64,000 bases of DNA, taken from Sphingobium sp. EM0848. GTDB lineage: Bacteria > Pseudomonadota > Alphaproteobacteria > Sphingomonadales > Sphingomonadaceae. The notes under the pieces are model-generated. The model was not told the DNA's origin, ran no database searches, and worked only from the letters and a program-made list of their open reading frames with translations. Location: the NCBI RefSeq assembly GCF_013375555.1, contig NZ_JABXWB010000005.1, positions 1,514,001 to 1,578,000 on the forward strand, in the 5' to 3' direction. Positions 1 through 64,000 of the stretch are shown here, piece by piece. A program made the position numbers and the translations under genes. Each line of letters begins with the position of its first letter. Position 1 is the first letter of the stretch.

Positions 1-1072
<1,072 letters not shown>

Positions 1073-1426
1073 GATTTGGGTCCGACTTTCCTGGCGCTGG
1101 TCCGCGACGGAATGTCGCTTTCACAAGCGGAAGCCAGCGCTACCAAATTGCGAACTGGCAGGCCTGAATGCGGACCGCCGATGAACCTGATATGCGCCCT
1201 GCGGCAGCCAAAGACAAGCTGGACGCAATATGTCGGTGCCGATCAGCGATCCCTTGGAACGCGTGACTCTATTACAAGCCATGAGCAGAAATATCGTGTC
1301 GCAGGTGGAATACCGGGCACTTCCCAAGGATATTTCTCTCGAATTTTTGGTGACACGGCAATGTTGTATGATCGTCGATTAAGCCTATATGGAAGTCATC
1401 AAGTGCATAGCAACGTAGGCGCTCTT
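1073..1426. other. Intergenic region between groEL and the first small gene
   Basis: The two genes diverge here. The groEL promoter must lie in this stretch, but I see no CIRCE inverted repeat, no groES and no convincing short gene. Confidence 0.5.
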
Positions 1427-1469
1427 GACTGAGAGACCATCGCGCTCCCGCTTACCAAGGGAGTGACAC
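1427..1469 (+). promoter_or_regulatory. Shared 5' leader element, copy 1
   Basis: GACTGAGAGAC, four bases, GCGCTCCCGC, then AAGGGAG just before the ATG at 1470. CTCCC can pair with GGGAG around a nine-base loop, which would hide the Shine-Dalgarno. Same layout as eight other copies in the window. Confidence 0.7.
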
Positions 1470-1688
1470 ATGGATCTCAATCAACTTTATTTTGAGCATC
1501 AGATTTTGCTCATGAACGCCGCCGACGCGATCAGTGAGCCGGCACGCCGCAAGCATTTGGCCGCAGCGGGCATTATCGGCGGTCAGATCTTCGACCTGCT
1601 TTCCTCGAAAAAGGCGGATGCGTCGGGGAGTTGGCTGCCCTGGACGGATCAGTCCGGCCTGGCCACAGACATGGTTGCGTCGGCATGA
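1470..1688 (+). CDS. Small helical protein, leader-controlled
   Basis: A 72-residue protein starting MDLNQLYFEHQ. Its N-terminal half matches a layout seen in three other small proteins here: an aromatic near the start, then a run of Ala/Glu/Arg with an Arg-x-x-His or similar turn, predicted helical. It follows leader copy 1, with GGGAG serving as ribosome binding site seven bases before the ATG. The stop overlaps the next start (ATGA), so the two genes are probably translationally coupled. No enzyme motif, signal peptide or membrane segment is visible. Function unknown. Confidence 0.65.
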   Translation: MDLNQLYFEHQILLMNAADAISEPARRKHLAAAGIIGGQIFDLLSSKKADASGSWLPWTDQSGLATDMVASA

Positions 1689-1963
1689 CAGCGGACTCGA
1701 CCACACCGGCCCGCCCGCGAAGGCGAGCGTTCGTTAGCCGCGAGCCACGGATCTCTCCTGACCAGGCGAGGCGGCAGGGGTTGATCACGCATCTTGCATT
1801 CGTCCTTCTGGGGCAGGAGGAAGCAATCCGCTTTCTGAACACCCACAATGCCTCGCTTGGCGCACGGCCCCTCGATTTGGCGATCGCCGATCCAGCGGGA
1901 TATTCAAGGGTGGAAGGTGCGGTCCAGCTCCTTGCCCGACCCGCAGCCGGCGGTCGGCAGTAA
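1685..1963 (+). CDS. DUF2384-like (Xre/MbcA/ParS C-terminal type) small protein
   Basis: A 92-residue protein. The start at 1685 is chosen because it overlaps the upstream stop. A basic, Pro-rich N-terminus leads to ISPDQARRQG, and the C-terminal half reads EEAIRFLN....LGARPLDLA, followed by a short helix. That is close to the toxin-binding domain of Xre/MbcA/ParS antitoxins, where a leucine-rich helix precedes a G-x-R/T-P-x-D/E-L turn. A paralogue lies at 22568-22801. Known relatives pair with RES toxins, but none is nearby and the only partner is the 72-residue helical protein. The domain call is by eye. Confidence 0.55.
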   Translation: MTADSTTPARPRRRAFVSREPRISPDQARRQGLITHLAFVLLGQEEAIRFLNTHNASLGARPLDLAIADPAGYSRVEGAVQLLARPAAGGRQ

Positions 1964-2036
1964 TCTTGCTCGTCAACCCATGCTCACCAGGATTGGACAG
2001 AAGATGGCAGGTGTCCCGGCAGAGGAAACGGAACTC

Positions 2037-2159
2037 ATGGCTCGCTATGGCATCATCAAGGTGCCGGCATATCGCTACCATTATCGTGACTGGCGGTATT
2101 CGACCTTGAACGATGCGCTTGCTCAAGCCAGGCGCGATGAGGCGGCGCGCTCGAAATGA
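2037..2159 (+). CDS. 40-residue protein with MxRY...RYSxLxDAxAQARRD motif
   Basis: The start at 2037 is preferred because GAGGA lies about ten bases upstream and because the protein then aligns with the C-terminal tail of the membrane protein at 19396-19752. Both share a Met-x-Arg-Tyr opening, a Tyr-rich middle, Arg-Tyr-Ser, and Asp-Ala-x-Ala-Gln-Ala-Arg-Arg-Asp near the end. Earlier in-frame ATGs at 1980 and 2004 are possible but have weaker ribosome binding sites. It may be a small free-standing domain. Function unknown. Confidence 0.5.
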   Translation: MARYGIIKVPAYRYHYRDWRYSTLNDALAQARRDEAARSK

Positions 2160-2438
2160 GCAGCGCGCCGCGGCATTTGGTCGTGCCACGGGTGCGATCG
2201 CAGTGCGAAATCGAAGGAAACTGAAGACGGAGTTCCGGGCAGATGGAAGAGTATTCGCTCGATTAGCCCGGATCGGTTTTTGCATTTCCGTCGATTTGTG
2301 CTATCAACGCCTTGCTGAACGTCGCGCTTCGACGGATATCGGGCCGCTTCGGCTCTCCCTTGTCCCACATTTGCCTCTTGAAGCCGGGATGCCCGCATTG
2401 TCGCGTGCGCCCATGAAACTTGGACAAGGAGCTCCAAT

Positions 2439-2645
2439 ATGTTCATCGGAACAGTCAAATTTTTCAATGCCGACAAAGGCTATGGCTTCATCGCGCCGGA
2501 AAGCGGCGGCGGCGACGCCTTCGTGCATATAACCGCGGTTGAACACGCGGGCATGCGCACGCTCGAGAAGGATCAGCGCGTGTCTTACACGCTGGAAACG
2601 GATCAGCGCGGCAAGGCATCGGCCACCAACCTTCAGCCTGCCTGA
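2439..2645 (+). CDS. Cold-shock domain protein, copy 1
   Basis: A 68-residue, single-domain CspA-type protein. RNP1 is KGYGFI and RNP2 is AFVHI, on the usual five-stranded nucleic-acid-binding barrel that acts as an RNA chaperone. AAGGAGCTCC precedes the ATG. The 279 bases upstream hold no gene and could be a long 5' UTR, as is usual for csp genes. A close paralogue lies at 21671-21877, also inside a small-gene island. Next downstream is the alanine-rich protein at 2709. Confidence 0.92.
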   Translation: MFIGTVKFFNADKGYGFIAPESGGGDAFVHITAVEHAGMRTLEKDQRVSYTLETDQRGKASATNLQPA

Positions 2646-2708
2646 CGGAGGGTCGGGCGGCTTCCGCCGCCGCCCCCCACGCGAATTTGAAACAGGACTT
2701 TCCTCTTA

Positions 2709-3044
2709 ATGAAAAGATATAAGGAACCGCATTTCCAGGAGCGCATAGCCGCTGCGGCGAGCGCCCGGACAGAGGTTCTCGAGCGACTGCGGACGAAAGT
2801 GCCCGTAGTTCGGGGTGTTACGCCCGACCAAGCAGAACGCCGTCTGGCAAAGGAAGCTGCGGCGCGGCAAAGGCGCCAGGCGGCCCTGCTCGCGGCGAAA
2901 GAGCAAAAAGCCGCCAAACGTGCGCAGGCCAATGAAATTGCCGCGGCGAAGGCGGCCAAGCAAAAGCCCGAACTCAGTGAGGCTGAACGCAAATCAGCCC
3001 GCGATGCGCGATATCTCGCCCGCAAGAACCGGCTATCGTCTTGA
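2709..3044 (+). CDS. Alanine/lysine-rich coiled-coil protein (DUF6481-like)
   Basis: 111 residues opening MKRYKEPHFQERIAAA, then a long Ala/Lys/Arg/Glu helix (residues ~10-105) with heptad-like spacing, ending ARDARYLARKNRLSS. From memory this resembles DUF6481, a small basic family common in sphingomonads and often found next to cold-shock genes, as here. It is cytoplasmic, with no signal peptide. The high basic content suggests nucleic-acid or ribosome association, which is inference only. Confidence 0.7.
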   Translation: MKRYKEPHFQERIAAAASARTEVLERLRTKVPVVRGVTPDQAERRLAKEAAARQRRQAALLAAKEQKAAKRAQANEIAAAKAAKQKPELSEAERKSARDARYLARKNRLSS

Positions 3045-3195
3045 GCGGGATGCTGCAAAGCCTTTCGGCTGGTGCGGCACCCTTGCAGATACAACCCCAT
3101 GTCCGTCGCCGCCATCGTCGCAAGCGCCTGATCAAAGGCCGCGCCGTGCAGCGAGGGACAACTATACAAATGCGGCTCGCGCCGCGAGGACATTT

Positions 3196-3384
3196 ATGAA
3201 TATATTTTCCAAACCCGATAAACACGCAACCCGCTCCTCCTCCTTGCGCAGGCCGGAGTCGCGCCTTCCTGCTCTTGGCCGCCCGACGACGCTGTCGAGC
3301 AGTGAATTGAAGCGCGTCGTCATAGCGATGGTGGGCCGACTTCCCGGCAGATTATTCGCCGTGCGATCATCCAAGTTACAGTGA
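3196..3384 (+). CDS. Small basic protein, unidentified
   Basis: 62 residues starting MNIFSKPDK, rich in Arg and Ser, with GAGGA seven bases upstream of the ATG. A short hydrophobic patch (VVIAMVGRLPGRLFAV) near residues 41-56 is too short and charged for a clear membrane span. It sits nine bases before the next gene and may be co-transcribed with it. No recognised domain. The coding call rests on the ribosome binding site and the tight spacing. Confidence 0.4.
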   Translation: MNIFSKPDKHATRSSSLRRPESRLPALGRPTTLSSSELKRVVIAMVGRLPGRLFAVRSSKLQ

Positions 3385-3393
3385 GGAATCTCC

Positions 3394-3615
3394 ATGAGCC
3401 GAGAAGCAATCCGTCCCTATCTCATCTCCAAGGATGATGATGGGAATTTCCGGCTCACGGTACGCGAGACCCGCTACAATTCCCAAGGTTATCCGCTGGT
3501 CACATCGCATATGCAGGAGGAGACATTCAAATCCGCGGCCGCAGTCCGTACCTTCGCTCGCGACGTGTTCAAGGCCGAACCTGGCCAATATGACCAGACG
3601 AAGTCTCGGTCGTAA
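3394..3615 (+). CDS. Conserved-looking 73-residue protein, unidentified
   Basis: Starts MSREAIRPYLISKDD after AGGAATCTCC, a good ribosome binding site. The composition is balanced and soluble, with a pattern suggesting a small beta sheet followed by a helix (AAAVRTFARDVF, residues ~48-59). The spermidine-synthase-like gene starts six bases after its stop, so the two are probably one transcript. No family recognised. Confidence 0.6.
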   Translation: MSREAIRPYLISKDDDGNFRLTVRETRYNSQGYPLVTSHMQEETFKSAAAVRTFARDVFKAEPGQYDQTKSRS

Positions 3616-3621
3616 ACCGGA

Positions 3622-4326
3622 ATGACCGTACTGGCCCCACAGGATGACCGGGTGGCAATTCCGGTAGAGCTGGTTGACACCGCACAACTTCCCGACGGAG
3701 GTGAATTGCTCCTGTGGCGTCGAGGAGACGATTATTCGATCCGGTTCGGCGAAGATGAACTGATGGGCAATCAGGTTCGCCATTCGGAAGAAGCGCTGGC
3801 GACACTGGTATGCGAACGGCTGCCCCATCGGGATGCCCGCATCCTCATCGGCGGGCTGGGCATGGGCTTCACGCTGGGGGCGGCACTTTCATCGCTTGCA
3901 TCGTCGGCTGAGGTCATCGTCGCCGAACTTGTGCCTGAGATCGTCAAATGGGCAAGGGGGCCGCTAGCCCATCTGTTTCAGGACCATCTCGTCGATCCCC
4001 GCCTGTCGCTTGAGATGGCCGATGTCCATGACGTGATCGTCAGGCAGGAGGCCGCATTCGACGCCATTCTTCTGGACGTCGATAATGGTCCCGACGGGAT
4101 GATCCACCTTCCCAACGAACGGCTTTACTGCGACTGGGGATTGCGTTCGGCGCGTGACGCGCTGAGGGCCGGTGGCATTCTCGCCATATGGTCCGCCTAT
4201 ACGGATGATGACTTTGTCGATCGCCTGGAGAATGCCGGTTTCGATGTGGAAGAGGTGAGCATCCCTGCGCTGGCCGGCGAGGAACATGTAATTCACACGA
4301 TCTGGCTTGCATCCAAGGGTGATTGA
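3622..4326 (+). CDS. Spermidine-synthase-like Rossmann methyltransferase-fold protein, copy 1
   Basis: 234 residues. The SAM/dcSAM-type loop is LIGGLGMGFTLG (residues ~74-85), the strand-2 acid sits in VIVAELVPEIV, and the strand-4 motif is DAILLDVDNGPDG (residues ~145-157), all typical of the spermidine synthase fold. It is shorter than true spermidine synthases (~280) and lacks the usual N-terminal sheet, so the substrate is unknown. A close paralogue lies on the other strand at 24857-25607. Co-directional with the 73-residue protein just upstream. Confidence 0.8.
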   Translation: MTVLAPQDDRVAIPVELVDTAQLPDGGELLLWRRGDDYSIRFGEDELMGNQVRHSEEALATLVCERLPHRDARILIGGLGMGFTLGAALSSLASSAEVIVAELVPEIVKWARGPLAHLFQDHLVDPRLSLEMADVHDVIVRQEAAFDAILLDVDNGPDGMIHLPNERLYCDWGLRSARDALRAGGILAIWSAYTDDDFVDRLENAGFDVEEVSIPALAGEEHVIHTIWLASKGD

Positions 4327-4327
4327 G

Positions 4328-4354
4328 GTCGGCGGCTAACGATGAGCCGGCGAC
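4328..4354. terminator. Hairpin between convergent genes
   Basis: GTCGGCGGCT and AGCCGGCGAC face each other around AACGATG, a ten-position stem with one G-G mismatch. There is no T-run, so it is a possible rather than certain terminator. Confidence 0.45.
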
Positions 4355-4363
4355 ATTCCGTGG

Positions 4364-4642
4364 CTAATCTGCTCGGCGCCAGAATCGGGTGTCAGAACAG
4401 GAATGCTGAGCTTTCGTAGAAGGTTGGGCCTTGATGCCGGGGTGGACTCCGGCGACTGCGCCACCTTCGTTTTCCCAATCATCGATCGCAGCCTCCAGTC
4501 GCCGTTCACGCTCCCGCGGAAGGGATGCCGCGCGACGTGTCCGTTCCCGTGCCGCGCCCAGGGCGAGCCCCTGTCGCTCGACGTTGGCGTGCAAACCACG
4601 CTCCCGCGATGATGAAGAGGGAGAATATATTGAGATGGACAT
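4364..4642 (-). CDS. Arg/Glu-rich small protein, leader-controlled
   Basis: 92 residues starting MSISIYSPSSSSRERG at 4642. This start is chosen because leader copy 2 ends right before it, with AAGGAGAG as ribosome binding site. The middle (residues ~18-60) is a charged Arg/Glu/Ala helix and the C-terminus is polar and probably disordered. No known domain. It is convergent with the spermidine-synthase-like gene. The conserved leader is the best evidence that it is a real gene. Confidence 0.55.
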   Translation of the reverse strand: MSISIYSPSSSSRERGLHANVERQGLALGAARERTRRAASLPRERERRLEAAIDDWENEGGAVAGVHPGIKAQPSTKAQHSCSDTRFWRRAD

Positions 4643-4686
4643 GTCGCTCTCCTTGCCAAACGGGAGCATAAGTCTCTCTCAGTCAC
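4643..4686 (-). promoter_or_regulatory. Shared 5' leader element, copy 2
   Basis: On the reverse strand: GTGACTGAGAGAGAC, then TTATGCTCCCG, then AAGGAGAG and the ATG at 4642. CTCC can pair with GGAG. This copy has an extra GA in the purine run. Confidence 0.65.
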
Positions 4687-4736
4687 AGCATGTTTGGAAA
4701 TCAGAACTGGGATACGTTAATATACCACATAATACA

Positions 4737-4829
4737 TCAGGAACCTAACGGACTCATCCTCCGGAGATGCAGGAGAAATGGGCCATTAAATCGTTCGACC
4801 GCCTGACCGATCCGTAGAAGGGGGAACAT
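4737..4829 (-). CDS. 30-residue microprotein or gene remnant behind a leader element
   Basis: A short reading frame, MFPLLRIGQAVERF..., ending MSPLGS, starts at 4829 with AGGAGAG five bases upstream, and leader copy 3 precedes it. Composition is half hydrophobic and half basic. It may be a genuine microprotein or the truncated stump of a longer leader-controlled gene. I would not call it without the leader. Confidence 0.35.
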   Translation of the reverse strand: MFPLLRIGQAVERFNGPFLLHLRRMSPLGS

Positions 4830-4871
4830 GGCCGCTCTCCTCTTGTGCGGGAGCGCGATTGTCTCTCGCTC
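4830..4871 (-). promoter_or_regulatory. Shared 5' leader element, copy 3
   Basis: Reverse strand: GAGCGAGAGAC, AATC, GCGCTCCCGC, then AGGAGAG and the ATG at 4829. Uniquely, GGGAGCG at its 5' edge can pair perfectly with the CGCTCCC, giving an alternative stem (4849-4873) that would release the ribosome binding site. Confidence 0.55.
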
Positions 4872-4994
4872 CCGGCGAGCAGTGAGATCGAAGCCGCGAC
4901 GGCAGCGTGTACACGCATGGACTCGGTTGCCTAACGGTCACATCGATCCTTCTCGGCATATGAACGATGGACGCTGAGCGGCGTTATAGCCTTT

Positions 4995-5258
4995 ATGGCT
5001 CCTCCTCCGATTGAACAAGCCGCCAATGCCCTCGTCGCAGAGGTTCAAAGGCAATCAGCAACCCGTCTGGCGTTCTATGACCCTGAAGGTGACTTTCATT
5101 TGAGCGCTACAGAGTTGGTCCGATCCGTCGTCACCTCCTTGCGAGAACCCTCCCAACAGATGATAGACGCGGCCATCTACGAGGAGAGTGCCGACCCCCG
5201 TGCGACGGCAAAACATGTTTGGCAGGCCATGATCGACGTCATGCTGGCGGAAGACTGA
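4995..5258 (+). CDS. Small soluble protein, unidentified
   Basis: 87 residues, MAPPPIEQAANALVAEV..., predicted mostly helical with a beta-like stretch (RLAFYDPEGDFHLSA, residues ~22-36). No membrane segment or known motif. No leader element is visible before it and the ribosome binding site is weak, so expression is uncertain. Reading density and normal composition support a real gene at the edge of the small-gene island, just before the IS91-type scar. Confidence 0.5.
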   Translation: MAPPPIEQAANALVAEVQRQSATRLAFYDPEGDFHLSATELVRSVVTSLREPSQQMIDAAIYEESADPRATAKHVWQAMIDVMLAED

Positions 5259-5440
5259 AAGTCTATTCCAAAATGGTCGAACAGGGCGTGGTAGGTTCCT
5301 CGCGATGGATTGGCAGGTTTGCCGAGTCACCCGTTGCCGACCCGCCATTCTGGAATCGGCCATTTGGGTGCGAAGTTCGAATAGCTGCCCTTCCGGACCT
5401 AGGTATCGAAAATTGGCCCCGGAACGGCAAAGAAGGTTTA

Positions 5441-5635
5441 GGGTTTCGGGCGCTTGCGTACGAAAGCCTCCCATGCAGGAACCCGCGATTCCAGCAGGTT
5501 GCCCTATGGGGATTTATGCTTTCGGCTGGTTCGGCTGGACCAGAGATGCACGCTGATGGACGCGCGAGGGCGGCGGAACGGCAGGTTCTGGGATGTGCCA
5601 GAGGCGTGTTCATCGCTCTGACCGTGATGATGCCA
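5441..5635 (+). repeat. Left arm of a 195-bp inverted repeat
   Basis: Matches the reverse complement of 6191-6385 over its whole length, roughly 85 percent by eye, without net gaps. It flanks the transposase fragment. The 5259-5440 stretch before it holds no gene I can support. Confidence 0.75.
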
Positions 5636-5730
5636 GGAGCTGACACCGGCCCTTTTGGAGACGGACGCAGGCCTTGCCTTTGGCCACCGCAGCAGATGTG
5701 GGGTCATGGTGGCTGTTCGATCATGCCGGG

Positions 5731-6190
5731 TCATGACGCAAGTTCCCGGATCGGCAGGGTCGGCTGGGGTGGCGCCCGTGGCTGACCCCAGCGCGCAAAG
5801 GTCTCAATGACGATCATGCGCCCGCCACAGCACGGGCATGGTGGGCAGGTGTCGAGCGGAGTTTCGGGCATTGGCACCTTTGGTTCCGACGGGACAGCCA
5901 GCAGCCTCCGGGCGAGCGCGAGATTGTCCCTACGCGCTGCGCTGGCGAGCAGGCCGTAATGGCGGATGCGGTGGAAGCCGCGCGGCAGGACGTGGAGCAG
6001 GAAGCGACAGATAAACTCGTCAGCGGTAAGGGTCATGAGACGGTGGCGTTCAGCGCCGTCGCGGCGATAGTCCTTGTAGCGGAAGGTGACGCCGTTTTCG
6101 TCGAACGCGACCAGGCGCCGGTTCGAGATGGCGACGCGGTGGGTGTAGCGCGAGAGATAGGCGAGCACCGCCTCGGGTCCAGTAAAAGTT
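5731..6190 (-). pseudogene. IS91-family transposase, C-terminal fragment
   Basis: The reverse strand encodes TGPEAVLAYLSRYTHRVAIS, then RLVAFDENGVTFRYKDYR, a CPCCGGRM zinc-knuckle-like tail and a stop at 5731. This is the end of the Y2 rolling-circle transposase of IS91/IS801-type elements. The N-terminal half, with the HUH metal site and catalytic tyrosines, is missing: the frame runs into the right arm of the inverted repeat at 6190. It is a dead remnant. IS91 elements move by rolling-circle transposition and often drag neighbouring DNA. Confidence 0.8.
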
Positions 6191-6385
6191 GGCATCATCA
6201 CGGTCAGAGCGCCGAACATGCCTCTGGCGCATCCCAATGCCCGCCGTTCCGCCGCTGTCGCGCGTCGACCATCGCGACTCTCTTATCCAGCCGAACCAAC
6301 CGAAAGCATAAATCCCCATAGGGCAACCTGCTGGAATCGCGGGTTCCTGCATGGGAGGCTTTCGTACGCAAGCGCCCGAAACCCT
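6191..6385 (-). repeat. Right arm of the 195-bp inverted repeat
   Basis: Reverse-complement partner of 5441-5635. With the ~555-base centre, the two arms form a long interrupted palindrome around the transposase remnant. The 6386-6567 stretch to the next gene shows nothing I can name. Confidence 0.75.
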
Positions 6386-6567
6386 TCACCTTGCCGGCCG
6401 TTCAACGCCGAATTTTGGGCACCCAGAACCTGACCGGCGGCTATTCCGTTCTGGATACCCCAATCCCGGCTAGAAGCTTTATACCCGGCCAGCCGGATCG
6501 GACGGAGTTGAGTCCCCGAGCTATCCGACATGGCGTCCGCCTCTCAGGTCGTGACGCAACTTTACGG

Positions 6568-7635
6568 TCACTCGAGCAGCAGCTTTTTCAACTGCGCCTG
6601 ATCCGCCGTGCTCAGACCGACCACATCGCGCAGATAGCCTTCTGGCGAGCCGTTGCGTTTTGCCATTTCATCGAACGCTGCAGCGATATAAGCTTGGTCG
6701 GCGGCAAGCAGCACGTCGGTCACCGACTTGGACAGGGTCGTCAGTATCGGATCGGACGCGTTGTCGCGTGCCAGCGCCGCAGGTAGGTAACGATTGGTGA
6801 GTGCATAATCCGCAAACACCGTCTCTCGTGGTACGCCAACGGCCGTCAGCACCAGCGCCGCAGCGAGGCCTGCCCGGTCTTTGCCCGCACTGCAGTTGAA
6901 GGCGAGCGGCAAGCGGCCGGCGATAAGCTGCCGGAACATCTTGCGATAGGCTGGTGCTTGCTCATAGGGAAGTGTGCGGTAGGCTGCGACCATTAGACCG
7001 CGCGCTTCGGCCTCGGTCACCTTGCGATTGAACAGGCGGGCAAGATCGCCACCGCTCATCGCATAATTCCGCGTCCAATAGCCGATATGCGCGACCGCGA
7101 CCCATTGATTCGGTTCGTCCCGGCGCTCGCGCCCCGTGCGGAAATCATAGACCGAACGAATGCCGAGCCGACCGAGATAATCGAAGTCATGCGCCGTCAG
7201 TCGCGCCATCGATCCCGATCGATAGACCCTGCCCCAGCGGACAGTTCTGCCATCGGCGGTGCGATAGCCCCCGATATCGCGAAAATTGCGTCCGCCCTCG
7301 AGCGGCAGCACACGCTCGGCAACCCAACGGCCCTCGCCTTTGGCGGGTTGGACGTAAAAATAGGGCCGACCGGCGTCGTTCAGCGTCACCTCGGCCATGC
7401 CGTCGCGGTCGTCATCGACAAGCTTGCGCCGCGCTGCGGCGGGCGCATCAGGACGATCAGCGACGAAGAGGTTAACGGACTCATCCGCCCATTCAGGCCA
7501 ACTCACCCGATAGCCGCCGTCAGCGATGCGCTCAACCTTGCTGTCTGCCGCCGGAGGCACGGTCAGGCGGGCGTTGGCCGGAATGCCGGTGCTGGCGACA
7601 ATCGTCGCCAGCACCATCTTCAGGATATTTCTCAT
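6568..7635 (-). CDS. Exported tyrosine-protein phosphatase
   Basis: 355 residues. The start at 7635 gives a clear signal peptide (MRNILKMVLATIVAS...NA), so the enzyme is probably periplasmic. An N-terminal beta domain (to ~residue 105) is followed by the phosphatase domain: GGRNFRDIGGY, VYRSGSMARLTA and the P-loop NCSAGKDRAG (residues ~258-267), with catalytic Cys and Arg in C-x5-R. This is the Tyr_phosphatase3 family. The residue before Cys is Asn, where His is usual. The gene starts eight bases after the TonB-receptor stop, so they form an operon, and substrate release from an imported phosphorylated compound is a possible role. Confidence 0.85.
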   Translation of the reverse strand: MRNILKMVLATIVASTGIPANARLTVPPAADSKVERIADGGYRVSWPEWADESVNLFVADRPDAPAAARRKLVDDDRDGMAEVTLNDAGRPYFYVQPAKGEGRWVAERVLPLEGGRNFRDIGGYRTADGRTVRWGRVYRSGSMARLTAHDFDYLGRLGIRSVYDFRTGRERRDEPNQWVAVAHIGYWTRNYAMSGGDLARLFNRKVTEAEARGLMVAAYRTLPYEQAPAYRKMFRQLIAGRLPLAFNCSAGKDRAGLAAALVLTAVGVPRETVFADYALTNRYLPAALARDNASDPILTTLSKSVTDVLLAADQAYIAAAFDEMAKRNGSPEGYLRDVVGLSTADQAQLKKLLLE

Positions 7636-7643
7636 GTCGACTC

Positions 7644-9953
7644 TCAGAACCGGAACCGGACGTCCACGCCATAGGTGCGCGGTTCGCTGAAATAGGTCTG
7701 GTTGGCATTGATCAGGCCAGGCGATGCCAGCTCGAAATCGAACAGCTGATATTCCTGGTCGGTCAGGTTCTTGCCCCAGATCGAAACATCGACCTTCCCC
7801 GACCCCACCTTCAGGTCGCCCAGCGTCAGCCGTGCGTTGAGGAGCAGCACCTTGTTGGAGAGCATTGGGTCGGTAGCGGACGAATAATATCCGCTCGACC
7901 AATTGCCATCGACATGCGCCGAAAGCGTGCCATCCGGCAGCGCAGGGAAGCGGTAGTCGAGTGCCATCGTCGCAGCATGACGCGGCGTCTGCGCAACCTT
8001 GATCCGTTCCGACCGGTTGGTGAACGGGTTGATCTGCGGTGGCACATCGGCGTCGGTGAAGACATAATTGCCGGTGAGCGTGAAGCCGCCACCCGGAGCG
8101 ATCGTCAGATCAGCCTCTACCCCCTTGATCTTGGCGTCGCGATCGCCATTGATCGTCTCGGTCGCCGAGGGATTGGCAGGCGATGTGAAGTCGAGCTGCA
8201 TGTCCTTCAGTCGGCTGGCATAAGCCGCCAGGTTGAGTCGGACGTGCCGGTCGAACAGGTCTGATTTCAGGCCCAATTCCCACGATTCCACCGTCTCCTC
8301 GGCAAAGGGCCGGAAGATCGTCGAGCGTGAATTGGCGCCGCCCGCACGATAGGCATTGCCCCAGCGCAGATAGCTGTTCACATTGTCGCTGATGTCGAAG
8401 GCGATCGTGGCGGCGGGGTCGACGCGTTTCGATCTGAACTCGAATCGCAGCGCCGGCGGCGCATCGGCTCCGCGCAGCTTGGTCATGCGCCCATGCTTGC
8501 TGTCGCCGGTGTAGCGAAGACCACCGGTCAGGTGCAGCCGATCATCCAGGACGGGTGGCGTCCATGTCGCCTGGCCGTAAAGGGCCTTGGATTTGGCATG
8601 CGCTTCACTCGCGCGATCGGGATAGGGCGTCGCGGAAACCGGAACGGGCAGCGTGTTGATCGCGGTTCCGTTGGCGTTGAACTGAGAGGTGAATGGCGCG
8701 AAGGCGACATCGGTCGCATTCTCGTCGAAATAGAAGGCCCCGAGCACATAGTTCAGTCGGTCGGTAGTGCCAACGAGTTGCAGTTCCTCACTGAACTGAT
8801 CCTGGTCAACGCCCGCGAAGCTGGCCCGTCCCTCAAAACCGTTGGGCCGGAAGGCCAGGAAGGCACCGGATGAATTGTCATGCTGGGTCTGGTCGAGTTC
8901 GCGATAGGCGGTGATCGAGCGCAATGTCAGTGCGTCGCCAATGTCCCATTCGGCATGCAGCACATGGCCTTTGACCTTGCCGACGCTGGGCTCCAGCGCA
9001 AAGCCGCCGCGGGCATGGCGCGTGCGTCTGCCGTCGACCGAGAAGATCGGCGCGAGCGGGGGAGCGCCCGGCAGCATATATTCGATATGGGGATAACCTC
9101 CCGTGCTCTTGTCAGTCGATGTGTCGAAGGCATATTCGATGCTCAGATTGGCGGCCGGCTTCCACAGCGCCGCGGCACGGAAACCGTAGCGTTTTATCGC
9201 GTTCCAGTCTGATGCGCCGGCCAGCGGGTTTTCCACCCAACCGTCGCGCTTATTGTACACCCCGTCCAACTTGACGCTTATCCCCGCCACTTCGGGCAGG
9301 TTGACATGCGCTGCAATGCTGCGGCCATCCCAATTGCGAAGACCGCCTGTCATATCGACCCCGAATTTGCCGGTCGGCTTCTTGGTGATGATGCTGAGCG
9401 CACCGCCCACCGCATTTCGGCCGAACAGCGTGCCCTGCGGCCCGCGAAGCACCTCGATCCGCTCGACATCGACCAGTTCGGTGCCAAGCCCCTGGACACG
9501 GCCGAGATAGACGCCGTCAATATAGATGCCGACGGTGGGATCACGGCTGATCTGGGTAGCATCGGTCGGCACGAGGCCGCGCATGCCGATCGTCACCGCC
9601 GAGGCGCGACCGGCAAAGGGCGCGATACGCAACGACGGGGCTGCGCCACTGATGAAATCGGTGATGGTGGCGATGCCGCGCTGCTCGAGCGCGCGATCAC
9701 TCAGCACATCGATAGAAATCGGCGTGCTCTGAAGTGACTCTTCGCGCTTCTGTGCGGTAACGACGATGTCCGCCAAACCATCCGAAGATAACATTTGTAC
9801 TGTATCATTTGACGCAATCTCAGCGTGAGCGATGGAGGCGTCATCGACGATTATGCCGACAAATAGCGCTGATCCTGCCAGCAAAATGGTCCGCATATTT
9901 TGATTGGATTTCGGCATAATGGCTGAAATTCGTTCATTAATTGGCTTTGACAT
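7644..9953 (-). CDS. TonB-dependent receptor 1
   Basis: 769 residues from 9953, with GAGGGG seven bases upstream. The signal region ends near IAHA. A TonB-box/plug start reads DIVVTAQKREESLQ, the plug contains VERIEVLRGPQGTLFGRN, and a 22-strand barrel ends in the terminal aromatic VDVRFRF. It is an outer-membrane active transporter for large or hydrophobic ligands, driven by TonB-ExbBD. It forms an operon with the exported phosphatase downstream, and the two-domain TetR regulator lies upstream on the same strand. The ligand is unknown. Confidence 0.93.
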   Translation of the reverse strand: MSKPINERISAIMPKSNQNMRTILLAGSALFVGIIVDDASIAHAEIASNDTVQMLSSDGLADIVVTAQKREESLQSTPISIDVLSDRALEQRGIATITDFISGAAPSLRIAPFAGRASAVTIGMRGLVPTDATQISRDPTVGIYIDGVYLGRVQGLGTELVDVERIEVLRGPQGTLFGRNAVGGALSIITKKPTGKFGVDMTGGLRNWDGRSIAAHVNLPEVAGISVKLDGVYNKRDGWVENPLAGASDWNAIKRYGFRAAALWKPAANLSIEYAFDTSTDKSTGGYPHIEYMLPGAPPLAPIFSVDGRRTRHARGGFALEPSVGKVKGHVLHAEWDIGDALTLRSITAYRELDQTQHDNSSGAFLAFRPNGFEGRASFAGVDQDQFSEELQLVGTTDRLNYVLGAFYFDENATDVAFAPFTSQFNANGTAINTLPVPVSATPYPDRASEAHAKSKALYGQATWTPPVLDDRLHLTGGLRYTGDSKHGRMTKLRGADAPPALRFEFRSKRVDPAATIAFDISDNVNSYLRWGNAYRAGGANSRSTIFRPFAEETVESWELGLKSDLFDRHVRLNLAAYASRLKDMQLDFTSPANPSATETINGDRDAKIKGVEADLTIAPGGGFTLTGNYVFTDADVPPQINPFTNRSERIKVAQTPRHAATMALDYRFPALPDGTLSAHVDGNWSSGYYSSATDPMLSNKVLLLNARLTLGDLKVGSGKVDVSIWGKNLTDQEYQLFDFELASPGLINANQTYFSEPRTYGVDVRFRF

Positions 9954-10097
9954 GAAATCCCCTCTCCCAAGTTTCATCGCGACTCTGTCGGCCTTAAACG
10001 ATGAACATGACATATGTACTGTTCAGGACCGGGAGGTGTAAATAGCCTTTCCGTAGCGACACGGGTGAGGTCGGCAAAGCTGGTCGGGAAGGGAGCT

Positions 10098-11333
10098 TTA
10101 GTTGGCGAGCGCCAGGAGGTCGCCGAGCGTGGCGGAACTGTGGCCGGTATAGTCTATCCCGCGGGCGAGATTGATGAACAACTCGCCCCCCAGCACCATG
10201 GATGTGATTTGCGCTGCACAGCGATCGTACCGTTCTGGCGCAGCGAACAGTTGGTCGATCCACAGACCGGAAGATCGCCCGCGATCCTTGCGGCGCTGCG
10301 CGACCAATGGCGCGAAGGCCGGGTCGCGTGCGCCGGCGAGTGCGATCATGTGCGTCGCTCGCGACAGCCCCTTGGCGGCTCTCTGCGGATCAATCAACCC
10401 GCCACGGGCGGCGGGATCAGAGACCAGCCGGCTGCGGATGAGGTCGACGTCGAGAGTCGCACGAAACCCTTCGTAAAGCGCCTCATTGCCGGCCCGGACG
10501 AGGTCCATATGCGTGCGGAAATGATGGGCGACCGCCGAAGGCGATATGCCAAGCGCGGCGGCGACCGAGCGGTGTGTAACTGCCGAAGGTCCTCGGTCGC
10601 GCATCAGCGAAGCAGTCGCTTCCGCGACTGGCCAGGCGCTCGATTTAATCGGGGTTGCGATCGGCTCGGACGGAGCAAGACCGGCGATGAAATTTTCGAA
10701 CAGATCGCTGTCCGCCGTTCCGACGTCCGCCAATACGCCATTGCAAAGTCGCCGGATGCCCATATCGCGCATCAACCGATAGGTGGGCTCATGACCGAGC
10801 ACCACGCTGTAGAGCTGTTCGGCGACAACATATTTCACGATCAGGCGGGCGAGCGCGTTGGACTTCGGATGGCGACCGGACAGCAACTGCTGCCAGAAGC
10901 ACTCGCGCTCGTCGAGCCATGGCGCTACGAACGCTCTCAGGCCGCCATCGATTCCCGCTTCGAGCAGCATTTCCTCCCAAAAGATCGCCGCCTCGCGCCG
11001 GTTGGTGGCATAATCATCGAGATATCCGGTCACCACCGCGGCCAATGTCGCAACATCGAAATGCCGTAGGGCCGCAAGCCGGTCGAGCCATTGCCGATCG
11101 AGAGCAAGGCTGGAAGCTCGCTCAGCCTCGACCAGGATGGCGATCAATTGCTCCTTATTGCCGACGCGATAGCCGATTTCGCCCATCGTCCAGCCACTGG
11201 CTCCAGCCACGGAGCGCAGACTGAGGCCACGAAGACCCCGCCCGGCCACTAGCGAACGAGCAGCCGAGACAAGCGCCGACCAATCCCCCAAGCCCACACC
11301 TTCGTTCACCATTACACCTAACGCATCATCCAT
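10098..11333 (-). CDS. Double TetR-type transcriptional regulator (two fused repeats)
   Basis: About 411 residues from 11333, or 432 from 11396. It holds two TetR-like DNA-binding units. The first has the helix-turn-helix LSLRSVAGASGWTMGEIGYR with NKEQLIAILVEAE after it. The second, beginning near residue 235, has VTHRSVAAALGISPSAVAHH and then MDLVRAGNEALYEG. Each is followed by its own ~150-residue helical ligand-binding region. TetR proteins are normally ~200-residue homodimers, so this looks like a covalent dimer made by duplication and fusion. It lies upstream of, and co-directional with, the receptor/phosphatase pair and may control it. Start uncertain. Confidence 0.8.
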   Translation of the reverse strand: MDDALGVMVNEGVGLGDWSALVSAARSLVAGRGLRGLSLRSVAGASGWTMGEIGYRVGNKEQLIAILVEAERASSLALDRQWLDRLAALRHFDVATLAAVVTGYLDDYATNRREAAIFWEEMLLEAGIDGGLRAFVAPWLDERECFWQQLLSGRHPKSNALARLIVKYVVAEQLYSVVLGHEPTYRLMRDMGIRRLCNGVLADVGTADSDLFENFIAGLAPSEPIATPIKSSAWPVAEATASLMRDRGPSAVTHRSVAAALGISPSAVAHHFRTHMDLVRAGNEALYEGFRATLDVDLIRSRLVSDPAARGGLIDPQRAAKGLSRATHMIALAGARDPAFAPLVAQRRKDRGRSSGLWIDQLFAAPERYDRCAAQITSMVLGGELFINLARGIDYTGHSSATLGDLLALAN

Positions 11334-11579
11334 AGCGGTCTTTGCCAGCTGTAGCGCCTCGGTTGCTGGTGAGCGAGTCTCCCGACACCATGACACGGCC
11401 CTCTACACATCATCGGCAAAATTCTACAAATGTGTGATGGGCGGCATTGCCGCAAAGCAGAAGATGGGAGCCACCGCGCCAACGGCAGCTTTGGCCATAG
11501 GCGCGCTCCGAAGCCGACTGGCGCGAAAGTCCCATGGTCAGCCGAAAACCTGCCAGACCACTTTCTCTCGCAGGTGCGA
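11334..11579. other. Gap between regulator and decayed gene
   Basis: No gene supported here. The sequence may include the regulator's promoter and further debris of the adjacent decayed gene. Confidence 0.4.
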
Positions 11580-12124
11580 TCAGGCAGTGACAGTCGCCTC
11601 CAACTCCCCGATCTTCTCACTGCAAAGGATATGCACGACGCGGCCCAACTCCTCCACCTGGGTGCCGAGCCAGGTCAGCTCTTCCTCGCTGATGGTATAA
11701 TGTTTCGAGTAGCGCGCCTTCACATATCCATGAAGAAATAGCGCCCATGGGCAAGACCGTCATTCACTTCTTGCAAGGTGTGCATGATGAAATTCACTGG
11801 GGTCTTGAGGGTCTGGGTGATCGCCAGTTCGCGCGTCAGCCGCTCATCGGTCTTCTCCCAATATTGGACCCGGTCGGTGAGTTCCTTCTGATTGACGATG
11901 ATGAGCAGATCATAGTCGGATTTGTAGCCTTTGGCGGTGTGCGGCTCGTCCACCCATCCGCCCCGCGCGTAGCTGCCGTAGAGGATTATCTTGTGGATCC
12001 GGCCCGTTTTGCGCTTGCCGGTCGCGAGATTGTTGGCATCCCCGAATTCCTCGAAGATGATCTGCACCACGCGCTCTAGTTCGCGCTGCTTCGAAGGTGG
12101 GAGGTGATCAAGGCTTGTTCGCAT
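11580..12124 (-). pseudogene. Nucleotidyltransferase-HEPN gene with internal deletion
   Basis: From 12124 the reverse strand encodes MRTSLDHLPPSKQRELERVV, then IILYGSYARGGW and SDYDLLIIV, the nucleotidyltransferase fold with its G-S-x10-D-x-D metal site. The frame stops at 11720. A second frame, overlapping by GTGA, continues with ARYSKHYTISEEELTWLG to a stop at 11580. That is the C-terminal end of the HEPN domain of full-length ~300-residue relatives. So ~140 residues of the centre are missing and the halves are out of frame. Such MNT/HEPN proteins act as toxin-antitoxin or defence modules; this one is dead or retains only the transferase part. Confidence 0.65.
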
Positions 12125-12135
12125 AATCGGTGCCG

Positions 12136-12555
12136 TCAACGCGAAATCCAGGGGTTGATTACGGCAACGCCAACCGCGTCGAAGGGAGCGGTATCGCGGG
12201 TCGCCACGGAGAAGCCGGTCGCCTTTGCAATCGCGGCAATGTAGCCGTCTGGAGTAGGAAAGCCTTTGCCGACCGTCCGGGCATGGGAGGCGAGGGCGGC
12301 GTAGGTTTGCGCGGCCTTGGTTTCGAACGGCAGGATTCGTTCGCCGAACAGTTCCAGGAGACCGTCCAATGTCGAGGCGAGAGCATGCTTGCGTTTGCCT
12401 TCCGGCAACGCTGAGATGCCGAACAACAGTTCAGCGAGGGTCACGCTGGTCAGAAAGAGCGTCTCGGCAGGCTGGCGATTGAGCCAGTCGATTACCGCAG
12501 GGTCCGCCGATGGCTTCATCGCCTCCGAAACGACGTTAGTGTCCAGCAGGACCAT
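12136..12555 (-). CDS. PIN-domain toxin, FitB/VapC type
   Basis: 139 residues. The acidic PIN residues are visible: LLDTNVVSE at the start, the Glu in TLAELLFGI (residue ~43), PTPDGYIAAIA (residue ~100) and TRDTAPFD near the end. This is the Mg-dependent ribonuclease fold of type II toxins. Its ATG at 12555 overlaps the antitoxin stop by one base (TGATG). The length is normal for the family and all catalytic positions seem intact, so the toxin may be active. Confidence 0.88.
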   Translation of the reverse strand: MVLLDTNVVSEAMKPSADPAVIDWLNRQPAETLFLTSVTLAELLFGISALPEGKRKHALASTLDGLLELFGERILPFETKAAQTYAALASHARTVGKGFPTPDGYIAAIAKATGFSVATRDTAPFDAVGVAVINPWISR

Positions 12556-12803
12556 CAATCAAAGCTCATTGGGGCGGCCGGTTCACGCTTCTGGGTGAGC
12601 CAATCTTCGTCGGCGTCGGTCAAACCTGCGTCGCGGCCGATCTGGGCAAGGGCATCCCCCATGCGAAGGCGGTGGGACGGCTTTACGGCTTGCTCCAAGA
12701 TGTCGCGGATTTCCGCTTCGGTGCTTCTCCCATGGGACGCCGCACGCGCCCGAATTGCCCGATGAACCTCATCTGGCAGATTCCTCACAGTCACCGATGG
12801 CAC
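12555..12803 (-). CDS. FitA-type ribbon-helix-helix antitoxin
   Basis: 82 residues from a GTG at 12803, chosen because GAGGAGG sits five bases upstream. The N-terminus PSVTVRNLPDEVHRAIRARA is the ribbon-helix-helix DNA-binding strand and first helix, followed by RSTEAEIRDILEQAV. The C-terminal part would wrap the toxin. Such antitoxins repress their own operon. Two TATCACT repeats just upstream are the likely operator. Confidence 0.85.
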   Translation of the reverse strand: MPSVTVRNLPDEVHRAIRARAASHGRSTEAEIRDILEQAVKPSHRLRMGDALAQIGRDAGLTDADEDWLTQKREPAAPMSFD

Positions 12804-12833
12804 TTCGGCCTCCTCATCGCACAAACAGATTGA

Positions 12834-12860
12834 TATCACTTTACCGATTATGCTATCACT
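12834..12860. promoter_or_regulatory. Candidate FitA operator: two TATCACT repeats
   Basis: TATCACT occurs at 12834-12840 and again at 12854-12860, a 20-base period equal to two helical turns, about 30 bases upstream of the antitoxin start. The first copy also overlaps the palindrome TGATATCA. Confidence 0.45.
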
Positions 12861-12944
12861 TGCAAGGAAGATGCGCCATATCGGCGACATCTCATTGCGC
12901 GGAACAGGCGGAAATCTGTCAATGTTTGCGTGAGGCAGCGAAGC

Positions 12945-13367
12945 ATGGATGAAACAGACAAAGCCCTGAATCTTGAGCCGATAGAACGGCCGAGAATTCG
13001 CGATTGGTTCTGGCGGCCTTGGTATGCTAAACTGTGGATCGCGCTCATTCTTCTGGTTCTGCTGCTCGGTTATCTTACTCCGCACGACCTTTTTCGCTCT
13101 CACGAGGGCGCCGCCACGCTAACGATGGTGCTTGTCCTGAACCCCTATCTCTTCATCGGCGGCCTCGGCTTTGGCTATTTCCGCGCCGCATGGAAGCACA
13201 GCTTTGGTCCAATGAGGCCTCTGACCAAGGATGAATGGGAGTGGCATCACCTGCAGGGAGGCAATGATCCAACCGATCCTTCCGACCCCGACTGGTTTTG
13301 GCATCCGTCGAACCCAATGAGTGATGCTTTCCGGCGTCGACTGTATGATGAACCTAGCGCTTTTTGA
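12945..13367 (+). CDS. Two-span inner-membrane protein, unidentified
   Basis: 140 residues from 12945. A hydrophilic N-terminus rich in Arg/Trp (RIRDWFWRPWYAKLW) leads into a membrane helix (IALILLVLLLGYL) and a second hydrophobic stretch (MVLVLNPYLFIGGLGFGYF). An acidic/Trp-rich C-terminal tail (DWFWHPSNP) follows. No family recognised. The gene is tail-to-tail with the traG fragment and starts head-to-head with the antitoxin promoter. Confidence 0.65.
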   Translation: MDETDKALNLEPIERPRIRDWFWRPWYAKLWIALILLVLLLGYLTPHDLFRSHEGAATLTMVLVLNPYLFIGGLGFGYFRAAWKHSFGPMRPLTKDEWEWHHLQGGNDPTDPSDPDWFWHPSNPMSDAFRRRLYDEPSAF

Positions 13368-14604
13368 AGGTCGGGTCGCCATCTCCAGGTCCGATGCTTA
13401 GGTCGCCTGAGAAGCGGCCATTGTCCAACACCTTCGATTGCTCGAAACTTGTCACGGGCGCAGTAGGGTCAAACGTACTCCGACCGGCATCAGCCTGCCC
13501 GAGATATCGATTACGCATGCCGTTCGTCCCCAAGATTTGTTCGCTCAGTTCGTGTGTAAACGCTTGATGGGGATCATTTGATCGAGCTGCCCTCTGCTCT
13601 GCCTTGGCAATTGCTGCTCGCACATCATAATTCACAATGTCGATAGTCGCGGAAGCTCGTGTCGAACCAGTTCCTGTGTCCGAACTCCTCCCAGACAGCT
13701 GAAAGCCGCTTTGGCCGCTTGCTTGCGCACCGGATTTTGCGCCTTTTGGACTGTCCGATCGTCCAAATTCGACGCTGCGGCCTGAGATATTTGCCCCGAA
13801 AGTGATCGAGTCCGAAATTTGGTGGTCGGCGGATCGAGCAAGGGAGCGGGTCCATCCTGTTTGGGACATAACTGCCTGTACGTCGCGCTGAAGTGTGTCC
13901 GCCACCTGTGGCTTCAAACGCCATTGGCCATGGCGGTCCATCTCGAACCCGCCTTTCAGCCATCTCGCCATCATATCGTGGCCTTCCTGGCCGCCGCCCA
14001 GGAAATGCTCGATCGTGTCCGGCCCAGCCTGCTTGCCGGCCTCGAACCGGGTGCTGGTGTCGCTGCGTGCGCTCTGCTGAAATCCCGCGCTCGACGAGAC
14101 CAACAGGTCGTTCCCTGCAAAGCTGAAGCGGGCATGGCCGCCATTGGCGACCGCGCCAAGCTGGCTCTCATTGATGAGGCCGGCCCGCCACATCTGGGCG
14201 GCGGTCTGTGGCGTCAGGTTGAGGCTGAGGTCGCCATTCTGATCCATTGCGAGCTGCCGTTTGGACATGGCGATGCCGTTCGCGCGGAGCAGACCCTGCA
14301 TGCGCGTGAGGCGTTCGGCATCCACGATCCGGGTGAGGCGGTCATTCCGCGCCCGGTCGGCAATGCTCTCGGTGCCGCCCTCAGCCATGTCGATCTGATT
14401 CCCGGCGGTTTGGCTCAAGGTCTTGATGAAGGCGTCGAGATTAGCAGCTCCCCGGACTGAGGTGCCGGCGGCCTGTGCCCCTTCGGCAAAGCCGAAATTG
14501 TCGGACTGACGCCGCTGCTCGCCGATGCGCGCGGCGGCGCGCGTGCCGTCATGGCCGACCTCCCGCTGGGCGTCGAGCTTGGGCTGGAGAGCTGTGAAGG
14601 TCAC
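13354..14604 (-). pseudogene. Conjugation protein TraG, C-terminal fragment
   Basis: About 415 residues without a proper start, in the style of the soluble C-terminal region of F-type TraG (mating-pair stabilisation and entry exclusion): long Gln/Ser/Ala-rich helical stretches, AARIGEQRRQSDNFGFAEGA and TRIVDAERLTRMQGLLRANG, and Gly-rich linkers. The membrane N-terminal half is absent. The homologous frame ends at about 14604, where the opposite-strand vapC begins, so this is a junction scar from a lost conjugative element. Identification is by overall character, so moderate. Confidence 0.5.
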
Positions 14605-14992
14605 GGCAGACACCAACATTCTGGTTCGCGCGGCCACCCAGGATGATGCGAAACAGGGACCAATTGCTCGTAAGCTCGTGTCGAGCGCGGAACTGATCGC
14701 TGTGCCGCTGTCCGCGCTTTGCGAGTTCTGCTGGGTTCTTAAGGTCGGCTACAAATTGACCTCTGCGGAGATCGCGAACTCTGTCCGACTGCTGCTGAAC
14801 GCCGGCAATGTCGTCATGGATCGCGGAGCGGCAGAAGCTGGCCTGGCCCTGCTCGATGCTGGCGGCGACTTTGCCGATGGCGTCATCGCGCATGATGGCC
14901 AGTGGCTGGGCGCCGATGTCTTCATGAGCTTTGACAAAAAGGCCGTGAAGCTTCTGCAGGCCACAGGGCATAACGCCGCCCACCCCGATTGA
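14594..14992 (+). CDS. PIN-domain toxin VapC without a visible antitoxin
   Basis: 132 residues from a GTG at 14594: VKVTADTNILVRAATQDD opens the PIN fold. The Glu in SALCEFCWVL, the Asp in GGDFADGVIAHDG and SFDKKAVKL complete the usual acidic set. VapC cleaves RNA, often initiator tRNA or 23S rRNA, and is normally encoded directly after an AbrB- or RHH-type antitoxin. Here the upstream DNA is the end of the traG fragment, so the antitoxin has been lost or lies elsewhere. Confidence 0.8.
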   Translation: MKVTADTNILVRAATQDDAKQGPIARKLVSSAELIAVPLSALCEFCWVLKVGYKLTSAEIANSVRLLLNAGNVVMDRGAAEAGLALLDAGGDFADGVIAHDGQWLGADVFMSFDKKAVKLLQATGHNAAHPD

Positions 14993-15176
14993 GAGGGATA
15001 TGCGCACAGCCCATTGAGTGGAGTTCAAAGGAAAGGGCGCGCTCATCATCGGTCGGCCCGCTGCTGTTTGGTGCCTGACGCATCATCGGTCGAGCTGGCG
15101 GAAACCGGACCATTGGCGAGGCCTTCTCTTCCCCAGTGATCCCTGCCAGAAGCCGCGACTTTTGCCATGGAGTCGC

Positions 15177-15716
15177 ATGTCCACCGTTGCCTTCTACGCT
15201 CGTTACTCGTCTGACCTGCAAAGCGCCCGTTCCCTGGACGACCAGTTCGTGGTCTGCCATCAGATGGCGCAACGCGAAGGCTGGGATGTTGTGTGCCGCT
15301 ATCAGGACGAGGCCGTATCAGGGGCAAGTATTCACGGGCGGGCTGGTATGCAAAGTCTTTTGCGTGATGCCAAAAGCGGGCGATTTGACATTATATGCGC
15401 CGAAGCCCTGGACCGCATTTCACGCGATCAGGAAGACATGGCGCATATCCACAAGCTATTGCGCTTTCTTGGAATTGCCTTGCACACTGTCGCGGAAGGT
15501 CCGATCGATGACCTTCACATAGGTTTTAAAGGGACCATGAATGCCCTATTCCTTCGAGATCTGGCCGCTAAAACACGGCGTGGACAACAGGGCCGTGTCG
15601 AGAAAGGGCGATCAGGTGGTGGTCTTGCCTATGGATATGATGTTGCAAGAGATGCAACCGGGGAGGCTGGAAGCACAAGCTACAGTCATTCGGCGGATAT
15701 TTCGCGCGTTTGCCGC
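15177..15716 (+). pseudogene. Large serine recombinase, 5' part (broken)
   Basis: Starts MSTVAFYARYSSDLQSARS at 15177. The catalytic Ser lies in ARYSSD, then SGASIHGRAGMQSLL, EALDRISRDQED and the characteristic ALFLRDLAAKTRRGQ of large site-specific recombinases. At about 15665 the frame shifts by one base: VIRRIFRAFAA continues in another frame. At 15709 the gene is cut by the IS256-family element and resumes at 17144. A normal product would be ~550 residues acting in integration/excision. Confidence 0.85.
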
Positions 15717-17143
15717 GATCGTGTCCCATTGCGTGGTGTAGGATCGCGGGCGTAGCCACGTCGATCTCCGGCTAGGCCGGGTTGATCACGCTGCCATGTT
15801 GGGCAACGTGATGAGGCTATTATCGCTCAATCCCGCGACGCTCTCAAGCGTCATATAGCGGGACCGCTGGACCGACCATTCATCGTTCTGTTCCAGCAAG
15901 ATAGCGCCGACGAGTCGGGTAATGGCTTCTTCGTTGGGGAAGATCCCGACTACCTCGGTGCGGCGCTTGATCTCGCCATTGAGGCGCTCGATGGGGTTGT
16001 TGCTGTGAAGCTTGGTGCGATGCTGAGCCGGGAAGGTCATATACGCCAGGACGTCCTCCTCGGCACTGTCCATCAAGGCGGACAGCTTCGGGACGGAAGA
16101 GCGCAACTGGTCTGCGACCGCACGCCACTGGGTTTTTGCCGTTTCGGGTGTGTCCTGGGCGAAGGCGGTTGCGATGAACGCTGAGACGACGCGGCGGCCG
16201 CTCTTTCCGGCGTGCGCCAAGGCGTTGCGCATGAAGTGCACACGGCACCGCTGCCAAGTGGCGCTCAACACCTTGGCGACAGAAGCCTTGATACCCTCAT
16301 GGGCATCGGAGATCACAAGCTTCACGCCCCGCAAGCCGCGGCGCGCCAGGCTGCGCAGGAACTCGGTCCAGAAAACCTCCGCCTCGGAATGACCGATCGT
16401 CATGCCGAGCACTTCGCGGCGGCCGTCACTGTTCACGCCGACTGCGATGATCACGGCAACCGATACGATCCGGCCTTCCCGGCGAACCTTGATGTACGTC
16501 GCATCGAGCCACACGTACGGCCAGTCGCCCTCGATCGGCCGCTCGAGGAAAGCTTTCACGCGTACGTCGATTTCTTCGCACAGGCGGCTCACCTGGCTTT
16601 TTGAGATCCCGCTCATGCCCATCGCTTTGACCAGATCGTCGACTGACCGCGTCGAGACGCCCTGAATGTACGCCTCCTGGATGACAGCGGTCAGTGCCTT
16701 CTCCGCCATCCGGCGCGGCTCCAGAAACCCGGGGAAGTAGGTTCCCTTACGCAGCTTGGGAATCCGCAGCTCCACCGTGCCGGCCCGCGTCTCCCAGTCC
16801 CGCTCGCGATAGCCGTTGCGCTGGGCGAGACGTTCAGGAGCCTTCTCCCCGTACGCCGCGCCCGTCAGGCCGCCAACCTCCATCTCCATCAGCCGCTGCG
16901 CCGCAAAACCAATCATCTCACGCAGGAAATTGCCATCGGCGCTCTTCCCAATCAACGACTGCACGTCCATCATGTCCTTGGTCATCGGTGTCTCCGTAAG
17001 TTGAGTTTCGCAACCCAAGCTTATCCGAAGTTCGCCGATGGCCACCCGCAAAACTGACCGGCCGCTACAGCGCTTTATCGATGAGCGCGCGTCCGGTCAG
17101 TTTCGCTACCCTCAGAACCTACACCACTCGGCGGGGCACGATC
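15717..17143 (-). mobile_element. IS256-family insertion sequence with 8-bp target duplication
   Basis: 1427 bp. The ends are imperfect inverted repeats: GATCGTG, a few bases, then GTGGTGTAGG on the left, with the matching reverse complement on the right. TTTGCCGC flanks both sides (15709-15716 and 17144-17151), the 8-bp duplication expected for this family. One transposase gene fills it. It is inserted in the serine recombinase gene. Confidence 0.93.
15786..16985 (-). CDS. IS256-family (Mutator-type) transposase
   Basis: 399 residues from 16985. The DDE residues are visible: [13 protein letters not shown] (first Asp, residue ~166), [11 protein letters not shown] (second Asp) and [20 protein letters not shown] (Glu, residue ~345). 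The family signature after the second Asp, [13 protein letters not shown], is present. Full length, no stops, so the element is probably active or recently so. Confidence 0.95.
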
Positions 17144-17891
17144 TTTGCCGCAGGGGAAGTTCCCAATATCATCGCCGCAAGCCTGAATGCAGAAGCCATT
17201 CCGGGACCGGGTGGACGCCGATGGATCGCGAGTACGATCAGAGGTCATAGAGCCAGGGGAACTGGTATCATTAATAATGAACTCTACCGTGGCAAGCTCC
17301 TTTGGAACCGGCAGCGATATGTGAAGGATCCCCACACAGGGAAGCGCCTGGCGCGCCAGAATCCGGAATCTGAATGGATTTGGAAAGACGTTCCAGACCT
17401 GATGATTGTGAATGAGGCGCTGTGGTTACAGGTGAAGCAACGCCAGGTTTTGTTGGAACGGCGCCATGCGCCTCTGATTGATGGCGTGCGAACGTCGAGA
17501 GAGGCTCGATCTCTTGGTCTTGCGCCGCCTCCGTCCCACCATTTTCGCCTGCTGATCTGCGGGAATTGCGGCAGCGATTTTTGCTACCTCAGCAAGGAGC
17601 GCTATGGTTGCGTTGGTCACTATCGTGACAAGAATTGTGAAAATGAAAGATTGGTCTCTCGTCGAATGGTGGAACAGACAATATCCGAAATATTGTCCAG
17701 AGCCGTTCGGGTAGCAGAGCATCATGCCACGGGGATTATCTACGAAGATCAGCCTGTCTTGAAGGCCTTATACGGTCAGATGCGACTGGACAGGCTCACA
17801 CGGTATCGATGCTGCCCCTGGACGACGGAAGGTTGCCAGGGAGAAGGACGGTCGTGCGCAGCAGGTTATGCAATAATTCAAAGTGCCGGTA
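17144..17891 (+). pseudogene. Large serine recombinase, 3' part (broken)
   Basis: Continues the interrupted gene: FAAGEVPNIIAASLNAE, the recombinase-domain motif GRRWIASTIRGHRARGTGII, NNELYRGKLLWNR and the zinc-ribbon pair LICGNCGSDF / YGCVGHYRDKNC. The 3' end is lost at the IS3-family insertion at 17892. The DNA beyond that element (19210 onward) does not obviously resume the gene. Confidence 0.85.
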
Positions 17892-17930
17892 TGAACCGCC
17901 CCGGCATTGCCGGAGCCCATTTGATTTGAG

Positions 17931-19159
<1,229 letters not shown>

Positions 19160-19395
19160 TGACCCTTCCTCTCAGGAGTTGGGGTCTCCGGCAATGCCGG
19201 GGCGGTTCAGTACGATGGCATGAATTCCTCGTTATCGGTATCGTTGCCGTCGACTCTTTGCCATTGTTCAGGCGATGAATGCCTGCCCCCAGGCGCGGAC
19301 AGACTGTTTTTCATCTTGGACACCCAAAGCTGGCGATTTGCGACCTGGCAGGTTCTGGAAGTATCACCAAGTCGAGCTGACATTCTCAACATCGC

Positions 19396-19752
19396 TCAAG
19401 AGATTTTATCATCCCGCCGAGCTTGCGCAACGGCATCATCAAGATTTGAATATCGGAATCGGCCATATTCATACTGATCAACAATAACATGTTTGATTTC
19501 ATATCTTTTCATTAAATCATTATGCTCAATGTTATCTTTCTTTGGAAAATTATTTCTATGTGTTTCATCGAGATCGATGGGAGATATTTCAGCGGAAGAC
19601 ATTGGATCTGTCTGCAAATCGATTTTCCTATTTTCTAGCGTTAATTGCTGGGCAATATTCTTCCTTCTGTACCTGAATATGAGACCGAGCAGGAGCACAA
19701 CGCCCACGATGACTGGTGCGAAGTCTCGAAACCAAGACCACAGGTCATTCAT
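19396..19752 (-). CDS. Single-span membrane protein with RYSxLxDAxAQARRD tail
   Basis: 118 residues from 19752. An N-terminal membrane helix (VIVGVVLLLGLIF) is followed by a basic RYRRK stop-transfer and a polar linker. The C-terminal domain has MKRYEIKHVIVDQYEYG, FRYSNLDDAVAQARRDD. This tail matches the free 40-residue protein at 2037-2159. Its start lies inside the upstream gene (8-base overlap), so it is coupled to the leader-controlled 84-residue protein. Orientation with the tail in the cytoplasm is likely from the positive residues. The tail's role is unknown. Confidence 0.65.
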   Translation of the reverse strand: MNDLWSWFRDFAPVIVGVVLLLGLIFRYRRKNIAQQLTLENRKIDLQTDPMSSAEISPIDLDETHRNNFPKKDNIEHNDLMKRYEIKHVIVDQYEYGRFRYSNLDDAVAQARRDDKIS

Positions 19753-19999
19753 GACAGTCACCGACAGGATGCGCGGTCCCCCAATCCCACGCTTGTCCCC
19801 ACGCCTTCATGGAGCTTTCCAGGATGCGCTTGTCCGCCCTGGTAAGACGACGCCCTTCGACAAGTTTCCTTTGAACGCCTCCCAAGGCAAGGAACACGCG
19901 GTCCTGCAATTCAATAAGCGGCAGACTCGTGGGAGAAAATCGACCTTCGGCAACAACCCACGCTTGAATGAGGCTTAACCCGGCACCAGTGATATGCAT
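19745..19999 (-). CDS. 84-residue protein, leader-controlled
   Basis: Starts MHITGAGLSLIQAWVV at 19999, right after leader copy 4 and its AAAGGAGGAG. Mostly helical, with an amphipathic stretch (IELQDRVFLALGGVQRKLV, residues ~28-46) and a Trp-rich C-terminus (AWGQAWDWG). No known domain. First gene of a two-gene unit with the membrane protein, which it overlaps by eight bases. Confidence 0.6.
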   Translation of the reverse strand: MHITGAGLSLIQAWVVAEGRFSPTSLPLIELQDRVFLALGGVQRKLVEGRRLTRADKRILESSMKAWGQAWDWGTAHPVGDCHE

Positions 20000-20044
20000 G
20001 ACGCTCCTCCTTTCATAGGCGGGAGCGCAATGTCTCTCAGTCAC
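20000..20044 (-). promoter_or_regulatory. Shared 5' leader element, copy 4
   Basis: Reverse strand: GTGACTGAGAGAC, ATT, GCGCTCCCGCC, then AAAGGAGGAGCG before the ATG at 19999. GCGCTCC can pair with GGAG(GAG)CG, one of the longest stems of the set. Confidence 0.7.
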
Positions 20045-20172
20045 TCTACGCCTTCGGGGATGAAGCAGTGATAGAAGTATCTACCATAACCGAACGTCCC
20101 TGTCGCATGTCGATATTTGCCAAATTGGCGATTTGATCGTCGAGGATGGAAGCCGTGGCGCGGCCAGCGTGA

Positions 20173-20409
20173 TCAATAGCGCACCGGAACGATCCGAATG
20201 CGGTCGATTGCACTGGGGGTGGCGCGTAACAGTGCAACCGCCGCCGTTCGTACCTCTTCCATCAGGATCGCGTCATAATCCTCAGCTTCCGGTCGCATCT
20301 CGACATCGGTTTCAATCACCAGGATGAGACGCCGTTCGCGCCCGTCGATCTCCCACTCGTGCCAACTGCGTACAATGTTTCGATGGGAAAGAGGTTCGGC
20401 CATTTTCAT
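20173..20409 (-). CDS. 78-residue protein, leader-controlled
   Basis: MKMAEPLSHRNIVRSW at 20409 follows leader copy 5; a second Met at 20403 is also possible. A beta-hairpin-like part (WEIDGRERRLILVIETDVEM) precedes a helix and a short strand, compatible with a small alpha/beta fold. Soluble and acidic. No family recognised. It may be distantly similar in layout to the 60-residue protein at 22914-23096, which also has a beta-rich start and an acidic helical end. Confidence 0.55.
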   Translation of the reverse strand: MKMAEPLSHRNIVRSWHEWEIDGRERRLILVIETDVEMRPEAEDYDAILMEEVRTAAVALLRATPSAIDRIRIVPVRY

Positions 20410-20454
20410 TATCCCGTCAGCAAGCGGGAGCACAATCCGGTCTCTCAGCCGGTC
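20410..20454 (-). promoter_or_regulatory. Shared 5' leader element, copy 5
   Basis: Reverse strand: GGCTGAGAGAC, a six-base spacer, GTGCTCCCGCTTG, then ACGGGATA before the ATG at 20409. CCCG pairs with CGGG. The Shine-Dalgarno is weaker than in other copies. Confidence 0.6.
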
Positions 20455-20608
20455 GAAGCCTGCGGGAACGCGCTACCGATCCATGGACAGTATAGGAACG
20501 GTAGGCATGAAGCCAGCCTTTGATCCGCACGCATCGCGAATCGATGCGCGGTTCATGGCAGGATGTGCTATGGAACGGGATCACGCGATTTTCCGCCGCA
20601 AGCTTCCT

Positions 20609-20656
20609 GTGACAGAGAGACTTATGCGCTCCCGCTTGCATAGCTGGAGGATGACA
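20609..20656 (+). promoter_or_regulatory. Shared 5' leader element, copy 6
   Basis: GTGACAGAGAGAC, TTAT, GCGCTCCCGCTTGC, then CTGGAGG six bases before the ATG at 20657. CTCC can pair with GGAG. Upstream CCGCAAGC is shared with copy 9. Confidence 0.7.
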
Positions 20657-21055
20657 ATGTCCGGTTCTCTGGACCATCCGTTTTTTGAAGCTTTTGGGAT
20701 TCTCGCCGGGAAGCCTGTCGAACGGGATATGGCCAACCGACAATCGCAGCCGGACTATGCCTCATCGGCCCGGAATGACGCTGGTCTGTTGGGATCGGTT
20801 CCCTGGCGTTCCATACCCTTATGGGTTTCCAACGATCGCGCTGAACCCTATTTCGAAATTTATCGGGTCATGCCCGCCCATATGCTGGCCAGCCGTGCCG
20901 GGCCTGAGGATTGGCGGTGGCGTTTCTGCACGGCCGATGGCCATGTCCAAGCCGCCAGCGGCAGCTACACCAATGCAAGTGACTGCCGGAATGCCATCGA
21001 TGCCCTGCGCCGCACTGCCGGGGGTGCACGGGTCAGGCAAATAGGCGAGGGTTGA
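20657..21055 (+). CDS. YegP/DUF1508-like domain protein, leader-controlled
   Basis: 132 residues. The N-terminal ~65 residues are polar with no recognised motif. The C-terminal part reads YFEIYRVMPAH, WRWRFCTADGHVQAASGSY, then CRNAIDALRR, the layout of the small DUF1508 (YegP) repeat: a three-strand sheet, a G-x-Y turn and a helix beginning Cys-x-x-Ala-Ile. E. coli YegP carries two tandem copies of unknown function. The start follows leader copy 6 and its GGAGG. Confidence 0.65.
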   Translation: MSGSLDHPFFEAFGILAGKPVERDMANRQSQPDYASSARNDAGLLGSVPWRSIPLWVSNDRAEPYFEIYRVMPAHMLASRAGPEDWRWRFCTADGHVQAASGSYTNASDCRNAIDALRRTAGGARVRQIGEG

Positions 21056-21121
21056 AACGATAGCCGATATAGAAGTGCCATCGCCGCCATGTTAGGATCA
21101 AGGCATCGCTGTATATTGCAA

Positions 21122-21163
21122 GCGACTGAGAGACATATGCGCTCCCTCATCAAGTGGGAGTGT
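21122..21163 (+). promoter_or_regulatory. Shared 5' leader element, copy 7
   Basis: GCGACTGAGAGAC, ATAT, GCGCTCCCTC, then AAGTGGGAG before ATGs at 21164 and 21167. CTCCC pairs fully with GGGAG. Confidence 0.7.
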
Positions 21164-21376
21164 ATGATGGGTCCTACTGGAAAAGGCCTCGACCCCGCCC
21201 ATATGTTGATCGGGGCGACCCGGCAGTTGGAGTCGGATGATGCTGGCTCCCTCATGAAACTCGAACGCCTTGCCTATCTTTTGCACATGGCAAAGGAAAA
21301 ACTGGAAAGCGGCTTTGATCTTTCAGCAGAGGAAGTTCTCCAGCTTAACGAAGCGTTGGATGGTCTGACACAATAA
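21164..21376 (+). CDS. 70-residue helical protein, leader-controlled
   Basis: MMGPTGKGLDPAHMLI; the second Met at 21167 is better spaced from GGGAG. Two or three amphipathic helices: MLIGATRQLESD, LMKLERLAYLLHMAKEKLES and AEEVLQLNEALDG. Acidic and soluble. No known family. The 294 bases that follow hold only the presumed 5' UTR of the second cold-shock gene. Confidence 0.65.
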   Translation: MMGPTGKGLDPAHMLIGATRQLESDDAGSLMKLERLAYLLHMAKEKLESGFDLSAEEVLQLNEALDGLTQ

Positions 21377-21670
21377 CTAGGCTGACGATCAATTCACTGA
21401 GCCTGTTTCTGTGCCGTCCATTGATCGGGATGGACTTCATTCATATTGTCTCGCGTTAATTTTGTTATGGCTTAGCCCGAGAATTAAAGGCTTTCGAACG
21501 CATCAGGTGAGGGCGGATTGACTTTTGCCCTGTCAACTGCCATATGAGGCGCGCTAAACGTCGCCTGCGACGGAATTTGCCCCTTTGGGTGCTCCTTCCC
21601 TTCTCGCGCTATCGGCTCCGCTCGTGCTTTTGCGGGCGGGTATCCTGTTTTCGTGAAAGGAAACATCCCC

Positions 21671-21877
21671 ATGCCCATCGGCATCGTAAAATTCTTCAAC
21701 GCCGACAAAGGCTATGGCTTCATTGCGCCGGAAGACGGCGGCGGCGACAGTTTCGTGCACATTTCCGCCGTCGAACGCGCGGGCATGGCGACGCTGCAGA
21801 AGGATCAGCGGCTGAGCTACGAGGTCGAGACCGATCGTCGCGGCAAACAGTCAGCCATCAATCTCGCAAGCGTCTGA
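21671..21877 (+). CDS. Cold-shock domain protein, copy 2
   Basis: 68 residues from 21671, with AAAGGAAA upstream; a GTG at 21653 is in frame but less likely. RNP1 KGYGFI and RNP2 SFVHI are intact. Closely similar to copy 1 at 2439-2645: both have VKFFNADKGYGFIAPE and GGGD before the second motif. Nucleic-acid-binding RNA chaperone type. Confidence 0.92.
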   Translation: MPIGIVKFFNADKGYGFIAPEDGGGDSFVHISAVERAGMATLQKDQRLSYEVETDRRGKQSAINLASV

Positions 21878-21948
21878 CAGGACGGCCAGGCGGATCGTCC
21901 GCGTGGAACCAGCGTTTCCTGGCATGGTCTATGTCGATGCCGGGGTGG

Positions 21949-21995
21949 CATTCCCCGCTTTCCTGTCGATACGGCTGGCAAGAGTGCGGGGAATG
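21949..21995. repeat. Inverted repeat after the cold-shock gene
   Basis: CATTCCCCGC (21949-21958) faces GCGGGGAATG (21986-21995) across 27 bases. A possible transcript-end structure; no T-run follows. Confidence 0.4.
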
Positions 21996-22186
21996 TTCAA
22001 GGGTTTGAGGGGGCTATGCTGTGCCTCCTGCCTTCGAGCCGGATTCTGTCCGGCATTTTCGTGCGCTGGATGAGTGAAGCCGTCCACACACACCAGGCCC
22101 GCCCCTGTCGCGGCGGGCATAGGCAGCGCCGAATATGCGCGCCACCTTTAATCATTGTGCGCCCATACGCGCTCATCAGGATCATC

Positions 22187-22333
22187 ATGAATTTCAAATT
22201 TCCGAATATCTCCGGCCTTTCCAATGGCCCTTCCGCTTTTCGCAAGATGCGCCGTCCGGAACATCGGCCTGTGCCCGCAGGCGTTCTTTCGGTTCCGGAT
22301 TTGCGCCGCATCGTGGCCGAAATGGTCGGCTGA
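22187..22333 (+). CDS. 48-residue protein, unidentified
   Basis: MNFKFPNISGLSNGPSAFRK from 22187, with AGGA seven bases upstream. A basic middle (KMRRPEHRPVPAG) and a short C-terminal helix (VPDLRRIVAEMVG). No domain recognised. The call rests on the ribosome binding site and on its place in a tight series of small genes. Confidence 0.4.
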   Translation: MNFKFPNISGLSNGPSAFRKMRRPEHRPVPAGVLSVPDLRRIVAEMVG

Positions 22334-22368
22334 AACGCCGCGGTTCGATTACATCCGGGAGACTGCCC

Positions 22369-22575
22369 ATGTCCGTCACCAGCGATTTCTACCTGGCGCG
22401 TGTCGCCCAATGCGACCGCGAGGCGGGGGAGACCGATCTGGCCAATGTGCGCGACCGTTGCTTGCGCGCAAAGGCGGCATGGCAGGCTATGGCCGACCGG
22501 GTCCTGAAGGGCGAGGCCGACCGAAAACAACAGGCAACCGACAAAATGGCCTATCAGGAGCGGCGCATTGGCTAG
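22369..22575 (+). CDS. Small helical protein of the Y-x2-R family
   Basis: 68 residues, MSVTSDFYLARVAQCDREAG, with GGGAG eight bases upstream. A long helix with alternating Ala/Arg/Glu (NVRDRCLRAKAAWQAMADRV). It shares the layout of 1470-1688, 24250-24465 and 24707-24874: an aromatic near the start, an acid-rich first helix, a break, then Arg-x-x-His/Cys and Ala-x-x-Tyr/Trp. It overlaps the next gene by eight bases, as 1470 does with its own DUF2384-like partner. Confidence 0.6.
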   Translation: MSVTSDFYLARVAQCDREAGETDLANVRDRCLRAKAAWQAMADRVLKGEADRKQQATDKMAYQERRIG

Positions 22576-22801
22576 ACAATCAGGCAGACATTTCAATGGG
22601 CCCCGCCTTTCTCCGGAACAGGCGGCGCGGCAAGGCCGTATTTCCCAATTGGCCATCGCCCGGCTAGGTGCACAGGACGCCATCGCGTTTCTCAACGGGA
22701 ATGACGAGAAATTGGGCGGAAGGCCGCTAGACCTGGCCATAGAGAGCTTCGAAGGCCTGCGCACTGTGGAGCAGCGCCTGGAAGAGCGGACCGACGCCTG
22801 A
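22568..22801 (+). CDS. DUF2384-like small protein, copy 2
   Basis: 77 residues from a TTG at 22568 inside the preceding gene. LSPEQAARQGRISQLAIARL, DAIAFLN....LGGRPLDLAIES aligns with 1685-1963 over the whole C-terminal part. That part has the shape of the toxin-binding domain of Xre/MbcA/ParS antitoxins. The repeated pairing of a helical protein with this domain at two loci argues that the two act together. Confidence 0.55.
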   Translation: MARQSGRHFNGPRLSPEQAARQGRISQLAIARLGAQDAIAFLNGNDEKLGGRPLDLAIESFEGLRTVEQRLEERTDA

Positions 22802-22874
22802 CATCTTCCACCGCAGGCCTTTTTAGAGGATGGTGCGGAAAAGTGGGAGCCTAAACGATGCAACAACCAAAACT

Positions 22875-22916
22875 TAGAGCGCGTAACCCACGTCGGATTT
22901 AACGCAGCGCGCTCTA
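22875..22916. repeat. Extragenic palindrome TAGAGCGCG / CGCGCTCTA
   Basis: Nine-base arms at 22875-22883 and 22908-22916 around a 24-base centre. AGAGCGC-type palindromes of this kind are widespread between alphaproteobacterial genes. It may end transcription of either flanking gene and reaches three bases into the minus-strand gene. Confidence 0.6.
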
Positions 22917-23096
22917 GAGTTCGGGTGGCAGTAAATCCTGATCGGTGTCGAGGCGCCGGTCTATCTCTTCACCCAGTCGATCAAGCTGGTCGAAGGATGC
23001 GCCTATGTCGAGGATTGTACTGTCGCCCAGGACCAGTCTCAGGCGATAGTTTTCGTCCTCGGCTTCAATGGAGAAATGGGCAAGGCGGGCGGTCAT
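22914..23096 (-). CDS. 60-residue acidic protein, unidentified
   Basis: MTARLAHFSIEAEDENYRLR from 23096. A beta-strand pattern (FSIEAED, YRLRLVLGDSTILDIG) is followed by an acidic helix (FDQLDRLGEEIDRRLDTD). Soluble. No known family. Sixty-five bases downstream of the phosphatidyltransferase stop and on the same strand, so possibly co-transcribed. Confidence 0.5.
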   Translation of the reverse strand: MTARLAHFSIEAEDENYRLRLVLGDSTILDIGASFDQLDRLGEEIDRRLDTDQDLLPPEL

Positions 23097-23161
23097 GGCG
23101 GTCTCCCAGCAAATATGCGGTCCCATGGCGATAAGGGCTATGATGCCCCTGTCTTTCACTT

Positions 23162-23848
23162 TTAGATGCGGCGCTCCGTTTCCGCGAGGGCGAGCCTTCT
23201 GCCTGTGACCAGCGTCTGGCCGATGAAGAGGACGATCAGGATCGATCCGACCGTCCCCACGAATATATCGAAGCCCGACCAGTGCCCGAAGAGTCCGGGC
23301 GCTGTCCCCAGCGCCATCATCATGATGGTCATTCCGATCAGCATAAACCTGAGTTCGGTCGGTCCGGCAGAAAGATAGGACAGCTTCAATTCGCCCAACA
23401 CCCGCGCCGACAGAAAGGCATGGATCGACAGCAACAGATAGCCCGCGAGTGCGATCAGGGCGACGTCCATCGTGACGAACGGGCTGAGGCCGATCCCAGC
23501 CAGGATGAGCAGCGTCGCCAATCCGTCGCAGCTATGATCGATGAAATAGCCGTAGGACGGGCGCTCGATATGACGGTATCGCGCCAGACTGCCGTCCATG
23601 GAGTCACCGAACCATTGCACGGCATAGCCCGCAATGGCGAGCAGCAGCCAGGATGAGGCGATGTTGCTGGCGACATATCCCGCAAAAATCATGATCGCGC
23701 CCACCATGCCAGTCGCCGTCAGGCGATCCGGCGTTATCCAGGACGGCATCCGGTGACACAGCCAGTTGAGCAGTCGCCGCTCATTGGCGGCAAGCCAGTT
23801 CTGTTGAATCCTGGAGAGCGATTGGGGGGATTGAGGCTGGATCGTCAT
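23162..23848 (-). CDS. CDP-alcohol phosphatidyltransferase family membrane protein
   Basis: 228 residues with about six membrane helices. The family signature D-x2-D-G-x2-A-R...G-x3-D-x3-D is present as GDSMDGSLARYRH then GYFIDHSCDG (residues ~80-108). This is the metal-binding active site that moves a phosphoalcohol from a CDP-activated lipid or headgroup. The substrate cannot be told from sequence. Inner-membrane phospholipid modification is likely. Confidence 0.88.
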   Translation of the reverse strand: MTIQPQSPQSLSRIQQNWLAANERRLLNWLCHRMPSWITPDRLTATGMVGAIMIFAGYVASNIASSWLLLAIAGYAVQWFGDSMDGSLARYRHIERPSYGYFIDHSCDGLATLLILAGIGLSPFVTMDVALIALAGYLLLSIHAFLSARVLGELKLSYLSAGPTELRFMLIGMTIMMMALGTAPGLFGHWSGFDIFVGTVGSILIVLFIGQTLVTGRRLALAETERRI

Positions 23849-23907
23849 AGGCCTTCGATCATAGTCTGGAACAACCGACGCACATGCGGCGGCATAATAT
23901 TCAGGTT

Positions 23908-24003
23908 TCAGCCGCCGCGTCCGAAGATGCGCCAGCCAAGAAAAATCAACACGACGACCGATGCGATCAGTGCTGCCTGAAAAGAGAGATCTCCTTCCTG
24001 CAT
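23908..24003 (-). CDS. 31-residue single-span membrane microprotein, leader-controlled
   Basis: MQEGDLSFQAALIASVVVLI then FLGWRIFGRGG. A short acidic N-terminus, one 17-residue membrane helix and a positive C-terminus. The start at 24003 is set by leader copy 8, whose GAGGGAG lies six bases upstream; an in-frame ATG at 24018 lies inside the leader. Its size and topology resemble known regulatory microproteins that sit beside larger membrane proteins, but the partner is unknown. Confidence 0.6.
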   Translation of the reverse strand: MQEGDLSFQAALIASVVVLIFLGWRIFGRGG

Positions 24004-24048
24004 GCCGTACTCCCTCATGCGCGGGAGCACGATGGTCTCTCTGTCGGA
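24004..24048 (-). promoter_or_regulatory. Shared 5' leader element, copy 8
   Basis: Reverse strand: CCGACAGAGAGAC, CATC, GTGCTCCCGCG, then GAGGGAG before the ATG at 24003. CTCCC pairs fully with GGGAG around eight bases. Confidence 0.7.
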
Positions 24049-24200
24049 TCGCGCGGACGAAAAACCCGATAATCTTTCGTAGCAGCCCTTACCCGACCCG
24101 AACAGAAGTTTATAAAATCCATGCGTCTTTACCGCGAGACGGGAAGGATATTCCATGCTATTTAGCCATTATTGCGCGAAATTTGCCGCAAGCATTCGCC

Positions 24201-24249
24201 GTGACAGAGAGACCGTCGTGCTCCCGCTTGCCAGCCGAGGAGCTTCGTC
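24201..24249 (+). promoter_or_regulatory. Shared 5' leader element, copy 9
   Basis: GTGACAGAGAGAC, CGTC, GTGCTCCCGCTTGC, then CGAGGAGC before the ATG at 24250. GCTCC pairs with GGAGC. Nearly identical to copy 6 over its first 35 bases. Confidence 0.7.
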
Positions 24250-24465
24250 ATGGAAGACCTGAATTATCTGTTGAAATGTGAGCAGGAGGAATTGCTGCGC
24301 GCTCGGTTCGCGCACTGCCCCGTCGCACGTCGCGCCCATCAACGGCTTGCGCAGGGCTATGCAGCGCGCATCCGCCGTCATCCCCATCCCTACCGCTCCT
24401 CACGGCCCGATGGCTCGATGTCCTTCAACCCTTTCCCATTCAACGTGGAAGGCGGTGCGGCATGA
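24250..24465 (+). CDS. Small helical protein of the Y-x2-R family, leader-controlled
   Basis: 71 residues: MEDLNYLLKCEQEELLRARF, CPVARRAHQRLAQGYAARIR, then a Pro/Arg-rich tail. The first ~45 residues follow the same helical layout as 1470, 22369 and 24707, with the typical Arg-x-x-His and Leu-Ala-x-x-Tyr pair. Preceded by leader copy 9. Overlaps the next start by four bases (ATGA). Confidence 0.65.
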   Translation: MEDLNYLLKCEQEELLRARFAHCPVARRAHQRLAQGYAARIRRHPHPYRSSRPDGSMSFNPFPFNVEGGAA

Positions 24466-24704
24466 GCAGGGTCGTCAATGTCTGGGCCACCACGGATGTC
24501 ATCGAGGCGGCCTGCGCGAAGCACGCATTCCGGATATCCGCTGTGGAGGCTCTTGTTTCCGGTGGGGCGAGGGTCGTGATGCTCGATCCCCGGGATGCCG
24601 ACGCCTTCCGCATATTGATGAAGGACAAGCTGATAGAGGGCGCCGTAACGCGTTCCGCGTCTCACATGGCTCGACAATGGGCTCCCTCGCTCAATCGGAA
24701 ATAG
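24462..24704 (+). CDS. 80-residue small protein, unidentified
   Basis: MSRVVNVWATTDVIEAACAK, then FRISAVEALVSGGARVVMLD, a strand-helix-strand pattern like a compact alpha/beta domain. The C-terminal half is helical and ends in a basic tail. Coupled by ATGA to the helical protein upstream and two bases ahead of the next gene, so part of a three-gene unit controlled by leader copy 9. No family recognised. Confidence 0.6.
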   Translation: MSRVVNVWATTDVIEAACAKHAFRISAVEALVSGGARVVMLDPRDADAFRILMKDKLIEGAVTRSASHMARQWAPSLNRK

Positions 24705-24706
24705 GC

Positions 24707-24874
24707 ATGGACCGCTTCGATTATCTCGACCGCCGCCGGCAGGCGGAACTGAACCATGCCGATCTCGCCACCTGTCCTGACGAGAAGAGGAAGCATGAAG
24801 AGCAGGCAAGGGCCTATGCCAAGATCATTTCCGTTTTGCGCCGGGAGGAGGAGGGGTCACTGCATATTCGATAG
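24707..24874 (+). CDS. Small helical protein of the Y-x2-R family, third gene of the unit
   Basis: 55 residues: MDRFDYLDRRRQAELNHADL, DEKRKHEEQARAYAKIISVL. This is the clearest version of the layout: aromatic start, Ala/Glu helix, a short break with CPDE, Lys/Arg-x-x-His, then Ala-x-x-Tyr. The 3' end overlaps the convergent gene by 18 bases. Confidence 0.6.
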   Translation: MDRFDYLDRRRQAELNHADLATCPDEKRKHEEQARAYAKIISVLRREEEGSLHIR

Positions 24875-25607
24875 ATGGGCGGGCTTATCTGGCTTGGCCG
24901 CGAACCAGATATTATGCCACCGCTCCGTACTGCCGATATAGGCTGGCAGGATGATTTCATCGACTTTGAAACCTGACGCCTCAAGCCTTCCTGCAAAGCA
25001 ATCGTCCGTATAGGACGACCAGACGGACAGGAGCCCGCCCGGCCGCAATGCGGCGTAAGCAGCGGCAATACCGGCATGGGAATAGAGCCGGTCGTTCAAG
25101 GGCGTGATGAATCCGTCCGGCCCGTTATCGACATCCAGCAGGATAGCGTCGAAGTGCTCCGATGTTTCCGCGATGATATTGTGGACGTCGCGTAAGTGAA
25201 GGCTGAGGCGAGGGTCCATGAGGTTTTCCTTGAACAAATGCGCCAACGGCCCCTTGGCCCAGACGATGATCTGGGGGACCAGTTCCGCGACAGTCACGAA
25301 GGCATCGGAAGCCCAGGAGGCAAGGACTGCGTCCAGGGTGAAGCCCATGCCAAGCCCACCTGCAAGCACATGGCCGTCTTTCTTGGCCAGACGCTCGCTC
25401 GTCAGGGTGGCCAGCGCCATTTCCGAGACATGGTCCTGACTTCCCATCAACTCGTCGTTGCCGAATTGGATGGAAAATTCCTTGCCGCATTTAAGCAGGT
25501 ACAACTGGCCACTACCCGGAATATCCGCGACATCTACCGTTTCAATCGGCGGGTGGCTTGCTTGGGGGGGGGCTGCTTTGCCGTTTATCGGCGATGTCGG
25601 CCTGCAT
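24857..25607 (-). pseudogene. Spermidine-synthase-like protein, copy 2, frame broken at a G9 tract
   Basis: From 25504 (TTG) the frame reads 215 residues with GGLGMGFTLDA, VTVAELVPQIIVWAKGPLAH and DAILLDVDNGPDG, closely matching copy 1. Copy 1 has ~30 more N-terminal residues. In-frame homology here continues upstream (PPIETVDVADIPGSG) to a run of nine G (25564-25572 on the plus strand). The natural ATG at 25607 is one base out of frame; with eight G it would join perfectly. This may be a recent frameshift, a sequencing error or a slippage switch. A shortened product from the TTG remains possible, so 'pseudogene' is provisional. Confidence 0.7.
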
Positions 25608-25752
25608 GTCAGAGGACCGCTCCGATGAAGCGTGGTTGCGATTCATGCTGTTCCTGTCGCATTTTCAGATCAATCGCGACGTAAACCAGCGTGGCGTCCA
25701 TTGCGCGGTGACGCCACCCAATGCCCGGCCTTTATCCTCTTTGCAAGGCTAG

Positions 25753-26601
25753 GTGCCGTTGACAAAGTGGATTCCCAAACGACCTGATTTCTGATTCAGA
25801 GCTTCTCTTTGCAGGGAGTGGCAATGGCTCGGGGTGATCTGACGGACGAGGAATGGGATGTAATCGCGGGGCTATTGCCGTCGGAGCGAGGCCGTAAATC
25901 GCGGCCTGCTCATGACAACCGGCGCTTTCTCAACGGCATGCTGCATGTGTTGCGGGTCGGCTGCCCATGGCGCGACATGCATGAGCGGTACGGTCTGTGG
26001 AACTCGGTTTATGTGCGGTTTCGGCGCTGGGCCGAACAGGGCGTATGGGATGCCATCCTGGCGACATTGGTGGATTTGGGGCTGACCGACGACTGGCAAC
26101 ACATGATCGACAGCACCATAGTTCGCGGCCATGTTTCGGCAGTGGGCGGAAAAGGGGGGCTTGTGCGCAGGCTTTTGGTCGATCACGCGGCGGCTTTACG
26201 TGCAAAGTCCACGCCCGATGTGACAATCAAGGACGCCCTCTCGGCTTCATCCTGACCGGCGGAGAAGCCTCCGATTATGGCGCTGTCGATGCCCTGATGG
26301 CGATCCCTGTCGCCAAGCCAAAGGCCCTGCTCGCCGACAAAGGCTATGACGGCGACGCTGTCCGCGAAAATCTGCTGATGCAGGGCATCCTGCCGATCAT
26401 CCCGCCCAAGGCCAATCGTCGAGAGCCCATCCCCTGCGACTTCCGGCGCTATCGTGACCGAAACCGTATCGAACGCATGTTCGGCCATCTCAAGCAGTTC
26501 CGCCGTATCGCCACCCGATATGATAAAACCGCCTTATCTTTCGCCAGCTTCCTGAACCTTGCAGCCATCCGCAAATGGCTGCCTCACTTTGTCAACGCGA
26601 C
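25753..26601 (+). mobile_element. IS5-family (IS427-like) insertion sequence with CTAG duplication
   Basis: 849 bp with 17-bp imperfect inverted ends, GTGCCGTTGACAAAGTG on the left and the complement of GTCGCGTTGACAAAGTG on the right. CTAG flanks both sides (25749-25752 and 26602-26605). It carries a two-frame transposase. Inserted into an MFS transporter gene remnant. Confidence 0.9.
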
Positions 26602-26605
26602 CTAG
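25824..26605 (+). CDS. IS5-family transposase, two frames joined by programmed frameshift
   Basis: The first frame (25824-26255) has LTDEEWDVIAGLLPSERGRK, GCPWRDMHERYG and MIDSTIVRGHVSAVGGKGG (first Asp). The second frame carries LLADKGYDGDAVRENL (second Asp), then RRYRDRNRIERMFGHLKQFR (Glu). They meet at AAAAGGGGGG (26150-26159), a typical slippery site of IS427-type elements, so this is normal expression rather than decay. The stop TAG lies in the CTAG target duplication, outside the element proper. Confidence 0.88.
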
Positions 26606-26856
26606 GACTGGGATCGGTGGTATTGGGCTATCTCAGCGATCGTTTGGCCGTGTTTCTCTACGATGGGAATTATGCCGCCGACTGTCTCGCTTCGGGGCTT
26701 GCTGCGGGGAGGGTGCCACCGCCGGCGGCCTGTCTCTCGGCTGCGGCAAGCGGTCTGCAACTGAGCATGCAGCTATCCGCATCCGTGCTTTTGATCGCGG
26801 TTCTCCACTATCTTCTCGCCGCGAAAAATCTGCCGCTGGAGGCAAATGCGTCGTGA
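26602..26856 (+). pseudogene. MFS transporter C-terminal remnant
   Basis: After the insertion the frame reads LGLGSVVLGYLSDRLA, a span-loop typical of the end of spinster-like MFS transporters, then SMQLSASVLLIAVLHYLLAA as a last membrane helix. Joining the sequence across the insertion gives AFILFAR then LGLGS in the same frame, so the IS5-family element split a once-continuous gene. Upstream of ~25700 no clear MFS frame remains. Confidence 0.55.
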
Positions 26857-26977
26857 AGGACGGGAAAGCTGTCGAGGTTCGGCCATGCAGCCCTGAACGG
26901 GATGACGCGTCGGTCTTGGCTATGCCACCTTTCCGGCCTGTCGATTACAGGACCGCGTGCAGGCGGCGGAAAGGATG

Positions 26978-27832
26978 ATGAGGATGGGAAGAGCAGGGGT
27001 TATCGGCTTGGGGCAGATCGGCGCGGGTGTCGCCATATGCCTCGCGCGGACGAATCAATTGGCGGCGGTCTATGATATTCGTGCCGATGCAGCCGACACG
27101 CTGGAAGGGGTGCCGCCCGTCGTCGCCAGTCCGGCGGAACTGGCCGCGCAGGCTGATGTTGTGATTATCGCCGTCGTCAACGCAAAACAGACGATCGAGG
27201 TGCTGTCAGGCCCCGACGGTGTCCTGTCGTGCGCGCGGCCGGGCATGGTCGTGGTGTTGGTGGCGACCGTCTCGATCGAGGACTTGGACGCCATTCGCGC
27301 CCTGACCGACGAGGCAGGCGTGGAACTGGTCGATTGCGGCGTGACCGGTGGCCCCAAATCCCGCGAACATGGCCTCGTCTGCCTGGTCGGCGGCACGGAT
27401 GAGACCATTGCGAATGTGCGCCCGGTGCTGGACGGATTTGCCAAGCTGGTGGCGCATATGGGTGGCCCCGGCGCGGGCATGGCGGCGAAGATCGCCCGCA
27501 ACGTCATCGTCTTTGGCTGCCTGCGCGCCGGCTATGAAGCGTCCGTATTGTGTCGCAATGCCGGGGTGGATGTCCGCCAACTTGCGCAAGTGATCGACGC
27601 CAGTTCGGACAGCGTGGGCGGACCGTTGATGCTGGCGGTACGCGACGATCCGTCGTCCAGCGAGCAGGAAGCGGCGGTGCGCGAATATACGCGCGGGCTG
27701 ATGGTCAAGGATCTGGATGCGGCCATCGATCTGGCGCGCAGCTATGGCATCGCGTTGCCCTTGGTTGAACTGACACGCCGGACCGATCAGGCGGTCGTCG
27801 GCCTTGAAAATGTAATGGGAGAAAAGGCATGA
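26978..27832 (+). CDS. NAD(P)-dependent beta-hydroxyacid dehydrogenase family protein, copy 1
   Basis: 284 residues; Met codons at 26975, 26978 and 26984 are all possible. The Rossmann start AGVIGLGQIGAGVAICLA, the substrate loop VDCGVTGGPKSREHG and the catalytic Lys region AGMAAKIARNVIVFG (Lys ~residue 171) mark the 3-hydroxyisobutyrate dehydrogenase family. These enzymes oxidise small beta-hydroxy acids. Overlaps the next gene by four bases (ATGA). A second member lies at 39893-40735. Confidence 0.85.
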   Translation: MRMGRAGVIGLGQIGAGVAICLARTNQLAAVYDIRADAADTLEGVPPVVASPAELAAQADVVIIAVVNAKQTIEVLSGPDGVLSCARPGMVVVLVATVSIEDLDAIRALTDEAGVELVDCGVTGGPKSREHGLVCLVGGTDETIANVRPVLDGFAKLVAHMGGPGAGMAAKIARNVIVFGCLRAGYEASVLCRNAGVDVRQLAQVIDASSDSVGGPLMLAVRDDPSSSEQEAAVREYTRGLMVKDLDAAIDLARSYGIALPLVELTRRTDQAVVGLENVMGEKA

Positions 27833-28224
27833 GTATCGACGAAGCGCAGTGGCAGAAGGGCCTTGAAGTGTTCGACAAGGTCTATGGACCAGGATCGTCG
27901 GAGATGACCCGTCCGTATCGGGACTCTTCCTTCAATCAGGAAATCGTCGGAAACCAGTTCGCCAATCTGTGGGCGAGCGATATCTTCTCGATGCGGGAGA
28001 AGCGACTGCTGGTTCTGGGCGCGACCGCAATGCTGGGACGCGCCGATCTGGTTGAGATCCAGATGAACGGCGCTCTTATCAATGATGAATTCACCGATGA
28101 GGAGTTGGATTTCCTGCCGCTCTTCATACTGTTCTATGCCGGGGCGGGCAACACGACCACCGTGTTCCGGGGGATCGAAGCCGCCAAGGCACGGCGCAAG
28201 GAGCGCAACGCCGCGTCCAAATGA
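27829..28224 (+). CDS. Carboxymuconolactone decarboxylase-like protein
   Basis: 131 residues: MSIDEAQWQKGLEVFDKVYG, LWASDIFSMREKRLLVLGAT, then a long C-terminal helical part. This is the all-helical CMD fold used by gamma-carboxymuconolactone decarboxylases of aromatic catabolism. There is no CxxC, so it is not an AhpD-type peroxidase partner. Translationally coupled to the dehydrogenase. Substrate unknown. Confidence 0.75.
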   Translation: MSIDEAQWQKGLEVFDKVYGPGSSEMTRPYRDSSFNQEIVGNQFANLWASDIFSMREKRLLVLGATAMLGRADLVEIQMNGALINDEFTDEELDFLPLFILFYAGAGNTTTVFRGIEAAKARRKERNAASK

Positions 28225-28241
28225 CTGGGCGTGCATGACAA

Positions 28242-28276
28242 AGGGCGGTCTGGTCGAAGAACCAGGCCGCCCTTTT
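28242..28276. terminator. Intrinsic terminator between convergent genes
   Basis: AGGGCGGTCTGGT and ACCAGGCCGCCCT form a long stem with one mismatch around TCGAAGA, followed by TTTTC. Confidence 0.8.
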
Positions 28277-28277
28277 C

Positions 28278-29567
28278 TTATGCTTCGCCGCTATTTTGGG
28301 CACGGCGGATCGCGCGCGACGCCAGCAGCAACAATAATCCCCCGGCAAAGGTGAACAGCATGGCGGTGCCGATCCCCCAGGCGACACCCGCTGTACCACC
28401 GATATAATCGCTGACGGCGCCGATCAGATAGGTGCCGGCGCCCACGCCGATCAGGTTCGCCCCCAATTGTACCAGAGATACCGCAAGGCCCCGCAGGCGC
28501 GGCCCGGCGATCGTCACGATGACGGCGTAGATCGGCCCGTTATAGGAAGCGCTGAGGAAACCGCAGGCCATCAGCAGCGCCAGCATCAGATCAAGGTCTC
28601 GGAACAGCACGGTGCCGACGCCGGTCACTGCCGTCAGCAGGGGGATCACCGCGCCGAACAGGGATGTGCGCGCCGGATCGAAGCCGCCACGGCGCCGGTT
28701 GATGAGGTCGATCACCCAGCCCGCGAGAAATCCGCCCAGGGAACCGAGGCCGCCATAGGCAATGGCGATGAGTAGACCCGCCCGCGCAATGGGCATGCCG
28801 TGGACCCGGATCAGGAAAGTGGTGAGCCATGTGCTCATGCCGTAAATCCCCGCCGCGATCAGGACGATGGCGAAGATGCAGTAAAGCAGTCCTGGACGAG
28901 CCGCGAGCAGGCGGATACGCTGCACCAGCCTCAGCGTCTCTCCTTGCAGCGGGGCCGGCCCGTCATGCGCGCCGCGCAACGGTTCCCTGACGGTGAGCAG
29001 CAGCAGGGGCGCCAGCACCAGTCCCGGCACGCCGGCGGCCACAAATGCCCAGCGCCATCCGGCGCTCTGCACGATCGCGCCGCCCACGATGAAGGCGATG
29101 GCAAGGCCGATACCTGAACTCAGATACCAGATGCCGATGGCGGTTGCGCGTCGGTCCTCCCCGAAATAGTCGCTCAGCAACGACATGCCGGTCGGTGAAC
29201 CGCCCGCTTCGGCCGTCCCTACCGCGGCACGGCCTATAAGCAATGTCCAGAATCCGGTCGCCAGGCTGCACAGTGCGGTCGCGCCGCTCCACAGCGTGAG
29301 TGCCGCAGCCATCAGGTTGCGACGGTTCCAGTTGTCGACCGCTACGCCGAAGGGCAGGGCGGCGAGGGCGAAAAATATGCCATAGGCAAAGCCCGCCAAT
29401 ATTCCGAGTTGCCCGTCCGACAGGGCAAATTCATGCCCGACCGGCGCCAGCACCAGCCCGATGATGGCACGATCGATGCCATGGCAGGTCTGCGCCAGCG
29501 TCAATATGCCCAGCACATACCAAGGATAATGGCTGACGGCGGCGGGTTTTTCCGACAGCGCTCTCAT
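28278..29567 (-). CDS. MFS transporter, spinster-like
   Basis: 429 residues from 29567, or 457 from an in-frame ATG at 29651. Twelve membrane helices. Landmarks are YPWYVLGILTLAQTCHGIDR, the loop GVAVDNWNRRNLM between spans 2 and 3, GRAAVGTAEAGGSPTGMSLL, and VSDYIGG near the end. Proton-driven import of catabolic substrates is the usual role in such clusters. The start at 29567 overlaps the stop of a 12-codon leader frame that has an excellent AGGAGG. Divergent from the AraC regulator. Confidence 0.85.
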   Translation of the reverse strand: MRALSEKPAAVSHYPWYVLGILTLAQTCHGIDRAIIGLVLAPVGHEFALSDGQLGILAGFAYGIFFALAALPFGVAVDNWNRRNLMAAALTLWSGATALCSLATGFWTLLIGRAAVGTAEAGGSPTGMSLLSDYFGEDRRATAIGIWYLSSGIGLAIAFIVGGAIVQSAGWRWAFVAAGVPGLVLAPLLLLTVREPLRGAHDGPAPLQGETLRLVQRIRLLAARPGLLYCIFAIVLIAAGIYGMSTWLTTFLIRVHGMPIARAGLLIAIAYGGLGSLGGFLAGWVIDLINRRRGGFDPARTSLFGAVIPLLTAVTGVGTVLFRDLDLMLALLMACGFLSASYNGPIYAVIVTIAGPRLRGLAVSLVQLGANLIGVGAGTYLIGAVSDYIGGTAGVAWGIGTAMLFTFAGGLLLLLASRAIRRAQNSGEA

Positions 29568-29602
29568 GGCGTCCGCTGCTGCAAGAGCGGTGCGATGGAC
29601 AT
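29564..29602 (-). CDS. 12-codon leader frame overlapping the MFS start
   Basis: MSIAPLLQQRTP then TGA, with AGGAGG seven bases upstream. Its stop overlaps the MFS ATG at 29567 (ATGA). It probably delivers ribosomes to the transporter start by coupling, since that start has no ribosome binding site of its own. Confidence 0.4.
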   Translation of the reverse strand: MSIAPLLQQRTP

Positions 29603-29810
29603 TGAGCGCCTCCTGTTTTTGGATATCAGGCTGAGTGCGTGAGAAACGCATGGCATATGTTCCCCATGCCGCCCTCGGCCAGATTGTATCGAGTACGGCT
29701 TATGGATGTGCCTCCCCCTGGTGTCTTGACCACCTATCCGAAGATAGAAGTAAAAGTGGATGCTGCGCCTATCTGATGCAGGGAGAGAAGAGAAACAGGC
29801 AGAGGTAGCG

Positions 29811-30689
29811 ATGTTTCGTCCGGAGAGCGATTGGACCGGCCAGGACAGGTTCGGGGTCAAGAATTTCTACATCGAAGCGGTGGCGACCGTTCGCGATGCC
29901 CGTGTGGATTTGCGTCATTTCGATTGGGTTTTGCCCAGCAGCGGCATATTCAGCCCTGAAAAGCATTATCTGGATTATTCGCTCGACGGTCAGCCGCGAC
30001 GCAGCATGGTCAGCATGGGCCGGCCGGATCGGCGTGTCGCATCGGGTGACATTCTCTACATGCCGCCGCATCGCCAATATGTCGGTGAACCCGCGCTGCA
30101 GGAACGGCATCTTGTGTGTGTCGCGCTGGGGGAAGAATTTCTGGAAGAACTGTTCGACGGCGAGCAGCCGCTGAAGAGGGTGGAGCCCTGCGGCGATGTC
30201 CAGAATATTTCCATGCGCCGCCTTTTTGCGGGATTGGCCGCGGAATTGCGGGCACCCGGCTTTGCGAGCCAGACTCTTGTCGAATCGATGCTCATGGGGC
30301 TGGCGGTGGAACTGGTCCGGCATATGTGTCCACGGGAACTGGGCAGCGCGACTTCGCGCGGTGCGCGGCAGGTGCGCAATATCATCGACTATGTGATGGA
30401 CAATCTGTCCGCGCCCCTTGGCGTCGCGGATATTGCGCGCGACTGCAACATGAGCGTGCGCCATGTCGCCCGCGTGTTCAAGGATGGAACGGGCGTCAGC
30501 CTGGGCGAGTTTGTCGCGCGCAGCCGCATCGCTTTGGCAAAGGAATTGCTGCGGAACGACGGTGCGCGGATCAAGGAAATCAGCTGGCGGTGCGGCTTTA
30601 ACAGCACCTCGGCCTTTTCCGCTGCCTTTCGCGTCGCGACGGGCCAGACGCCCAAGGATTTCCGCTGCCAGCCGCCGCAGGTCCATTGA
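29811..30689 (+). CDS. AraC-family transcriptional regulator 1
   Basis: 292 residues from 29811, with GAGG six bases upstream. The N-terminal sensing domain contains HYLDYSLDGQPRR; the C-terminal double helix-turn-helix contains VADIARDCNMSVRHVARVFK and IKEISWRCGFNSTSAFSAAF, RVATGQTPKDFR. Divergent from the MFS gene and directly upstream of the second TonB receptor, so it probably activates one or both in response to the substrate. A clear paralogue is the regulator at 35957-36859. Confidence 0.92.
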   Translation: MFRPESDWTGQDRFGVKNFYIEAVATVRDARVDLRHFDWVLPSSGIFSPEKHYLDYSLDGQPRRSMVSMGRPDRRVASGDILYMPPHRQYVGEPALQERHLVCVALGEEFLEELFDGEQPLKRVEPCGDVQNISMRRLFAGLAAELRAPGFASQTLVESMLMGLAVELVRHMCPRELGSATSRGARQVRNIIDYVMDNLSAPLGVADIARDCNMSVRHVARVFKDGTGVSLGEFVARSRIALAKELLRNDGARIKEISWRCGFNSTSAFSAAFRVATGQTPKDFRCQPPQVH

Positions 30690-30837
30690 CCCGGCAAACA
30701 GGAAACTATCGATCGGCGGCCAAATTCTGTCGCCGCACAGTCAATCGGGAGCATGCCACTATGGAGCATAGTATCGCCAAGCTAGACGCATTCTGCGTTT
30801 ACAAATCGAAGTTGGATAAAATGATGGGGAGGGAAAA

Positions 30838-33231
30838 ATGAGCAAGACCGCTACTTTAGGTGCGATCGCCACAGGCGCGCTGATTGCTGCAATGGCACAG
30901 CCTGCCTATGCGCAGCAGCCGCAATCGGGTGCCAGCGAAGGCATTCAGGATATCGTGGTCACCGCGCGCCGTACCGAGGAAAGTCTTCAGACCACGCCTA
31001 TCGCCGTTACTGCGCTTACGCCCGAAGCGCTGACGACCGCCAAGGTCGAAAATGTCGTCGATCTTCAGCGCACCGCGCCGGGCCTTGTCATCGGTCGTGG
31101 TTCGGCAGGCGGCGACGGTATCGTCTTCGTCGCCATTCGCGGTCAGGGCAATCTCCAGCCGATCCTCGCTAACGATCCCGCCGTCGCCACCTATATCGAC
31201 GGTATCTACATTCCCCGTCCATCGACGGGCATGACCGATATTCAGGACGTCAAGCGGCTGGAAGTGCTGCGCGGACCGCAGGGTACCTTGTTCGGCCGTA
31301 ACACGACTGGCGGTGCCATCAACATCGTTACCAACGACCCGAATGATCAACTCAGCGGTGCGTTCAAGGCAGAATTTGGCAATTACAGTACGCTGGGCGC
31401 GCAGGCCAATATCAACGTGCCGCTTGCGGAAGGCCTGGCGATCCGTCTGAGCGGGGCGATCAACGATCGGGACGGTTATGGCGACAATCTTCTCACCAAG
31501 CGCGACTTTTCCGACAACAACAGCAAGTTCGTTCGCGGCAAGCTCAAATATGAGGGCAATGGCTGGGATCTGACCCTGTCGGGCGACTGGAACCGCCAGT
31601 CCAACCATGGTCAGCAGATCGCGCTCTGGGCCTTCAATCCGGCGATTGTTCCAGCCGCCTTCCAGCCGGGACTTACTGCGGGCCTCCTGACCAAGGATAA
31701 CTGGTGGGGTAATACAACGACCGGCACGTCGATCCCGGCCACCATCGGTACGCTGACTCCGCAAGCGCAGGCACTTTATGGCGTGCGGCCATTTAATACG
31801 CTCGAAGTATATGGCTTTTCCGGTACTTTGAATGTCGAATTGGGCGGCCTGAACTTCAAGTCCATCACCGGCTATCGCCACTCGATGAATTATGGTCAGA
31901 ACGACACGGATGGCACCGCCGCCCCGTTGCTGGCGACCTTCGCGGGGTCTGGTTCCTATTATGTTTCTCAGGAATTTCAGATTTCCGGGAATATCACCGA
32001 CAGCCTCAGCTTCATCACGGGCGCCTATGCGGGCAAGGAGAGCGGCTATGAATTCAGTCGGTCGCAGATTTTTGGTGGACTGATCCGTGATTCGAACGCC
32101 GATGTCACCAACAAGACTTTCGGCCTGTTTGCCCAGGCCTATTATGAATTGACGCCAAAGCTGCGCGCGGTGGGCGGTTTCCGCTATACCTGGGACACCC
32201 GCGACAGCGTGCTGCATAATGCGCAGATATATGGCCGACCCTATAATGTCGCCGTGGCGGGAACGCCGACGGGCATCAACTGTACGGTGACTCCGACGGA
32301 ACCGGTTACGGCCACCACCTGTAATCAGGTGCAGAATGCCAAATTCAATTATCCGGCCTGGAATCTGGGTCTTGACTGGCAGGCCAGCGACAATCTCTTC
32401 CTCTATCTCGCGACCCGTGGCGCGGCCAAGGCCGGTGGCTGGAACCTGCGGGCAGGGGGTCTGCCCGCCTTCGCCCCCGAAAAGGTGAAAGACGTCGAAG
32501 CAGGCTTGAAGGTCGATCTTTTCGACCGCCGTCTGCGCTTCAACACCGCGGTCTTCCACACGTGGAAGGACGACAATCAGGCGATCGTCAATAGCTTCGT
32601 CACCGGCATCGGCGTCACCCAATATATTCAGAACAACGGCAAGGTCCGTATATGGGGTATGGAAAATGAAATCACGGCTGTGCCGTGGGAAGGCATGACG
32701 CTCAGCGTCAACGGTTCGCTGCAAAACGGTAAATATGTGAAGGGCAGCTTCAGTGAGATTCAGGTGGTGGCCGGTAGTGGCTGCACGAACGGCGCTGGGG
32801 TCGTCAATGGCTGCGTCGTCGACCTGAGTGGTTTGCCGCTGCTACAATTGCCCAAGAAGCAGCTCAATATCAGCGCCACGCAGAAAATTCCGTTGGGAGG
32901 GGGCACGCTTGCTGTCACCGGCGCCTATTCCTATGTCGGTGCTCAGCATTTCGATGCCGTCAGGGCGGCGGACCAGGCGTCGGCTGCGACCAAGGCCGCC
33001 TATGACACGGAAAACCGCTTTGGCCGTGTGCCCGGCTATGGCATTTTCAACGGCCGTATCGCCTTCCAGCTTGAAAATCCCAATGTTGAAATCGCCGTCT
33101 ATGGTCGCAACATCACGAACAAGAAGTATCTGTTGCGGCGCTTCCCCGATCTCTATCGGACATTGGGCATCACGGCCGCCTATGTTGGCCAGCCGGCCAC
33201 CTATGGCGTGGAAACGACGTTTAAATTCTGA
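30838..33231 (+). CDS. TonB-dependent receptor 2
   Basis: 797 residues. GGGAGGG lies upstream of the ATG. Signal peptide ending YAQQ, then DIVVTARRTEESLQTTPIAV at the plug start, VKRLEVLRGPQGTLFGRNTT, and a terminal YGVETTFKF barrel strand. Very similar in plug sequence and length to receptor 3 (37301-39763), which shares the TARRTEE and TTP-AVTAL block. An outer-membrane importer of the cluster's substrate. Followed by an SDR on the same strand. Confidence 0.94.
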   Translation: MSKTATLGAIATGALIAAMAQPAYAQQPQSGASEGIQDIVVTARRTEESLQTTPIAVTALTPEALTTAKVENVVDLQRTAPGLVIGRGSAGGDGIVFVAIRGQGNLQPILANDPAVATYIDGIYIPRPSTGMTDIQDVKRLEVLRGPQGTLFGRNTTGGAINIVTNDPNDQLSGAFKAEFGNYSTLGAQANINVPLAEGLAIRLSGAINDRDGYGDNLLTKRDFSDNNSKFVRGKLKYEGNGWDLTLSGDWNRQSNHGQQIALWAFNPAIVPAAFQPGLTAGLLTKDNWWGNTTTGTSIPATIGTLTPQAQALYGVRPFNTLEVYGFSGTLNVELGGLNFKSITGYRHSMNYGQNDTDGTAAPLLATFAGSGSYYVSQEFQISGNITDSLSFITGAYAGKESGYEFSRSQIFGGLIRDSNADVTNKTFGLFAQAYYELTPKLRAVGGFRYTWDTRDSVLHNAQIYGRPYNVAVAGTPTGINCTVTPTEPVTATTCNQVQNAKFNYPAWNLGLDWQASDNLFLYLATRGAAKAGGWNLRAGGLPAFAPEKVKDVEAGLKVDLFDRRLRFNTAVFHTWKDDNQAIVNSFVTGIGVTQYIQNNGKVRIWGMENEITAVPWEGMTLSVNGSLQNGKYVKGSFSEIQVVAGSGCTNGAGVVNGCVVDLSGLPLLQLPKKQLNISATQKIPLGGGTLAVTGAYSYVGAQHFDAVRAADQASAATKAAYDTENRFGRVPGYGIFNGRIAFQLENPNVEIAVYGRNITNKKYLLRRFPDLYRTLGITAAYVGQPATYGVETTFKF

Positions 33232-33310
33232 TCGGATAAAGCGGATGGCGGGAGAATATGTGGTCGATACGGCCTTCTCCCGCCAGCCCATGACCGGGGA
33301 ATTTTGAAAG

Positions 33311-34111
33311 ATGATGAGGTTGGTAGACAGGGTGGCGATCGTCACCGGAGGCGGCGGTGGTATCGGTGCCGCTGTCGCGCGGCGCCTCGTTGCGGAGGGG
33401 GCTCGCGTCGTGATCGCCGATCTGTTCGAGGAGGCGGCCGTCCGCGCGGCCGCCCCGTTGGGGGACAAGGCGCTGGCGGTCCAGTTCGATGCCGCCGATC
33501 CGCAGTCGGTAAAGGTGATGGTTGATCGCGCCGTCGACCATTTCGGCAGGCTCGACATATTACACAATAATGCGGCGATGACCGATCCTGACAAAAGTCC
33601 GCAGGATACCACCGCCGTCGACATTCCGATCGGGATCTGGCGCGAGATTCTCGACGTCAATCTCACCGGCTATTTGCTGGGATGCAAATATGCGATCCCG
33701 CATATGGTTGCCGGTGGCGGCGGTTCGATCATCAATACAGCGTCCAATTCAGGCACCGCCGGGGATCTTGCGCGCATTGCCTATGGCTCGTCCAAGGCGG
33801 CGATCATCGGCCTCACCAAATATGTGGCGACCCAGCATGGGCGGCAAAATATCCGCTGCAACAGCATCGCGCCGGGCGTGGTGCTGACCGAAGCCCTCGA
33901 AAAAACCGTGCCGGGCCTGAAGGAGATCATTCAGCGGCATATATTGACACCGGAATTCGGCACGCCCGATGATATCGCCGCGCTGGTCGCCTTTCTTGCT
34001 TCGGACGAGGCGCGCTACATCACGGGCGAGAATATATCCATTTCTGGCGGCGGCCTTGTCCACCAGCCCCATTATGCCGATTTGCTGGCCTTCATGCAGG
34101 CGAAGGACTAA
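33311..34111 (+). CDS. Short-chain dehydrogenase/reductase 1
   Basis: 266 residues. NAD(P) motif VAIVTGGGGGIGAAVARRLV, the structural NNAAMT, catalytic Ser in NTASNSGTAG and YGSSKAAIIG (Tyr-x3-Lys, residues ~157-161), then an RCNSIAPGVVLTE loop. A classical SDR acting on alcohol/ketone groups. It fits oxidation of the alcohol made by the neighbouring P450. Confidence 0.92.
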   Translation: MMRLVDRVAIVTGGGGGIGAAVARRLVAEGARVVIADLFEEAAVRAAAPLGDKALAVQFDAADPQSVKVMVDRAVDHFGRLDILHNNAAMTDPDKSPQDTTAVDIPIGIWREILDVNLTGYLLGCKYAIPHMVAGGGGSIINTASNSGTAGDLARIAYGSSKAAIIGLTKYVATQHGRQNIRCNSIAPGVVLTEALEKTVPGLKEIIQRHILTPEFGTPDDIAALVAFLASDEARYITGENISISGGGLVHQPHYADLLAFMQAKD

Positions 34112-34147
34112 GCTGTGTCCAACGCCTGCACTTCGGTTCTTAGGGGG

Positions 34148-34513
34148 TTAATGAGCGGTCCGATGAAAATAGCGGATCGTCAGCCGGCCATCGGCGACCT
34201 TGTAGGTTTCGAGGCTCGGCAGCGTCACAATGCCATCCTTGGTTTGCAGGCGATTGGCTACATAGGCCGCGCCCTCCGATCCGTTGACGATCACCTCCAG
34301 CGGCTCGGTCGTGCATTTTCCGCCATATTCCGCCCACATCTCCGCCATCGCGATGCTACCGTCGACGGCAGGCGATCCGACATATTCGATCGTAAAGCCT
34401 TGGGGACCGAGCGCCCGAAAAAGCCGGTCGAGTTCGTCACGCTTCCCCTCGTTCCACAGCCGGTAATTGTCGCGGATCGCCTGTTCCAGATCCGGCACCT
34501 CTGCCTCGCTCAT
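34148..34513 (-). CDS. SnoaL/NTF2-like protein 1
   Basis: 121 residues from 34513, chosen for spacing from AGGAGG. LEQAIRDNYRLWNEGKRDEL is the first helix of the NTF2-like cone; IEYVGSPAVDGSIAMAEMW and SLETYKVADGRLTIRYFHR are the sheet strands. Such folds serve as isomerases, cyclases, hydratases or oxygenase helpers. Convergent with the SDR and divergent from the P450. Confidence 0.75.
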   Translation of the reverse strand: MSEAEVPDLEQAIRDNYRLWNEGKRDELDRLFRALGPQGFTIEYVGSPAVDGSIAMAEMWAEYGGKCTTEPLEVIVNGSEGAAYVANRLQTKDGIVTLPSLETYKVADGRLTIRYFHRTAH

Positions 34514-34629
34514 GCGCATCGCCTCCTGTCAGTGCGGATCATCCGCATGGCCGCCAGTCTCGATCGGATGACCAGGACCACACCTGTCTTTGGCAAGGGT
34601 GGAAATTATCTCTTTTTGCTTCGGAGAAT

Positions 34630-35853
34630 ATGATGACCAAACCTGCGCAACAGCCCCTTCCGGATCATGTGCCGCCCGAACTGGCGATGGCTCTGCCGCT
34701 CTTTTCCCGGCAGGTGATCTACGACAATCCGCAGGAGGTGCTGATTCCGGCCATGCATGCGGACCTGCCGCCGATCACCTATGTCACCAACATCTTTCCC
34801 GGTGACCAGCCCGGCTGGCTGCTCAAAAATGCCGAGGACGTGCAGGCGATGCTGCGCGACGCCGACAATTTCACCAAGAACGGCATGGGCAAATGGGCGC
34901 AGAATATCGGCGAGAACTGGCTGGTCATTCCGACCGAAGCCGACCCGCCCATTCATACCGGTTACCGCAAGGCGCTGAACAGTCATTTCGCGCCGCAGAA
35001 GATGTTCGCGATGAAGGAACAGGTGCGTGAGCGTGCGCGGACCTTGATCGATGCCTTCAAGGGCCGGGGACAGTGCGATTTCATCGAGGAATTTTCGGAG
35101 AAATTCCCTATCTTCATCGTCCTCGATCTGCTTGGACTGCCACAGGAAAGAATGGCGCAATTCCTCAAATGGGAAAAGGAAATGCTCCACTCCAATGACT
35201 GGGAAGTCCGCGGCAATGCCGTGCGCTGTGTGAAAGACTATCTGCTGGAGGAGATTGAGGCCCGCCGCCAGCAGCCGCGCGATGACTATATCAGCAAGGT
35301 TCTGACCTTTGAGGTGGATGACCGCCTGTGGAATGATGACGAGGTGCTGGGGCACTGTTTCAACCTGTATATCGGTGGACTGGACACGGTTACGTCGCTG
35401 CTCGGCAATATCTTCAACTATCTGGCGTCTCACCCGGACAAGCAGAATGAATTGCGCGCTGATCCGTCGCTGATCGTCCTCGCGGTCGAAGAGTTCCTCC
35501 GCGCCTTCGCGCCGGTCACGGCCTTCCGCATCGCGACGAAGATCATCGAAATTCAGGGGCAGAAGATTATGCCTGGGGATTATGTGGCCTTCAGCTCACC
35601 CGTGGTCGGTCGCGATCCGGCCTTCTATGATGATCCTCAGGCCATTCGCTTCGACCGTAAGGCGCCGCATATGTCGCTGGGCAGCGGTATTCACAAATGT
35701 CTGGGGATGCATCTGGCGCGGCTGGAACTGCAAATCGCGGTTGAGGAATTTGTCACGACTTTGCCGGAATTCCGGATCAAGGACGGCTTCAAAGTGCCAT
35801 ATTTCGTGGGCAATATTCTGCATGTGCCGGATCTCCACCTGCAATGGGACTGA
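34630..35853 (+). CDS. Cytochrome P450, P450cam (CYP101)-like, copy 1
   Basis: 407 residues, with ATGs at 34630 and 34633 after GGAGAAT. The I-helix is YIGGLDTVTSLLGNIF with the Asp-Thr pair of P450cam; the ExxR is EEFLRAF; the heme loop is SLGSGIHKCLGMHLARLE with the Cys ligand near residue 352. Soluble monooxygenase needing a ferredoxin and reductase, neither of which is in the window. Hydroxylation of terpenoid-like rings is typical of this clade. A close paralogue lies at 40847-42067. Confidence 0.93.
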   Translation: MMTKPAQQPLPDHVPPELAMALPLFSRQVIYDNPQEVLIPAMHADLPPITYVTNIFPGDQPGWLLKNAEDVQAMLRDADNFTKNGMGKWAQNIGENWLVIPTEADPPIHTGYRKALNSHFAPQKMFAMKEQVRERARTLIDAFKGRGQCDFIEEFSEKFPIFIVLDLLGLPQERMAQFLKWEKEMLHSNDWEVRGNAVRCVKDYLLEEIEARRQQPRDDYISKVLTFEVDDRLWNDDEVLGHCFNLYIGGLDTVTSLLGNIFNYLASHPDKQNELRADPSLIVLAVEEFLRAFAPVTAFRIATKIIEIQGQKIMPGDYVAFSSPVVGRDPAFYDDPQAIRFDRKAPHMSLGSGIHKCLGMHLARLELQIAVEEFVTTLPEFRIKDGFKVPYFVGNILHVPDLHLQWD

Positions 35854-35915
35854 ATATTCCCATGGCCCGGGACTGTGATCTGCGGGCGCATGAGGTCTGA
35901 CCGGTCAAATTGGTT

Positions 35916-35954
35916 CTGGAGCGGTTATCTGATTGCATCGGATAACCGCTCCAG
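35916..35954. terminator. Perfect 14-bp stem between convergent genes
   Basis: CTGGAGCGGTTATC and GATAACCGCTCCAG flank an 11-base loop. It sits between the P450 stop and the AraC stop and can serve both strands. Confidence 0.7.
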
Positions 35955-35956
35955 CG

Positions 35957-36859
35957 TCAGCCGCGCAGCATCTCCTGCCGGAAACCCCGGGGGCTGAGGC
36001 CGGTCGCCTTGCGGAAGGCGGCACTGAAGGCCGCGACGCTCTGGAAACCACAATTGCCCGCGACGACCTTGATGAGGGTGCCATCCTGAACCAGTTCTCG
36101 CTTGGCCTGCGCAATCCGCGCATCGGCAATGTAATTGCCCAAGGTCTTCCCGACCGTGTTCTTGAAGGTCCGCATCAGATGCCGTGAACTGACGCCGCAT
36201 TCTTCGGCCAGATCGACGATCGACAATGGCCCCGCCAGTCCGGCCTCGATACGCTCCTGAAGGCGGCGCAGGCGCCAGCCCGCCATTCGTGGATCGGCGG
36301 TGTCATCGGATTTGTGAGGGATCTGAAGGTGGCGACACAGGTCGATGACCAGCGACAATGCAATGGTTTCGACCATGATGTCGGGCGCGAAACCGGGATT
36401 GCGCACTTCCTGGGCGAGGCGGGCGAGGCCTTGACGGACCCACGGCGCCTTGACGTCGAAACAGGGGGGCAATGACGAAGGCATTGCCTCATTCTGAAAG
36501 AGCTGATCGGCTGTCAGGCTTTCGAAGGTCAAACAGAATATGCGATATTCGCTGGGTTCGCAGCGCGCTTCAAACTGGCTCCCCTTTGGCAGGTAGGAAA
36601 CCTCGCCAAAGGGTGGCGCATGGCGCTTGCCGTCGGGCAGCAGACGCGCCTCGCGCGCGCGCGGGCCGAGCGAATAGTCGAGATAGTGACTGTTCGGCTC
36701 GAACCTGGCGTCACAGCTGCGTTCCCACGCAAAATGCCGGATATCGGCACGAATGCCGTTTGCGATGATGCTGTTCTCGACATGGAAATAGGATACGGTG
36801 AGCGGCTGGCATGGGAGGATGGTGCCCGTTGACTGCATCATAGGTCGCCCGCCTGCCAT
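35957..36859 (-). CDS. AraC-family transcriptional regulator 2
   Basis: 300 residues from 36859, with AAGG six bases upstream. Sensing domain with HYLDYSLGPRAREARLL, as in regulator 1. DNA-binding part LSIVDLAEECGVSSRHLMRTF and VVAGNCGFQSVAAFSAAFRK, ATGLSPRGFRQEM. Divergent from TonB receptor 3, which it probably controls. Confidence 0.92.
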   Translation of the reverse strand: MAGGRPMMQSTGTILPCQPLTVSYFHVENSIIANGIRADIRHFAWERSCDARFEPNSHYLDYSLGPRAREARLLPDGKRHAPPFGEVSYLPKGSQFEARCEPSEYRIFCLTFESLTADQLFQNEAMPSSLPPCFDVKAPWVRQGLARLAQEVRNPGFAPDIMVETIALSLVIDLCRHLQIPHKSDDTADPRMAGWRLRRLQERIEAGLAGPLSIVDLAEECGVSSRHLMRTFKNTVGKTLGNYIADARIAQAKRELVQDGTLIKVVAGNCGFQSVAAFSAAFRKATGLSPRGFRQEMLRG

Positions 36860-37300
36860 TGCACCTTCCGTCCCTTTCCATTCACGCCTGTGTGCGCCGC
36901 AAAGCACGATATGATAAAACCGGCAGCTTCGAACGCGGAGCATGCAAAGGCGACTGCGCCAGTAACCGATCCATGTGTGTCGCGCCTGCGTTCAGAGCTT
37001 GCCTTCCATGCTGGTCATTGACCCCGGTCATGAGCGGATATTATGGGGCCTTGTCCGCAGCACGTCGACTCGCAATCATATCGCGCAATCCGGACATCCC
37101 ATCGCGAAACCGTCATCGCGTTCATGGCCGAGTGGTCGAAAAGTCTCCAAAGCATCGCGAAGAGGACATTAGTTTGATCGCTGGCATGACATGGCGCTCA
37201 AGCTGGTTCTCCGCGTCCCTTCCTGATGTTAGCGCTCTGTCGCATGGGCATGAGGTGAAACAGCACCCTGCCCGAATTCAGCGCCCAGGGAGGGGATGAT
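36860..37300. other. Divergent promoter region between AraC 2 and receptor 3
   Basis: About 440 bases without a supported gene. GGAGGGG lies before the receptor start. I could not pick out a clear AraC operator pair or a conserved RNA. Confidence 0.5.
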
Positions 37301-39763
37301 ATGGCTTCAGGTAAATGGCTCCAGACGACTGCATTGGCGAGCTTGCCGGCTCTTTTCGCAGCCAGTGCGCCGGCAATGGCGGTGGACCAGGCCGGACCTG
37401 TGGGGATTGAGGATATTGTGGTCACCGCCAGGCGGACCGAGGAAAATATCCAGACCACGCCGGTCGCCGTCACCGCACTGTCGACCGAAATGATCAAACA
37501 GGCGCAGGTCGGCGATGTGGCAGGTCTGCAGCGCACCGCGCCCAGCCTGTCGATCGCGACCGGCGCGCCGGGCGGTTCGGGCTTCGTCTATATCTCCATC
37601 CGGGGCATGCCGGCATTGAATCCGGGCGTTGCCAACGATCCTTCCGTCGCGACCTATGTCGACGGCGTCTATATTCCGCGTCCCTCGCAGGGTTCGGCCG
37701 ATCTCATCGACCTGCAACGGGTTGAGGTTCTGCGAGGCCCTCAGGGCACGTTGTTCGGTCGCAACACCACCGGCGGCGCGCTCAACATCGTCACGGCTAA
37801 TCCTACGGGTGATTTTGAAGGGCAGTTCCGCATTCAGGGCGGCAACTATGATTATCGCAATGTCGACGCGGTTCTCAACGTGCCGTTGATGGGCGAGGAA
37901 CTGGCGGCGCGCTTCGTCTATGATTTCGTGGATCACGATGGCTATGCCCGGAATGTGACCTCGAACAGCGAACTCAAGGACCGCAACAGCCATTATGCCC
38001 GCGCCAAATTGCGTTGGGCGCCCGCCGGCAGCAACTGGACCGCCACGCTCAGCGGCGATTATAACATCATCAAGGATCATGGCCAGTTCGTCGGCCTTGC
38101 GGCGGTCAACCCGGGCGCCAGCGCGGCGATCGGCGCGATCAATGCGGCAACCCCTCTCGCGCCCTATCTGCACAGCAAGGCCCGTTGGTACGATGCCTAT
38201 GGCATTCCGTTCAGCACCAATCCGCCAGTCGGGTCCAATTACGGTTTTCTGACCGCAGGCGGCCGAAACGCCTATAACAGGCTGGAGGCTTATGGCGGCA
38301 ATCTCACGATCGATGGCGAAATCGGTTCCGTCACTGTGAAATCGATCTCTGCCTATCGCTACAGCAACGCGATCGGCCTGAACGAACTCGATGGCACACC
38401 TGCCCAGATTCTGGCGGCCGAAAGCGCCTACAAGTCCGATCAATATTCGCAGGAACTTCAGTTCTCCGGGGAATTGGGCGACCGCTTCAGCTATATTCTC
38501 GGCGGCTATTATTCGACGGAAAGCGGCCGTGAATCGTCCGTATCGCAGACCTTCGGGTCGTTCGCGCCCGCAGCCCCCGCACCCAATTTCGGTTTCGGCC
38601 TGAATTACGGCACAGTGAAGAATGTCTCGGTCGGCCTGTTCAGCCAGGGCTATTACCGTCTGACCGACAAGATCCGTCTCACCGGCGGCGTCCGCTGGAC
38701 ATGGGATAAGCGAGAGGTTGTTTTGATGAACAGAACGAACCTTGCCGCCAACACCTGCGCGCCCGAACTGGTCTCGAATCCCGACTTCGTTACGCCGTGC
38801 AGCCTGCCGCGTTCGGTCAAATATAATTACCCCGCTTGGACGGCGGGTATCGATGTGGAAATCACCGACAGCCTGTTTACTTATGTGAAGACGAGCGCCG
38901 CATCCAAGGCTGGCGGCTTCAATATGCGCAACGGTTCGGCCGCGACACCGCCGTTCAAGCCTGAGAAGGTCAGGGACGTTGAACTCGGCGTCAAGTTCAG
39001 TACATTGGATAACCGGTTGCGCATCAATGCCGCCGCTTTCCATTCTTGGCAGTCGGACGTTCAGCGCAATGCTTCCGACTGCATCACCCCACCGGGCGCG
39101 CTCGCCTGTACAACCACGCAATTTCTCCGCAACTCGGGCGATGCGCGTGTCTATGGCGGCGAACTTGAAATAAGCGCCGTTCCCTGGGAAGGGATGCTGC
39201 TCTCCGGCAATCTCGCCCTGCTCGACGGCAAATATGTCTCCGGCACTTTCGTCGAACAGCAGCAGTTCGTTCCCGTCGCCGGCGCCAACGTGTCGGATTG
39301 CGTCACCGGCACCGCCGCAGGTTCGGTCCGCTGTTCGGTCGATCGCAGCGGCGAGGCTCTGCCGCAAATGCCCAAGAAGCAGTTCGGCATATCGGCCACG
39401 CAGAAGGTGCCGACCCCATTTGGCGAACTCTCAATCTACGCAAACTACGCCTATATCGGAAAACAGAATTTCGGTCTGTTCACCGCCGATCCGCGGCGTC
39501 CGCAAGCCTATCGCGATGCGGTTGCCATCGCCAACCGGATCAATAGCATTCCGGGATATGGGCTTTTGAGTGGGCGTATCGCCTTGCAGATCGAAGATCC
39601 CAATCTTGAGTTGTCGATCTTCGGCCGCAATATCGGCGGAAAGAAATATGTAACCCGTGCCTTCGCCGATCAGTTGCCGACATTGGGCACCGCGATCGAT
39701 TATATCGGCGATCCCTTTACGTGGGGCATCGGCGCGACTTTTCGTTTCGGACCGAAAAGCTAG
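37301..39763 (+). CDS. TonB-dependent receptor 3
   Basis: 820 residues. Signal peptide MASGKWLQTTALASLPALFA..., plug start DIVVTARRTEENIQTTPVAV, VEVLRGPQGTLFGRNTTGGA, and a barrel ending WGIGATFRFGPKS, a slightly extended C-terminus after the usual final aromatic. A clear relative of receptor 2, so the two arose by duplication. Followed by the second beta-hydroxyacid dehydrogenase. Confidence 0.94.
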   Translation: MASGKWLQTTALASLPALFAASAPAMAVDQAGPVGIEDIVVTARRTEENIQTTPVAVTALSTEMIKQAQVGDVAGLQRTAPSLSIATGAPGGSGFVYISIRGMPALNPGVANDPSVATYVDGVYIPRPSQGSADLIDLQRVEVLRGPQGTLFGRNTTGGALNIVTANPTGDFEGQFRIQGGNYDYRNVDAVLNVPLMGEELAARFVYDFVDHDGYARNVTSNSELKDRNSHYARAKLRWAPAGSNWTATLSGDYNIIKDHGQFVGLAAVNPGASAAIGAINAATPLAPYLHSKARWYDAYGIPFSTNPPVGSNYGFLTAGGRNAYNRLEAYGGNLTIDGEIGSVTVKSISAYRYSNAIGLNELDGTPAQILAAESAYKSDQYSQELQFSGELGDRFSYILGGYYSTESGRESSVSQTFGSFAPAAPAPNFGFGLNYGTVKNVSVGLFSQGYYRLTDKIRLTGGVRWTWDKREVVLMNRTNLAANTCAPELVSNPDFVTPCSLPRSVKYNYPAWTAGIDVEITDSLFTYVKTSAASKAGGFNMRNGSAATPPFKPEKVRDVELGVKFSTLDNRLRINAAAFHSWQSDVQRNASDCITPPGALACTTTQFLRNSGDARVYGGELEISAVPWEGMLLSGNLALLDGKYVSGTFVEQQQFVPVAGANVSDCVTGTAAGSVRCSVDRSGEALPQMPKKQFGISATQKVPTPFGELSIYANYAYIGKQNFGLFTADPRRPQAYRDAVAIANRINSIPGYGLLSGRIALQIEDPNLELSIFGRNIGGKKYVTRAFADQLPTLGTAIDYIGDPFTWGIGATFRFGPKS

Positions 39764-39892
39764 GCCCGGAGCGACCTGCTTTGGCGCTCTCGCAATGGTT
39801 TGGCATTCATGCAGGCCCCGTTTGGGATTTACGAAGGGCGTTCGGAGTGGTTACCTCATTCGTGAACTTGGAGAAGGCCTGAGGAATATTTC

Positions 39893-40735
39893 ATGACAGA
39901 TAGTATCAGGAAAATGGGTTTCATCGGCCTCGGCAGCATGGGCGGCGATCAGGCGCGGGAACTTGCCAAACTGCCGCTCGACCTAACCGTTTACGACGTG
40001 TTTCCCGAGGCACTGGCGAAATTCGAGGGCCGCGCGAAGCTCGCCGCTTCCATGGCGGAGGTCGGCGTGGATGCCGACGCCGTCGGCATCTGCGTGCGGG
40101 ACGACACGCAGGTACTGGAATGCGTCGATGCACTGCTGCCCGCGATGAAGCGGGGCGCGATCCTGCTCATCCACAGCACGATCAAGCCGAAAACCGCCCA
40201 GCACATCGCCGAACGCGCTGCCCCCTTGGGTATCGACGTCATCGACGCTCCGGTTACACGCACCGAAATGACCAAGGACGGTCCCTTTGTCTTCTGCATG
40301 ACCGGTGGCGAGGAATCCGTCGCTGCTCGCGTCCAGGTGGTGCTCAACGCTTTTTCGACGAACACGATGCATATCGGTCCACTCGGATCGGCAATGGCCC
40401 TCAAGATCTGCAACAATCTCGTTTCCTGGTGCAGCATCATGCTGGGTATCGAGGTTGCCAATGTGGCGGAGGCCTCGGGTGTGCCGATGGACAAGCTGCT
40501 GACCGTGATGAAGCGCAACGGCAATCTGACCCCGCCAATGGCGGGTTTTGTCGATTTCCGCAATAATCCGGGGGATGCAGCCCGGCGCGCCTTCTTCGCC
40601 AGCCAGGCCGGCATCGGCGAAAAGGATCTCGCGCTGGCTGAAGAACTGGCGGCGGGCGCCGATGCGGCATCGCCGATCACCAGCCATACCAAGACGCTGC
40701 TCAAGAAGACGCTGCTTGCAATCTGCGAGAGCTAG
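39893..40735 (+). CDS. NAD(P)-dependent beta-hydroxyacid dehydrogenase family protein, copy 2
   Basis: 280 residues, AGGAATATTTC before the ATG. KMGFIGLGSMGGDQARELAK is the nucleotide loop, VIDAPVTRTEMTKDGP the substrate loop and GSAMALKICNNLVSWC carries the catalytic Lys (~residue 169). Same family as 26978-27832 but only moderately similar. Likely oxidises a hydroxy acid intermediate of the pathway fed by the neighbouring receptor and P450. Confidence 0.85.
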   Translation: MTDSIRKMGFIGLGSMGGDQARELAKLPLDLTVYDVFPEALAKFEGRAKLAASMAEVGVDADAVGICVRDDTQVLECVDALLPAMKRGAILLIHSTIKPKTAQHIAERAAPLGIDVIDAPVTRTEMTKDGPFVFCMTGGEESVAARVQVVLNAFSTNTMHIGPLGSAMALKICNNLVSWCSIMLGIEVANVAEASGVPMDKLLTVMKRNGNLTPPMAGFVDFRNNPGDAARRAFFASQAGIGEKDLALAEELAAGADAASPITSHTKTLLKKTLLAICES

Positions 40736-40789
40736 ATTTTCCCAAAATCGGCCGCGAATTTAGAGAATTTTCGTTTGATGTAAAAACGC

Positions 40790-40822
40790 TGCCGGCTATG
40801 AAGCCGGCATCGTTTTATTTCA
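40790..40822. terminator. Bidirectional intrinsic terminator
   Basis: TGCCGGCT, ATGA, AGCCGGCA, followed by TCGTTTTATTT. AAAAACG on the other side gives the T-run for the reverse strand. Lies between convergent dehydrogenase and P450 genes. Confidence 0.88.
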
Positions 40823-40846
40823 TTTTTAATGATTGCTATCTCACTT

Positions 40847-42067
40847 TCAGTCCCACTGAAGATGAAGATCGGGGACATGAAGAATGTTTCCGACGAAATA
40901 GCCGACCTCGAAGCCGTCCTTGATACGGAATGGCGGGATCGCCTTGAGAAATTCCTCAAGAGCGGTTTGAAGCTCCAGCCGTGCGAGGTGCATGCCCAGG
41001 CATTTGTGGATGCCATAGCCCAATGAAATATGCTGACCACGGCGATCGAAGCGGATTTCATTGGGATTGTCGTAGAAGTTTGGATCGCGTCCCGCGACGG
41101 GCGTAGAAACCGCCACATAATCGCCCGGCATGATCTTTTGCCCGTGGATTTCCATTTCGCGCGCCGCGATCCGGAAAACGCTGACCGGCGCGAAGGCGCG
41201 GAAAAACTCCTCGACGGCGAGCACGATCTTGCCTGGATTCTCACGCAGTTCCTTCTGCCGGTCTGGATAACGGGCAAGAAAGGTGAAGATATTGCCGAGC
41301 ATCGAGGTGACCGTGTCGAGCCCACCAATAAAAAGGTTGAAGCAATGGCCGAAAATTTCGTCATCATTCCATTTTCGGCCGTCTATCTCATAGTCGAAAA
41401 TGCGACTGATATAATCATCGCGCGGATTAGCGCGCCAGTCGGCGATTTGTTCTTCAAGATAGGCCTTTACCTTACGCACGCCGTTCGCACGAGCTTCCAG
41501 CGTTTTGGTGTGCAGGATCTCCTTCTCCCATTGAAGGAACTCTTTCAATCTTTCCTGAGGCAAGCCGAGTAAATCGAGGACGATATAAATCGGAAATTTT
41601 TCGGAAAATTCATGCACGAAATCGCAATGGCCGCGATCCTTGAAACTGTTGATCAGCGTGATGGCACGCTCGTGCAGATTGTCGCGCATCGCGGCCATGC
41701 GTTGGGGCGCGAAATAGGGATTGAGCGCTTCGCGATACTGCCCGTGAGCGGGAGGGTCTGTCTCGGTCGGGATAACCAGCCAATCTTCGCCAATGGATTG
41801 CGCAAATTTGCCCATTCCACGCTTTGTGAAATTCTCTCCATCCCGCAAAATTGCCTGTATGTCCTCCATGCGGGTCAGCAGCCAGCCCCCTTGATGGGCC
41901 ATGAAGATATTGGTTACCCAGGTAATAGGACCTAAAGTATCATGTATTTGAGGAATAAGGGTTTCCTGCGGACATTCCGAAATTGTGACCCGGTCGAATA
42001 GTCGAAGGGATATTGCCGTTTCTTCGGGGACATGGGGAGGAATGAGATCATGTTCGCAAGTTGACAT
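40847..42067 (-). CDS. Cytochrome P450, P450cam (CYP101)-like, copy 2
   Basis: 406 residues. I-helix FIGGLDTVTSMLGNIF, ExxR as EEFFRAF, heme loop SLGYGIHKCLGMHLARLE, and the same C-terminal VGNILHVPDLHLQWD as copy 1. Long identical stretches show the two are recent paralogues. AT content of the leader and wobble positions is a little higher than in copy 1. No ferredoxin beside it. Confidence 0.93.
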   Translation of the reverse strand: MSTCEHDLIPPHVPEETAISLRLFDRVTISECPQETLIPQIHDTLGPITWVTNIFMAHQGGWLLTRMEDIQAILRDGENFTKRGMGKFAQSIGEDWLVIPTETDPPAHGQYREALNPYFAPQRMAAMRDNLHERAITLINSFKDRGHCDFVHEFSEKFPIYIVLDLLGLPQERLKEFLQWEKEILHTKTLEARANGVRKVKAYLEEQIADWRANPRDDYISRIFDYEIDGRKWNDDEIFGHCFNLFIGGLDTVTSMLGNIFTFLARYPDRQKELRENPGKIVLAVEEFFRAFAPVSVFRIAAREMEIHGQKIMPGDYVAVSTPVAGRDPNFYDNPNEIRFDRRGQHISLGYGIHKCLGMHLARLELQTALEEFLKAIPPFRIKDGFEVGYFVGNILHVPDLHLQWD

Positions 42068-42603
42068 TGAATTTACCTATTTTATTATAATTAAATATAT
42101 ATTATTTTATCAGATTATTTTCAATATAGAGCTAGCGATACCATTTTCTCCAATGTCACCTTTGCCTCAGTATCTCTCACGAGACAAAGTGGGGAATGCA
42201 AACTGGGAAACGTCGTTGCTGCCTCACGCAGATCATAGATTGTGCCCGATAAGCCGTAAATCGCGACAATATATTTCAGCATGACAGGCTGTCTCGAAAG
42301 CGCCAAAAAAGCTGGCTACCGGTTGGAGTGGTCACAGCGTGATGCTCGTTATGGATGTTATCCTCTGTACGGCGCAGCTTGGCATCGAGCTAACTCGCGC
42401 AAGGGCCACCGATTCGTTCTTATGGGCTATAATATTTCGAGAGACGCGGTCCTTGCGGGGGCACTGGATAAAATGAGTGGGAACCTGTGGTCAGCAGCTT
42501 TCGGCGATAAGGGCCGAGGCGATCGCAGATTTGCGGATGTCTTTTAGTTTGAATAGTAATGCCTTGTTGCGTCAAGCACGCCATGCGGTCATAGGCGTAT
42601 GAA
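42068..42603. other. AT-richer gap after the P450
   Basis: Contains the presumed P450 promoter and otherwise nothing I can support. An 88-codon frame at 42281-42547 has no family, no ribosome binding site and an unusual composition, so I do not call it. Confidence 0.45.
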
Positions 42604-42777
42604 ATGGGCGATCAGACACAGGCGATAATATTGCGCATGGTGGAGCGTGCGCCACAATGGGTGCGCAGCGACCTGCTTTCCAAGGACGCCGGCGTACGCA
42701 GTCGAGCAGAAGAAACCTTGGCAGCCATGATTGTGGATGCATTGGCGAATGGCACCCCTGAAACGTTCGGGGATTAA
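42604..42777 (+). CDS. 57-residue helical protein (DUF6771-like)
   Basis: MGDQTQAIILRMVERAPQWV, RSDLLSKDAGVRSRAEETLA, AMIVDALANG... Two or three helices with an Ala-Pro-x-Trp-(I/V)-R turn. From memory this matches DUF6771, a tiny sphingomonad family of unknown function. No leader element precedes it, and the ribosome binding site is poor. Confidence 0.5.
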   Translation: MGDQTQAIILRMVERAPQWVRSDLLSKDAGVRSRAEETLAAMIVDALANGTPETFGD

Positions 42778-43036
42778 GGCGAAACGCTATTTCGAAGCTA
42801 TGAAAGGTGCGAGTAGTGGTCGGTTCCAGGCAATTTCTCTGCTCCGTTATGGCTGCACTGCTCCTATTCCCGTTTCACCCAGTCGCAGCAAGATCGGCGG
42901 TCGATTTGCATGTAGATATGCATTGAAACGGGACCCCACCTATTCTCTGCTAAAATGCTGAAAAACCGCGAATATAACGAACTCGGCGGGGTTCCCATAG
43001 GCGCAGATCAGGACCCCGGCATCGAGGTCGCTTATG

Positions 43037-43166
43037 TCAATAAATCAATGTAGTAGGCATCGTAGTGGTGTGGTCCCGCTTCGACGCCGATCGACACCCG
43101 AAGATCTTCTCGATCCGGCCACGCACACGATGGATCGGTTGATTCCACTCATGGAGCTTGCGCAGT
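43037..43166 (-). pseudogene. Older transposase remnant, C-terminal side of the IS21 insertion
   Basis: Reverse strand: LRKLHEWNQPIHRVRGRIEK, IFGCRSASKRDH, the Arg-Val-Arg-Gly-Arg-Ile-Glu-Lys segment around the final Glu of IS5-type DDE transposases. It ends shortly after, so it is a decayed fragment. Its other half lies beyond the IS21 element at 45673. Confidence 0.6.
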
Positions 43167-43270
43167 TGAGAACGGCGGTGCAAAATTAGACCACGGTGGC
43201 GGCGGCGAAGTGCTGCTGCGGGCGGCGTAAAAGTCGTCCACTTTGCCTTCTTTGCGCGAGCAGGGAGGGC

Positions 43271-44782
43271 GTGGAGATATATACCGTGGATCTTTACCTG
43301 AAGGTGCGTCTTGCTTGCGCGGGCGGCATGAGCCAGCGTGAGGCGGCGAAGCATTTCAACGTATCGCGCGACACGGTCCGCAAGATGCTGTCGTATTCGG
43401 AGCCCCCCGGTTACCGCCGGACGGCGGCGGTGCGGCGGCCCAAGCTGGAAGCGTTCGTTCCGATCATCGATGCATGGCTTGATGGTGACCGTCAGGTTCC
43501 GCGCAAGCAGCGTCATACGGCGAAGCGGGTATTTGACCGCCTTCGCGAAGAGCACGGTTTCACCGGCGGCTACACGATCATCAAGGATTACATCCGACAG
43601 CGCGAGCAGCGCAGCCGGGAGATGTTCGTGCCGCTGGCGCATGCGCCCGGCCATGCCCAGGCAGATTTTGGTGAGGCCATGGTCGAGATCGGCGGTGTTG
43701 TGCAGAAGGCGCATTTCTTCGTGCTCGATCTACCGCACAGCGACGCCTGCTACGTGCGCGCCTATCCCGCTGCCGTTGCCGAGGCATGGATGGACGGCCA
43801 CGTGCACGCCTTCGCGTTTTTCGGCGCGGTGCCGCTGTCGATCGTCTACGATAACGACCGCTGCCTGGTCTCGAAGATCCTGCCCGACGGCACGAGGCAG
43901 CGCGCCCGGCTGTTCAGCGGCTTCCTGTCGCATTACCTGATCCGCGATCGTTACGGCCGTCCCGGCAGGGGGAACGACAAAGGCAGTGTTGAAGGGCTGG
44001 TCGGTTATGCTCGCCGCAACTTCATGGTGCCGATCCCCCGGTTCGCGACGTGGGAGGCGTTCAACCTGTGGCTCGAGGAGCAATGCCGCAAGCGTCAGAA
44101 CGACCGGCTGCGGGGCGAGAGCGAGACGATCGGCGAGAGGCTGAAGCGCGATCTGGCGGCGATGCAGGAACTGCCGGCTGCCCCGTTCGAGGCTTGTGAC
44201 CAGACCAGCGGCCAGGTCTCGTCGCAGGCGCTGGTGCGTTACCGGACCAATGATTACTCGGTGCCGGTGCGCTTCGGCCATCAGGAGGTATGGATCCGGG
44301 GCTATGTCGGCGAGGTGGTGATCGGCTGCCGGGGCGAGGTCATTGCCCGTCATGTGCGCAGCTACGAGCGCGAGGACGTGATCTTCGATCCCATCCATTA
44401 CCTTCCCCTGATCGAACAGAAGATCAATGCGCTCGATCAGGCAGCGCCCCTGCAAGGCTGGCACCTGCCCGAAGCGTTTGCAACGCTGCGCCGCCTCATG
44501 GAAGCTCGTATGGGCAAGCATGGTCGGCGCGAGTATGTGCAGGTGCTGCGTCTGCTGGAGAGCTTCACGCTTGCCGATCTGCATGCGGCCGTAAAGCAGG
44601 CTCTCGATATCGGGGCGATCGGCTTTGATGCCGTGAAGCATCTCCTGCTGTGCCGGGTGGAGCGCCGACCACCCCGATTGGACATGGCGATCTATCCCTA
44701 TCTGCCCAGAGCCAGGGTGGAGACGACATCGGCGCGCTCCTACATGCAGTTGCTCTCGGGCGATGCGAAGGATGCGGCATGA
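43271..44782 (+). CDS. istA: IS21-family transposase IstA
   Basis: 503 residues from a GTG at 43271 with GGGAGG upstream. Helix-turn-helix MSQREAAKHFNVSRDTVRKM, integrase core with HAQADFGEAMVEIGG (first Asp), PLSIVYDNDRCLV (second Asp) and NDKGSVEGLVGYARR (Glu). The C-terminal beta domain is present. It works with the IstB ATPase; its stop overlaps the istB start (ATGA). Confidence 0.95.
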   Translation: MEIYTVDLYLKVRLACAGGMSQREAAKHFNVSRDTVRKMLSYSEPPGYRRTAAVRRPKLEAFVPIIDAWLDGDRQVPRKQRHTAKRVFDRLREEHGFTGGYTIIKDYIRQREQRSREMFVPLAHAPGHAQADFGEAMVEIGGVVQKAHFFVLDLPHSDACYVRAYPAAVAEAWMDGHVHAFAFFGAVPLSIVYDNDRCLVSKILPDGTRQRARLFSGFLSHYLIRDRYGRPGRGNDKGSVEGLVGYARRNFMVPIPRFATWEAFNLWLEEQCRKRQNDRLRGESETIGERLKRDLAAMQELPAAPFEACDQTSGQVSSQALVRYRTNDYSVPVRFGHQEVWIRGYVGEVVIGCRGEVIARHVRSYEREDVIFDPIHYLPLIEQKINALDQAAPLQGWHLPEAFATLRRLMEARMGKHGRREYVQVLRLLESFTLADLHAAVKQALDIGAIGFDAVKHLLLCRVERRPPRLDMAIYPYLPRARVETTSARSYMQLLSGDAKDAA

Positions 44783-45546
44783 GCAGTCCGTCCCCCGAGC
44801 TGTTACTGGCCAGCCACCTCAAGACGCTCAAGCTACCAACCTTCCTGCGCGAGCATGACAAGCTGGCCCGGCGATGCGCGGCCGAGGGCGCAGATCACGT
44901 CCGCTACCTTGCCCGGCTTGTCGAACTGGAGCTGATCGACCGGGAACGCCGGATGGTCGAGCGCCGGATCAAGGCTGCGAAGTTCCCGGCCGCCAAGAGC
45001 CTCGACAGCTTCGACTTTGCCGCGATCCCCAAGCTCAACAAGATGCAGGTGCTGGAACTGGCACGCTGCGACTGGATCAACCGCCGCGAGAACGTCATAG
45101 CCCTTGGTCCCTCGGGAACCGGCAAGACCCATGTGGCGATCGGCCTCGGCCTTGCCGCCTGCCAGAAGGGCCTGACGGTCGGCTTCACCACCGCGTCCGC
45201 GCTGGTCAGCGCGATGATGGAGGCACGCGACGAACGCCGCCTTCTGCGCCTCCACAAGCAAATGGCCGGATACAAGCTCCTCATCATCGATGAACTGGGG
45301 TTCGTGCCGCTCTCGAAAACCGGCGCGGAACTGCTGTTCGAGCTGATCTCGCAGCGTTACGAGCGCGGCTCGACGCTGATCACCAGCAACTTGCCGTTCG
45401 ACGAGTGGACCGAAACGTTCGGCTCCGAGCGCCTGACAGGCGCGCTCCTCGACCGGCTTACCCACCACGTCTCCATACTCGAGATGAACGGAGAGAGCTA
45501 TCGTCTGGCCCAAAGCCAGGCGCGCAAGGCACGCTCCAACCCCTGA
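44779..45546 (+). CDS. istB: IS21-family helper ATPase IstB
   Basis: 255 residues. Walker A ALGPSGTGKTHVAIGLG (residues ~110-126), Walker B LLIIDELGFVPLS, sensor-like STLITSNLPFDEW. AAA+ DnaC-like protein that loads IstA on target DNA. Intact and coupled to istA. Confidence 0.95.
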   Translation: MSSPSPELLLASHLKTLKLPTFLREHDKLARRCAAEGADHVRYLARLVELELIDRERRMVERRIKAAKFPAAKSLDSFDFAAIPKLNKMQVLELARCDWINRRENVIALGPSGTGKTHVAIGLGLAACQKGLTVGFTTASALVSAMMEARDERRLLRLHKQMAGYKLLIIDELGFVPLSKTGAELLFELISQRYERGSTLITSNLPFDEWTETFGSERLTGALLDRLTHHVSILEMNGESYRLAQSQARKARSNP

Positions 45547-45672
45547 CAGAAAAGACCATCCGTGTGTTGGCGACCCCCACTCGGGCTACGCCCTCGCGGC
45601 GCTCGCCAGCACACGGATCACCCGGCCTGATTTTGCGCCGCCCAATGGCCGACTTTTACTCCGCCGTTGACA

Positions 45673-45860
45673 CGCAGTGCTTCCTGCTCGTCGCGGCCCG
45701 ACATTCCGGTAGCGACGATCCGCGGGATACCGCCCTTGGCGCGCACGGCATCGCAAAAGTGATTGCCGCGATACGCGCTATCGGCAAACACCTCGCCAGG
45801 GTTGCAACCGCAGATCGGGGCCGCCGCCGCGTGCTCGGAAATTTTGCATAGTGTAATTGC
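45673..45860 (-). pseudogene. Older transposase remnant, central part
   Basis: Reverse strand: CGCNPGEVFADSAYRGNHFC, DAVRAKGGIPRIVATGMSGR, the second-Asp region of an IS5-type DDE transposase. It stops at the IS21 target duplication and resumes with the fragment at 43037-43166 on the far side. The N-terminal part is missing. Confidence 0.6.
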
Positions 45861-46004
45861 TGCAGAGTGGTCTCCTCCTCGTTCATTTATCGCGATTTTT
45901 ATCGCGATTTTTCGTTGATCGTTCAGCAGCCTATGTACATGATCGCGAAAGCCGCAAAAATCTGCGGTTTTCGGCTGACTGATATTCGGCGGATTTTGCG
46001 CCAT

Positions 46005-46694
46005 AGCGGTTTTTGGTACTGCAATGGTGGACTGATCCTGTAGATGAACAACCTCGTCATGCAGCGGTTCAAGTTAGGCGTTTGGATAGCGCTAATTCGG
46101 TATAATCACCCAGCTTTTCAAGCAAGGCAGTCGGAGGGTGGAATTTGAATATCGTTGCATATCAAAAATGCAACCTTGAAGATCGGGTCACGAGAAAATA
46201 TTGACTTTGGTATCATGTGGTTTCATAAGGTTGTTAAGAGTCCAATATGGTTGTTGATTATTTTGTTGGTCTCTACATTTTTTATTGATAACTTGTTTTT
46301 AATATCCAGTGATGTGCGTGTATATTTGGAATCCTGCTCCCGTCTCAAGAGGGGGTGGGAAATCTCATGAAGCTCTGATCGTTATGACGATGTTGGTTGC
46401 CTTGTTCGTGATCGCAACAGGAGTTTGCACAGCGGTTATTTAGGATCAAATCATCGAGAATATTGAATGTCTCGATTCCGGCATTGAACATCATATCTTC
46501 GCCGATGCCAAACAGTTCTGTGAGGCGAAGGTAGGAGATGTCAATGCCGGGGTAAAAATACTTCATGACGACGTCTTGGTCGAAATCTTGATAAAATTTG
46601 AGCGAATATTCCATTAATGGATCAAGAGCGCTGTTTCAAGAAGATTGACAATAAATCATCTTGGCCAAACGACTATTGCATCATTGATCATCCT
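46005..46694. other. AT-rich stretch without a convincing gene
   Basis: Base composition drops sharply compared with the flanks. A 71-codon plus-strand frame at 46155-46370 has one hydrophobic span (PIWLLIILLVSTFFIDNLFL) and an 89-codon minus-strand frame lies at 46345-46614, but neither has a good ribosome binding site or a known family. Just before this stretch, ATCGCGATTTTT is repeated in tandem near 45890-45915. Confidence 0.4.
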
Positions 46695-47411
46695 TCAGTC
46701 GAGATAGTGGAAATCGAACTGGGATGTGGGAACGATATCGATGCGCGAGAAGTCGATAAAGCCCGCGCAACTGTCCATCATCGCTGTCTGATTGGCGGCA
46801 AGCTTCTCCTCATTGCCAACTGCGTCGAAGAAGGCGCTTGGGTCCGTCATGGCCTCCAGTGCGAAGCATTCTTCGACAAAGGCGTCATAGGCGGGAGCAT
46901 CGTCCGTCAGCGGCTTGACGATGAGGTTCTGGACATATTCGAAATTGGCCTGTGTTTCGATGGCCACGCGCGTATGGTGAGAATGCCAGTGGCTGATCGC
47001 CGCCTCGCGCGTCATGTCGGAACGGAAGCTGATAAAACTCGCTTGGGCCCACCCAGTGCTGCGGCCGGGTTGGGCCGATGCGGGACGCGCCTCGGGGGCG
47101 ATGATCGTTGACTCGCAGACCAGCCAGGCAGCGAAGCGCGTGCTATGAGAAGCCAGGGCCGCATCCACCGCTGCCCTGAAGCGCCGGTTGCTCGAAGGCA
47201 TCCAGAACTGAGCTACCGCTGCCTGCTGGGGCGCCTGCCAGCACTGGGTGAGCTGTTCAGCTGGCGCCACCGTTTCATCGCGCACGTTGAGCCGGACATG
47301 GTGCGCGCCCGCTGCTTGCAGCGCCTGCGGCAAGCTGGCGAGGATGCGCGCGCTGTAGGCTTCGCGACTTTCACCTTCAGGAGCCCACAGGGCGGCAACA
47401 ACCTTCTCCAT
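46695..47411 (-). CDS. EthD-domain-like protein, full copy
   Basis: 238 residues from 47411. N-terminal half MEKVVAALWAPEGESREAYS, LNVRDETVAPAEQL; C-terminal half RSDMTREAAISHWHSHHTRV, EYVQNLIVKPL. The W-x-S/x-H-x motif after 'TREAAI' is typical of EthD/dimeric alpha-beta barrel folds, and the protein seems to hold two such units. In other actinobacterial and proteobacterial clusters EthD proteins accompany P450 or degradation enzymes. The first half is duplicated at 47632-48030. Confidence 0.7.
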   Translation of the reverse strand: MEKVVAALWAPEGESREAYSARILASLPQALQAAGAHHVRLNVRDETVAPAEQLTQCWQAPQQAAVAQFWMPSSNRRFRAAVDAALASHSTRFAAWLVCESTIIAPEARPASAQPGRSTGWAQASFISFRSDMTREAAISHWHSHHTRVAIETQANFEYVQNLIVKPLTDDAPAYDAFVEECFALEAMTDPSAFFDAVGNEEKLAANQTAMMDSCAGFIDFSRIDIVPTSQFDFHYLD

Positions 47412-47465
47412 TTTCTCGTGCTCCGTTTTTTCGAAATTTGGCTGTCCGCTCTGCAGCGGAATGGT
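47412..47465 (-). repeat. Duplicated 3' end of the SDR gene
   Basis: The reverse strand here encodes TIPLQSGQPNFE directly before the full EthD-like gene, matching TIPLDGGQANFD, the last residues of the SDR at 48046-48807 that precede the truncated copy. The duplicated unit therefore included the SDR 3' end. Confidence 0.65.
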
Positions 47466-47631
47466 TTTGCTGTTCCATGGCTGCCCGCCTGATACACGCT
47501 GGCAATAATGACGGATTGGTCCAGCCTTTGGATTTGACAATCGGTCCAATGAGCCTCAGAATGCCTCATAAGGTTGCCGTTGGAAAATTGTTGGTAGTGG
47601 CGACTGAGGTTCTTGGAAAAATCCATTAAAA

Positions 47632-48030
47632 TCAATTTGCTATTGGGTTGGTGTGGCTGGCTTGGCTCCACCCGGAACTGCGGCTGGGTTGGGCCGATGC
47701 GGGACGGGCGTCGGGCGCGATGATCGTTGACTCACAGACTAACCACGCGGCGAAGTGCGCGCTATGAGAAGCCAGCGCCGCATCCACCTCTCCCCGGAAG
47801 CGCCGGTTGCTCGAAGGCATCCAGAACTGAGCTACCGCCGCCTGCTGCGGCGCCTGCCAACGCTGGATGAGTTGCTCGGCTGGCGCCACCGTTTCATCGC
47901 GCACGTTGAGCCGGACATGGCGCGCTCCCGCCGCTCGCAGCGCTTGCGGCAGGCTGGCGAGGATGCGCGCACCATAGGCTTCGCGACTTTCACCTTCAGG
48001 TGCCCACAGGGCGGCAACAACCTTCTCCAT
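47632..48030 (-). CDS. EthD-domain-like protein, truncated copy
   Basis: 132 residues. Over its first ~125 residues it is nearly identical to the gene at 46695-47411, then ends with an unrelated ASHTNPIAN tail. The C-terminal EthD-like half with the histidine motif is missing. Starts 15 bases after the SDR stop, where the original gene should be. Likely non-functional, or a single-unit variant. Confidence 0.7.
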   Translation of the reverse strand: MEKVVAALWAPEGESREAYGARILASLPQALRAAGARHVRLNVRDETVAPAEQLIQRWQAPQQAAVAQFWMPSSNRRFRGEVDAALASHSAHFAAWLVCESTIIAPDARPASAQPSRSSGWSQASHTNPIAN

Positions 48031-48045
48031 TTTCTCTCGCTCCGT

Positions 48046-48807
48046 TCAGTCGAAATTTGCTTGCCCGCCGTCGAGCGGGATCGTCGCGCCGGTCAGATAG
48101 CGTAGGTCCTGCCCGCATAGGGCGACGATGGCGCGGCCGATATCCTGTTCCAGTTCCCCGACCCGGCCCAGCGGGATCGTGCGGAAGAAGGCGGCGGCCT
48201 CTTCCGGGTTCTTCTCGATCCACCCTTTCAGGCCGGGCGATTCGGCATGGGGCGCGATGGTGAGCACGCGAATATTGTCACCGCCCCATTCCGACGCGGC
48301 GGCACGGGTCAGTGCGCGGGTCGCTTGCTTGACCGCGCCGTAGCAGCCATAGCCCGCCATGTCCCATCTTATGCCCGCCGATGAGGCGAAGTTGATGATC
48401 GTCCCGCCACCCCGCGCCGCCATGTGCGGCCGCGCCAGCTTCATGAGGCGAAAGGATGCCAGCGGGCCGGATTCGAACCCGGCCAGAAATGCCTCGTCCG
48501 TCACCTTGTCCAAAGGACCCAGCGGGACTTCCTGCGCATTGTTGACCAGGATGTCGAGGCCGCCGAATTCGCTCACAGCCCGCTCCACGGCGGCCGTCAG
48601 ATCCTCGGCGGACTTGACGTTGCAGCCGATGGCGATGGCCCGCGCTCCGCGTTCGGCGGCGAGACGTGCGGTCTGTTCTACCTTCTCCACCGTGCGTCCC
48701 GCGAGTACCAGGCTGACGCCCTCGCTCGCCAGCGCCAGTGCAATGCCCTGGCCCACGCCCTGCCCGGCTCCGGTGATCAGGGCAGTCTTTCCCTTCAAAT
48801 CCGTCAT
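48046..48807 (-). CDS. Short-chain dehydrogenase/reductase 2
   Basis: 253 residues. ALITGAGQGVGQGIALALAS nucleotide loop, NNAQE, FASSAG (catalytic Ser) and YGCYGAVKQATRA (Tyr-x3-Lys), ending TIPLDGGQANFD. Likely in one operon with the sulfotransferase upstream and the EthD-like genes downstream. Acts on a cyclic alcohol/ketone by family analogy. Confidence 0.92.
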   Translation of the reverse strand: MTDLKGKTALITGAGQGVGQGIALALASEGVSLVLAGRTVEKVEQTARLAAERGARAIAIGCNVKSAEDLTAAVERAVSEFGGLDILVNNAQEVPLGPLDKVTDEAFLAGFESGPLASFRLMKLARPHMAARGGGTIINFASSAGIRWDMAGYGCYGAVKQATRALTRAAASEWGGDNIRVLTIAPHAESPGLKGWIEKNPEEAAAFFRTIPLGRVGELEQDIGRAIVALCGQDLRYLTGATIPLDGGQANFD

Positions 48808-48854
48808 CTCGTCCTCTCTATTAAATTGCCGGGCAGGACAGCGCTGCCCATCCG

Positions 48855-50021
48855 TTATTCCCCGATATAGCGCGCCCGATAGGCGGCGAATTCCCGCTTG
48901 ATCGCCGCTTCGTCCAGGCCGAAGCGTTCCAGCGAATAATCGTGCATCGGCCGCTGTTCGCGCCGGTTCCCCGCCAGAAATTCGCGCAGCACCTCCTCGA
49001 CATGCTCATCGACCGCGATGCCGAAGCGCGCCAGCACCCGTTCGGCCTGCGCCATGGGATGGGCGGCGACCTCGCGATAATCGATGTCGATGAAGCGATG
49101 TTCACCGATCCGCTCGCGCGCAGCCTCGAACCGGCGCATCCATTCGACCAGGCGCGGGAACCAGAAGCCGCCCACCTCCTCGTCGCTGATCGTTGCGCTC
49201 AATTTGTAGAGCGCCGCCTGCATCGAGACATAGGAGGGTACGGTCTGCACCGGATCGCGATGCGTCATGATCAGCAGCGCATCGGGAAAGGCCTTTGCCG
49301 CCACCTCGGTATAAGGCAGGTTGGACGGGCTTTTCAGGATCCATTTGCGCCCGCGCCGCGACGGGTCCTGCCATTGCAGATAGCGCAGGATCGTCTTCAG
49401 GTCCTCATGCCCGCGCGACTGGTCATAATCGTTCAGCCACGCCGCGAAGCTGGGCACGAAGCTCATCCCCTCCACCATGGTGCTGACGAACATCTGGCCC
49501 AGGATCAATATCTCCTCATCCGGCGCATCGGGCTCGAGCGGGTGGATGGAGGCCAGTTCCGGCGCCGCCTGCAACCATCCCTCGATCATCGCGTCCGCAT
49601 AGGCGCGCCGCTCGACGGGCTCGCCGCGCTGCTCGCCGGGGAAGGGGGCGAAATTCTGCGCTTCATACCATTTGATCCCGGTCATGCCGGGGGCGCTGGC
49701 CAGCAGGCGCTGGAATATCGTGCTCCCTGTGCGCGGCAGGCCCAATATGATGCCCGCCACTTCCACCTGTTCGTCCAATATTTCGGGATGACGCTTGATA
49801 TCCTCCACCATGCGCAGGCGGCTGACCAGCCCCTTGACGATGGTTTCGGTCTGCGCGCTTTGGCCCGCCGGGGTCAGCCGCCCTTCGCGATTGATTGCCT
49901 CCAGAAAGCAATCCATGGGTTCGAGGAACCACGGGTCACCAAAATCGCTGAGGCCCGCGCGCTCACGCGCCGCTTGCAACAGTGCTTCGCGGTCGAGCGG
50001 GGTCTGGGGCGGGCTGACCAT
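48855..50021 (-). CDS. Sulfotransferase family protein
   Basis: 388 residues from 50021, with AGAGGAAG upstream. The PAPS 5'-phosphosulfate loop is IILGLPRTGSTIFQRLLA (residues ~91-108); the 3'-phosphate part is LLIMTHRDPVQTVPSY. This is the bacterial stf-type family with a long N-terminal segment (WFLEPMDCFLEAINREGRL). It transfers sulfate from PAPS to an alcohol. Its presence in a degradation cluster is unusual; it may work on a hydroxylated intermediate or a cell lipid. Confidence 0.85.
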   Translation of the reverse strand: MVSPPQTPLDREALLQAARERAGLSDFGDPWFLEPMDCFLEAINREGRLTPAGQSAQTETIVKGLVSRLRMVEDIKRHPEILDEQVEVAGIILGLPRTGSTIFQRLLASAPGMTGIKWYEAQNFAPFPGEQRGEPVERRAYADAMIEGWLQAAPELASIHPLEPDAPDEEILILGQMFVSTMVEGMSFVPSFAAWLNDYDQSRGHEDLKTILRYLQWQDPSRRGRKWILKSPSNLPYTEVAAKAFPDALLIMTHRDPVQTVPSYVSMQAALYKLSATISDEEVGGFWFPRLVEWMRRFEAARERIGEHRFIDIDYREVAAHPMAQAERVLARFGIAVDEHVEEVLREFLAGNRREQRPMHDYSLERFGLDEAAIKREFAAYRARYIGE

Positions 50022-50282
50022 GATATTCTTCCTCTCCAATGGGTGATGCATAGTGCAAACTGTCTCTATGCGTATTTATAACCCAAATCTAATCTGCATA
50101 ATCCCATATGGGAGGGCAGCTCATCGCTACCATGTCATGATGCCATGAATCTTTCAACGAACCTGCCTTGTTCTCTTTTTTGTTGGAATGAGGCAATCTG
50201 TCATATAGCTACGCGTTAATGGCAAGAAATATAAAATTGTCACTATTTTGCGTATGAGTTTGTTCATCTGAGAGGAGGGGCC

Positions 50283-50750
50283 ATGCTGTCCTTGCAGGAA
50301 ATGTCCGATCGGCTGGAGATTCAGGATATCCTCGCCCGTTACAGCCATGCGATCGATGCGCGGGATTGGGATGCGCTGGACGACATCTTCACCCATGATG
50401 CGGTGATCGACTATAGCGAGACGGGTGGTGCCAGGGGCAGTGTGGCGCAGATTAAGCGCTGGCTGGCTGTCGCGATGGAGCGCTTTCCCTTCTTCCAGCA
50501 TATGGTCGCGACCCCGAAGCTTGATCTGGACGGCGACAGTGCGCGCTGCCGCTCGATTCTGTTCAATCCCATGCTTCACCGCGCCGATGATGGGACGGAA
50601 CAGCTTTTCTTCGTCGGCCTCTGGTATCGCGACCGGCTGGTCCGCACCGAGTGCGGCTGGCGTATCGCGGAACGTTATGAGGAAATGGGTTATGCCCATA
50701 ACGCCCCGCCCATGCCGCCCATCCCGTCATTGGCCGAAACCGACCGCTGA
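50283..50750 (+). CDS. SnoaL/NTF2-like protein 2
   Basis: 155 residues with AGGAGGGG upstream. RLEIQDILARYSHAIDARDW, ALDDIFTHDAVIDYS and MVATPKLDLDGDSARCRS are the typical helices and strands of SnoaL_4-type proteins near aromatic-ring or steroid genes. Divergent from the sulfotransferase operon, convergent with SDR 3. Confidence 0.82.
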   Translation: MLSLQEMSDRLEIQDILARYSHAIDARDWDALDDIFTHDAVIDYSETGGARGSVAQIKRWLAVAMERFPFFQHMVATPKLDLDGDSARCRSILFNPMLHRADDGTEQLFFVGLWYRDRLVRTECGWRIAERYEEMGYAHNAPPMPPIPSLAETDR

Positions 50751-50779
50751 CGGGTGTACAGGGGGCAACTCACCTTCGT

Positions 50780-51568
50780 TCAGGGCGCCATCCAGTGTCC
50801 GCCATTCACATCCAGCGTTGCGCCGCTCACGACGCGGGCATAATCGGACACCAGCATCAGCACTGCCCGGGCGCAGTCATCCTCGGGCGGAATGATGCCG
50901 ATCGGAATATCCTTCGTAATGCCGCGCACCACATCCTCGCGGTTCAGCCCGGCATCGACTTGTGACTGGATATGCTGCTCCACCGGCGCGCCGTGTATCC
51001 AGCCCATACGGCAGGTGTTGACGCGAATGCCATAGCGGCCAAGGTCGGTCGCCATATATTTGCTGAGCGTGTTGAGTGCGCCTTTCGCAACGGCATAGCT
51101 CATTTCCATGCCATGTTCGGTGCCAAAGGGGCGAACCGACGCCATGGTCGATACGTTCACCACTGCGCCGCCGTCCCTCAGATAGGGAATGCAGGCCTGC
51201 GTCAGCCGCAGCGCGCCCACGCAATTGACGTCAAAGGTCTTGGCGAAATCGGCCGGGTCGCCATTTTCGACAAAGGCCCAGTCGCCATGGAAATAGGCAC
51301 TATTGATCAGGCCATGGACCCGCCCGCCAAAGGCCTGGGCTGCCTGTCGTGCCAGCGCTGCGCACTGGTCCGCGTCCGACACGTCGCAGGAAACGGCGAT
51401 GGCCTTGCCGCCCGCATCGACGATTTCGCTCCGCACCTGTTCCAGAAAGCCCGCATTGCGCGCGCTGAGAACCACGCTTGCGCCCTCACGTGCCGCGATC
51501 CGCGCCAGTGCCTGACCCATGCCGGGCCCGACCCCGCTGACGATCACGACCTTGTCCTTCAGCAGCAT
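50780..51568 (-). CDS. Short-chain dehydrogenase/reductase 3
   Basis: 262 residues from 51568, with GGAGAGGAAG upstream. VVIVSGVGPGMGQALARIAA has a GxGxGMG loop, a variant of the classic T-G-x3-G-x-G since Thr is replaced by Ser. Catalytic Ser in NVSTMASVRPF, and YAVAKGALNTL has the Tyr-x3-Lys. Seems intact. Divergent from the Rieske oxygenase. Confidence 0.9.
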   Translation of the reverse strand: MLLKDKVVIVSGVGPGMGQALARIAAREGASVVLSARNAGFLEQVRSEIVDAGGKAIAVSCDVSDADQCAALARQAAQAFGGRVHGLINSAYFHGDWAFVENGDPADFAKTFDVNCVGALRLTQACIPYLRDGGAVVNVSTMASVRPFGTEHGMEMSYAVAKGALNTLSKYMATDLGRYGIRVNTCRMGWIHGAPVEQHIQSQVDAGLNREDVVRGITKDIPIGIIPPEDDCARAVLMLVSDYARVVSGATLDVNGGHWMAP

Positions 51569-51819
51569 CTCTTCCTCTCCTTTTGACATCTGGCCGGGCA
51601 AGGCGCGATTCGCCCGCCGGTTCAGTTCCTGGAAATCCTAATGCGCAGGATTTTTGGCGATAACAAGGACGCAATAAACAATGAAATTGCGCATTAGTTT
51701 ATCATTTGCGTAGAATGATGCCGATTTTTCCGATGTGGATGGCACCTCTTCTCTGGCGCCCTTTGCCCAACCATGCTAAGGCATGGGCAGACCACGAACG
51801 CTGTCTAGAGGATGTGAGC

Positions 51820-52899
51820 ATGGCAAAGTCTGCGGACTACCGTCTGGGTGAATATGATTTCCCGCGCGGCTGGTTCATGATCGGCGAAAGCGCGGAAGCG
51901 ACGTCGACACCCACCGCGATCCGATATTTCGGACAGGATCTGGTGATTTATCGGGGCGAAAGCGGCAAGCCCTATGTGGTGGAGGCCTATTGCCCGCATA
52001 TGGGCGCGCATCTGGCGAAGAACACGACGTCCTATATCGTGCGCGACGGCGAGCAGGTGGAGGGTGAATCGATCCGCTGCCCGTTCCACGGCTGGCGCTA
52101 TGGCCCGGACGGCCAGTGCAACCACATTCCCTATTCGGACTTCATGCCCAAGGCGGCGAAGCTGAAGACTTTCCCCGTGATCGAACGCGCCGGCACCATC
52201 TGGGTCTGGCACGATCCCGAAGGGCTGGAGCCGAATTTCGATCTGCCCGATTTCGGCGGCCATTGGGACCAGCCGGGCTGGGTGAACTGGAAGATCGACT
52301 TCATGGGCGATCTTGACATCCATCCCATCGAGGTGGTCGACAATATGGCCGACTATGGTCATTTCGTCCCGATCCATGGCGCGAAGGACTTCGTCTATTT
52401 CGCCAATGAGTTCAAGGATCACATCGTCCACCAATATTATGCCGCCGGGCACCGCACGCTGACGCTCAATCCGGAAGACGTGCTGACACTCGATACCTGG
52501 TATACCGGCCCGTCGATCCTCCAGTCGGAGATGGAGGGAACGTTCAACTCCTTCATCCTGATCACTCACACGCCGATCGAGGACGGCAAGATCCGCGTCT
52601 GGCACGGTCTGATGGTGCAGGTGAACGACGGCTCCGCGCCCGTCACCGATGAACTGCGCGCCGCCGCGCTGGAATATCAGGAAGGCAGCCGCCTGGCCTT
52701 CGCCCAGGATGTGGAGATCTGGCAGAACAAGCGCGCCTGCCTCAACCCGCTGGTGGTCCCCAATGACGGACCCTATGGCAAGGTTCGCCTGTGGTACAAG
52801 CAGTTCTACAACCCGCGTGACAAGGCGCCTGAACTGCAAAAGCGCGCTAACGGGTCTCATGTGACGCTTGACAAGCGCAACTCCACCGCAGCCGCATAA
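51820..52899 (+). CDS. Rieske non-heme iron oxygenase, KshA-like
   Basis: 359 residues from 51820. Rieske cluster CPHMGAHL (Cys/His pair one) and CPFHGWRYGPDG (pair two, residues ~88-99); mononuclear iron site NMADYGHFVPIHG with His-x4-His. Layout and the PFDLP-like linker before the catalytic domain recall 3-ketosteroid 9-alpha-hydroxylase oxygenase (KshA), a ring-opening step of steroid breakdown. The reductase partner is not in the window. Followed 13 bases later by SDR 4. The steroid substrate is an inference. Confidence 0.88.
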   Translation: MAKSADYRLGEYDFPRGWFMIGESAEATSTPTAIRYFGQDLVIYRGESGKPYVVEAYCPHMGAHLAKNTTSYIVRDGEQVEGESIRCPFHGWRYGPDGQCNHIPYSDFMPKAAKLKTFPVIERAGTIWVWHDPEGLEPNFDLPDFGGHWDQPGWVNWKIDFMGDLDIHPIEVVDNMADYGHFVPIHGAKDFVYFANEFKDHIVHQYYAAGHRTLTLNPEDVLTLDTWYTGPSILQSEMEGTFNSFILITHTPIEDGKIRVWHGLMVQVNDGSAPVTDELRAAALEYQEGSRLAFAQDVEIWQNKRACLNPLVVPNDGPYGKVRLWYKQFYNPRDKAPELQKRANGSHVTLDKRNSTAAA

Positions 52900-52912
52900 G
52901 AGGGAGAGAGAC

Positions 52913-53776
52913 ATGGGTCGGAGTGAACGTCCGGTGGCTATCGTCACCGGCGCCAGCAGGGGCGCGGGCCGCGGGATCGCGGCGGCGCTGGGGGAAAAGG
53001 GCTATCGCGTCTATGTGACGGGCCGCACGGTGCGCGAAGGCGACGCCGCGTTGCCGGGCACCATCGGCGCGACCGCCGCGCAGATCGATGCTGCAGGCGG
53101 GGAGGGCAGGGCAGTGCAGGTCGACCATGGCGACAGCGCTGCCATCGCCGCCCTGTTCGAACGGGTCCGCGATGAAAGCGGCCGCCTCGACCTGCTCGTC
53201 AACAATGTCGCGGCATTGCACGACGATCTGGTGAAGCCGGGTCCCTTCTGGGAAAAGTCGCCTGATCTGGTTGACATTCTGAATGTCGGCCTGCGTTCCC
53301 ATTATCTTGCGAGTTGGCATGCAGCGCGGATGATGGTTCCGGCGGGCAGCGGTCTTATCGCCTTCACCTCCTCTTTCGGATCGGTCTGCTATATGCATGG
53401 CCCGGCTTATGGCGCGCAGAAGGCAGGCGTGGACAAGTTCGCCGCCGATATGGGCGTCGACTTGCGCGGTACGGGCGCGGCGGCCGTCTCGCTCTGGATG
53501 GGTCCGTTGCTGACCGAGCGTAGCAAGCAGACCCTGGCTGAACATCCCGAGCAATATGAAAAGTTCATGGCCGATGCCGAAACGCCGGAATTTAACGGCC
53601 GTATCCTGGCCGCGATCCATGACGATCCGAACCTTGCGGATTTGAACGGCCAGACCCTGATCGCCGCCGAGATCGCGGAACGCTATGGCATTACCGAGGC
53701 GGGTGGGCGCAGGCCACCTTCCTACCGTGCCATGTTGGGCGATCCACGCATAGCGCATCCCGCTATCGTCGCCTGA
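52913..53776 (+). CDS. Short-chain dehydrogenase/reductase 4 (DHRS1-like)
   Basis: 287 residues from 52913. VAIVTGASRGAGRGIAAALG, NNVAAL, FTSSFGSVCYMHG and YGAQKAGVDKFA (Tyr-x3-Lys). The long insertion before the nucleotide strand (DAALPGTIGATAAQIDAAGG) is typical of the DHRS1 subfamily. In an operon with the Rieske oxygenase, so it probably acts just before or after the hydroxylation. Confidence 0.9.
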   Translation: MGRSERPVAIVTGASRGAGRGIAAALGEKGYRVYVTGRTVREGDAALPGTIGATAAQIDAAGGEGRAVQVDHGDSAAIAALFERVRDESGRLDLLVNNVAALHDDLVKPGPFWEKSPDLVDILNVGLRSHYLASWHAARMMVPAGSGLIAFTSSFGSVCYMHGPAYGAQKAGVDKFAADMGVDLRGTGAAAVSLWMGPLLTERSKQTLAEHPEQYEKFMADAETPEFNGRILAAIHDDPNLADLNGQTLIAAEIAERYGITEAGGRRPPSYRAMLGDPRIAHPAIVA

Positions 53777-53790
53777 GGGGGATGTCCAAA

Positions 53791-53821
53791 ATGCGGGAAG
53801 CCGGAGTTCGGCTTCCCGCAT
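53791..53821. terminator. 13-bp stem between convergent genes
   Basis: ATGCGGGAAGCCG and CGGCTTCCCGCAT around GAGTT. Perfect stem, no strong T-run. Confidence 0.7.
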
Positions 53822-53825
53822 GCGG

Positions 53826-54476
53826 TCAATCCTCCCGCCAACCCTGTTCGCCGATCAGCGGCACGAAAACCACCGCGCCCAAATCTCGCTCGGTATAGCG
53901 GTCCGCGTTTTCCCGTGTGATCTGGCACAGCCTTTGCCGTCCGGGACCACCGACCGGGATGATGAGGTGCCCGCTGACCTTCAACTGCTCCCGTAGCGCC
54001 TCTGGCACGGCGGGTGCGCCGGCCGCGACAAGGATGGCGTCGAAGGGCGCTTCGGGCGGCAGACCTTTTGTGCCGTCCCCCACGCGAATTTCGACATTGG
54101 CATAGCCCAGCGCCGCCAGCCGCTCTTCCGCCAGCCTGCCCAGCGCCTCATGCCGCTCGATCGCGAAGACCCGGCCGGCGAGCTGGCCCAGCAAGGCCGC
54201 CGCATAGCCTGATCCCGCGCCGACCTCCAGCACGCGGGCATCGGGTCCGATCTCCGCCGCTTCCAACATGGCTGCGACGATATAGGGTTGGGAAATGGTC
54301 TGCTCCTGCTCGATCGGCAGGGCGCAATCCTCATAGGCCGCTTCCTTCAGGCCTTCGCGCACGAAGCATTCGCGCGGGACGGTCCGCATGGCCGCGAGTA
54401 CCCTGGGGTCGCGGATGCCGCGCCGGGCGATCTGGCGGTCGACCATCTGGTCGCGCAATCGGGCATAGTCGGTCAT
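53826..54476 (-). CDS. pcm: Protein-L-isoaspartate O-methyltransferase
   Basis: 216 residues. SAM site VLEVGAGSGYAAALLGQL (residues ~80-97), the family signature region TISQPYIVAAMLEAAEIG before it and VFAIERHEALGRLAEERL after. Repairs isoaspartyl damage in aged proteins. Length normal. Stands alone between two terminator-like stems. Confidence 0.9.
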   Translation of the reverse strand: MTDYARLRDQMVDRQIARRGIRDPRVLAAMRTVPRECFVREGLKEAAYEDCALPIEQEQTISQPYIVAAMLEAAEIGPDARVLEVGAGSGYAAALLGQLAGRVFAIERHEALGRLAEERLAALGYANVEIRVGDGTKGLPPEAPFDAILVAAGAPAVPEALREQLKVSGHLIIPVGGPGRQRLCQITRENADRYTERDLGAVVFVPLIGEQGWRED

Positions 54477-54582
54477 GGCACGGTGCTCATGTGCGGGAGG
54501 GGATCATCCCATCCGCTCCCTTTCTCGTCGAAACGGACAACATTTGCCTGCTCCTATCGGTCCCCCGTTTGCGTATAATGTA

Positions 54583-55047
54583 CTAGCGCTCCTTGACCGT
54601 CTCCATAGCCACGAATGTCGAAGTGCTGGCGACATGGGGCAGGCTTGATATCTTCTCCCCCAGCACGATGCGATAGCGGCGAATGTCGGCCGTCCGCACT
54701 TTCAACAGATAGTCGAAGCTGCTGGCGATCATATGGCATTCCTCGACCTCGGCTATGCGGCGGACGGCGGCGTTGAACTCCTCGAGGGCCTTTTCGCGCG
54801 TGTCCGACAATTTCACCTCTGCAAAGGCAACATGGTCGAGGCCGAGCTTGGCGGCGTCGGTGACGGCACGGAAGCCGAGAATGACGCCTGTGTCGATCAA
54901 TCTCTTCAACCGGACCTGACAGGGGGTTTTCGAAAGCCCGACCTGCCGGGCAAGATCGGTCACGGTGATCCGGCCGTCCTGCGTCAACAGGGCGATGATT
55001 TTGCGATCGAAACCGTCCAATTCGACCTGATCTTCGTCATTATTCAT
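54583..55047 (-). CDS. Lrp/AsnC-family regulator, probably PutR
   Basis: 154 residues. N-terminal helix-turn-helix GRITVTDLARQVGLSKTPCQ, C-terminal RAM domain with VEECHMIASSFDYLLKVRTA. Divergent from putA with 98 bases between starts, the usual place of the proline-responsive activator (PutR) in alphaproteobacteria, where PutA itself lacks a DNA-binding domain. The AT-rich region between them (TTAGGGAATTTTAGG) is the likely binding site. Confidence 0.9.
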   Translation of the reverse strand: MNNDEDQVELDGFDRKIIALLTQDGRITVTDLARQVGLSKTPCQVRLKRLIDTGVILGFRAVTDAAKLGLDHVAFAEVKLSDTREKALEEFNAAVRRIAEVEECHMIASSFDYLLKVRTADIRRYRIVLGEKISSLPHVASTSTFVAMETVKER

Positions 55048-55145
55048 ATCATTCGTCCGAAAATTGTCCGTAAATAAGTCAATTATGTCTAATTTTAGGG
55101 AATTTTAGGTCTGATTGACAGGGGGAAGTGCGATAATCTGTTCCC

Positions 55146-58100
55146 ATGACCAGTCAGCGCCCTTTCGCCGCCTTCGCCCCGCCCATTCGCGAGCAGTTGC
55201 CGCTCCGTCAGGCCATCACCGCCGCCTATCGCCGGGACGAAACCCAATGCCTTGCTGCTCTGATCGAAGCGGCCACGCTGGACGAGCCGACCCGACGGAA
55301 AGCGCGTGAGACGGCGCGCGGGCTCGTGACGACGCTGCGCGCGAACCATCGGGGCAGCGGTGTCGAAGGGCTGGTACAGGAATATTCGCTCTCCAGTCAG
55401 GAGGGGGTGGCGTTGATGTGTTTGGCCGAAGCGTTGCTGCGCATTCCGGACGCTGCGACCCGCGACGCGTTGATCCGTGACAAGATCGCCGATGGCGACT
55501 GGAGTTCGCATCTGGGCGGCGGCAAGTCGCTGTTCGTGAACGCGGCGACCTGGGGGCTTGTCGTCACCGGCAAGCTGGTTGCCAGTGTCGATGACCGGGG
55601 TCTGGGCGCGGCGTTGGCCAGGCTGGTCGCGCGGGCCGGGGAGCCCGTCATCCGCCGGGGCGTCGATCTGGCGATGCGGATGATGGGAGAGCAGTTCGTC
55701 ACCGGCGAAACGATCACCGAAGCGCTGAAGCGCGCCCGGGAGATGGAAGCGAAGGGCTTCCGCTACAGCTATGACATGCTCGGGGAGGCCGCGACGACGG
55801 CAGCCGACGCGGCGCGCTATTATGAGGATTATGAGCGGGCCATCCATGCCATCGGCCAGGCATCAGACGGGCGCGGCATCTATGAAGGGCCGGGTATCTC
55901 CATCAAGCTGTCGGCGCTGCATCCGCGCTATGCCCGCGCGCAGGCCGACCGGGTGATGGGCGAGTTGTTGGCGCGGGTGAGGCAACTGGCCTTGTTGTCG
56001 AAAGCCTATGATATTGGCCTCAACATCGATGCGGAGGAGGCCGACCGGCTCGAAATCTCGCTTGACCTGCTGGAAAGCCTCGCGCTCGATCCTGAGCTTG
56101 CCGGATGGAACGGCCTTGGCTTCGTCGTGCAGGGCTATGGTAAGCGCTGTCCCTATGTCATCGACTGGATCGTGGATCTCGCCCGGCGCACCGGGCGGCG
56201 CATCATGGTCCGGCTGGTCAAGGGCGCCTATTGGGATGCGGAGATCAAGCGTGCGCAGGTGGATGGGCTGCCGGACTTCCCGGTCTATACGCGCAAGGTC
56301 CACACCGACGTTGCCTATATCGCCTGCGCGCGCAAGCTGCTGGCTGCGCCCGATGCCGTGTTCCCGCAATTTGCGACCCATAATGCGCAGACGCTGGCGA
56401 CCATCTATCATTTGGCCGGGCCGGATTTCGCGGTCGGCCAATATGAGTTCCAGTGCCTGCACGGCATGGGTGAGCCGTTGTATGAGCAGGTGGTTGGCGC
56501 GTCGCGGTTGAACCGTCCCTGCCGCATCTATGCGCCGGTGGGCACGCATGAGACGCTGCTCGCCTATCTGGTGCGCCGCCTGCTGGAAAATGGCGCCAAC
56601 TCCTCCTTCGTCAATCGCATTGCCGATCCGCTGGTGCCGGTCGAGGAGATGATCGCCGATCCGGTCGAGGTCGTCCGCGCCATGACCCGCCCCGGCGCGC
56701 ATCATGACCAGATCGCACTGCCTGCGAACCTCTATCCCGATCGCCGCAATTCGGATGGCATTGACCTCAGTGATGAAGCCGCGCTGGCCGAACTGACCGT
56801 TGCGCTTCAGCATAGCGCGGCCATCGAATGGACCGCTGCGCCGGAAGGAGGTGAGGGCACGCCGCGTCCAGTCTGCAATCCCGCCGACCATCGCGACCGG
56901 GTTGGCACCGTGACCGAGGTCTCACCCGAACAGGCGAGTGCTGCCGTGCGCCGGGCCAGCGGTTCGGACTGGATGGACGTGCCCGTTACGGATCGGGCAG
57001 CGGCGCTGGAGCGGGCCGCCGATGTGATGCAGGCGCGGATGCCGGTCCTGCTCGGCCTGATCGTGCGAGAGGCGGGCAAGTCGCTGCCCAACGCCATATC
57101 CGAAGTGCGCGAGGCGATCGATTTCCTGCGCTATTATGCCGTGCAGGCGCGCACGACGTTTGGCCCGGCGCAGACGGCGCTGGGACCGATCGTCTGCATC
57201 AGTCCGTGGAACTTCCCGCTCGCCATCTTCACAGGTCAGGTCGCCGCTGCTCTGGTCGCGGGCAATCCGGTGCTGGCCAAGCCCGCCGAAGAAACCCCGT
57301 TGATCGCCGCCGAAGCGGTGCGTCTTCTGCATGAGGCGGGCGTTCCCGCTGATGCGCTGCAACTGGTGCCGGGCGATGGCGCCATCGGCGCCGCACTGGT
57401 CGCTGCGCCAGAGGTGGCGGGCGTCATGTTTACCGGATCGACCGAGGTGGCGCGTCTGATCCAGCGCCAGCTTTCCACGCGGCTGTCACGCGATGGAAAG
57501 CCGATCCCGCTGATCGCGGAGACCGGCGGGCAGAATGCGATGATCGTCGATTCCTCCGCGCTGGCGGAGCAGGTGGTGGCCGATGTCATCGCCTCCGCCT
57601 TCGACAGTGCGGGGCAGCGCTGTTCGGCGCTGCGTATCCTCTGTCTGCAGGAGGATGTCGCCGACCGCACGCTGGCGATGCTGAAGGGCGCGCTCAGGGA
57701 GTTGCGCATCGGCCTCACGGACCGGCTGGCGGTCGATATCGGCCCGGTCATCACCGCCGAGGCCAAGGCCAAGATCGACGCGCATATCCGCACCATGCGC
57801 GGTCTTGGCCGACCCGTTGAGCAACTGGACCTGCCCGCTGAGACGCAGCACGGGACTTTCGTGCCGCCGACGATCATCGAGATTGATGATATTGCTGATC
57901 TGAAGCGTGAGATTTTCGGTCCGGTGCTGCATGTTATCCGTTTTCGCCGGGAAGGGCTGGACCAGCTTATTCAGGCGATCAACGCGACCGGCTATGGCCT
58001 GACCTTCGGTCTCCACACCCGGCTGGACGAGACGATTACCCATGTCACCGAGCGGGTGAAGGTCGGCAACATCTATGTGAACCGCAATGTCATCGGCGCG

Positions 58101-58754
58101 ATCGTTGGGGTTCAGCCCTTTGGCGGTTGCGGTCTGTCGGGCACCGGGCCGAAGGCGGGCGGCCCGCTATATTTGGGACGGCTGGTTGCGGTGCCGCCAG
58201 TGTTCATGGCCCGCACCGGGTATCTGGATTCGCCGCTGCATGATTTCGTCGCCTGGCTTGAAGCAAGAGGTGATGGAGAAGCCGCCGCCATTGCTCGCCG
58301 CCATGGGGAGGAATCGGCGCTGGGCGTGTCGCTGGAACTCACAGGGCCGGTTGGGGAGCGCAATCTCTACGCGCTACATCCACGCGGGCTGGTCCAGATG
58401 AAGCCGCAGACCCCTGCCGGGCTGATCGAGCAGATGGCTGTTGTGCTTGCGACCGGCAATCGCGGCTTTGTCGAGGGCATGGCACTGCCCGGCGGTTTGC
58501 CCGCAAGCGTGGCGGCCGTCTTCCCGATCCGGGTGGACCGGCCCTTTGCCGTCGTTCTGGTCGAAGGCGGCGTCGATCGCGTTTCGGCAGCGGTGGCCGC
58601 CGCCGTGGAAATGCCCGGCCCGATCGTCTCGGTCCACGCCGCCGATCCGCGCCGGGGGCTCGCCTATCATGGCAACTGGTTGCTGGAAGAGGTGTCGACC
58701 TCCATCAACACAACCGCCGCCGGGGGCAACGCCAGTTTGATGATGATCGGCTGA
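55146..58754 (+). CDS. putA: Bifunctional proline dehydrogenase / P5C dehydrogenase PutA
   Basis: 1202 residues. Proline dehydrogenase barrel with GPGISIKLSALHPRY, RLVKGAYWDAEIKRAQ, CLHGMGEPLYE and the FAD/substrate motif GANSSFVNRI. Then the aldehyde dehydrogenase: SPWNFPLAIFTGQ, AETGGQNAMIVD (Glu), FDSAGQRCSALR (catalytic Cys ~residue 821) and GVQPFGGCGLSGTGPKAGGP. It carries out both steps of proline to glutamate with substrate channelling. There is no N-terminal ribbon-helix-helix, so it is an enzyme-only PutA; a C-terminal domain of ~170 residues is present. Ends in a terminator at 58807. Confidence 0.97.
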   Translation: MTSQRPFAAFAPPIREQLPLRQAITAAYRRDETQCLAALIEAATLDEPTRRKARETARGLVTTLRANHRGSGVEGLVQEYSLSSQEGVALMCLAEALLRIPDAATRDALIRDKIADGDWSSHLGGGKSLFVNAATWGLVVTGKLVASVDDRGLGAALARLVARAGEPVIRRGVDLAMRMMGEQFVTGETITEALKRAREMEAKGFRYSYDMLGEAATTAADAARYYEDYERAIHAIGQASDGRGIYEGPGISIKLSALHPRYARAQADRVMGELLARVRQLALLSKAYDIGLNIDAEEADRLEISLDLLESLALDPELAGWNGLGFVVQGYGKRCPYVIDWIVDLARRTGRRIMVRLVKGAYWDAEIKRAQVDGLPDFPVYTRKVHTDVAYIACARKLLAAPDAVFPQFATHNAQTLATIYHLAGPDFAVGQYEFQCLHGMGEPLYEQVVGASRLNRPCRIYAPVGTHETLLAYLVRRLLENGANSSFVNRIADPLVPVEEMIADPVEVVRAMTRPGAHHDQIALPANLYPDRRNSDGIDLSDEAALAELTVALQHSAAIEWTAAPEGGEGTPRPVCNPADHRDRVGTVTEVSPEQASAAVRRASGSDWMDVPVTDRAAALERAADVMQARMPVLLGLIVREAGKSLPNAISEVREAIDFLRYYAVQARTTFGPAQTALGPIVCISPWNFPLAIFTGQVAAALVAGNPVLAKPAEETPLIAAEAVRLLHEAGVPADALQLVPGDGAIGAALVAAPEVAGVMFTGSTEVARLIQRQLSTRLSRDGKPIPLIAETGGQNAMIVDSSALAEQVVADVIASAFDSAGQRCSALRILCLQEDVADRTLAMLKGALRELRIGLTDRLAVDIGPVITAEAKAKIDAHIRTMRGLGRPVEQLDLPAETQHGTFVPPTIIEIDDIADLKREIFGPVLHVIRFRREGLDQLIQAINATGYGLTFGLHTRLDETITHVTERVKVGNIYVNRNVIGAIVGVQPFGGCGLSGTGPKAGGPLYLGRLVAVPPVFMARTGYLDSPLHDFVAWLEARGDGEAAAIARRHGEESALGVSLELTGPVGERNLYALHPRGLVQMKPQTPAGLIEQMAVVLATGNRGFVEGMALPGGLPASVAAVFPIRVDRPFAVVLVEGGVDRVSAAVAAAVEMPGPIVSVHAADPRRGLAYHGNWLLEEVSTSINTTAAGGNASLMMIG

Positions 58755-58806
58755 GAAGTCTCAGCCGCGGTGAATCTGCAGCTTTTGCCGGTGGGGTATT
58801 GCACAA

Positions 58807-58835
58807 AGGCCCGCCATTGATCTGACGGCGGGCCT
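58807..58835. terminator. Stem between putA and receptor 4
   Basis: AGGCCCGCC and GGCGGGCCT around 11 bases, between convergent genes. No T-run. Confidence 0.65.
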
Positions 58836-58871
58836 CGGTCTCAGGGCATCAGGGTTCGATCCTGATGTGTT

Positions 58872-61250
58872 TCAATATGTTAGTTTCACGTCGACGCCGA
58901 AGCTGCGCGGTTCGGCGAAATAGGCACCGCCAAATCCCAGACCGCCAAAGTCGATGCCGTAGGCGAGCTTGTCATTGTTCGCGAGATTTTCACCCCAGGC
59001 CGAGATTTCCATCTTGCTCCGTGTGCCCAACTCGACATTCGACAGGGTCAGCCGTGCCGACAATGTGCCCTGGCCGGGGGAGGCCACATCCTTGTTGAAG
59101 ATGTTCACCCGGTCGAGCGGGAAGAAATACATCTTGCTCCTGTAGGAATAGTTCACCTGCGCGGACAATTCGCCAAAGCCGAATGAGGGGAAGCTATATT
59201 GCGCACCGGCGTTCCAGTTCCACTTGGGGACGTTGGAGAAGCGGGCCTCATGCGCAACGTCAATAACCATATTGGTCACGGGGTCACGGAAGGCAAACTG
59301 CTTGAACTTGGGATCGGTATAGCCCAGCGAGCCGGTCAGGGTCAGGCCCTCGACCGGGACTGCCGTCGCCTCGAACTCGACGCCCTGGATGCGTGCCTTG
59401 CCCGCGTTCAAAATGATCGAGGTTGCGCCGCCCGTGCCGGAGGCGAACTGATTGATCTGCTTGTCCTTGTAATCAGTGTAATAAAGCGCAAGGTTGGTCC
59501 GCAGTCGACGGTCGAACCAGTCGGCCTTCAGGCCGGCTTCATAGGACAGCACCTTTTCGGGGTTGAAGCTGTTGAGCACGGTCGTGCGCGGATTGAAGCC
59601 GCCACTCTTGTACCCGGTTGATACCCGACCATAGACCATGATTTCATCGGTGATCTTATAATTGACCGATCCCAGCCAGGACAGGTTGGTAAATCGTGTT
59701 TTGCCCCGAACGTCGGGCGTCCCATTGCCGTCATTGTCGATGAACAGTGATTTCGAGTCCCACGTATAGCGCAGTCCGCCGGTCACTTCCAACCGGCCGT
59801 CCAGCGCCGACGGCCGCCAGCTGGCCTGGCCGAAAAGGGCATAGGAATCCGCCGTGCCGCCGAAATGGGCGGGCGGGAAAGCGTTGATCCCGATCAGGTC
59901 GAGGCCCGGATTAAGCGCTTGCACCGCACCGACGACCGCCGCCGGGAAACCGAAGTTGGTCAGACCCGTGACCGGCGTGACAATCGTCAGGAACTGGTGA
60001 TTGAACTCTTCTGCCCGTTCATAGAAATAATAGGCGCCAAGTACATATTTGAAATCGCCAACTTCTCCAGTCGCCTGCAATTCCTGCGAAAACTGTTCCT
60101 GTGTCTGGGGAGCATTATTGCCCTGATAAGTCGTTACACGCTGTACCGACGTCAAAGTCGGCGAAGTGGCATCGAATACAACACCCCGCAAGTTGCCATT
60201 GCCGCTCAGGCCCAGGATCGTATCCTGATCAAACTTGCGATAGGCCGTGATCGACTTGAGCGTCAGGGCCTTGGACGCATCATATTCCAGGGTCAGCGCG
60301 TGCCCGACGGATTTCGACCGGGAGTCCCAGCGATAATTGCCCCTGGTGTCAGTAAAGCCTTCCTGCAGGCCGTCGCGCAACCGTTCGCGGCTGAAGATCA
60401 GCGGATCGCCGCCCAGCGATGCGGATCGGCTGAAATAGTTGAGGACATCGGCCGATGCTGCGACAAGCTGGAAATAGGGGGGCTGACCCTTCTGCTTGTT
60501 CCAGTCGAAGCTGTAGTCGAGTTTCAGCGAGTCGGAGAGATCGCCGTGCAGCCGCGCCCAGACTGCGTCGCTCTTGAGCCCATAGGGATCGTGGGAGGTG
60601 AGCTTGTTGTCGACCCAGCCATCCTTCTCACGATGCTGATAGGAGATCGTCGCTTTGAACGGCGATCCCAGAAGATGGCCGGTGTTGAGCGTCGTCTTGG
60701 TGTACCAGCTATTGAAGCTGCCATAGCCAAGCTTCTCCTGAATACCGAAATCGTCGGTCGGGGTGCGCGAAACGAGCTGTACCGCGCCGCCGATGGTATT
60801 ACGGCCGAACAGCGTTCCCTGCGGTCCGCGCAGCACTTCGATCCGCTCCAGATCGACAAGGTCGAGGATCGCGCCGCCGGTACGGGCGATATAGACGCCG
60901 TCGAGATACATGCCGACCCCCGGCTCCGCGACGGCGGACGGTTCGGTCTGGCCGATGCCGCGGATCAGGATCGACGCGGCAGAAAGGCTGGAGGGTTGTC
61001 GGGAAATGACCAGATTGGGCGTGAACTGGGCGATCTTGTCGACCTGTTGCACATTCTGCCGTTCAAGGAAATTCTGTGAGAATGCACTGATCGAGACCGG
61101 CGTGTCCTGCAAGGCTTCAGCCGTGCGCCGGGCGGTGACCACAATATCCTCTAGCTGACCCCGGTTCGCCTGTGCTTCCTGGGCCACAGCAGGCGTGGCG
61201 ACACAGGCTGCGCTTATCAGCAGCAACCGCGAAAGCTTATCCCTCGACAT
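58872..61250 (-). CDS. TonB-dependent receptor 4
   Basis: 792 residues. Signal peptide ending PAVAQ, then DIVVTARRTAEALQDTPVSI, SILIRGIGQTEPSAVAEPGV, VLRGPQGTLFGRNTIGGAVQ, and a last strand SFGVDVKLTY. Same superfamily as the other three receptors but more distant. No regulator or enzyme is directly attached. Ligand unknown. Confidence 0.94.
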   Translation of the reverse strand: MSRDKLSRLLLISAACVATPAVAQEAQANRGQLEDIVVTARRTAEALQDTPVSISAFSQNFLERQNVQQVDKIAQFTPNLVISRQPSSLSAASILIRGIGQTEPSAVAEPGVGMYLDGVYIARTGGAILDLVDLERIEVLRGPQGTLFGRNTIGGAVQLVSRTPTDDFGIQEKLGYGSFNSWYTKTTLNTGHLLGSPFKATISYQHREKDGWVDNKLTSHDPYGLKSDAVWARLHGDLSDSLKLDYSFDWNKQKGQPPYFQLVAASADVLNYFSRSASLGGDPLIFSRERLRDGLQEGFTDTRGNYRWDSRSKSVGHALTLEYDASKALTLKSITAYRKFDQDTILGLSGNGNLRGVVFDATSPTLTSVQRVTTYQGNNAPQTQEQFSQELQATGEVGDFKYVLGAYYFYERAEEFNHQFLTIVTPVTGLTNFGFPAAVVGAVQALNPGLDLIGINAFPPAHFGGTADSYALFGQASWRPSALDGRLEVTGGLRYTWDSKSLFIDNDGNGTPDVRGKTRFTNLSWLGSVNYKITDEIMVYGRVSTGYKSGGFNPRTTVLNSFNPEKVLSYEAGLKADWFDRRLRTNLALYYTDYKDKQINQFASGTGGATSIILNAGKARIQGVEFEATAVPVEGLTLTGSLGYTDPKFKQFAFRDPVTNMVIDVAHEARFSNVPKWNWNAGAQYSFPSFGFGELSAQVNYSYRSKMYFFPLDRVNIFNKDVASPGQGTLSARLTLSNVELGTRSKMEISAWGENLANNDKLAYGIDFGGLGFGGAYFAEPRSFGVDVKLTY

Positions 61251-61833
61251 CTCATTCTCCCCATTTTTTAGATTTCTGCTTGGCCCGTCTTTGCTGGGTC
61301 CTGCCTTATTTATTGGAAAGCTCTGCTCCCTTCCTGTTCCTGGCCCGATCGCTGGTGGTGCTGTTTTACCAAGATTCAGCAGACCCGAATATTATCGGGA
61401 CCGACCGCCATTCGTTGAACCGACAGGTCATTTCCCATCAATATACAGTCCTTGGCCAGCAGCCTGTATTTTCAACCATGAATCATCTCTTTGCACAAGT
61501 GGATGCGTGAGAGATGTGTAAAAATTCTACGATAACTGTGGCAAAAAAGGCATATAACTAGTGAGATCGCGGATATGCCTGTCGAATTATCAACATATTA
61601 TCCTGCATACAGTTCGATGACGCAGTATGTTGATATATGCGAAATGATAATGTCAAATTTCGAGTCAGAAAATGGATAATGGTCAAAAATGGTATCGATT
61701 TGCGTAAATATGACAGGCCGGTGAATGTGAAATGGGCCTGATGCGCAGATAGCCGGAAGCGTCATGGCCCCCTGCGATGAACCTCTCTTGGCTGCACTGG
61801 CCTGAGGGCGGACTATGCGTTAGATGGGCGGCC
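61251..61833. other. Long gap upstream of receptor 4
   Basis: About 580 bases, AT-rich in the second half (61500-61700), with no supported gene. It must contain the promoters of both divergent genes. I see no clear operator or RNA. Confidence 0.45.
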
Positions 61834-62430
61834 ATGATGAAGGATTTGAGCGAGTTGGGTAAGGGGGTTGCGGCGCAGCATGGCTGGCCTGCGGCCAAGG
61901 CTTTCAAGACCTGGAAGACCGATGAGGCTGCCGGTGCGATCCTGACCAGGAAGGCGCTCGATATATTGCGCGTCATGCCGAAATCGCTCGACCGTTCCGC
62001 GCTGACCGGCGCCTATGCTGTCCATCTCCTACGGGACTGGGATGCGCCTTTGCAGGTGGTCGCGGGCAGGCTGCGCGTCGAAGGAGGTGATGCTTTCGTC
62101 GAACCTCTGTCATGCGTCGATAAGTTGAAAGGCGCAGAGGGGTGGTCAGGCGATTGCAACCATCTCTGGATCATGATCGGCTCGCAGATCGTCGATATCG
62201 CGCTGTTCCGCGCGGCCTATTCGGCGGAGGGATCGGCGCAACTGGCGCATTTCGTCAATCTGCAATTCGGATCGGGCAAAGCCCTCTATGTCGATGACTG
62301 GCGCCTGGCACGCCGTCGCGGGCTGTCTTATGAGCCGGTCTATGTGCTGGGTGCGGATGAAGTGACGGCGATTATGGCCGACGCATATCACGCTGGCGAA
62401 GCGCTCGCGCGGCGGCCTTGCAGGCGATGA
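61834..62430 (+). CDS. Conserved-looking soluble protein, unidentified
   Basis: 198 residues from 61834; 61837 is also possible. N-terminal helices (MMKDLSELGKGVAAQHGWP, ILRVMPKSLDRSALTGAY), then a beta-rich half with QVVAGRLRVEGGDAFVEP, CNHLWIMIGSQIVDIALF and an aromatic stretch. The Gly-Asp-Cys-Asn-His-Leu-Trp and 'IVDI' pattern recalls papain-like or transglutaminase-like folds, where His follows a strand, but I cannot place a full catalytic set. Family not recognised. Confidence 0.6.
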   Translation: MMKDLSELGKGVAAQHGWPAAKAFKTWKTDEAAGAILTRKALDILRVMPKSLDRSALTGAYAVHLLRDWDAPLQVVAGRLRVEGGDAFVEPLSCVDKLKGAEGWSGDCNHLWIMIGSQIVDIALFRAAYSAEGSAQLAHFVNLQFGSGKALYVDDWRLARRRGLSYEPVYVLGADEVTAIMADAYHAGEALARRPCRR

Positions 62431-62653
62431 GCACGCCGTGGAGGTCGGCCCGCTCGATGTCCACAGCCGGTCGAGCAGGCGAAGAAGCGCGTCGCTGATC
62501 CTCAATCCCCAAGATGATCTTTATGCGGTGACGAAGGCCAATGCGCCGCGGACCCAAGACGCACATTATGTTGAATTGCCAGGACTGGGGCATGGCCTGT
62601 TCGATCTGGAAACGGACCACATTACCCGGTTGGTCGAGGATTTCCTCGTCTGA
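62430..62653 (+). pseudogene. Alpha/beta hydrolase C-terminal remnant
   Basis: In one frame: ASLILNPQDDLYAVTKANAP, then YVELPGLGHGLFDLETDHIT and VEDFLV before the stop. Asp in PQDDL and His in GLGHGLFD are the acid and histidine of an alpha/beta hydrolase triad, but the nucleophile half is missing. Overlaps the end of the upstream gene and ends just before a terminator. Confidence 0.6.
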
Positions 62654-62661
62654 ATGATGGC

Positions 62662-62690
62662 GGGGCGGCGTTTGCGTGCCGCCCCTTTTT
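62662..62690 (+). terminator. Intrinsic terminator
   Basis: GGGGCGGC, eight bases, GCCGCCCC, then TTTTT. Serves the plus-strand genes; the minus-strand deacetylase ends at 62697. Confidence 0.85.
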
Positions 62691-62696
62691 ATCCAG

Positions 62697-63614
62697 TCAA
62701 ACGCCCGACCGGGCGACGACTTCCGATCCGGTCGCGAACCATGCACCGGGTTGCGCCGCCAGCCACTCCATCAGCGCGTCGAAGGCATCCATGCGATAGG
62801 GCAGGCCCATGATATAGGGCGTCAGGTGCATGGGCAGCATCCGGCCACCATGGCTCTGCGCCTCGCTGGCGAGCCAGGCATAGGCATCCCGCATCTGCGT
62901 TGCGTAGCTGTCCACCGATTGCTGCTGCACGTTGATGATCTGCCGGTCGGACAGTTCATGATTGAGCGGCAGGTTCACGATCGGGCCGCCCGGTGTGCTG
63001 AACCGGACGGGCAGTTCATCATGCACCCAGTCGCACATATAATCTACGCCGGCTTCGGCAAGCAGGCGCGGCGTCGCGAAGCTTTGCGAACGGGCGATGG
63101 AGAGCCATCCCGTCGGCCGCCGTCCGGTCGTTTTTTCGATCATCGCGAGCGAGGAGAGGATCAGGCTGCGCTCCTCCTCTTGCGGCAGGCTGCTGTCGAT
63201 GGTGCCGTTCATGTCGGTTGAATGGGCGATGATCTCATGCCCGCCGGCGACGATGTCCGCGACCAATTCCGGATAGCGTTCGGCAATCGCGCCGTTGCAG
63301 GCGACGCTGATCCGGACGCCGACCTTATCGAACGCGTCGAGCAGGCGATAGAAGCCGACCCGAGTGCCATATTCGCGTGCGGTATAGTGGCGATAGTCGG
63401 GATAGGCCGTCTGCATGTGACCGGGCGCACGAAACGGCTTGTCGGCGGGCAGAATGGGGAACCATTCCAGGCTGACGACCGGCAGGATCGCGACCGACTT
63501 GCCGTCAGGCCACTGCACCGGCGGACGCTTGAAGAAATGGGACCAGGGATAGAGGTCATGGTCCATGCCGCGCGCACGACGGGGGTATTCGAGATAGGTA
63601 GGGTCGAGGCTCAT
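62697..63614 (-). CDS. Polysaccharide deacetylase family protein (PuuE-like) 1
   Basis: 305 residues: SVAILPVVSLEWFPILPADK, YGTRVGFYRLLDAFDKVGVR, VAGGHEIIAHSTDMN (metal-binding His/Ser-Thr region) and TPRLLAEAGVDYMCDW. This subgroup includes PuuE-type amidohydrolases acting on small cyclic amides rather than sugars. The usual TFDDG first motif is replaced by a VSLEW segment. Overlaps the second gene by four bases, so they are co-translated. Confidence 0.8.
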   Translation of the reverse strand: MSLDPTYLEYPRRARGMDHDLYPWSHFFKRPPVQWPDGKSVAILPVVSLEWFPILPADKPFRAPGHMQTAYPDYRHYTAREYGTRVGFYRLLDAFDKVGVRISVACNGAIAERYPELVADIVAGGHEIIAHSTDMNGTIDSSLPQEEERSLILSSLAMIEKTTGRRPTGWLSIARSQSFATPRLLAEAGVDYMCDWVHDELPVRFSTPGGPIVNLPLNHELSDRQIINVQQQSVDSYATQMRDAYAWLASEAQSHGGRMLPMHLTPYIMGLPYRMDAFDALMEWLAAQPGAWFATGSEVVARSGV

Positions 63615-64000
63615 GCGGCGCTCCCTTCGGTCTGTGCGCGATAGGCATCGACAATTTCACCGGCGCGGGCGATCCATGCCCGGCCGTCCGCGGCGATATG
63701 GCGCAACACCTCTTCGAACGGGCCGATGCGGTGGGGCTGGCCGATCAGATAGCTGTGCAGCGGGATGCACATCACAGTGCCCGAATTTTCGCCTTCCTTC
63801 GCCAGCCGTTCAAATTGGCGGATCAGCGTGTCGGCATAGTCGCGAGGACTCATATTATAGACGAAGAAGCCGTAATGGTCGTTGACCTCCAGGCTATAGG
63901 GGATGGCGGTCAGTTGACCGCTTTTCACCTTCACCGGCGTCGGCTGGTCGTCATGATAGAGGTCGCAGGTGTAATCTAGCCCATATTCGGCAATCAGGTC
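63611..64000 (-). CDS. Polysaccharide deacetylase family protein 2, 5' end outside the window
   Basis: The reverse-strand frame is open at base 64000. Visible part: EYGLDYTCDLYHDDQPTPVK, IPYSLEVNDHYGFFVYN, VMCIPLHSYLIGQPHR and a C-terminal helix. Same family as the gene downstream, with the typical late His in IPLHSYLIG. Two tandem members suggest a heteromeric or two-step enzyme. Confidence 0.78.
   Translation of the reverse strand, partial: DLIAEYGLDYTCDLYHDDQPTPVKVKSGQLTAIPYSLEVNDHYGFFVYNMSPRDYADTLIRQFERLAKEGENSGTVMCIPLHSYLIGQPHRIGPFEEVLRHIAADGRAWIARAGEIVDAYRAQTEGSAA

Follow-up and report, generated by a model that had tools for sequence, protein, structure and literature searches.

In the Guanidine-II (mini-ykkC) RNA, two linker-joined hairpins with fixed ACGR loops interact through these loops and control the Shine-Dalgarno sequence (SD). 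The ROSE-like RNA thermometers, known from Bradyrhizobium, mask the SD in the leaders of stress genes, and the TPP aptamer contains a CUGAGA motif. With respect to the Alphaproteobacteria, the serC element is described, in the portion of the source consulted, as two hairpins right after the transcription start site (TSS), the second of which hides the ribosome-binding site, and the SAM-II riboswitch also belongs to this class of bacteria (PMC1273637). The alphaproteobacterial odc1 motif, tested from Sphingomonas echinoides, is presented in the consulted part of its source as a pseudoknot with the SD in a stem, a UUG start and a fixed uORF of 11 aa; in most cases it stands ahead of ornithine decarboxylase (PMC8632094).

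The window, by which we mean the whole stretch of 64,000 nucleotides analysed, had been reported to hold nine copies of a shared hairpin leader. All nine leaders are real; they lie where the preliminary description placed them, on both strands and with an ATG after each. The pattern GAGAGAC-N3..7-GYGCTCC has eight matches in the window, where 100 shuffles gave none, and the ninth leader (4643), with GAGAGAG and ATGCTCCC, falls outside it. The stated consensus proved slightly too strict when the nine leaders were read by eye: GACWGAGAGAC is exact in six of the nine (exceptions 4643, 4830 and 20410), GYGCTCCCGC in seven (exceptions 4643 and 21122), and a GGAG-type SD is found in eight, 20410 having GGGAT. 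The genome has 16 copies in total, all within 38 kb of its 5.6 Mb (C5:1,500,155-1,538,241), and a covariance-model search found no further place reaching E 0.01 in the rest of the genome; a single match to a looser pattern on contig C2 was supported by no model. The same 16 copies are recovered by model R3, whose seed contained none of this genome's copies.

In full, the leader consists of two hairpins and a linker, the CUCCC/SD hairpin noticed at the outset being only its second half. Hairpin 1 (P0), of up to 8 bp (UCRCC...GGYGR), begins at the predicted transcription start. The linker that joins it to hairpin 2 has the consensus CWGAGAGAC-N4, and no other unpaired stretch in the lineages examined is as conserved as its CWGAGAG, which lies outside the SD helix. 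In hairpin 2 the CUCCC probably pairs with the SD, in a helix (S2) that is nearly invariant on both sides. A further helix (S1, up to 6 bp) links the two loops: the 3' part of loop 1 pairs with bases beside CUCCC in the loop of hairpin 2, and the two hairpins thus seem to kiss. The preliminary description was right about an anti-SD leader common to a set of microprotein genes, but it missed P0 and S1, and its GAGAGAC block turns out to be the inter-hairpin linker. The hairpin loops are long and variable in sequence, and two ACGR tetraloops were not found in them. At some sites CTCTC or CCCCC replaces CTCCC, and some Bradyrhizobium-type copies have lost the final AC of the linker (GAGAGTG, GAGAGCA). 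The window copies have a short P0 (3-6 pairs in the four that were counted), and leaders 21122, 4830 and 24004 have a short S1 or none.

The genome's best match to R3 is leader 1427 (64.5 bits), which runs from the predicted +1 A to the SD (1398..1463, +) and comprises the P0 hairpin, the kissing arms, the linker CTGAGAGAC with its GAGAGAC block at 1431..1437 (+), the anti-SD CTCCC and the SD GGGAG. It precedes a 72-aa protein (MDLNQLYFEHQ..., 1470..1688, +) whose family accompanies the leader in several genera. Leader 4643 (4648..4713, -; R1 65 bits, R3 40 bits), with S1 arms CCAAAC/GTTTGG, stands before a 92-aa ORF (MSISIYSP..., 4364..4642, -) that carries the WENEGG motif and has paralogues in L045. 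The weakest copy, leader 4830 (4835..4900, -; R3 22 bits), has an S1 that cannot be paired by eye and GGAGC before the linker, and is perhaps degenerate; the 30-aa ORF behind it (4737..4829, -) is of doubtful coding status. Leader 20000 (20007..20072, -; R3 48.7 bits) precedes an 84-aa ORF (MHITGAGLSL..., 19745..19999, -). Leader 20410 (20412..20480, -; R3 58.6 bits), with the linker GGCTGAGAGAC, precedes a 76-aa protein (MAEPLSHRNIVRSWHEWEIDGRER..., 20173..20403, -) that recurs together with its leader at L077 and L080, in the same genus, and at L135 and L188, which belong to two further genera. The S1 arms GCAAGC/GCTTGC are found both in leader 20609 (20580..20647, +; R3 48.6 bits), before a 132-aa protein with a DUF1508 domain (PF07411, E 1.4e-7; 20657..21055, +), and in leader 24201 (24171..24239, +; R3 44.9 bits), before a 71-aa protein (MEDLNYLLK..., 24250..24465, +) that is a recurrent partner downstream of the element in Sphingobium. 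Leader 21122 (21105..21160, +; R3 30.5 bits), before a 69-aa protein (MGPTGKGLDPAHML..., 21167..21376, +), has a strong SD hairpin and no S1 arm that we could find. Finally, leader 24004 (24009..24070, -; R3 30.9 bits), with a short S1, precedes a 31-aa microprotein (MQEGDLSFQAAL..., 23908..24003, -), which probably has one membrane span; it is divergent from the 24250 gene, an arrangement also present in L082, L084, L085 and L087.

P0 was absent from models R1 and R2, and yet among 105 sites below 80% identity its own arms out-pair swapped arms (mean run 5.65 vs 4.06), with none of 5000 permutations reaching the real value; this is the one test free of P0-leaning selection. When column pairs were scanned over 139 R3-anchored sites, P0 pairs took ranks 1, 2, 4 and 5 (z of 18.2, 13.5, 10.7 and 8.0; the pair at rank 3 consists of adjacent columns), and in a 25-sequence MAFFT alignment P0 and S1 score 0.636, against 0.262 when shuffled and at most 0.115 when slid; the column-scan sites are R3 matches and seed A6 was picked for at least six P0 pairs, so that both lean towards P0. 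For S1, 98.4% of cells are paired, with changes on both sides in five of the six pairs, in an alignment fitted to S1. Swap tests of this helix gave 5.17 vs 4.07 (P 2e-4) for 115 Sphingomonadaceae sites, which come mostly from S1-bearing models, and 4.21 vs 3.13 (P 2e-4) for 19 sites of 22 pattern-fetched loci. Among 34 Bradyrhizobium sites, the best R3 matches, the values were 5.32 vs 5.03 (P 0.008); among 34 sites mostly of other families, where S1 is often just GGC/GCC, they were 3.79 vs 3.45 (P 0.012). In the unselected 30 pattern-found loci six S1 pairs can form in 10 (33%), compared with 12.6% in swaps. Judged by these comparisons, S1 appears best supported in the Sphingomonadaceae.

The swap excess of S2 is small (4.80 vs 4.62 overall, P 2e-4; P 0.016 for the 115 Sphingomonadaceae sites and 0.014 for the same best-scoring Bradyrhizobium set), and for the Y-R pair of the extended helix the test gave no significance (Fisher P 0.13); since S2 is nearly invariant, covariation supports it only weakly. 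CTCC(C) and GGAG can pair as originally proposed, but P0 and S1 are the stems that covary well, not the SD hairpin. The swap tests of all three helices were run on subsets from which redundant sites had been removed (105 and 149 sites), and neither they nor the shuffle statistics have a phylogenetic tree in the model. For want of an anchor, 13 of 173 covariance-model matches were dropped from the P0 swap test and 13 from that of S2. R3 scoring of the pattern-found loci (L015-L044) took 22 of the 30, the other eight looking like chance matches, and its pattern-found sites are therefore chosen by context. Loci L146-L151 were left out of two analyses and L141, which overlaps L161, of one; L192-L200 were not modelled.

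Folding models agree with an SD that is likely masked by CUCCC: its mean unpaired probability is 0.19 in the native leaders, 0.41 with CUCCC barred from pairing and 0.335 in shuffled leaders. In plain nested folding 92 of 149 sites have an SD:CUCCC pairing probability above 0.5, and only 79 have such a probability for P0; of the seven window leaders in the folded subset, two (24004 and 21122) pass this level for SD:CUCCC and one (21122) for P0. The SD:CUCCC helix can reach 8-9 bp at 5/149 sites and at 5/34 Bradyrhizobium sites.

Upstream, a composition profile anchored on 66 sites reveals TTG, about 17 nt, a weak YATAAT-like box and then an A, which is conserved in 93% of these sites one base ahead of P0, so that P0 begins at the predicted +2. 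This profile was used instead of an E. coli-consensus promoter scan, which found one site where 2.0 were expected. An ECF-type promoter, GAAC-N15..20-GTT, precedes 17 of 52 Bradyrhizobium copies (0.5 expected) and one of 198 Sphingomonadaceae copies (1.7 expected). Downstream, 67 of 105 non-redundant sites stand directly before small genes, as first claimed, compared with 1.9% of 4200 random positions, when a GGAG and a well-spaced ATG, GTG or TTG of an ORF of at least 40 aa are demanded; with ATG only, the figures are 49/105 and 0.95%. At 21 of 183 sites no clear start codon was found. The called starts are mostly ATG, unlike the UUG start of the main ORF in odc1.

The genes concerned encode small proteins and some Crp/Fnr-like regulators. 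The earlier statement that the proteins share no sequence is mostly right inside the window, but families exist outside it: the 4643 protein has paralogues behind two leaders of L045 and the 24201 protein has one paralogue, and the downstream proteins repeatedly show MDLN/MEDLN N-termini and W(E/D)NEGG motifs. Pfam and NCBIfam gave few matches, namely DUF1508, DUF6894 and a sub-threshold cNMP-binding match in a 120-aa piece; beyond the latter, the label "Crp/Fnr-like" is our own reading. Matches to TPM_phosphatase, CrtE and HVO_2922 were sub-threshold and ignored. There are csp genes in the same cluster as the window leaders, and a plasmid copy of the element has csp and Hsp20 genes no more than about 2.5 kb away.

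Many sphingomonad genomes carry the leader in a covariance-model search, in line with what had been anticipated: 85 of 94 sampled genomes in the genus of the source genome and 96 of 249 in its family, the remaining 153 having no match at E 0.01. The family of leaders extends past the sphingomonads, with the element in 59 of 60 Bradyrhizobium genomes (up to 23 copies each). With R2, a class-wide search gave matches in 12 of 240 at E 0.1, most of them low-scoring; the weak matches of another class search were followed up in part, and outside the class the element occurs only weakly.

We favour, with a probability of about 0.68, the reading that the leaders form a new class of cis-acting RNA that controls translation in Alphaproteobacteria. 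In this kissing double hairpin the SD would be closed by default and switched in trans. Comparative sequence supports the conserved element, P0, S1 and the placement of the element between promoter and start codon. The transcript would start at the conserved A and fold into P0; beyond the linker, hairpin 2 would form S2, and S1 would join the two loops, so that P0, S1 and S2 stack as a pseudoknot expected to keep the SD closed. A trans signal reading the linker might then shift the kissing complex and switch many small genes together. A conserved leader fold with covariation, one mark of a riboswitch, was found, and because up to 23 copies per genome precede unrelated genes, we would guess first that the leader is a riboswitch answering to a general stress or second-messenger-like signal. 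That this is a large undescribed alphaproteobacterial class, with the CUGAGAG linker as ligand pocket and some 20 microprotein genes plus Crp/Fnr-like regulators under it, is a tentative proposal to which we would give somewhat less than even odds.

Alternatively, the RNA may sense nothing, the same fold being opened or closed by a protein or a conserved sRNA (GUCUCUC-type) on CWGAGAGAC. This is possible, if against the odds: among the unpaired parts the linker is conserved best, a single trans-factor would account for many copies before unrelated genes, and the csp and Hsp20 neighbours could be read in the same sense, but loss of the AC end in some copies leaves about 7 nt to pair. An RNA thermometer, suggested at the outset, would have the SD hairpin simply melt with heat. 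The short SD helix and the nearby cold-shock genes suit it; however, neither a nearly invariant unpaired block nor a covarying loop-loop helix is needed for melting or expected of a thermometer, the melting of the SD helix alone does not account for the conservation of CWGAGAG, and helices of 8-9 bp can form in some copies, so that we consider it unlikely.

A 5'-terminal hairpin beginning at +2 could chiefly guard the mRNA 5' end from decay, SD pairing being secondary, but this leaves CUCCC, S1 and the linker unexplained and is quite improbable. It is very doubtful indeed that only the originally noted hairpin is real, with P0 and S1 as by-products of shared ancestry; the copies are partly paralogous, the swap and shuffle tests are tree-blind and nested folding favours P0 in little over half of the sites, yet P0 was found unmodelled and recurs with very different arms, and the slid controls collapse. 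Scarcely credible, finally, is an operator or promoter part acting as DNA: its distance to the promoter is fixed, but it lies downstream of the predicted +1, is oriented to the start codon, has covarying stems and stays where the promoter type changes to the ECF-type of Bradyrhizobium. If the kissing double hairpin is real, the DUF6894, DUF1508, MDLN/MEDLN and WENEGG groups and the Crp/Fnr-like regulators would form one regulon under one switch. The small proteins mostly lack an assigned function, and the hosts are culturable soil bacteria and a soybean-symbiont genus; the trigger becomes testable with a single reporter, and the covariance model can be used to find the regulon in other alphaproteobacterial genomes.

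As first supposed, no named family fits: no Rfam 15 family matches at the scanned elements, and in the whole window only ALIL (18762-18878, an IS element) reaches its gathering score. Matches below threshold were taken to be chance; they include AEV_CRE, HOTAIR_3 and cspA in 1300-5000 (all three away from the elements), Fluoride in L208 (away from the element), HCV_5BSL1, mir-936, veev_FSE, MEG8_1, sR10 and raiA. A description of the element was not found in open-access PMC texts without supplements, which is not proof of absence, nor in the consulted portions of PMC8632094, PMC1273637, PMC4842269 and PMC5082802.

Compared with Guanidine-II, the leaders have a longer and variable loop-loop helix and a fixed linker, with no Rfam match. 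The SAM-II, SAM/SAH and preQ1-II riboswitches are, in the portions of the sources consulted, likewise small leader pseudoknots, with no Rfam match at the leaders; their consensus and genes differ. ROSE-like thermometers mask the SD in like manner, but their sequence differs, they lack a kissing loop and they have no Rfam match at the leaders. Many copies have GGCUGAGAG, which is similar to the CUGAGA motif in the TPP aptamer; this is a lead only, the TPP riboswitch having no match in the Rfam scans. The odc1 motif shares the alphaproteobacterial range, the SD in a stem and the pseudoknot, and differs in its UUG start. The serC element (RF00517) spans 52 positions, is described before the serC operon and has no match at the scanned elements, and the genome's own copy, elsewhere (C1:2573604), lacks the GAGAGAC linker; but it too has two hairpins after the TSS, the last hiding the ribosome-binding site, an arrangement that the leaders would share by model with a predicted TSS and predicted masking, and this copy also carries GTGCTCTC...GGAG.

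All nine leaders of the preliminary description (1427, 4643, 4830, 20000, 20410, 20609, 21122, 24004 and 24201) are present where it placed them, and GAGAGAC-N3..7-GYGCTCC matches eight times in the window versus not once in 100 shuffles, the ninth leader, 4643, being only a near match. The consensus drawn by eye was too strict, since GACWGAGAGAC is exact in six of the nine, GYGCTCCCGC in seven and GGAG in eight. The covariance-model search proposed at that time, carried out with R1, a model built from nine copies, gave 16 copies genome-wide, all within 1,500,155-1,538,241 of contig C5. R3, a later model, has a seed of 25 sequences exclusively from other genomes and agrees on the same set, its next match in the genome lying at E 0.0106. 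Of the 14 matches to a looser pattern, 13 fall in this stretch and the other, on contig C2, is supported by no model.

The element extends well beyond this genome; the counts at each rank refer to samples and not to entire groups. The pattern alone matches 117 of 298 family genomes, a figure that includes hits by chance. Within the genus, 85 of 94 genomes carry the element by R1 at E 0.1, often as a single copy (16 in the source genome, 10 in G299, 9 in G303), and R2, the intermediate model, detects it at E 0.01 in 96 of 249 family genomes and 51 of 96 genera; in the order R2 matched 33 of 147 genomes, every one Sphingomonadaceae. For the class, R3 at E 0.01 matches 29 genomes out of 289, three of them Sphingomonadaceae; five other-family genomes fall below 1e-6, and many hits are weak or partial. 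In the phylum R3 matched 23 of 249 genomes: eight Sphingomonadaceae, ten from other families of the class and five from outside it, these last weak (E 0.002-0.009). One genus, g347, which we take as Bradyrhizobium via a protein 100% identical to one of B. daqingense, has the element in 59 of 60 genomes (E 0.001), with up to 23 copies each.

The covariation expected of the stems was found largely in two helices that the preliminary description had missed, its own hairpin S2 (CUCCC with the Shine-Dalgarno, SD) giving a weak signal. In the first, S1, the hexamer 3' of CTCCC pairs with another that lies about 17 nt 5' of GAGAGA, with compensatory changes in the arms (GCAAGC/GCTTGC, GCAGGC/GCCTGC, CCAAAC/GTTTGG, GTAGGC/GCTTAC). 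In an alignment fitted to S1 (82 matches, 71 distinct rows), 98.4% of cells are paired, both sides change in five of six pairs and the covariation score is 0.307, against 0.138 when shuffled. The second, P0, which emerged in wider-family matches and is absent from R1 and R2, pairs the transcript's first bases (TCRCC...) with those immediately 5' of C-W-GAGAGA. When arms were swapped between 105 sites of <80% identity, the mean P0 run was 5.65 for own and 4.06 for swapped pairs, exceeding all 5000 permutations. Aligned simply with MAFFT, 25 sequences selected for a P0 of at least six pairs give P0 and S1 a joint score of 0.636; shuffling lowers this to 0.262 and sliding by 1-3 columns to 0.115 or less, and both sides change in 11 of 14 pairs. 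In a scan of column pairs over 139 R3-anchored sites, P0 pairs take ranks 1, 2, 4 and 5 (z 18.2, 13.5, 10.7, 8.0), rank 3 being two adjacent columns; S1, which lies at a variable distance from the anchor, cannot appear in such a scan. Swapping the S1 arms gave 5.17 against 4.07 in 115 Sphingomonadaceae sites (P 2e-4), most of them found via S1-bearing models, and 4.21 against 3.13 (P 2e-4) in 19 sites from 22 loci that had initially been retrieved by sequence pattern and were chosen by context. The values are 5.32 and 5.03 in 34 Bradyrhizobium sites (P 0.008), and 3.79 and 3.45 (P 0.012) in 34 sites, mostly of other families, where S1 is weaker and often just GGC/GCC. P0 and S2 are predicted to be consecutive hairpins, separated by a linker, CWGAGAGAC-N4-GYG, with S1 connecting their loops. 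Leaders 4643 and 4830, and 6214 and 8912 of locus L045, have a GTTAGG-type motif in common about 70-75 nt 5' of the linker.

CUCCC is present in 139 of the 149 sites retained. Our folding program scores nested structures, the kissing fold being outside its reach; on this basis the mean unpaired probability of the SD is 0.19, 0.41 with CUCCC barred from pairing and 0.335 in shuffled leaders, and SD:CUCCC exceeds 0.5 in 92 of 149 sites and P0 in 79. Counting against the reading proposed here, among the seven window leaders folded SD:CUCCC exceeds 0.5 only in 24004 and 21122, and P0 only in 21122; P0 is short in window copies (3-6 pairs, four counted). The S2 swap test gave 4.80 against 4.62 (Bradyrhizobium, 34 sites: 5.76 against 5.44, P 0.014), a weak signal, since the two strands hardly vary. 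Some sites lengthen S2 to 8-9 bp (GUGCUCCC with GGGAGCAC, GCGCUCCC with GGGAGCGC); the Y-R association of the extension fails to reach significance in Bradyrhizobium (Fisher P 0.13), and in a wider set a raw count of 25 of 29 is pairable, G-U included. The S2 helix is thus likely but unproven. In leader 4830 (window 4835-4900, minus strand) the linker is flanked by an additional inverted repeat, CGGGAGCG...CGCTCCCG, that would draw CUCCC from the SD; this copy may be decayed or rewired.

The upstream profile of 66 sites has TTG separated by about 17 nt from a weak YATAAT-like box, then an A (93%) one base before P0; the predicted mRNA would therefore begin pppAUCRC, with the element filling the 5' UTR. 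The preliminary description had named matches mostly inside genes, or unrelated to starts, as evidence against its proposal; instead, GGAG with a start codon 4-9 nt on that opens at least 40 codons stands at 67 of 105 sites versus 1.9% of 4200 positions drawn at random from these loci (49 of 105 versus 0.95% for ATG only). GAAC-N15..20-GTT occurs in 17 of 52 distinct Bradyrhizobium upstream stretches (0.5 expected from shuffles) and the variant [GC]AAC...[GT]TT in 27 (1.8 expected), placed like a -35/-10 pair; each is found in 1 of 198 Sphingomonadaceae stretches. The EcfG general stress response promoter is GGAAC-N-GTT, and ECF -35 boxes typically have AAC. That the element is kept while the promoter type differs argues for a function of the RNA, and part of the Bradyrhizobium copies would be tied to stress regulation. 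Some Bradyrhizobium upstream regions, L313, L306 and L326 among them, form a second promoter-like class beside the GAAC...GTT one, GCAAC-N-TTGT, perhaps that of a different ECF sigma factor. At L202 (G660) a second GAGAGA...CTCC match lies head-on, on the opposite strand, within the element's stretch.

The 153 distinct predicted ORFs downstream in Sphingomonadaceae have a median of 71 aa, 135 being at most 120 aa; loose regular expressions class 52 as having MDLN/MEDLN-type N-termini, 20 as W(E/D)NEGG-type, 5 as DUF1508-like and 3 as Crp/Fnr-like, leaving 61 without class. The 46 predicted elsewhere (26 without class) include DUF6894 (Pfam E 8e-14 and 9e-13 for the two tested), PDTFLGRK-type small proteins, Crp/Fnr-like regulators and probable membrane proteins of 30-40 aa; at L305 (G986, Bradyrhizobium) the element precedes a 143-aa ORF resembling a response regulator. 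An MDLNQLYFDHQ-family query, searched against 5.8 billion proteins, found 58 homologues, of which the few that are named read 'hypothetical' or 'uncharacterized', and eight of nine named relatives of the window's 71-aa gene are from Sphingobium. Leaders with S1 GCAGGC/GCCTGC (L045 5411 on the minus strand, L063, L071, L075, L076) have a start codon that opens no more than a short ORF lacking conservation (18 aa long in L071, L075 and L076), possibly a uORF with translational coupling; in L045 an ORF of 109-124 aa (MTIRSTRKPVTFSAPF... type) starts soon after two of them. Two CspA-like cold-shock genes in the leader cluster (2439-2645 and 21671-21877, plus strand) lack the element in front, and a Sphingobium yanoikuyae plasmid copy of the region has Hsp20 and cold-shock protein genes within about 2.5 kb. 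Transposase-like ORFs (5731-6237 and 15786-17051, minus strand) are sited between the two leader groups; a further one (17931-18836, minus) is overlapped by an ALIL pseudoknot (Rfam RF01497, 113.9 bits, 18762-18878, minus).

Sequence comparison thus supports a predicted conserved 5'-terminal element with P0 and S1, located before an SD and start. We consider it probable (roughly two chances in three) that this is a translational cis-regulatory RNA with a kissing fold and an SD masked by default. The kissing complex would likely stabilise the CUCCC:SD helix and keep translation low, the linker presumably being the sensor. As for the trigger, the TPP aptamer contains a CUGAGA turn, which the element's GGCUGAGAG resembles, a lead only; because of this likeness, and because many copies before unrelated genes suit a second-messenger-type ligand, a riboswitch is our first choice. 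Reading of the linker by a protein or sRNA in trans is almost as likely, and an RNA thermometer less so.

The preliminary description knew of no named family with this consensus, and comparison with Rfam 15 likewise gave zero matches at the elements; no description of the element was found in the literature searched, which comprised the main texts of open PMC papers. The odc1 element (PMC8632094) is unlike this one in its start codon, its uORF and the gene it precedes. An identification with the serC element (RF00517) is ruled out, and serC is set apart as another family, because no scanned copy matches it and the genome's own serC element sits elsewhere. It is nevertheless the nearest described element: according to its description (PMC1273637), two hairpins follow the transcription start and the second covers the SD, a two-hairpin, SD-hiding layout like that proposed here.
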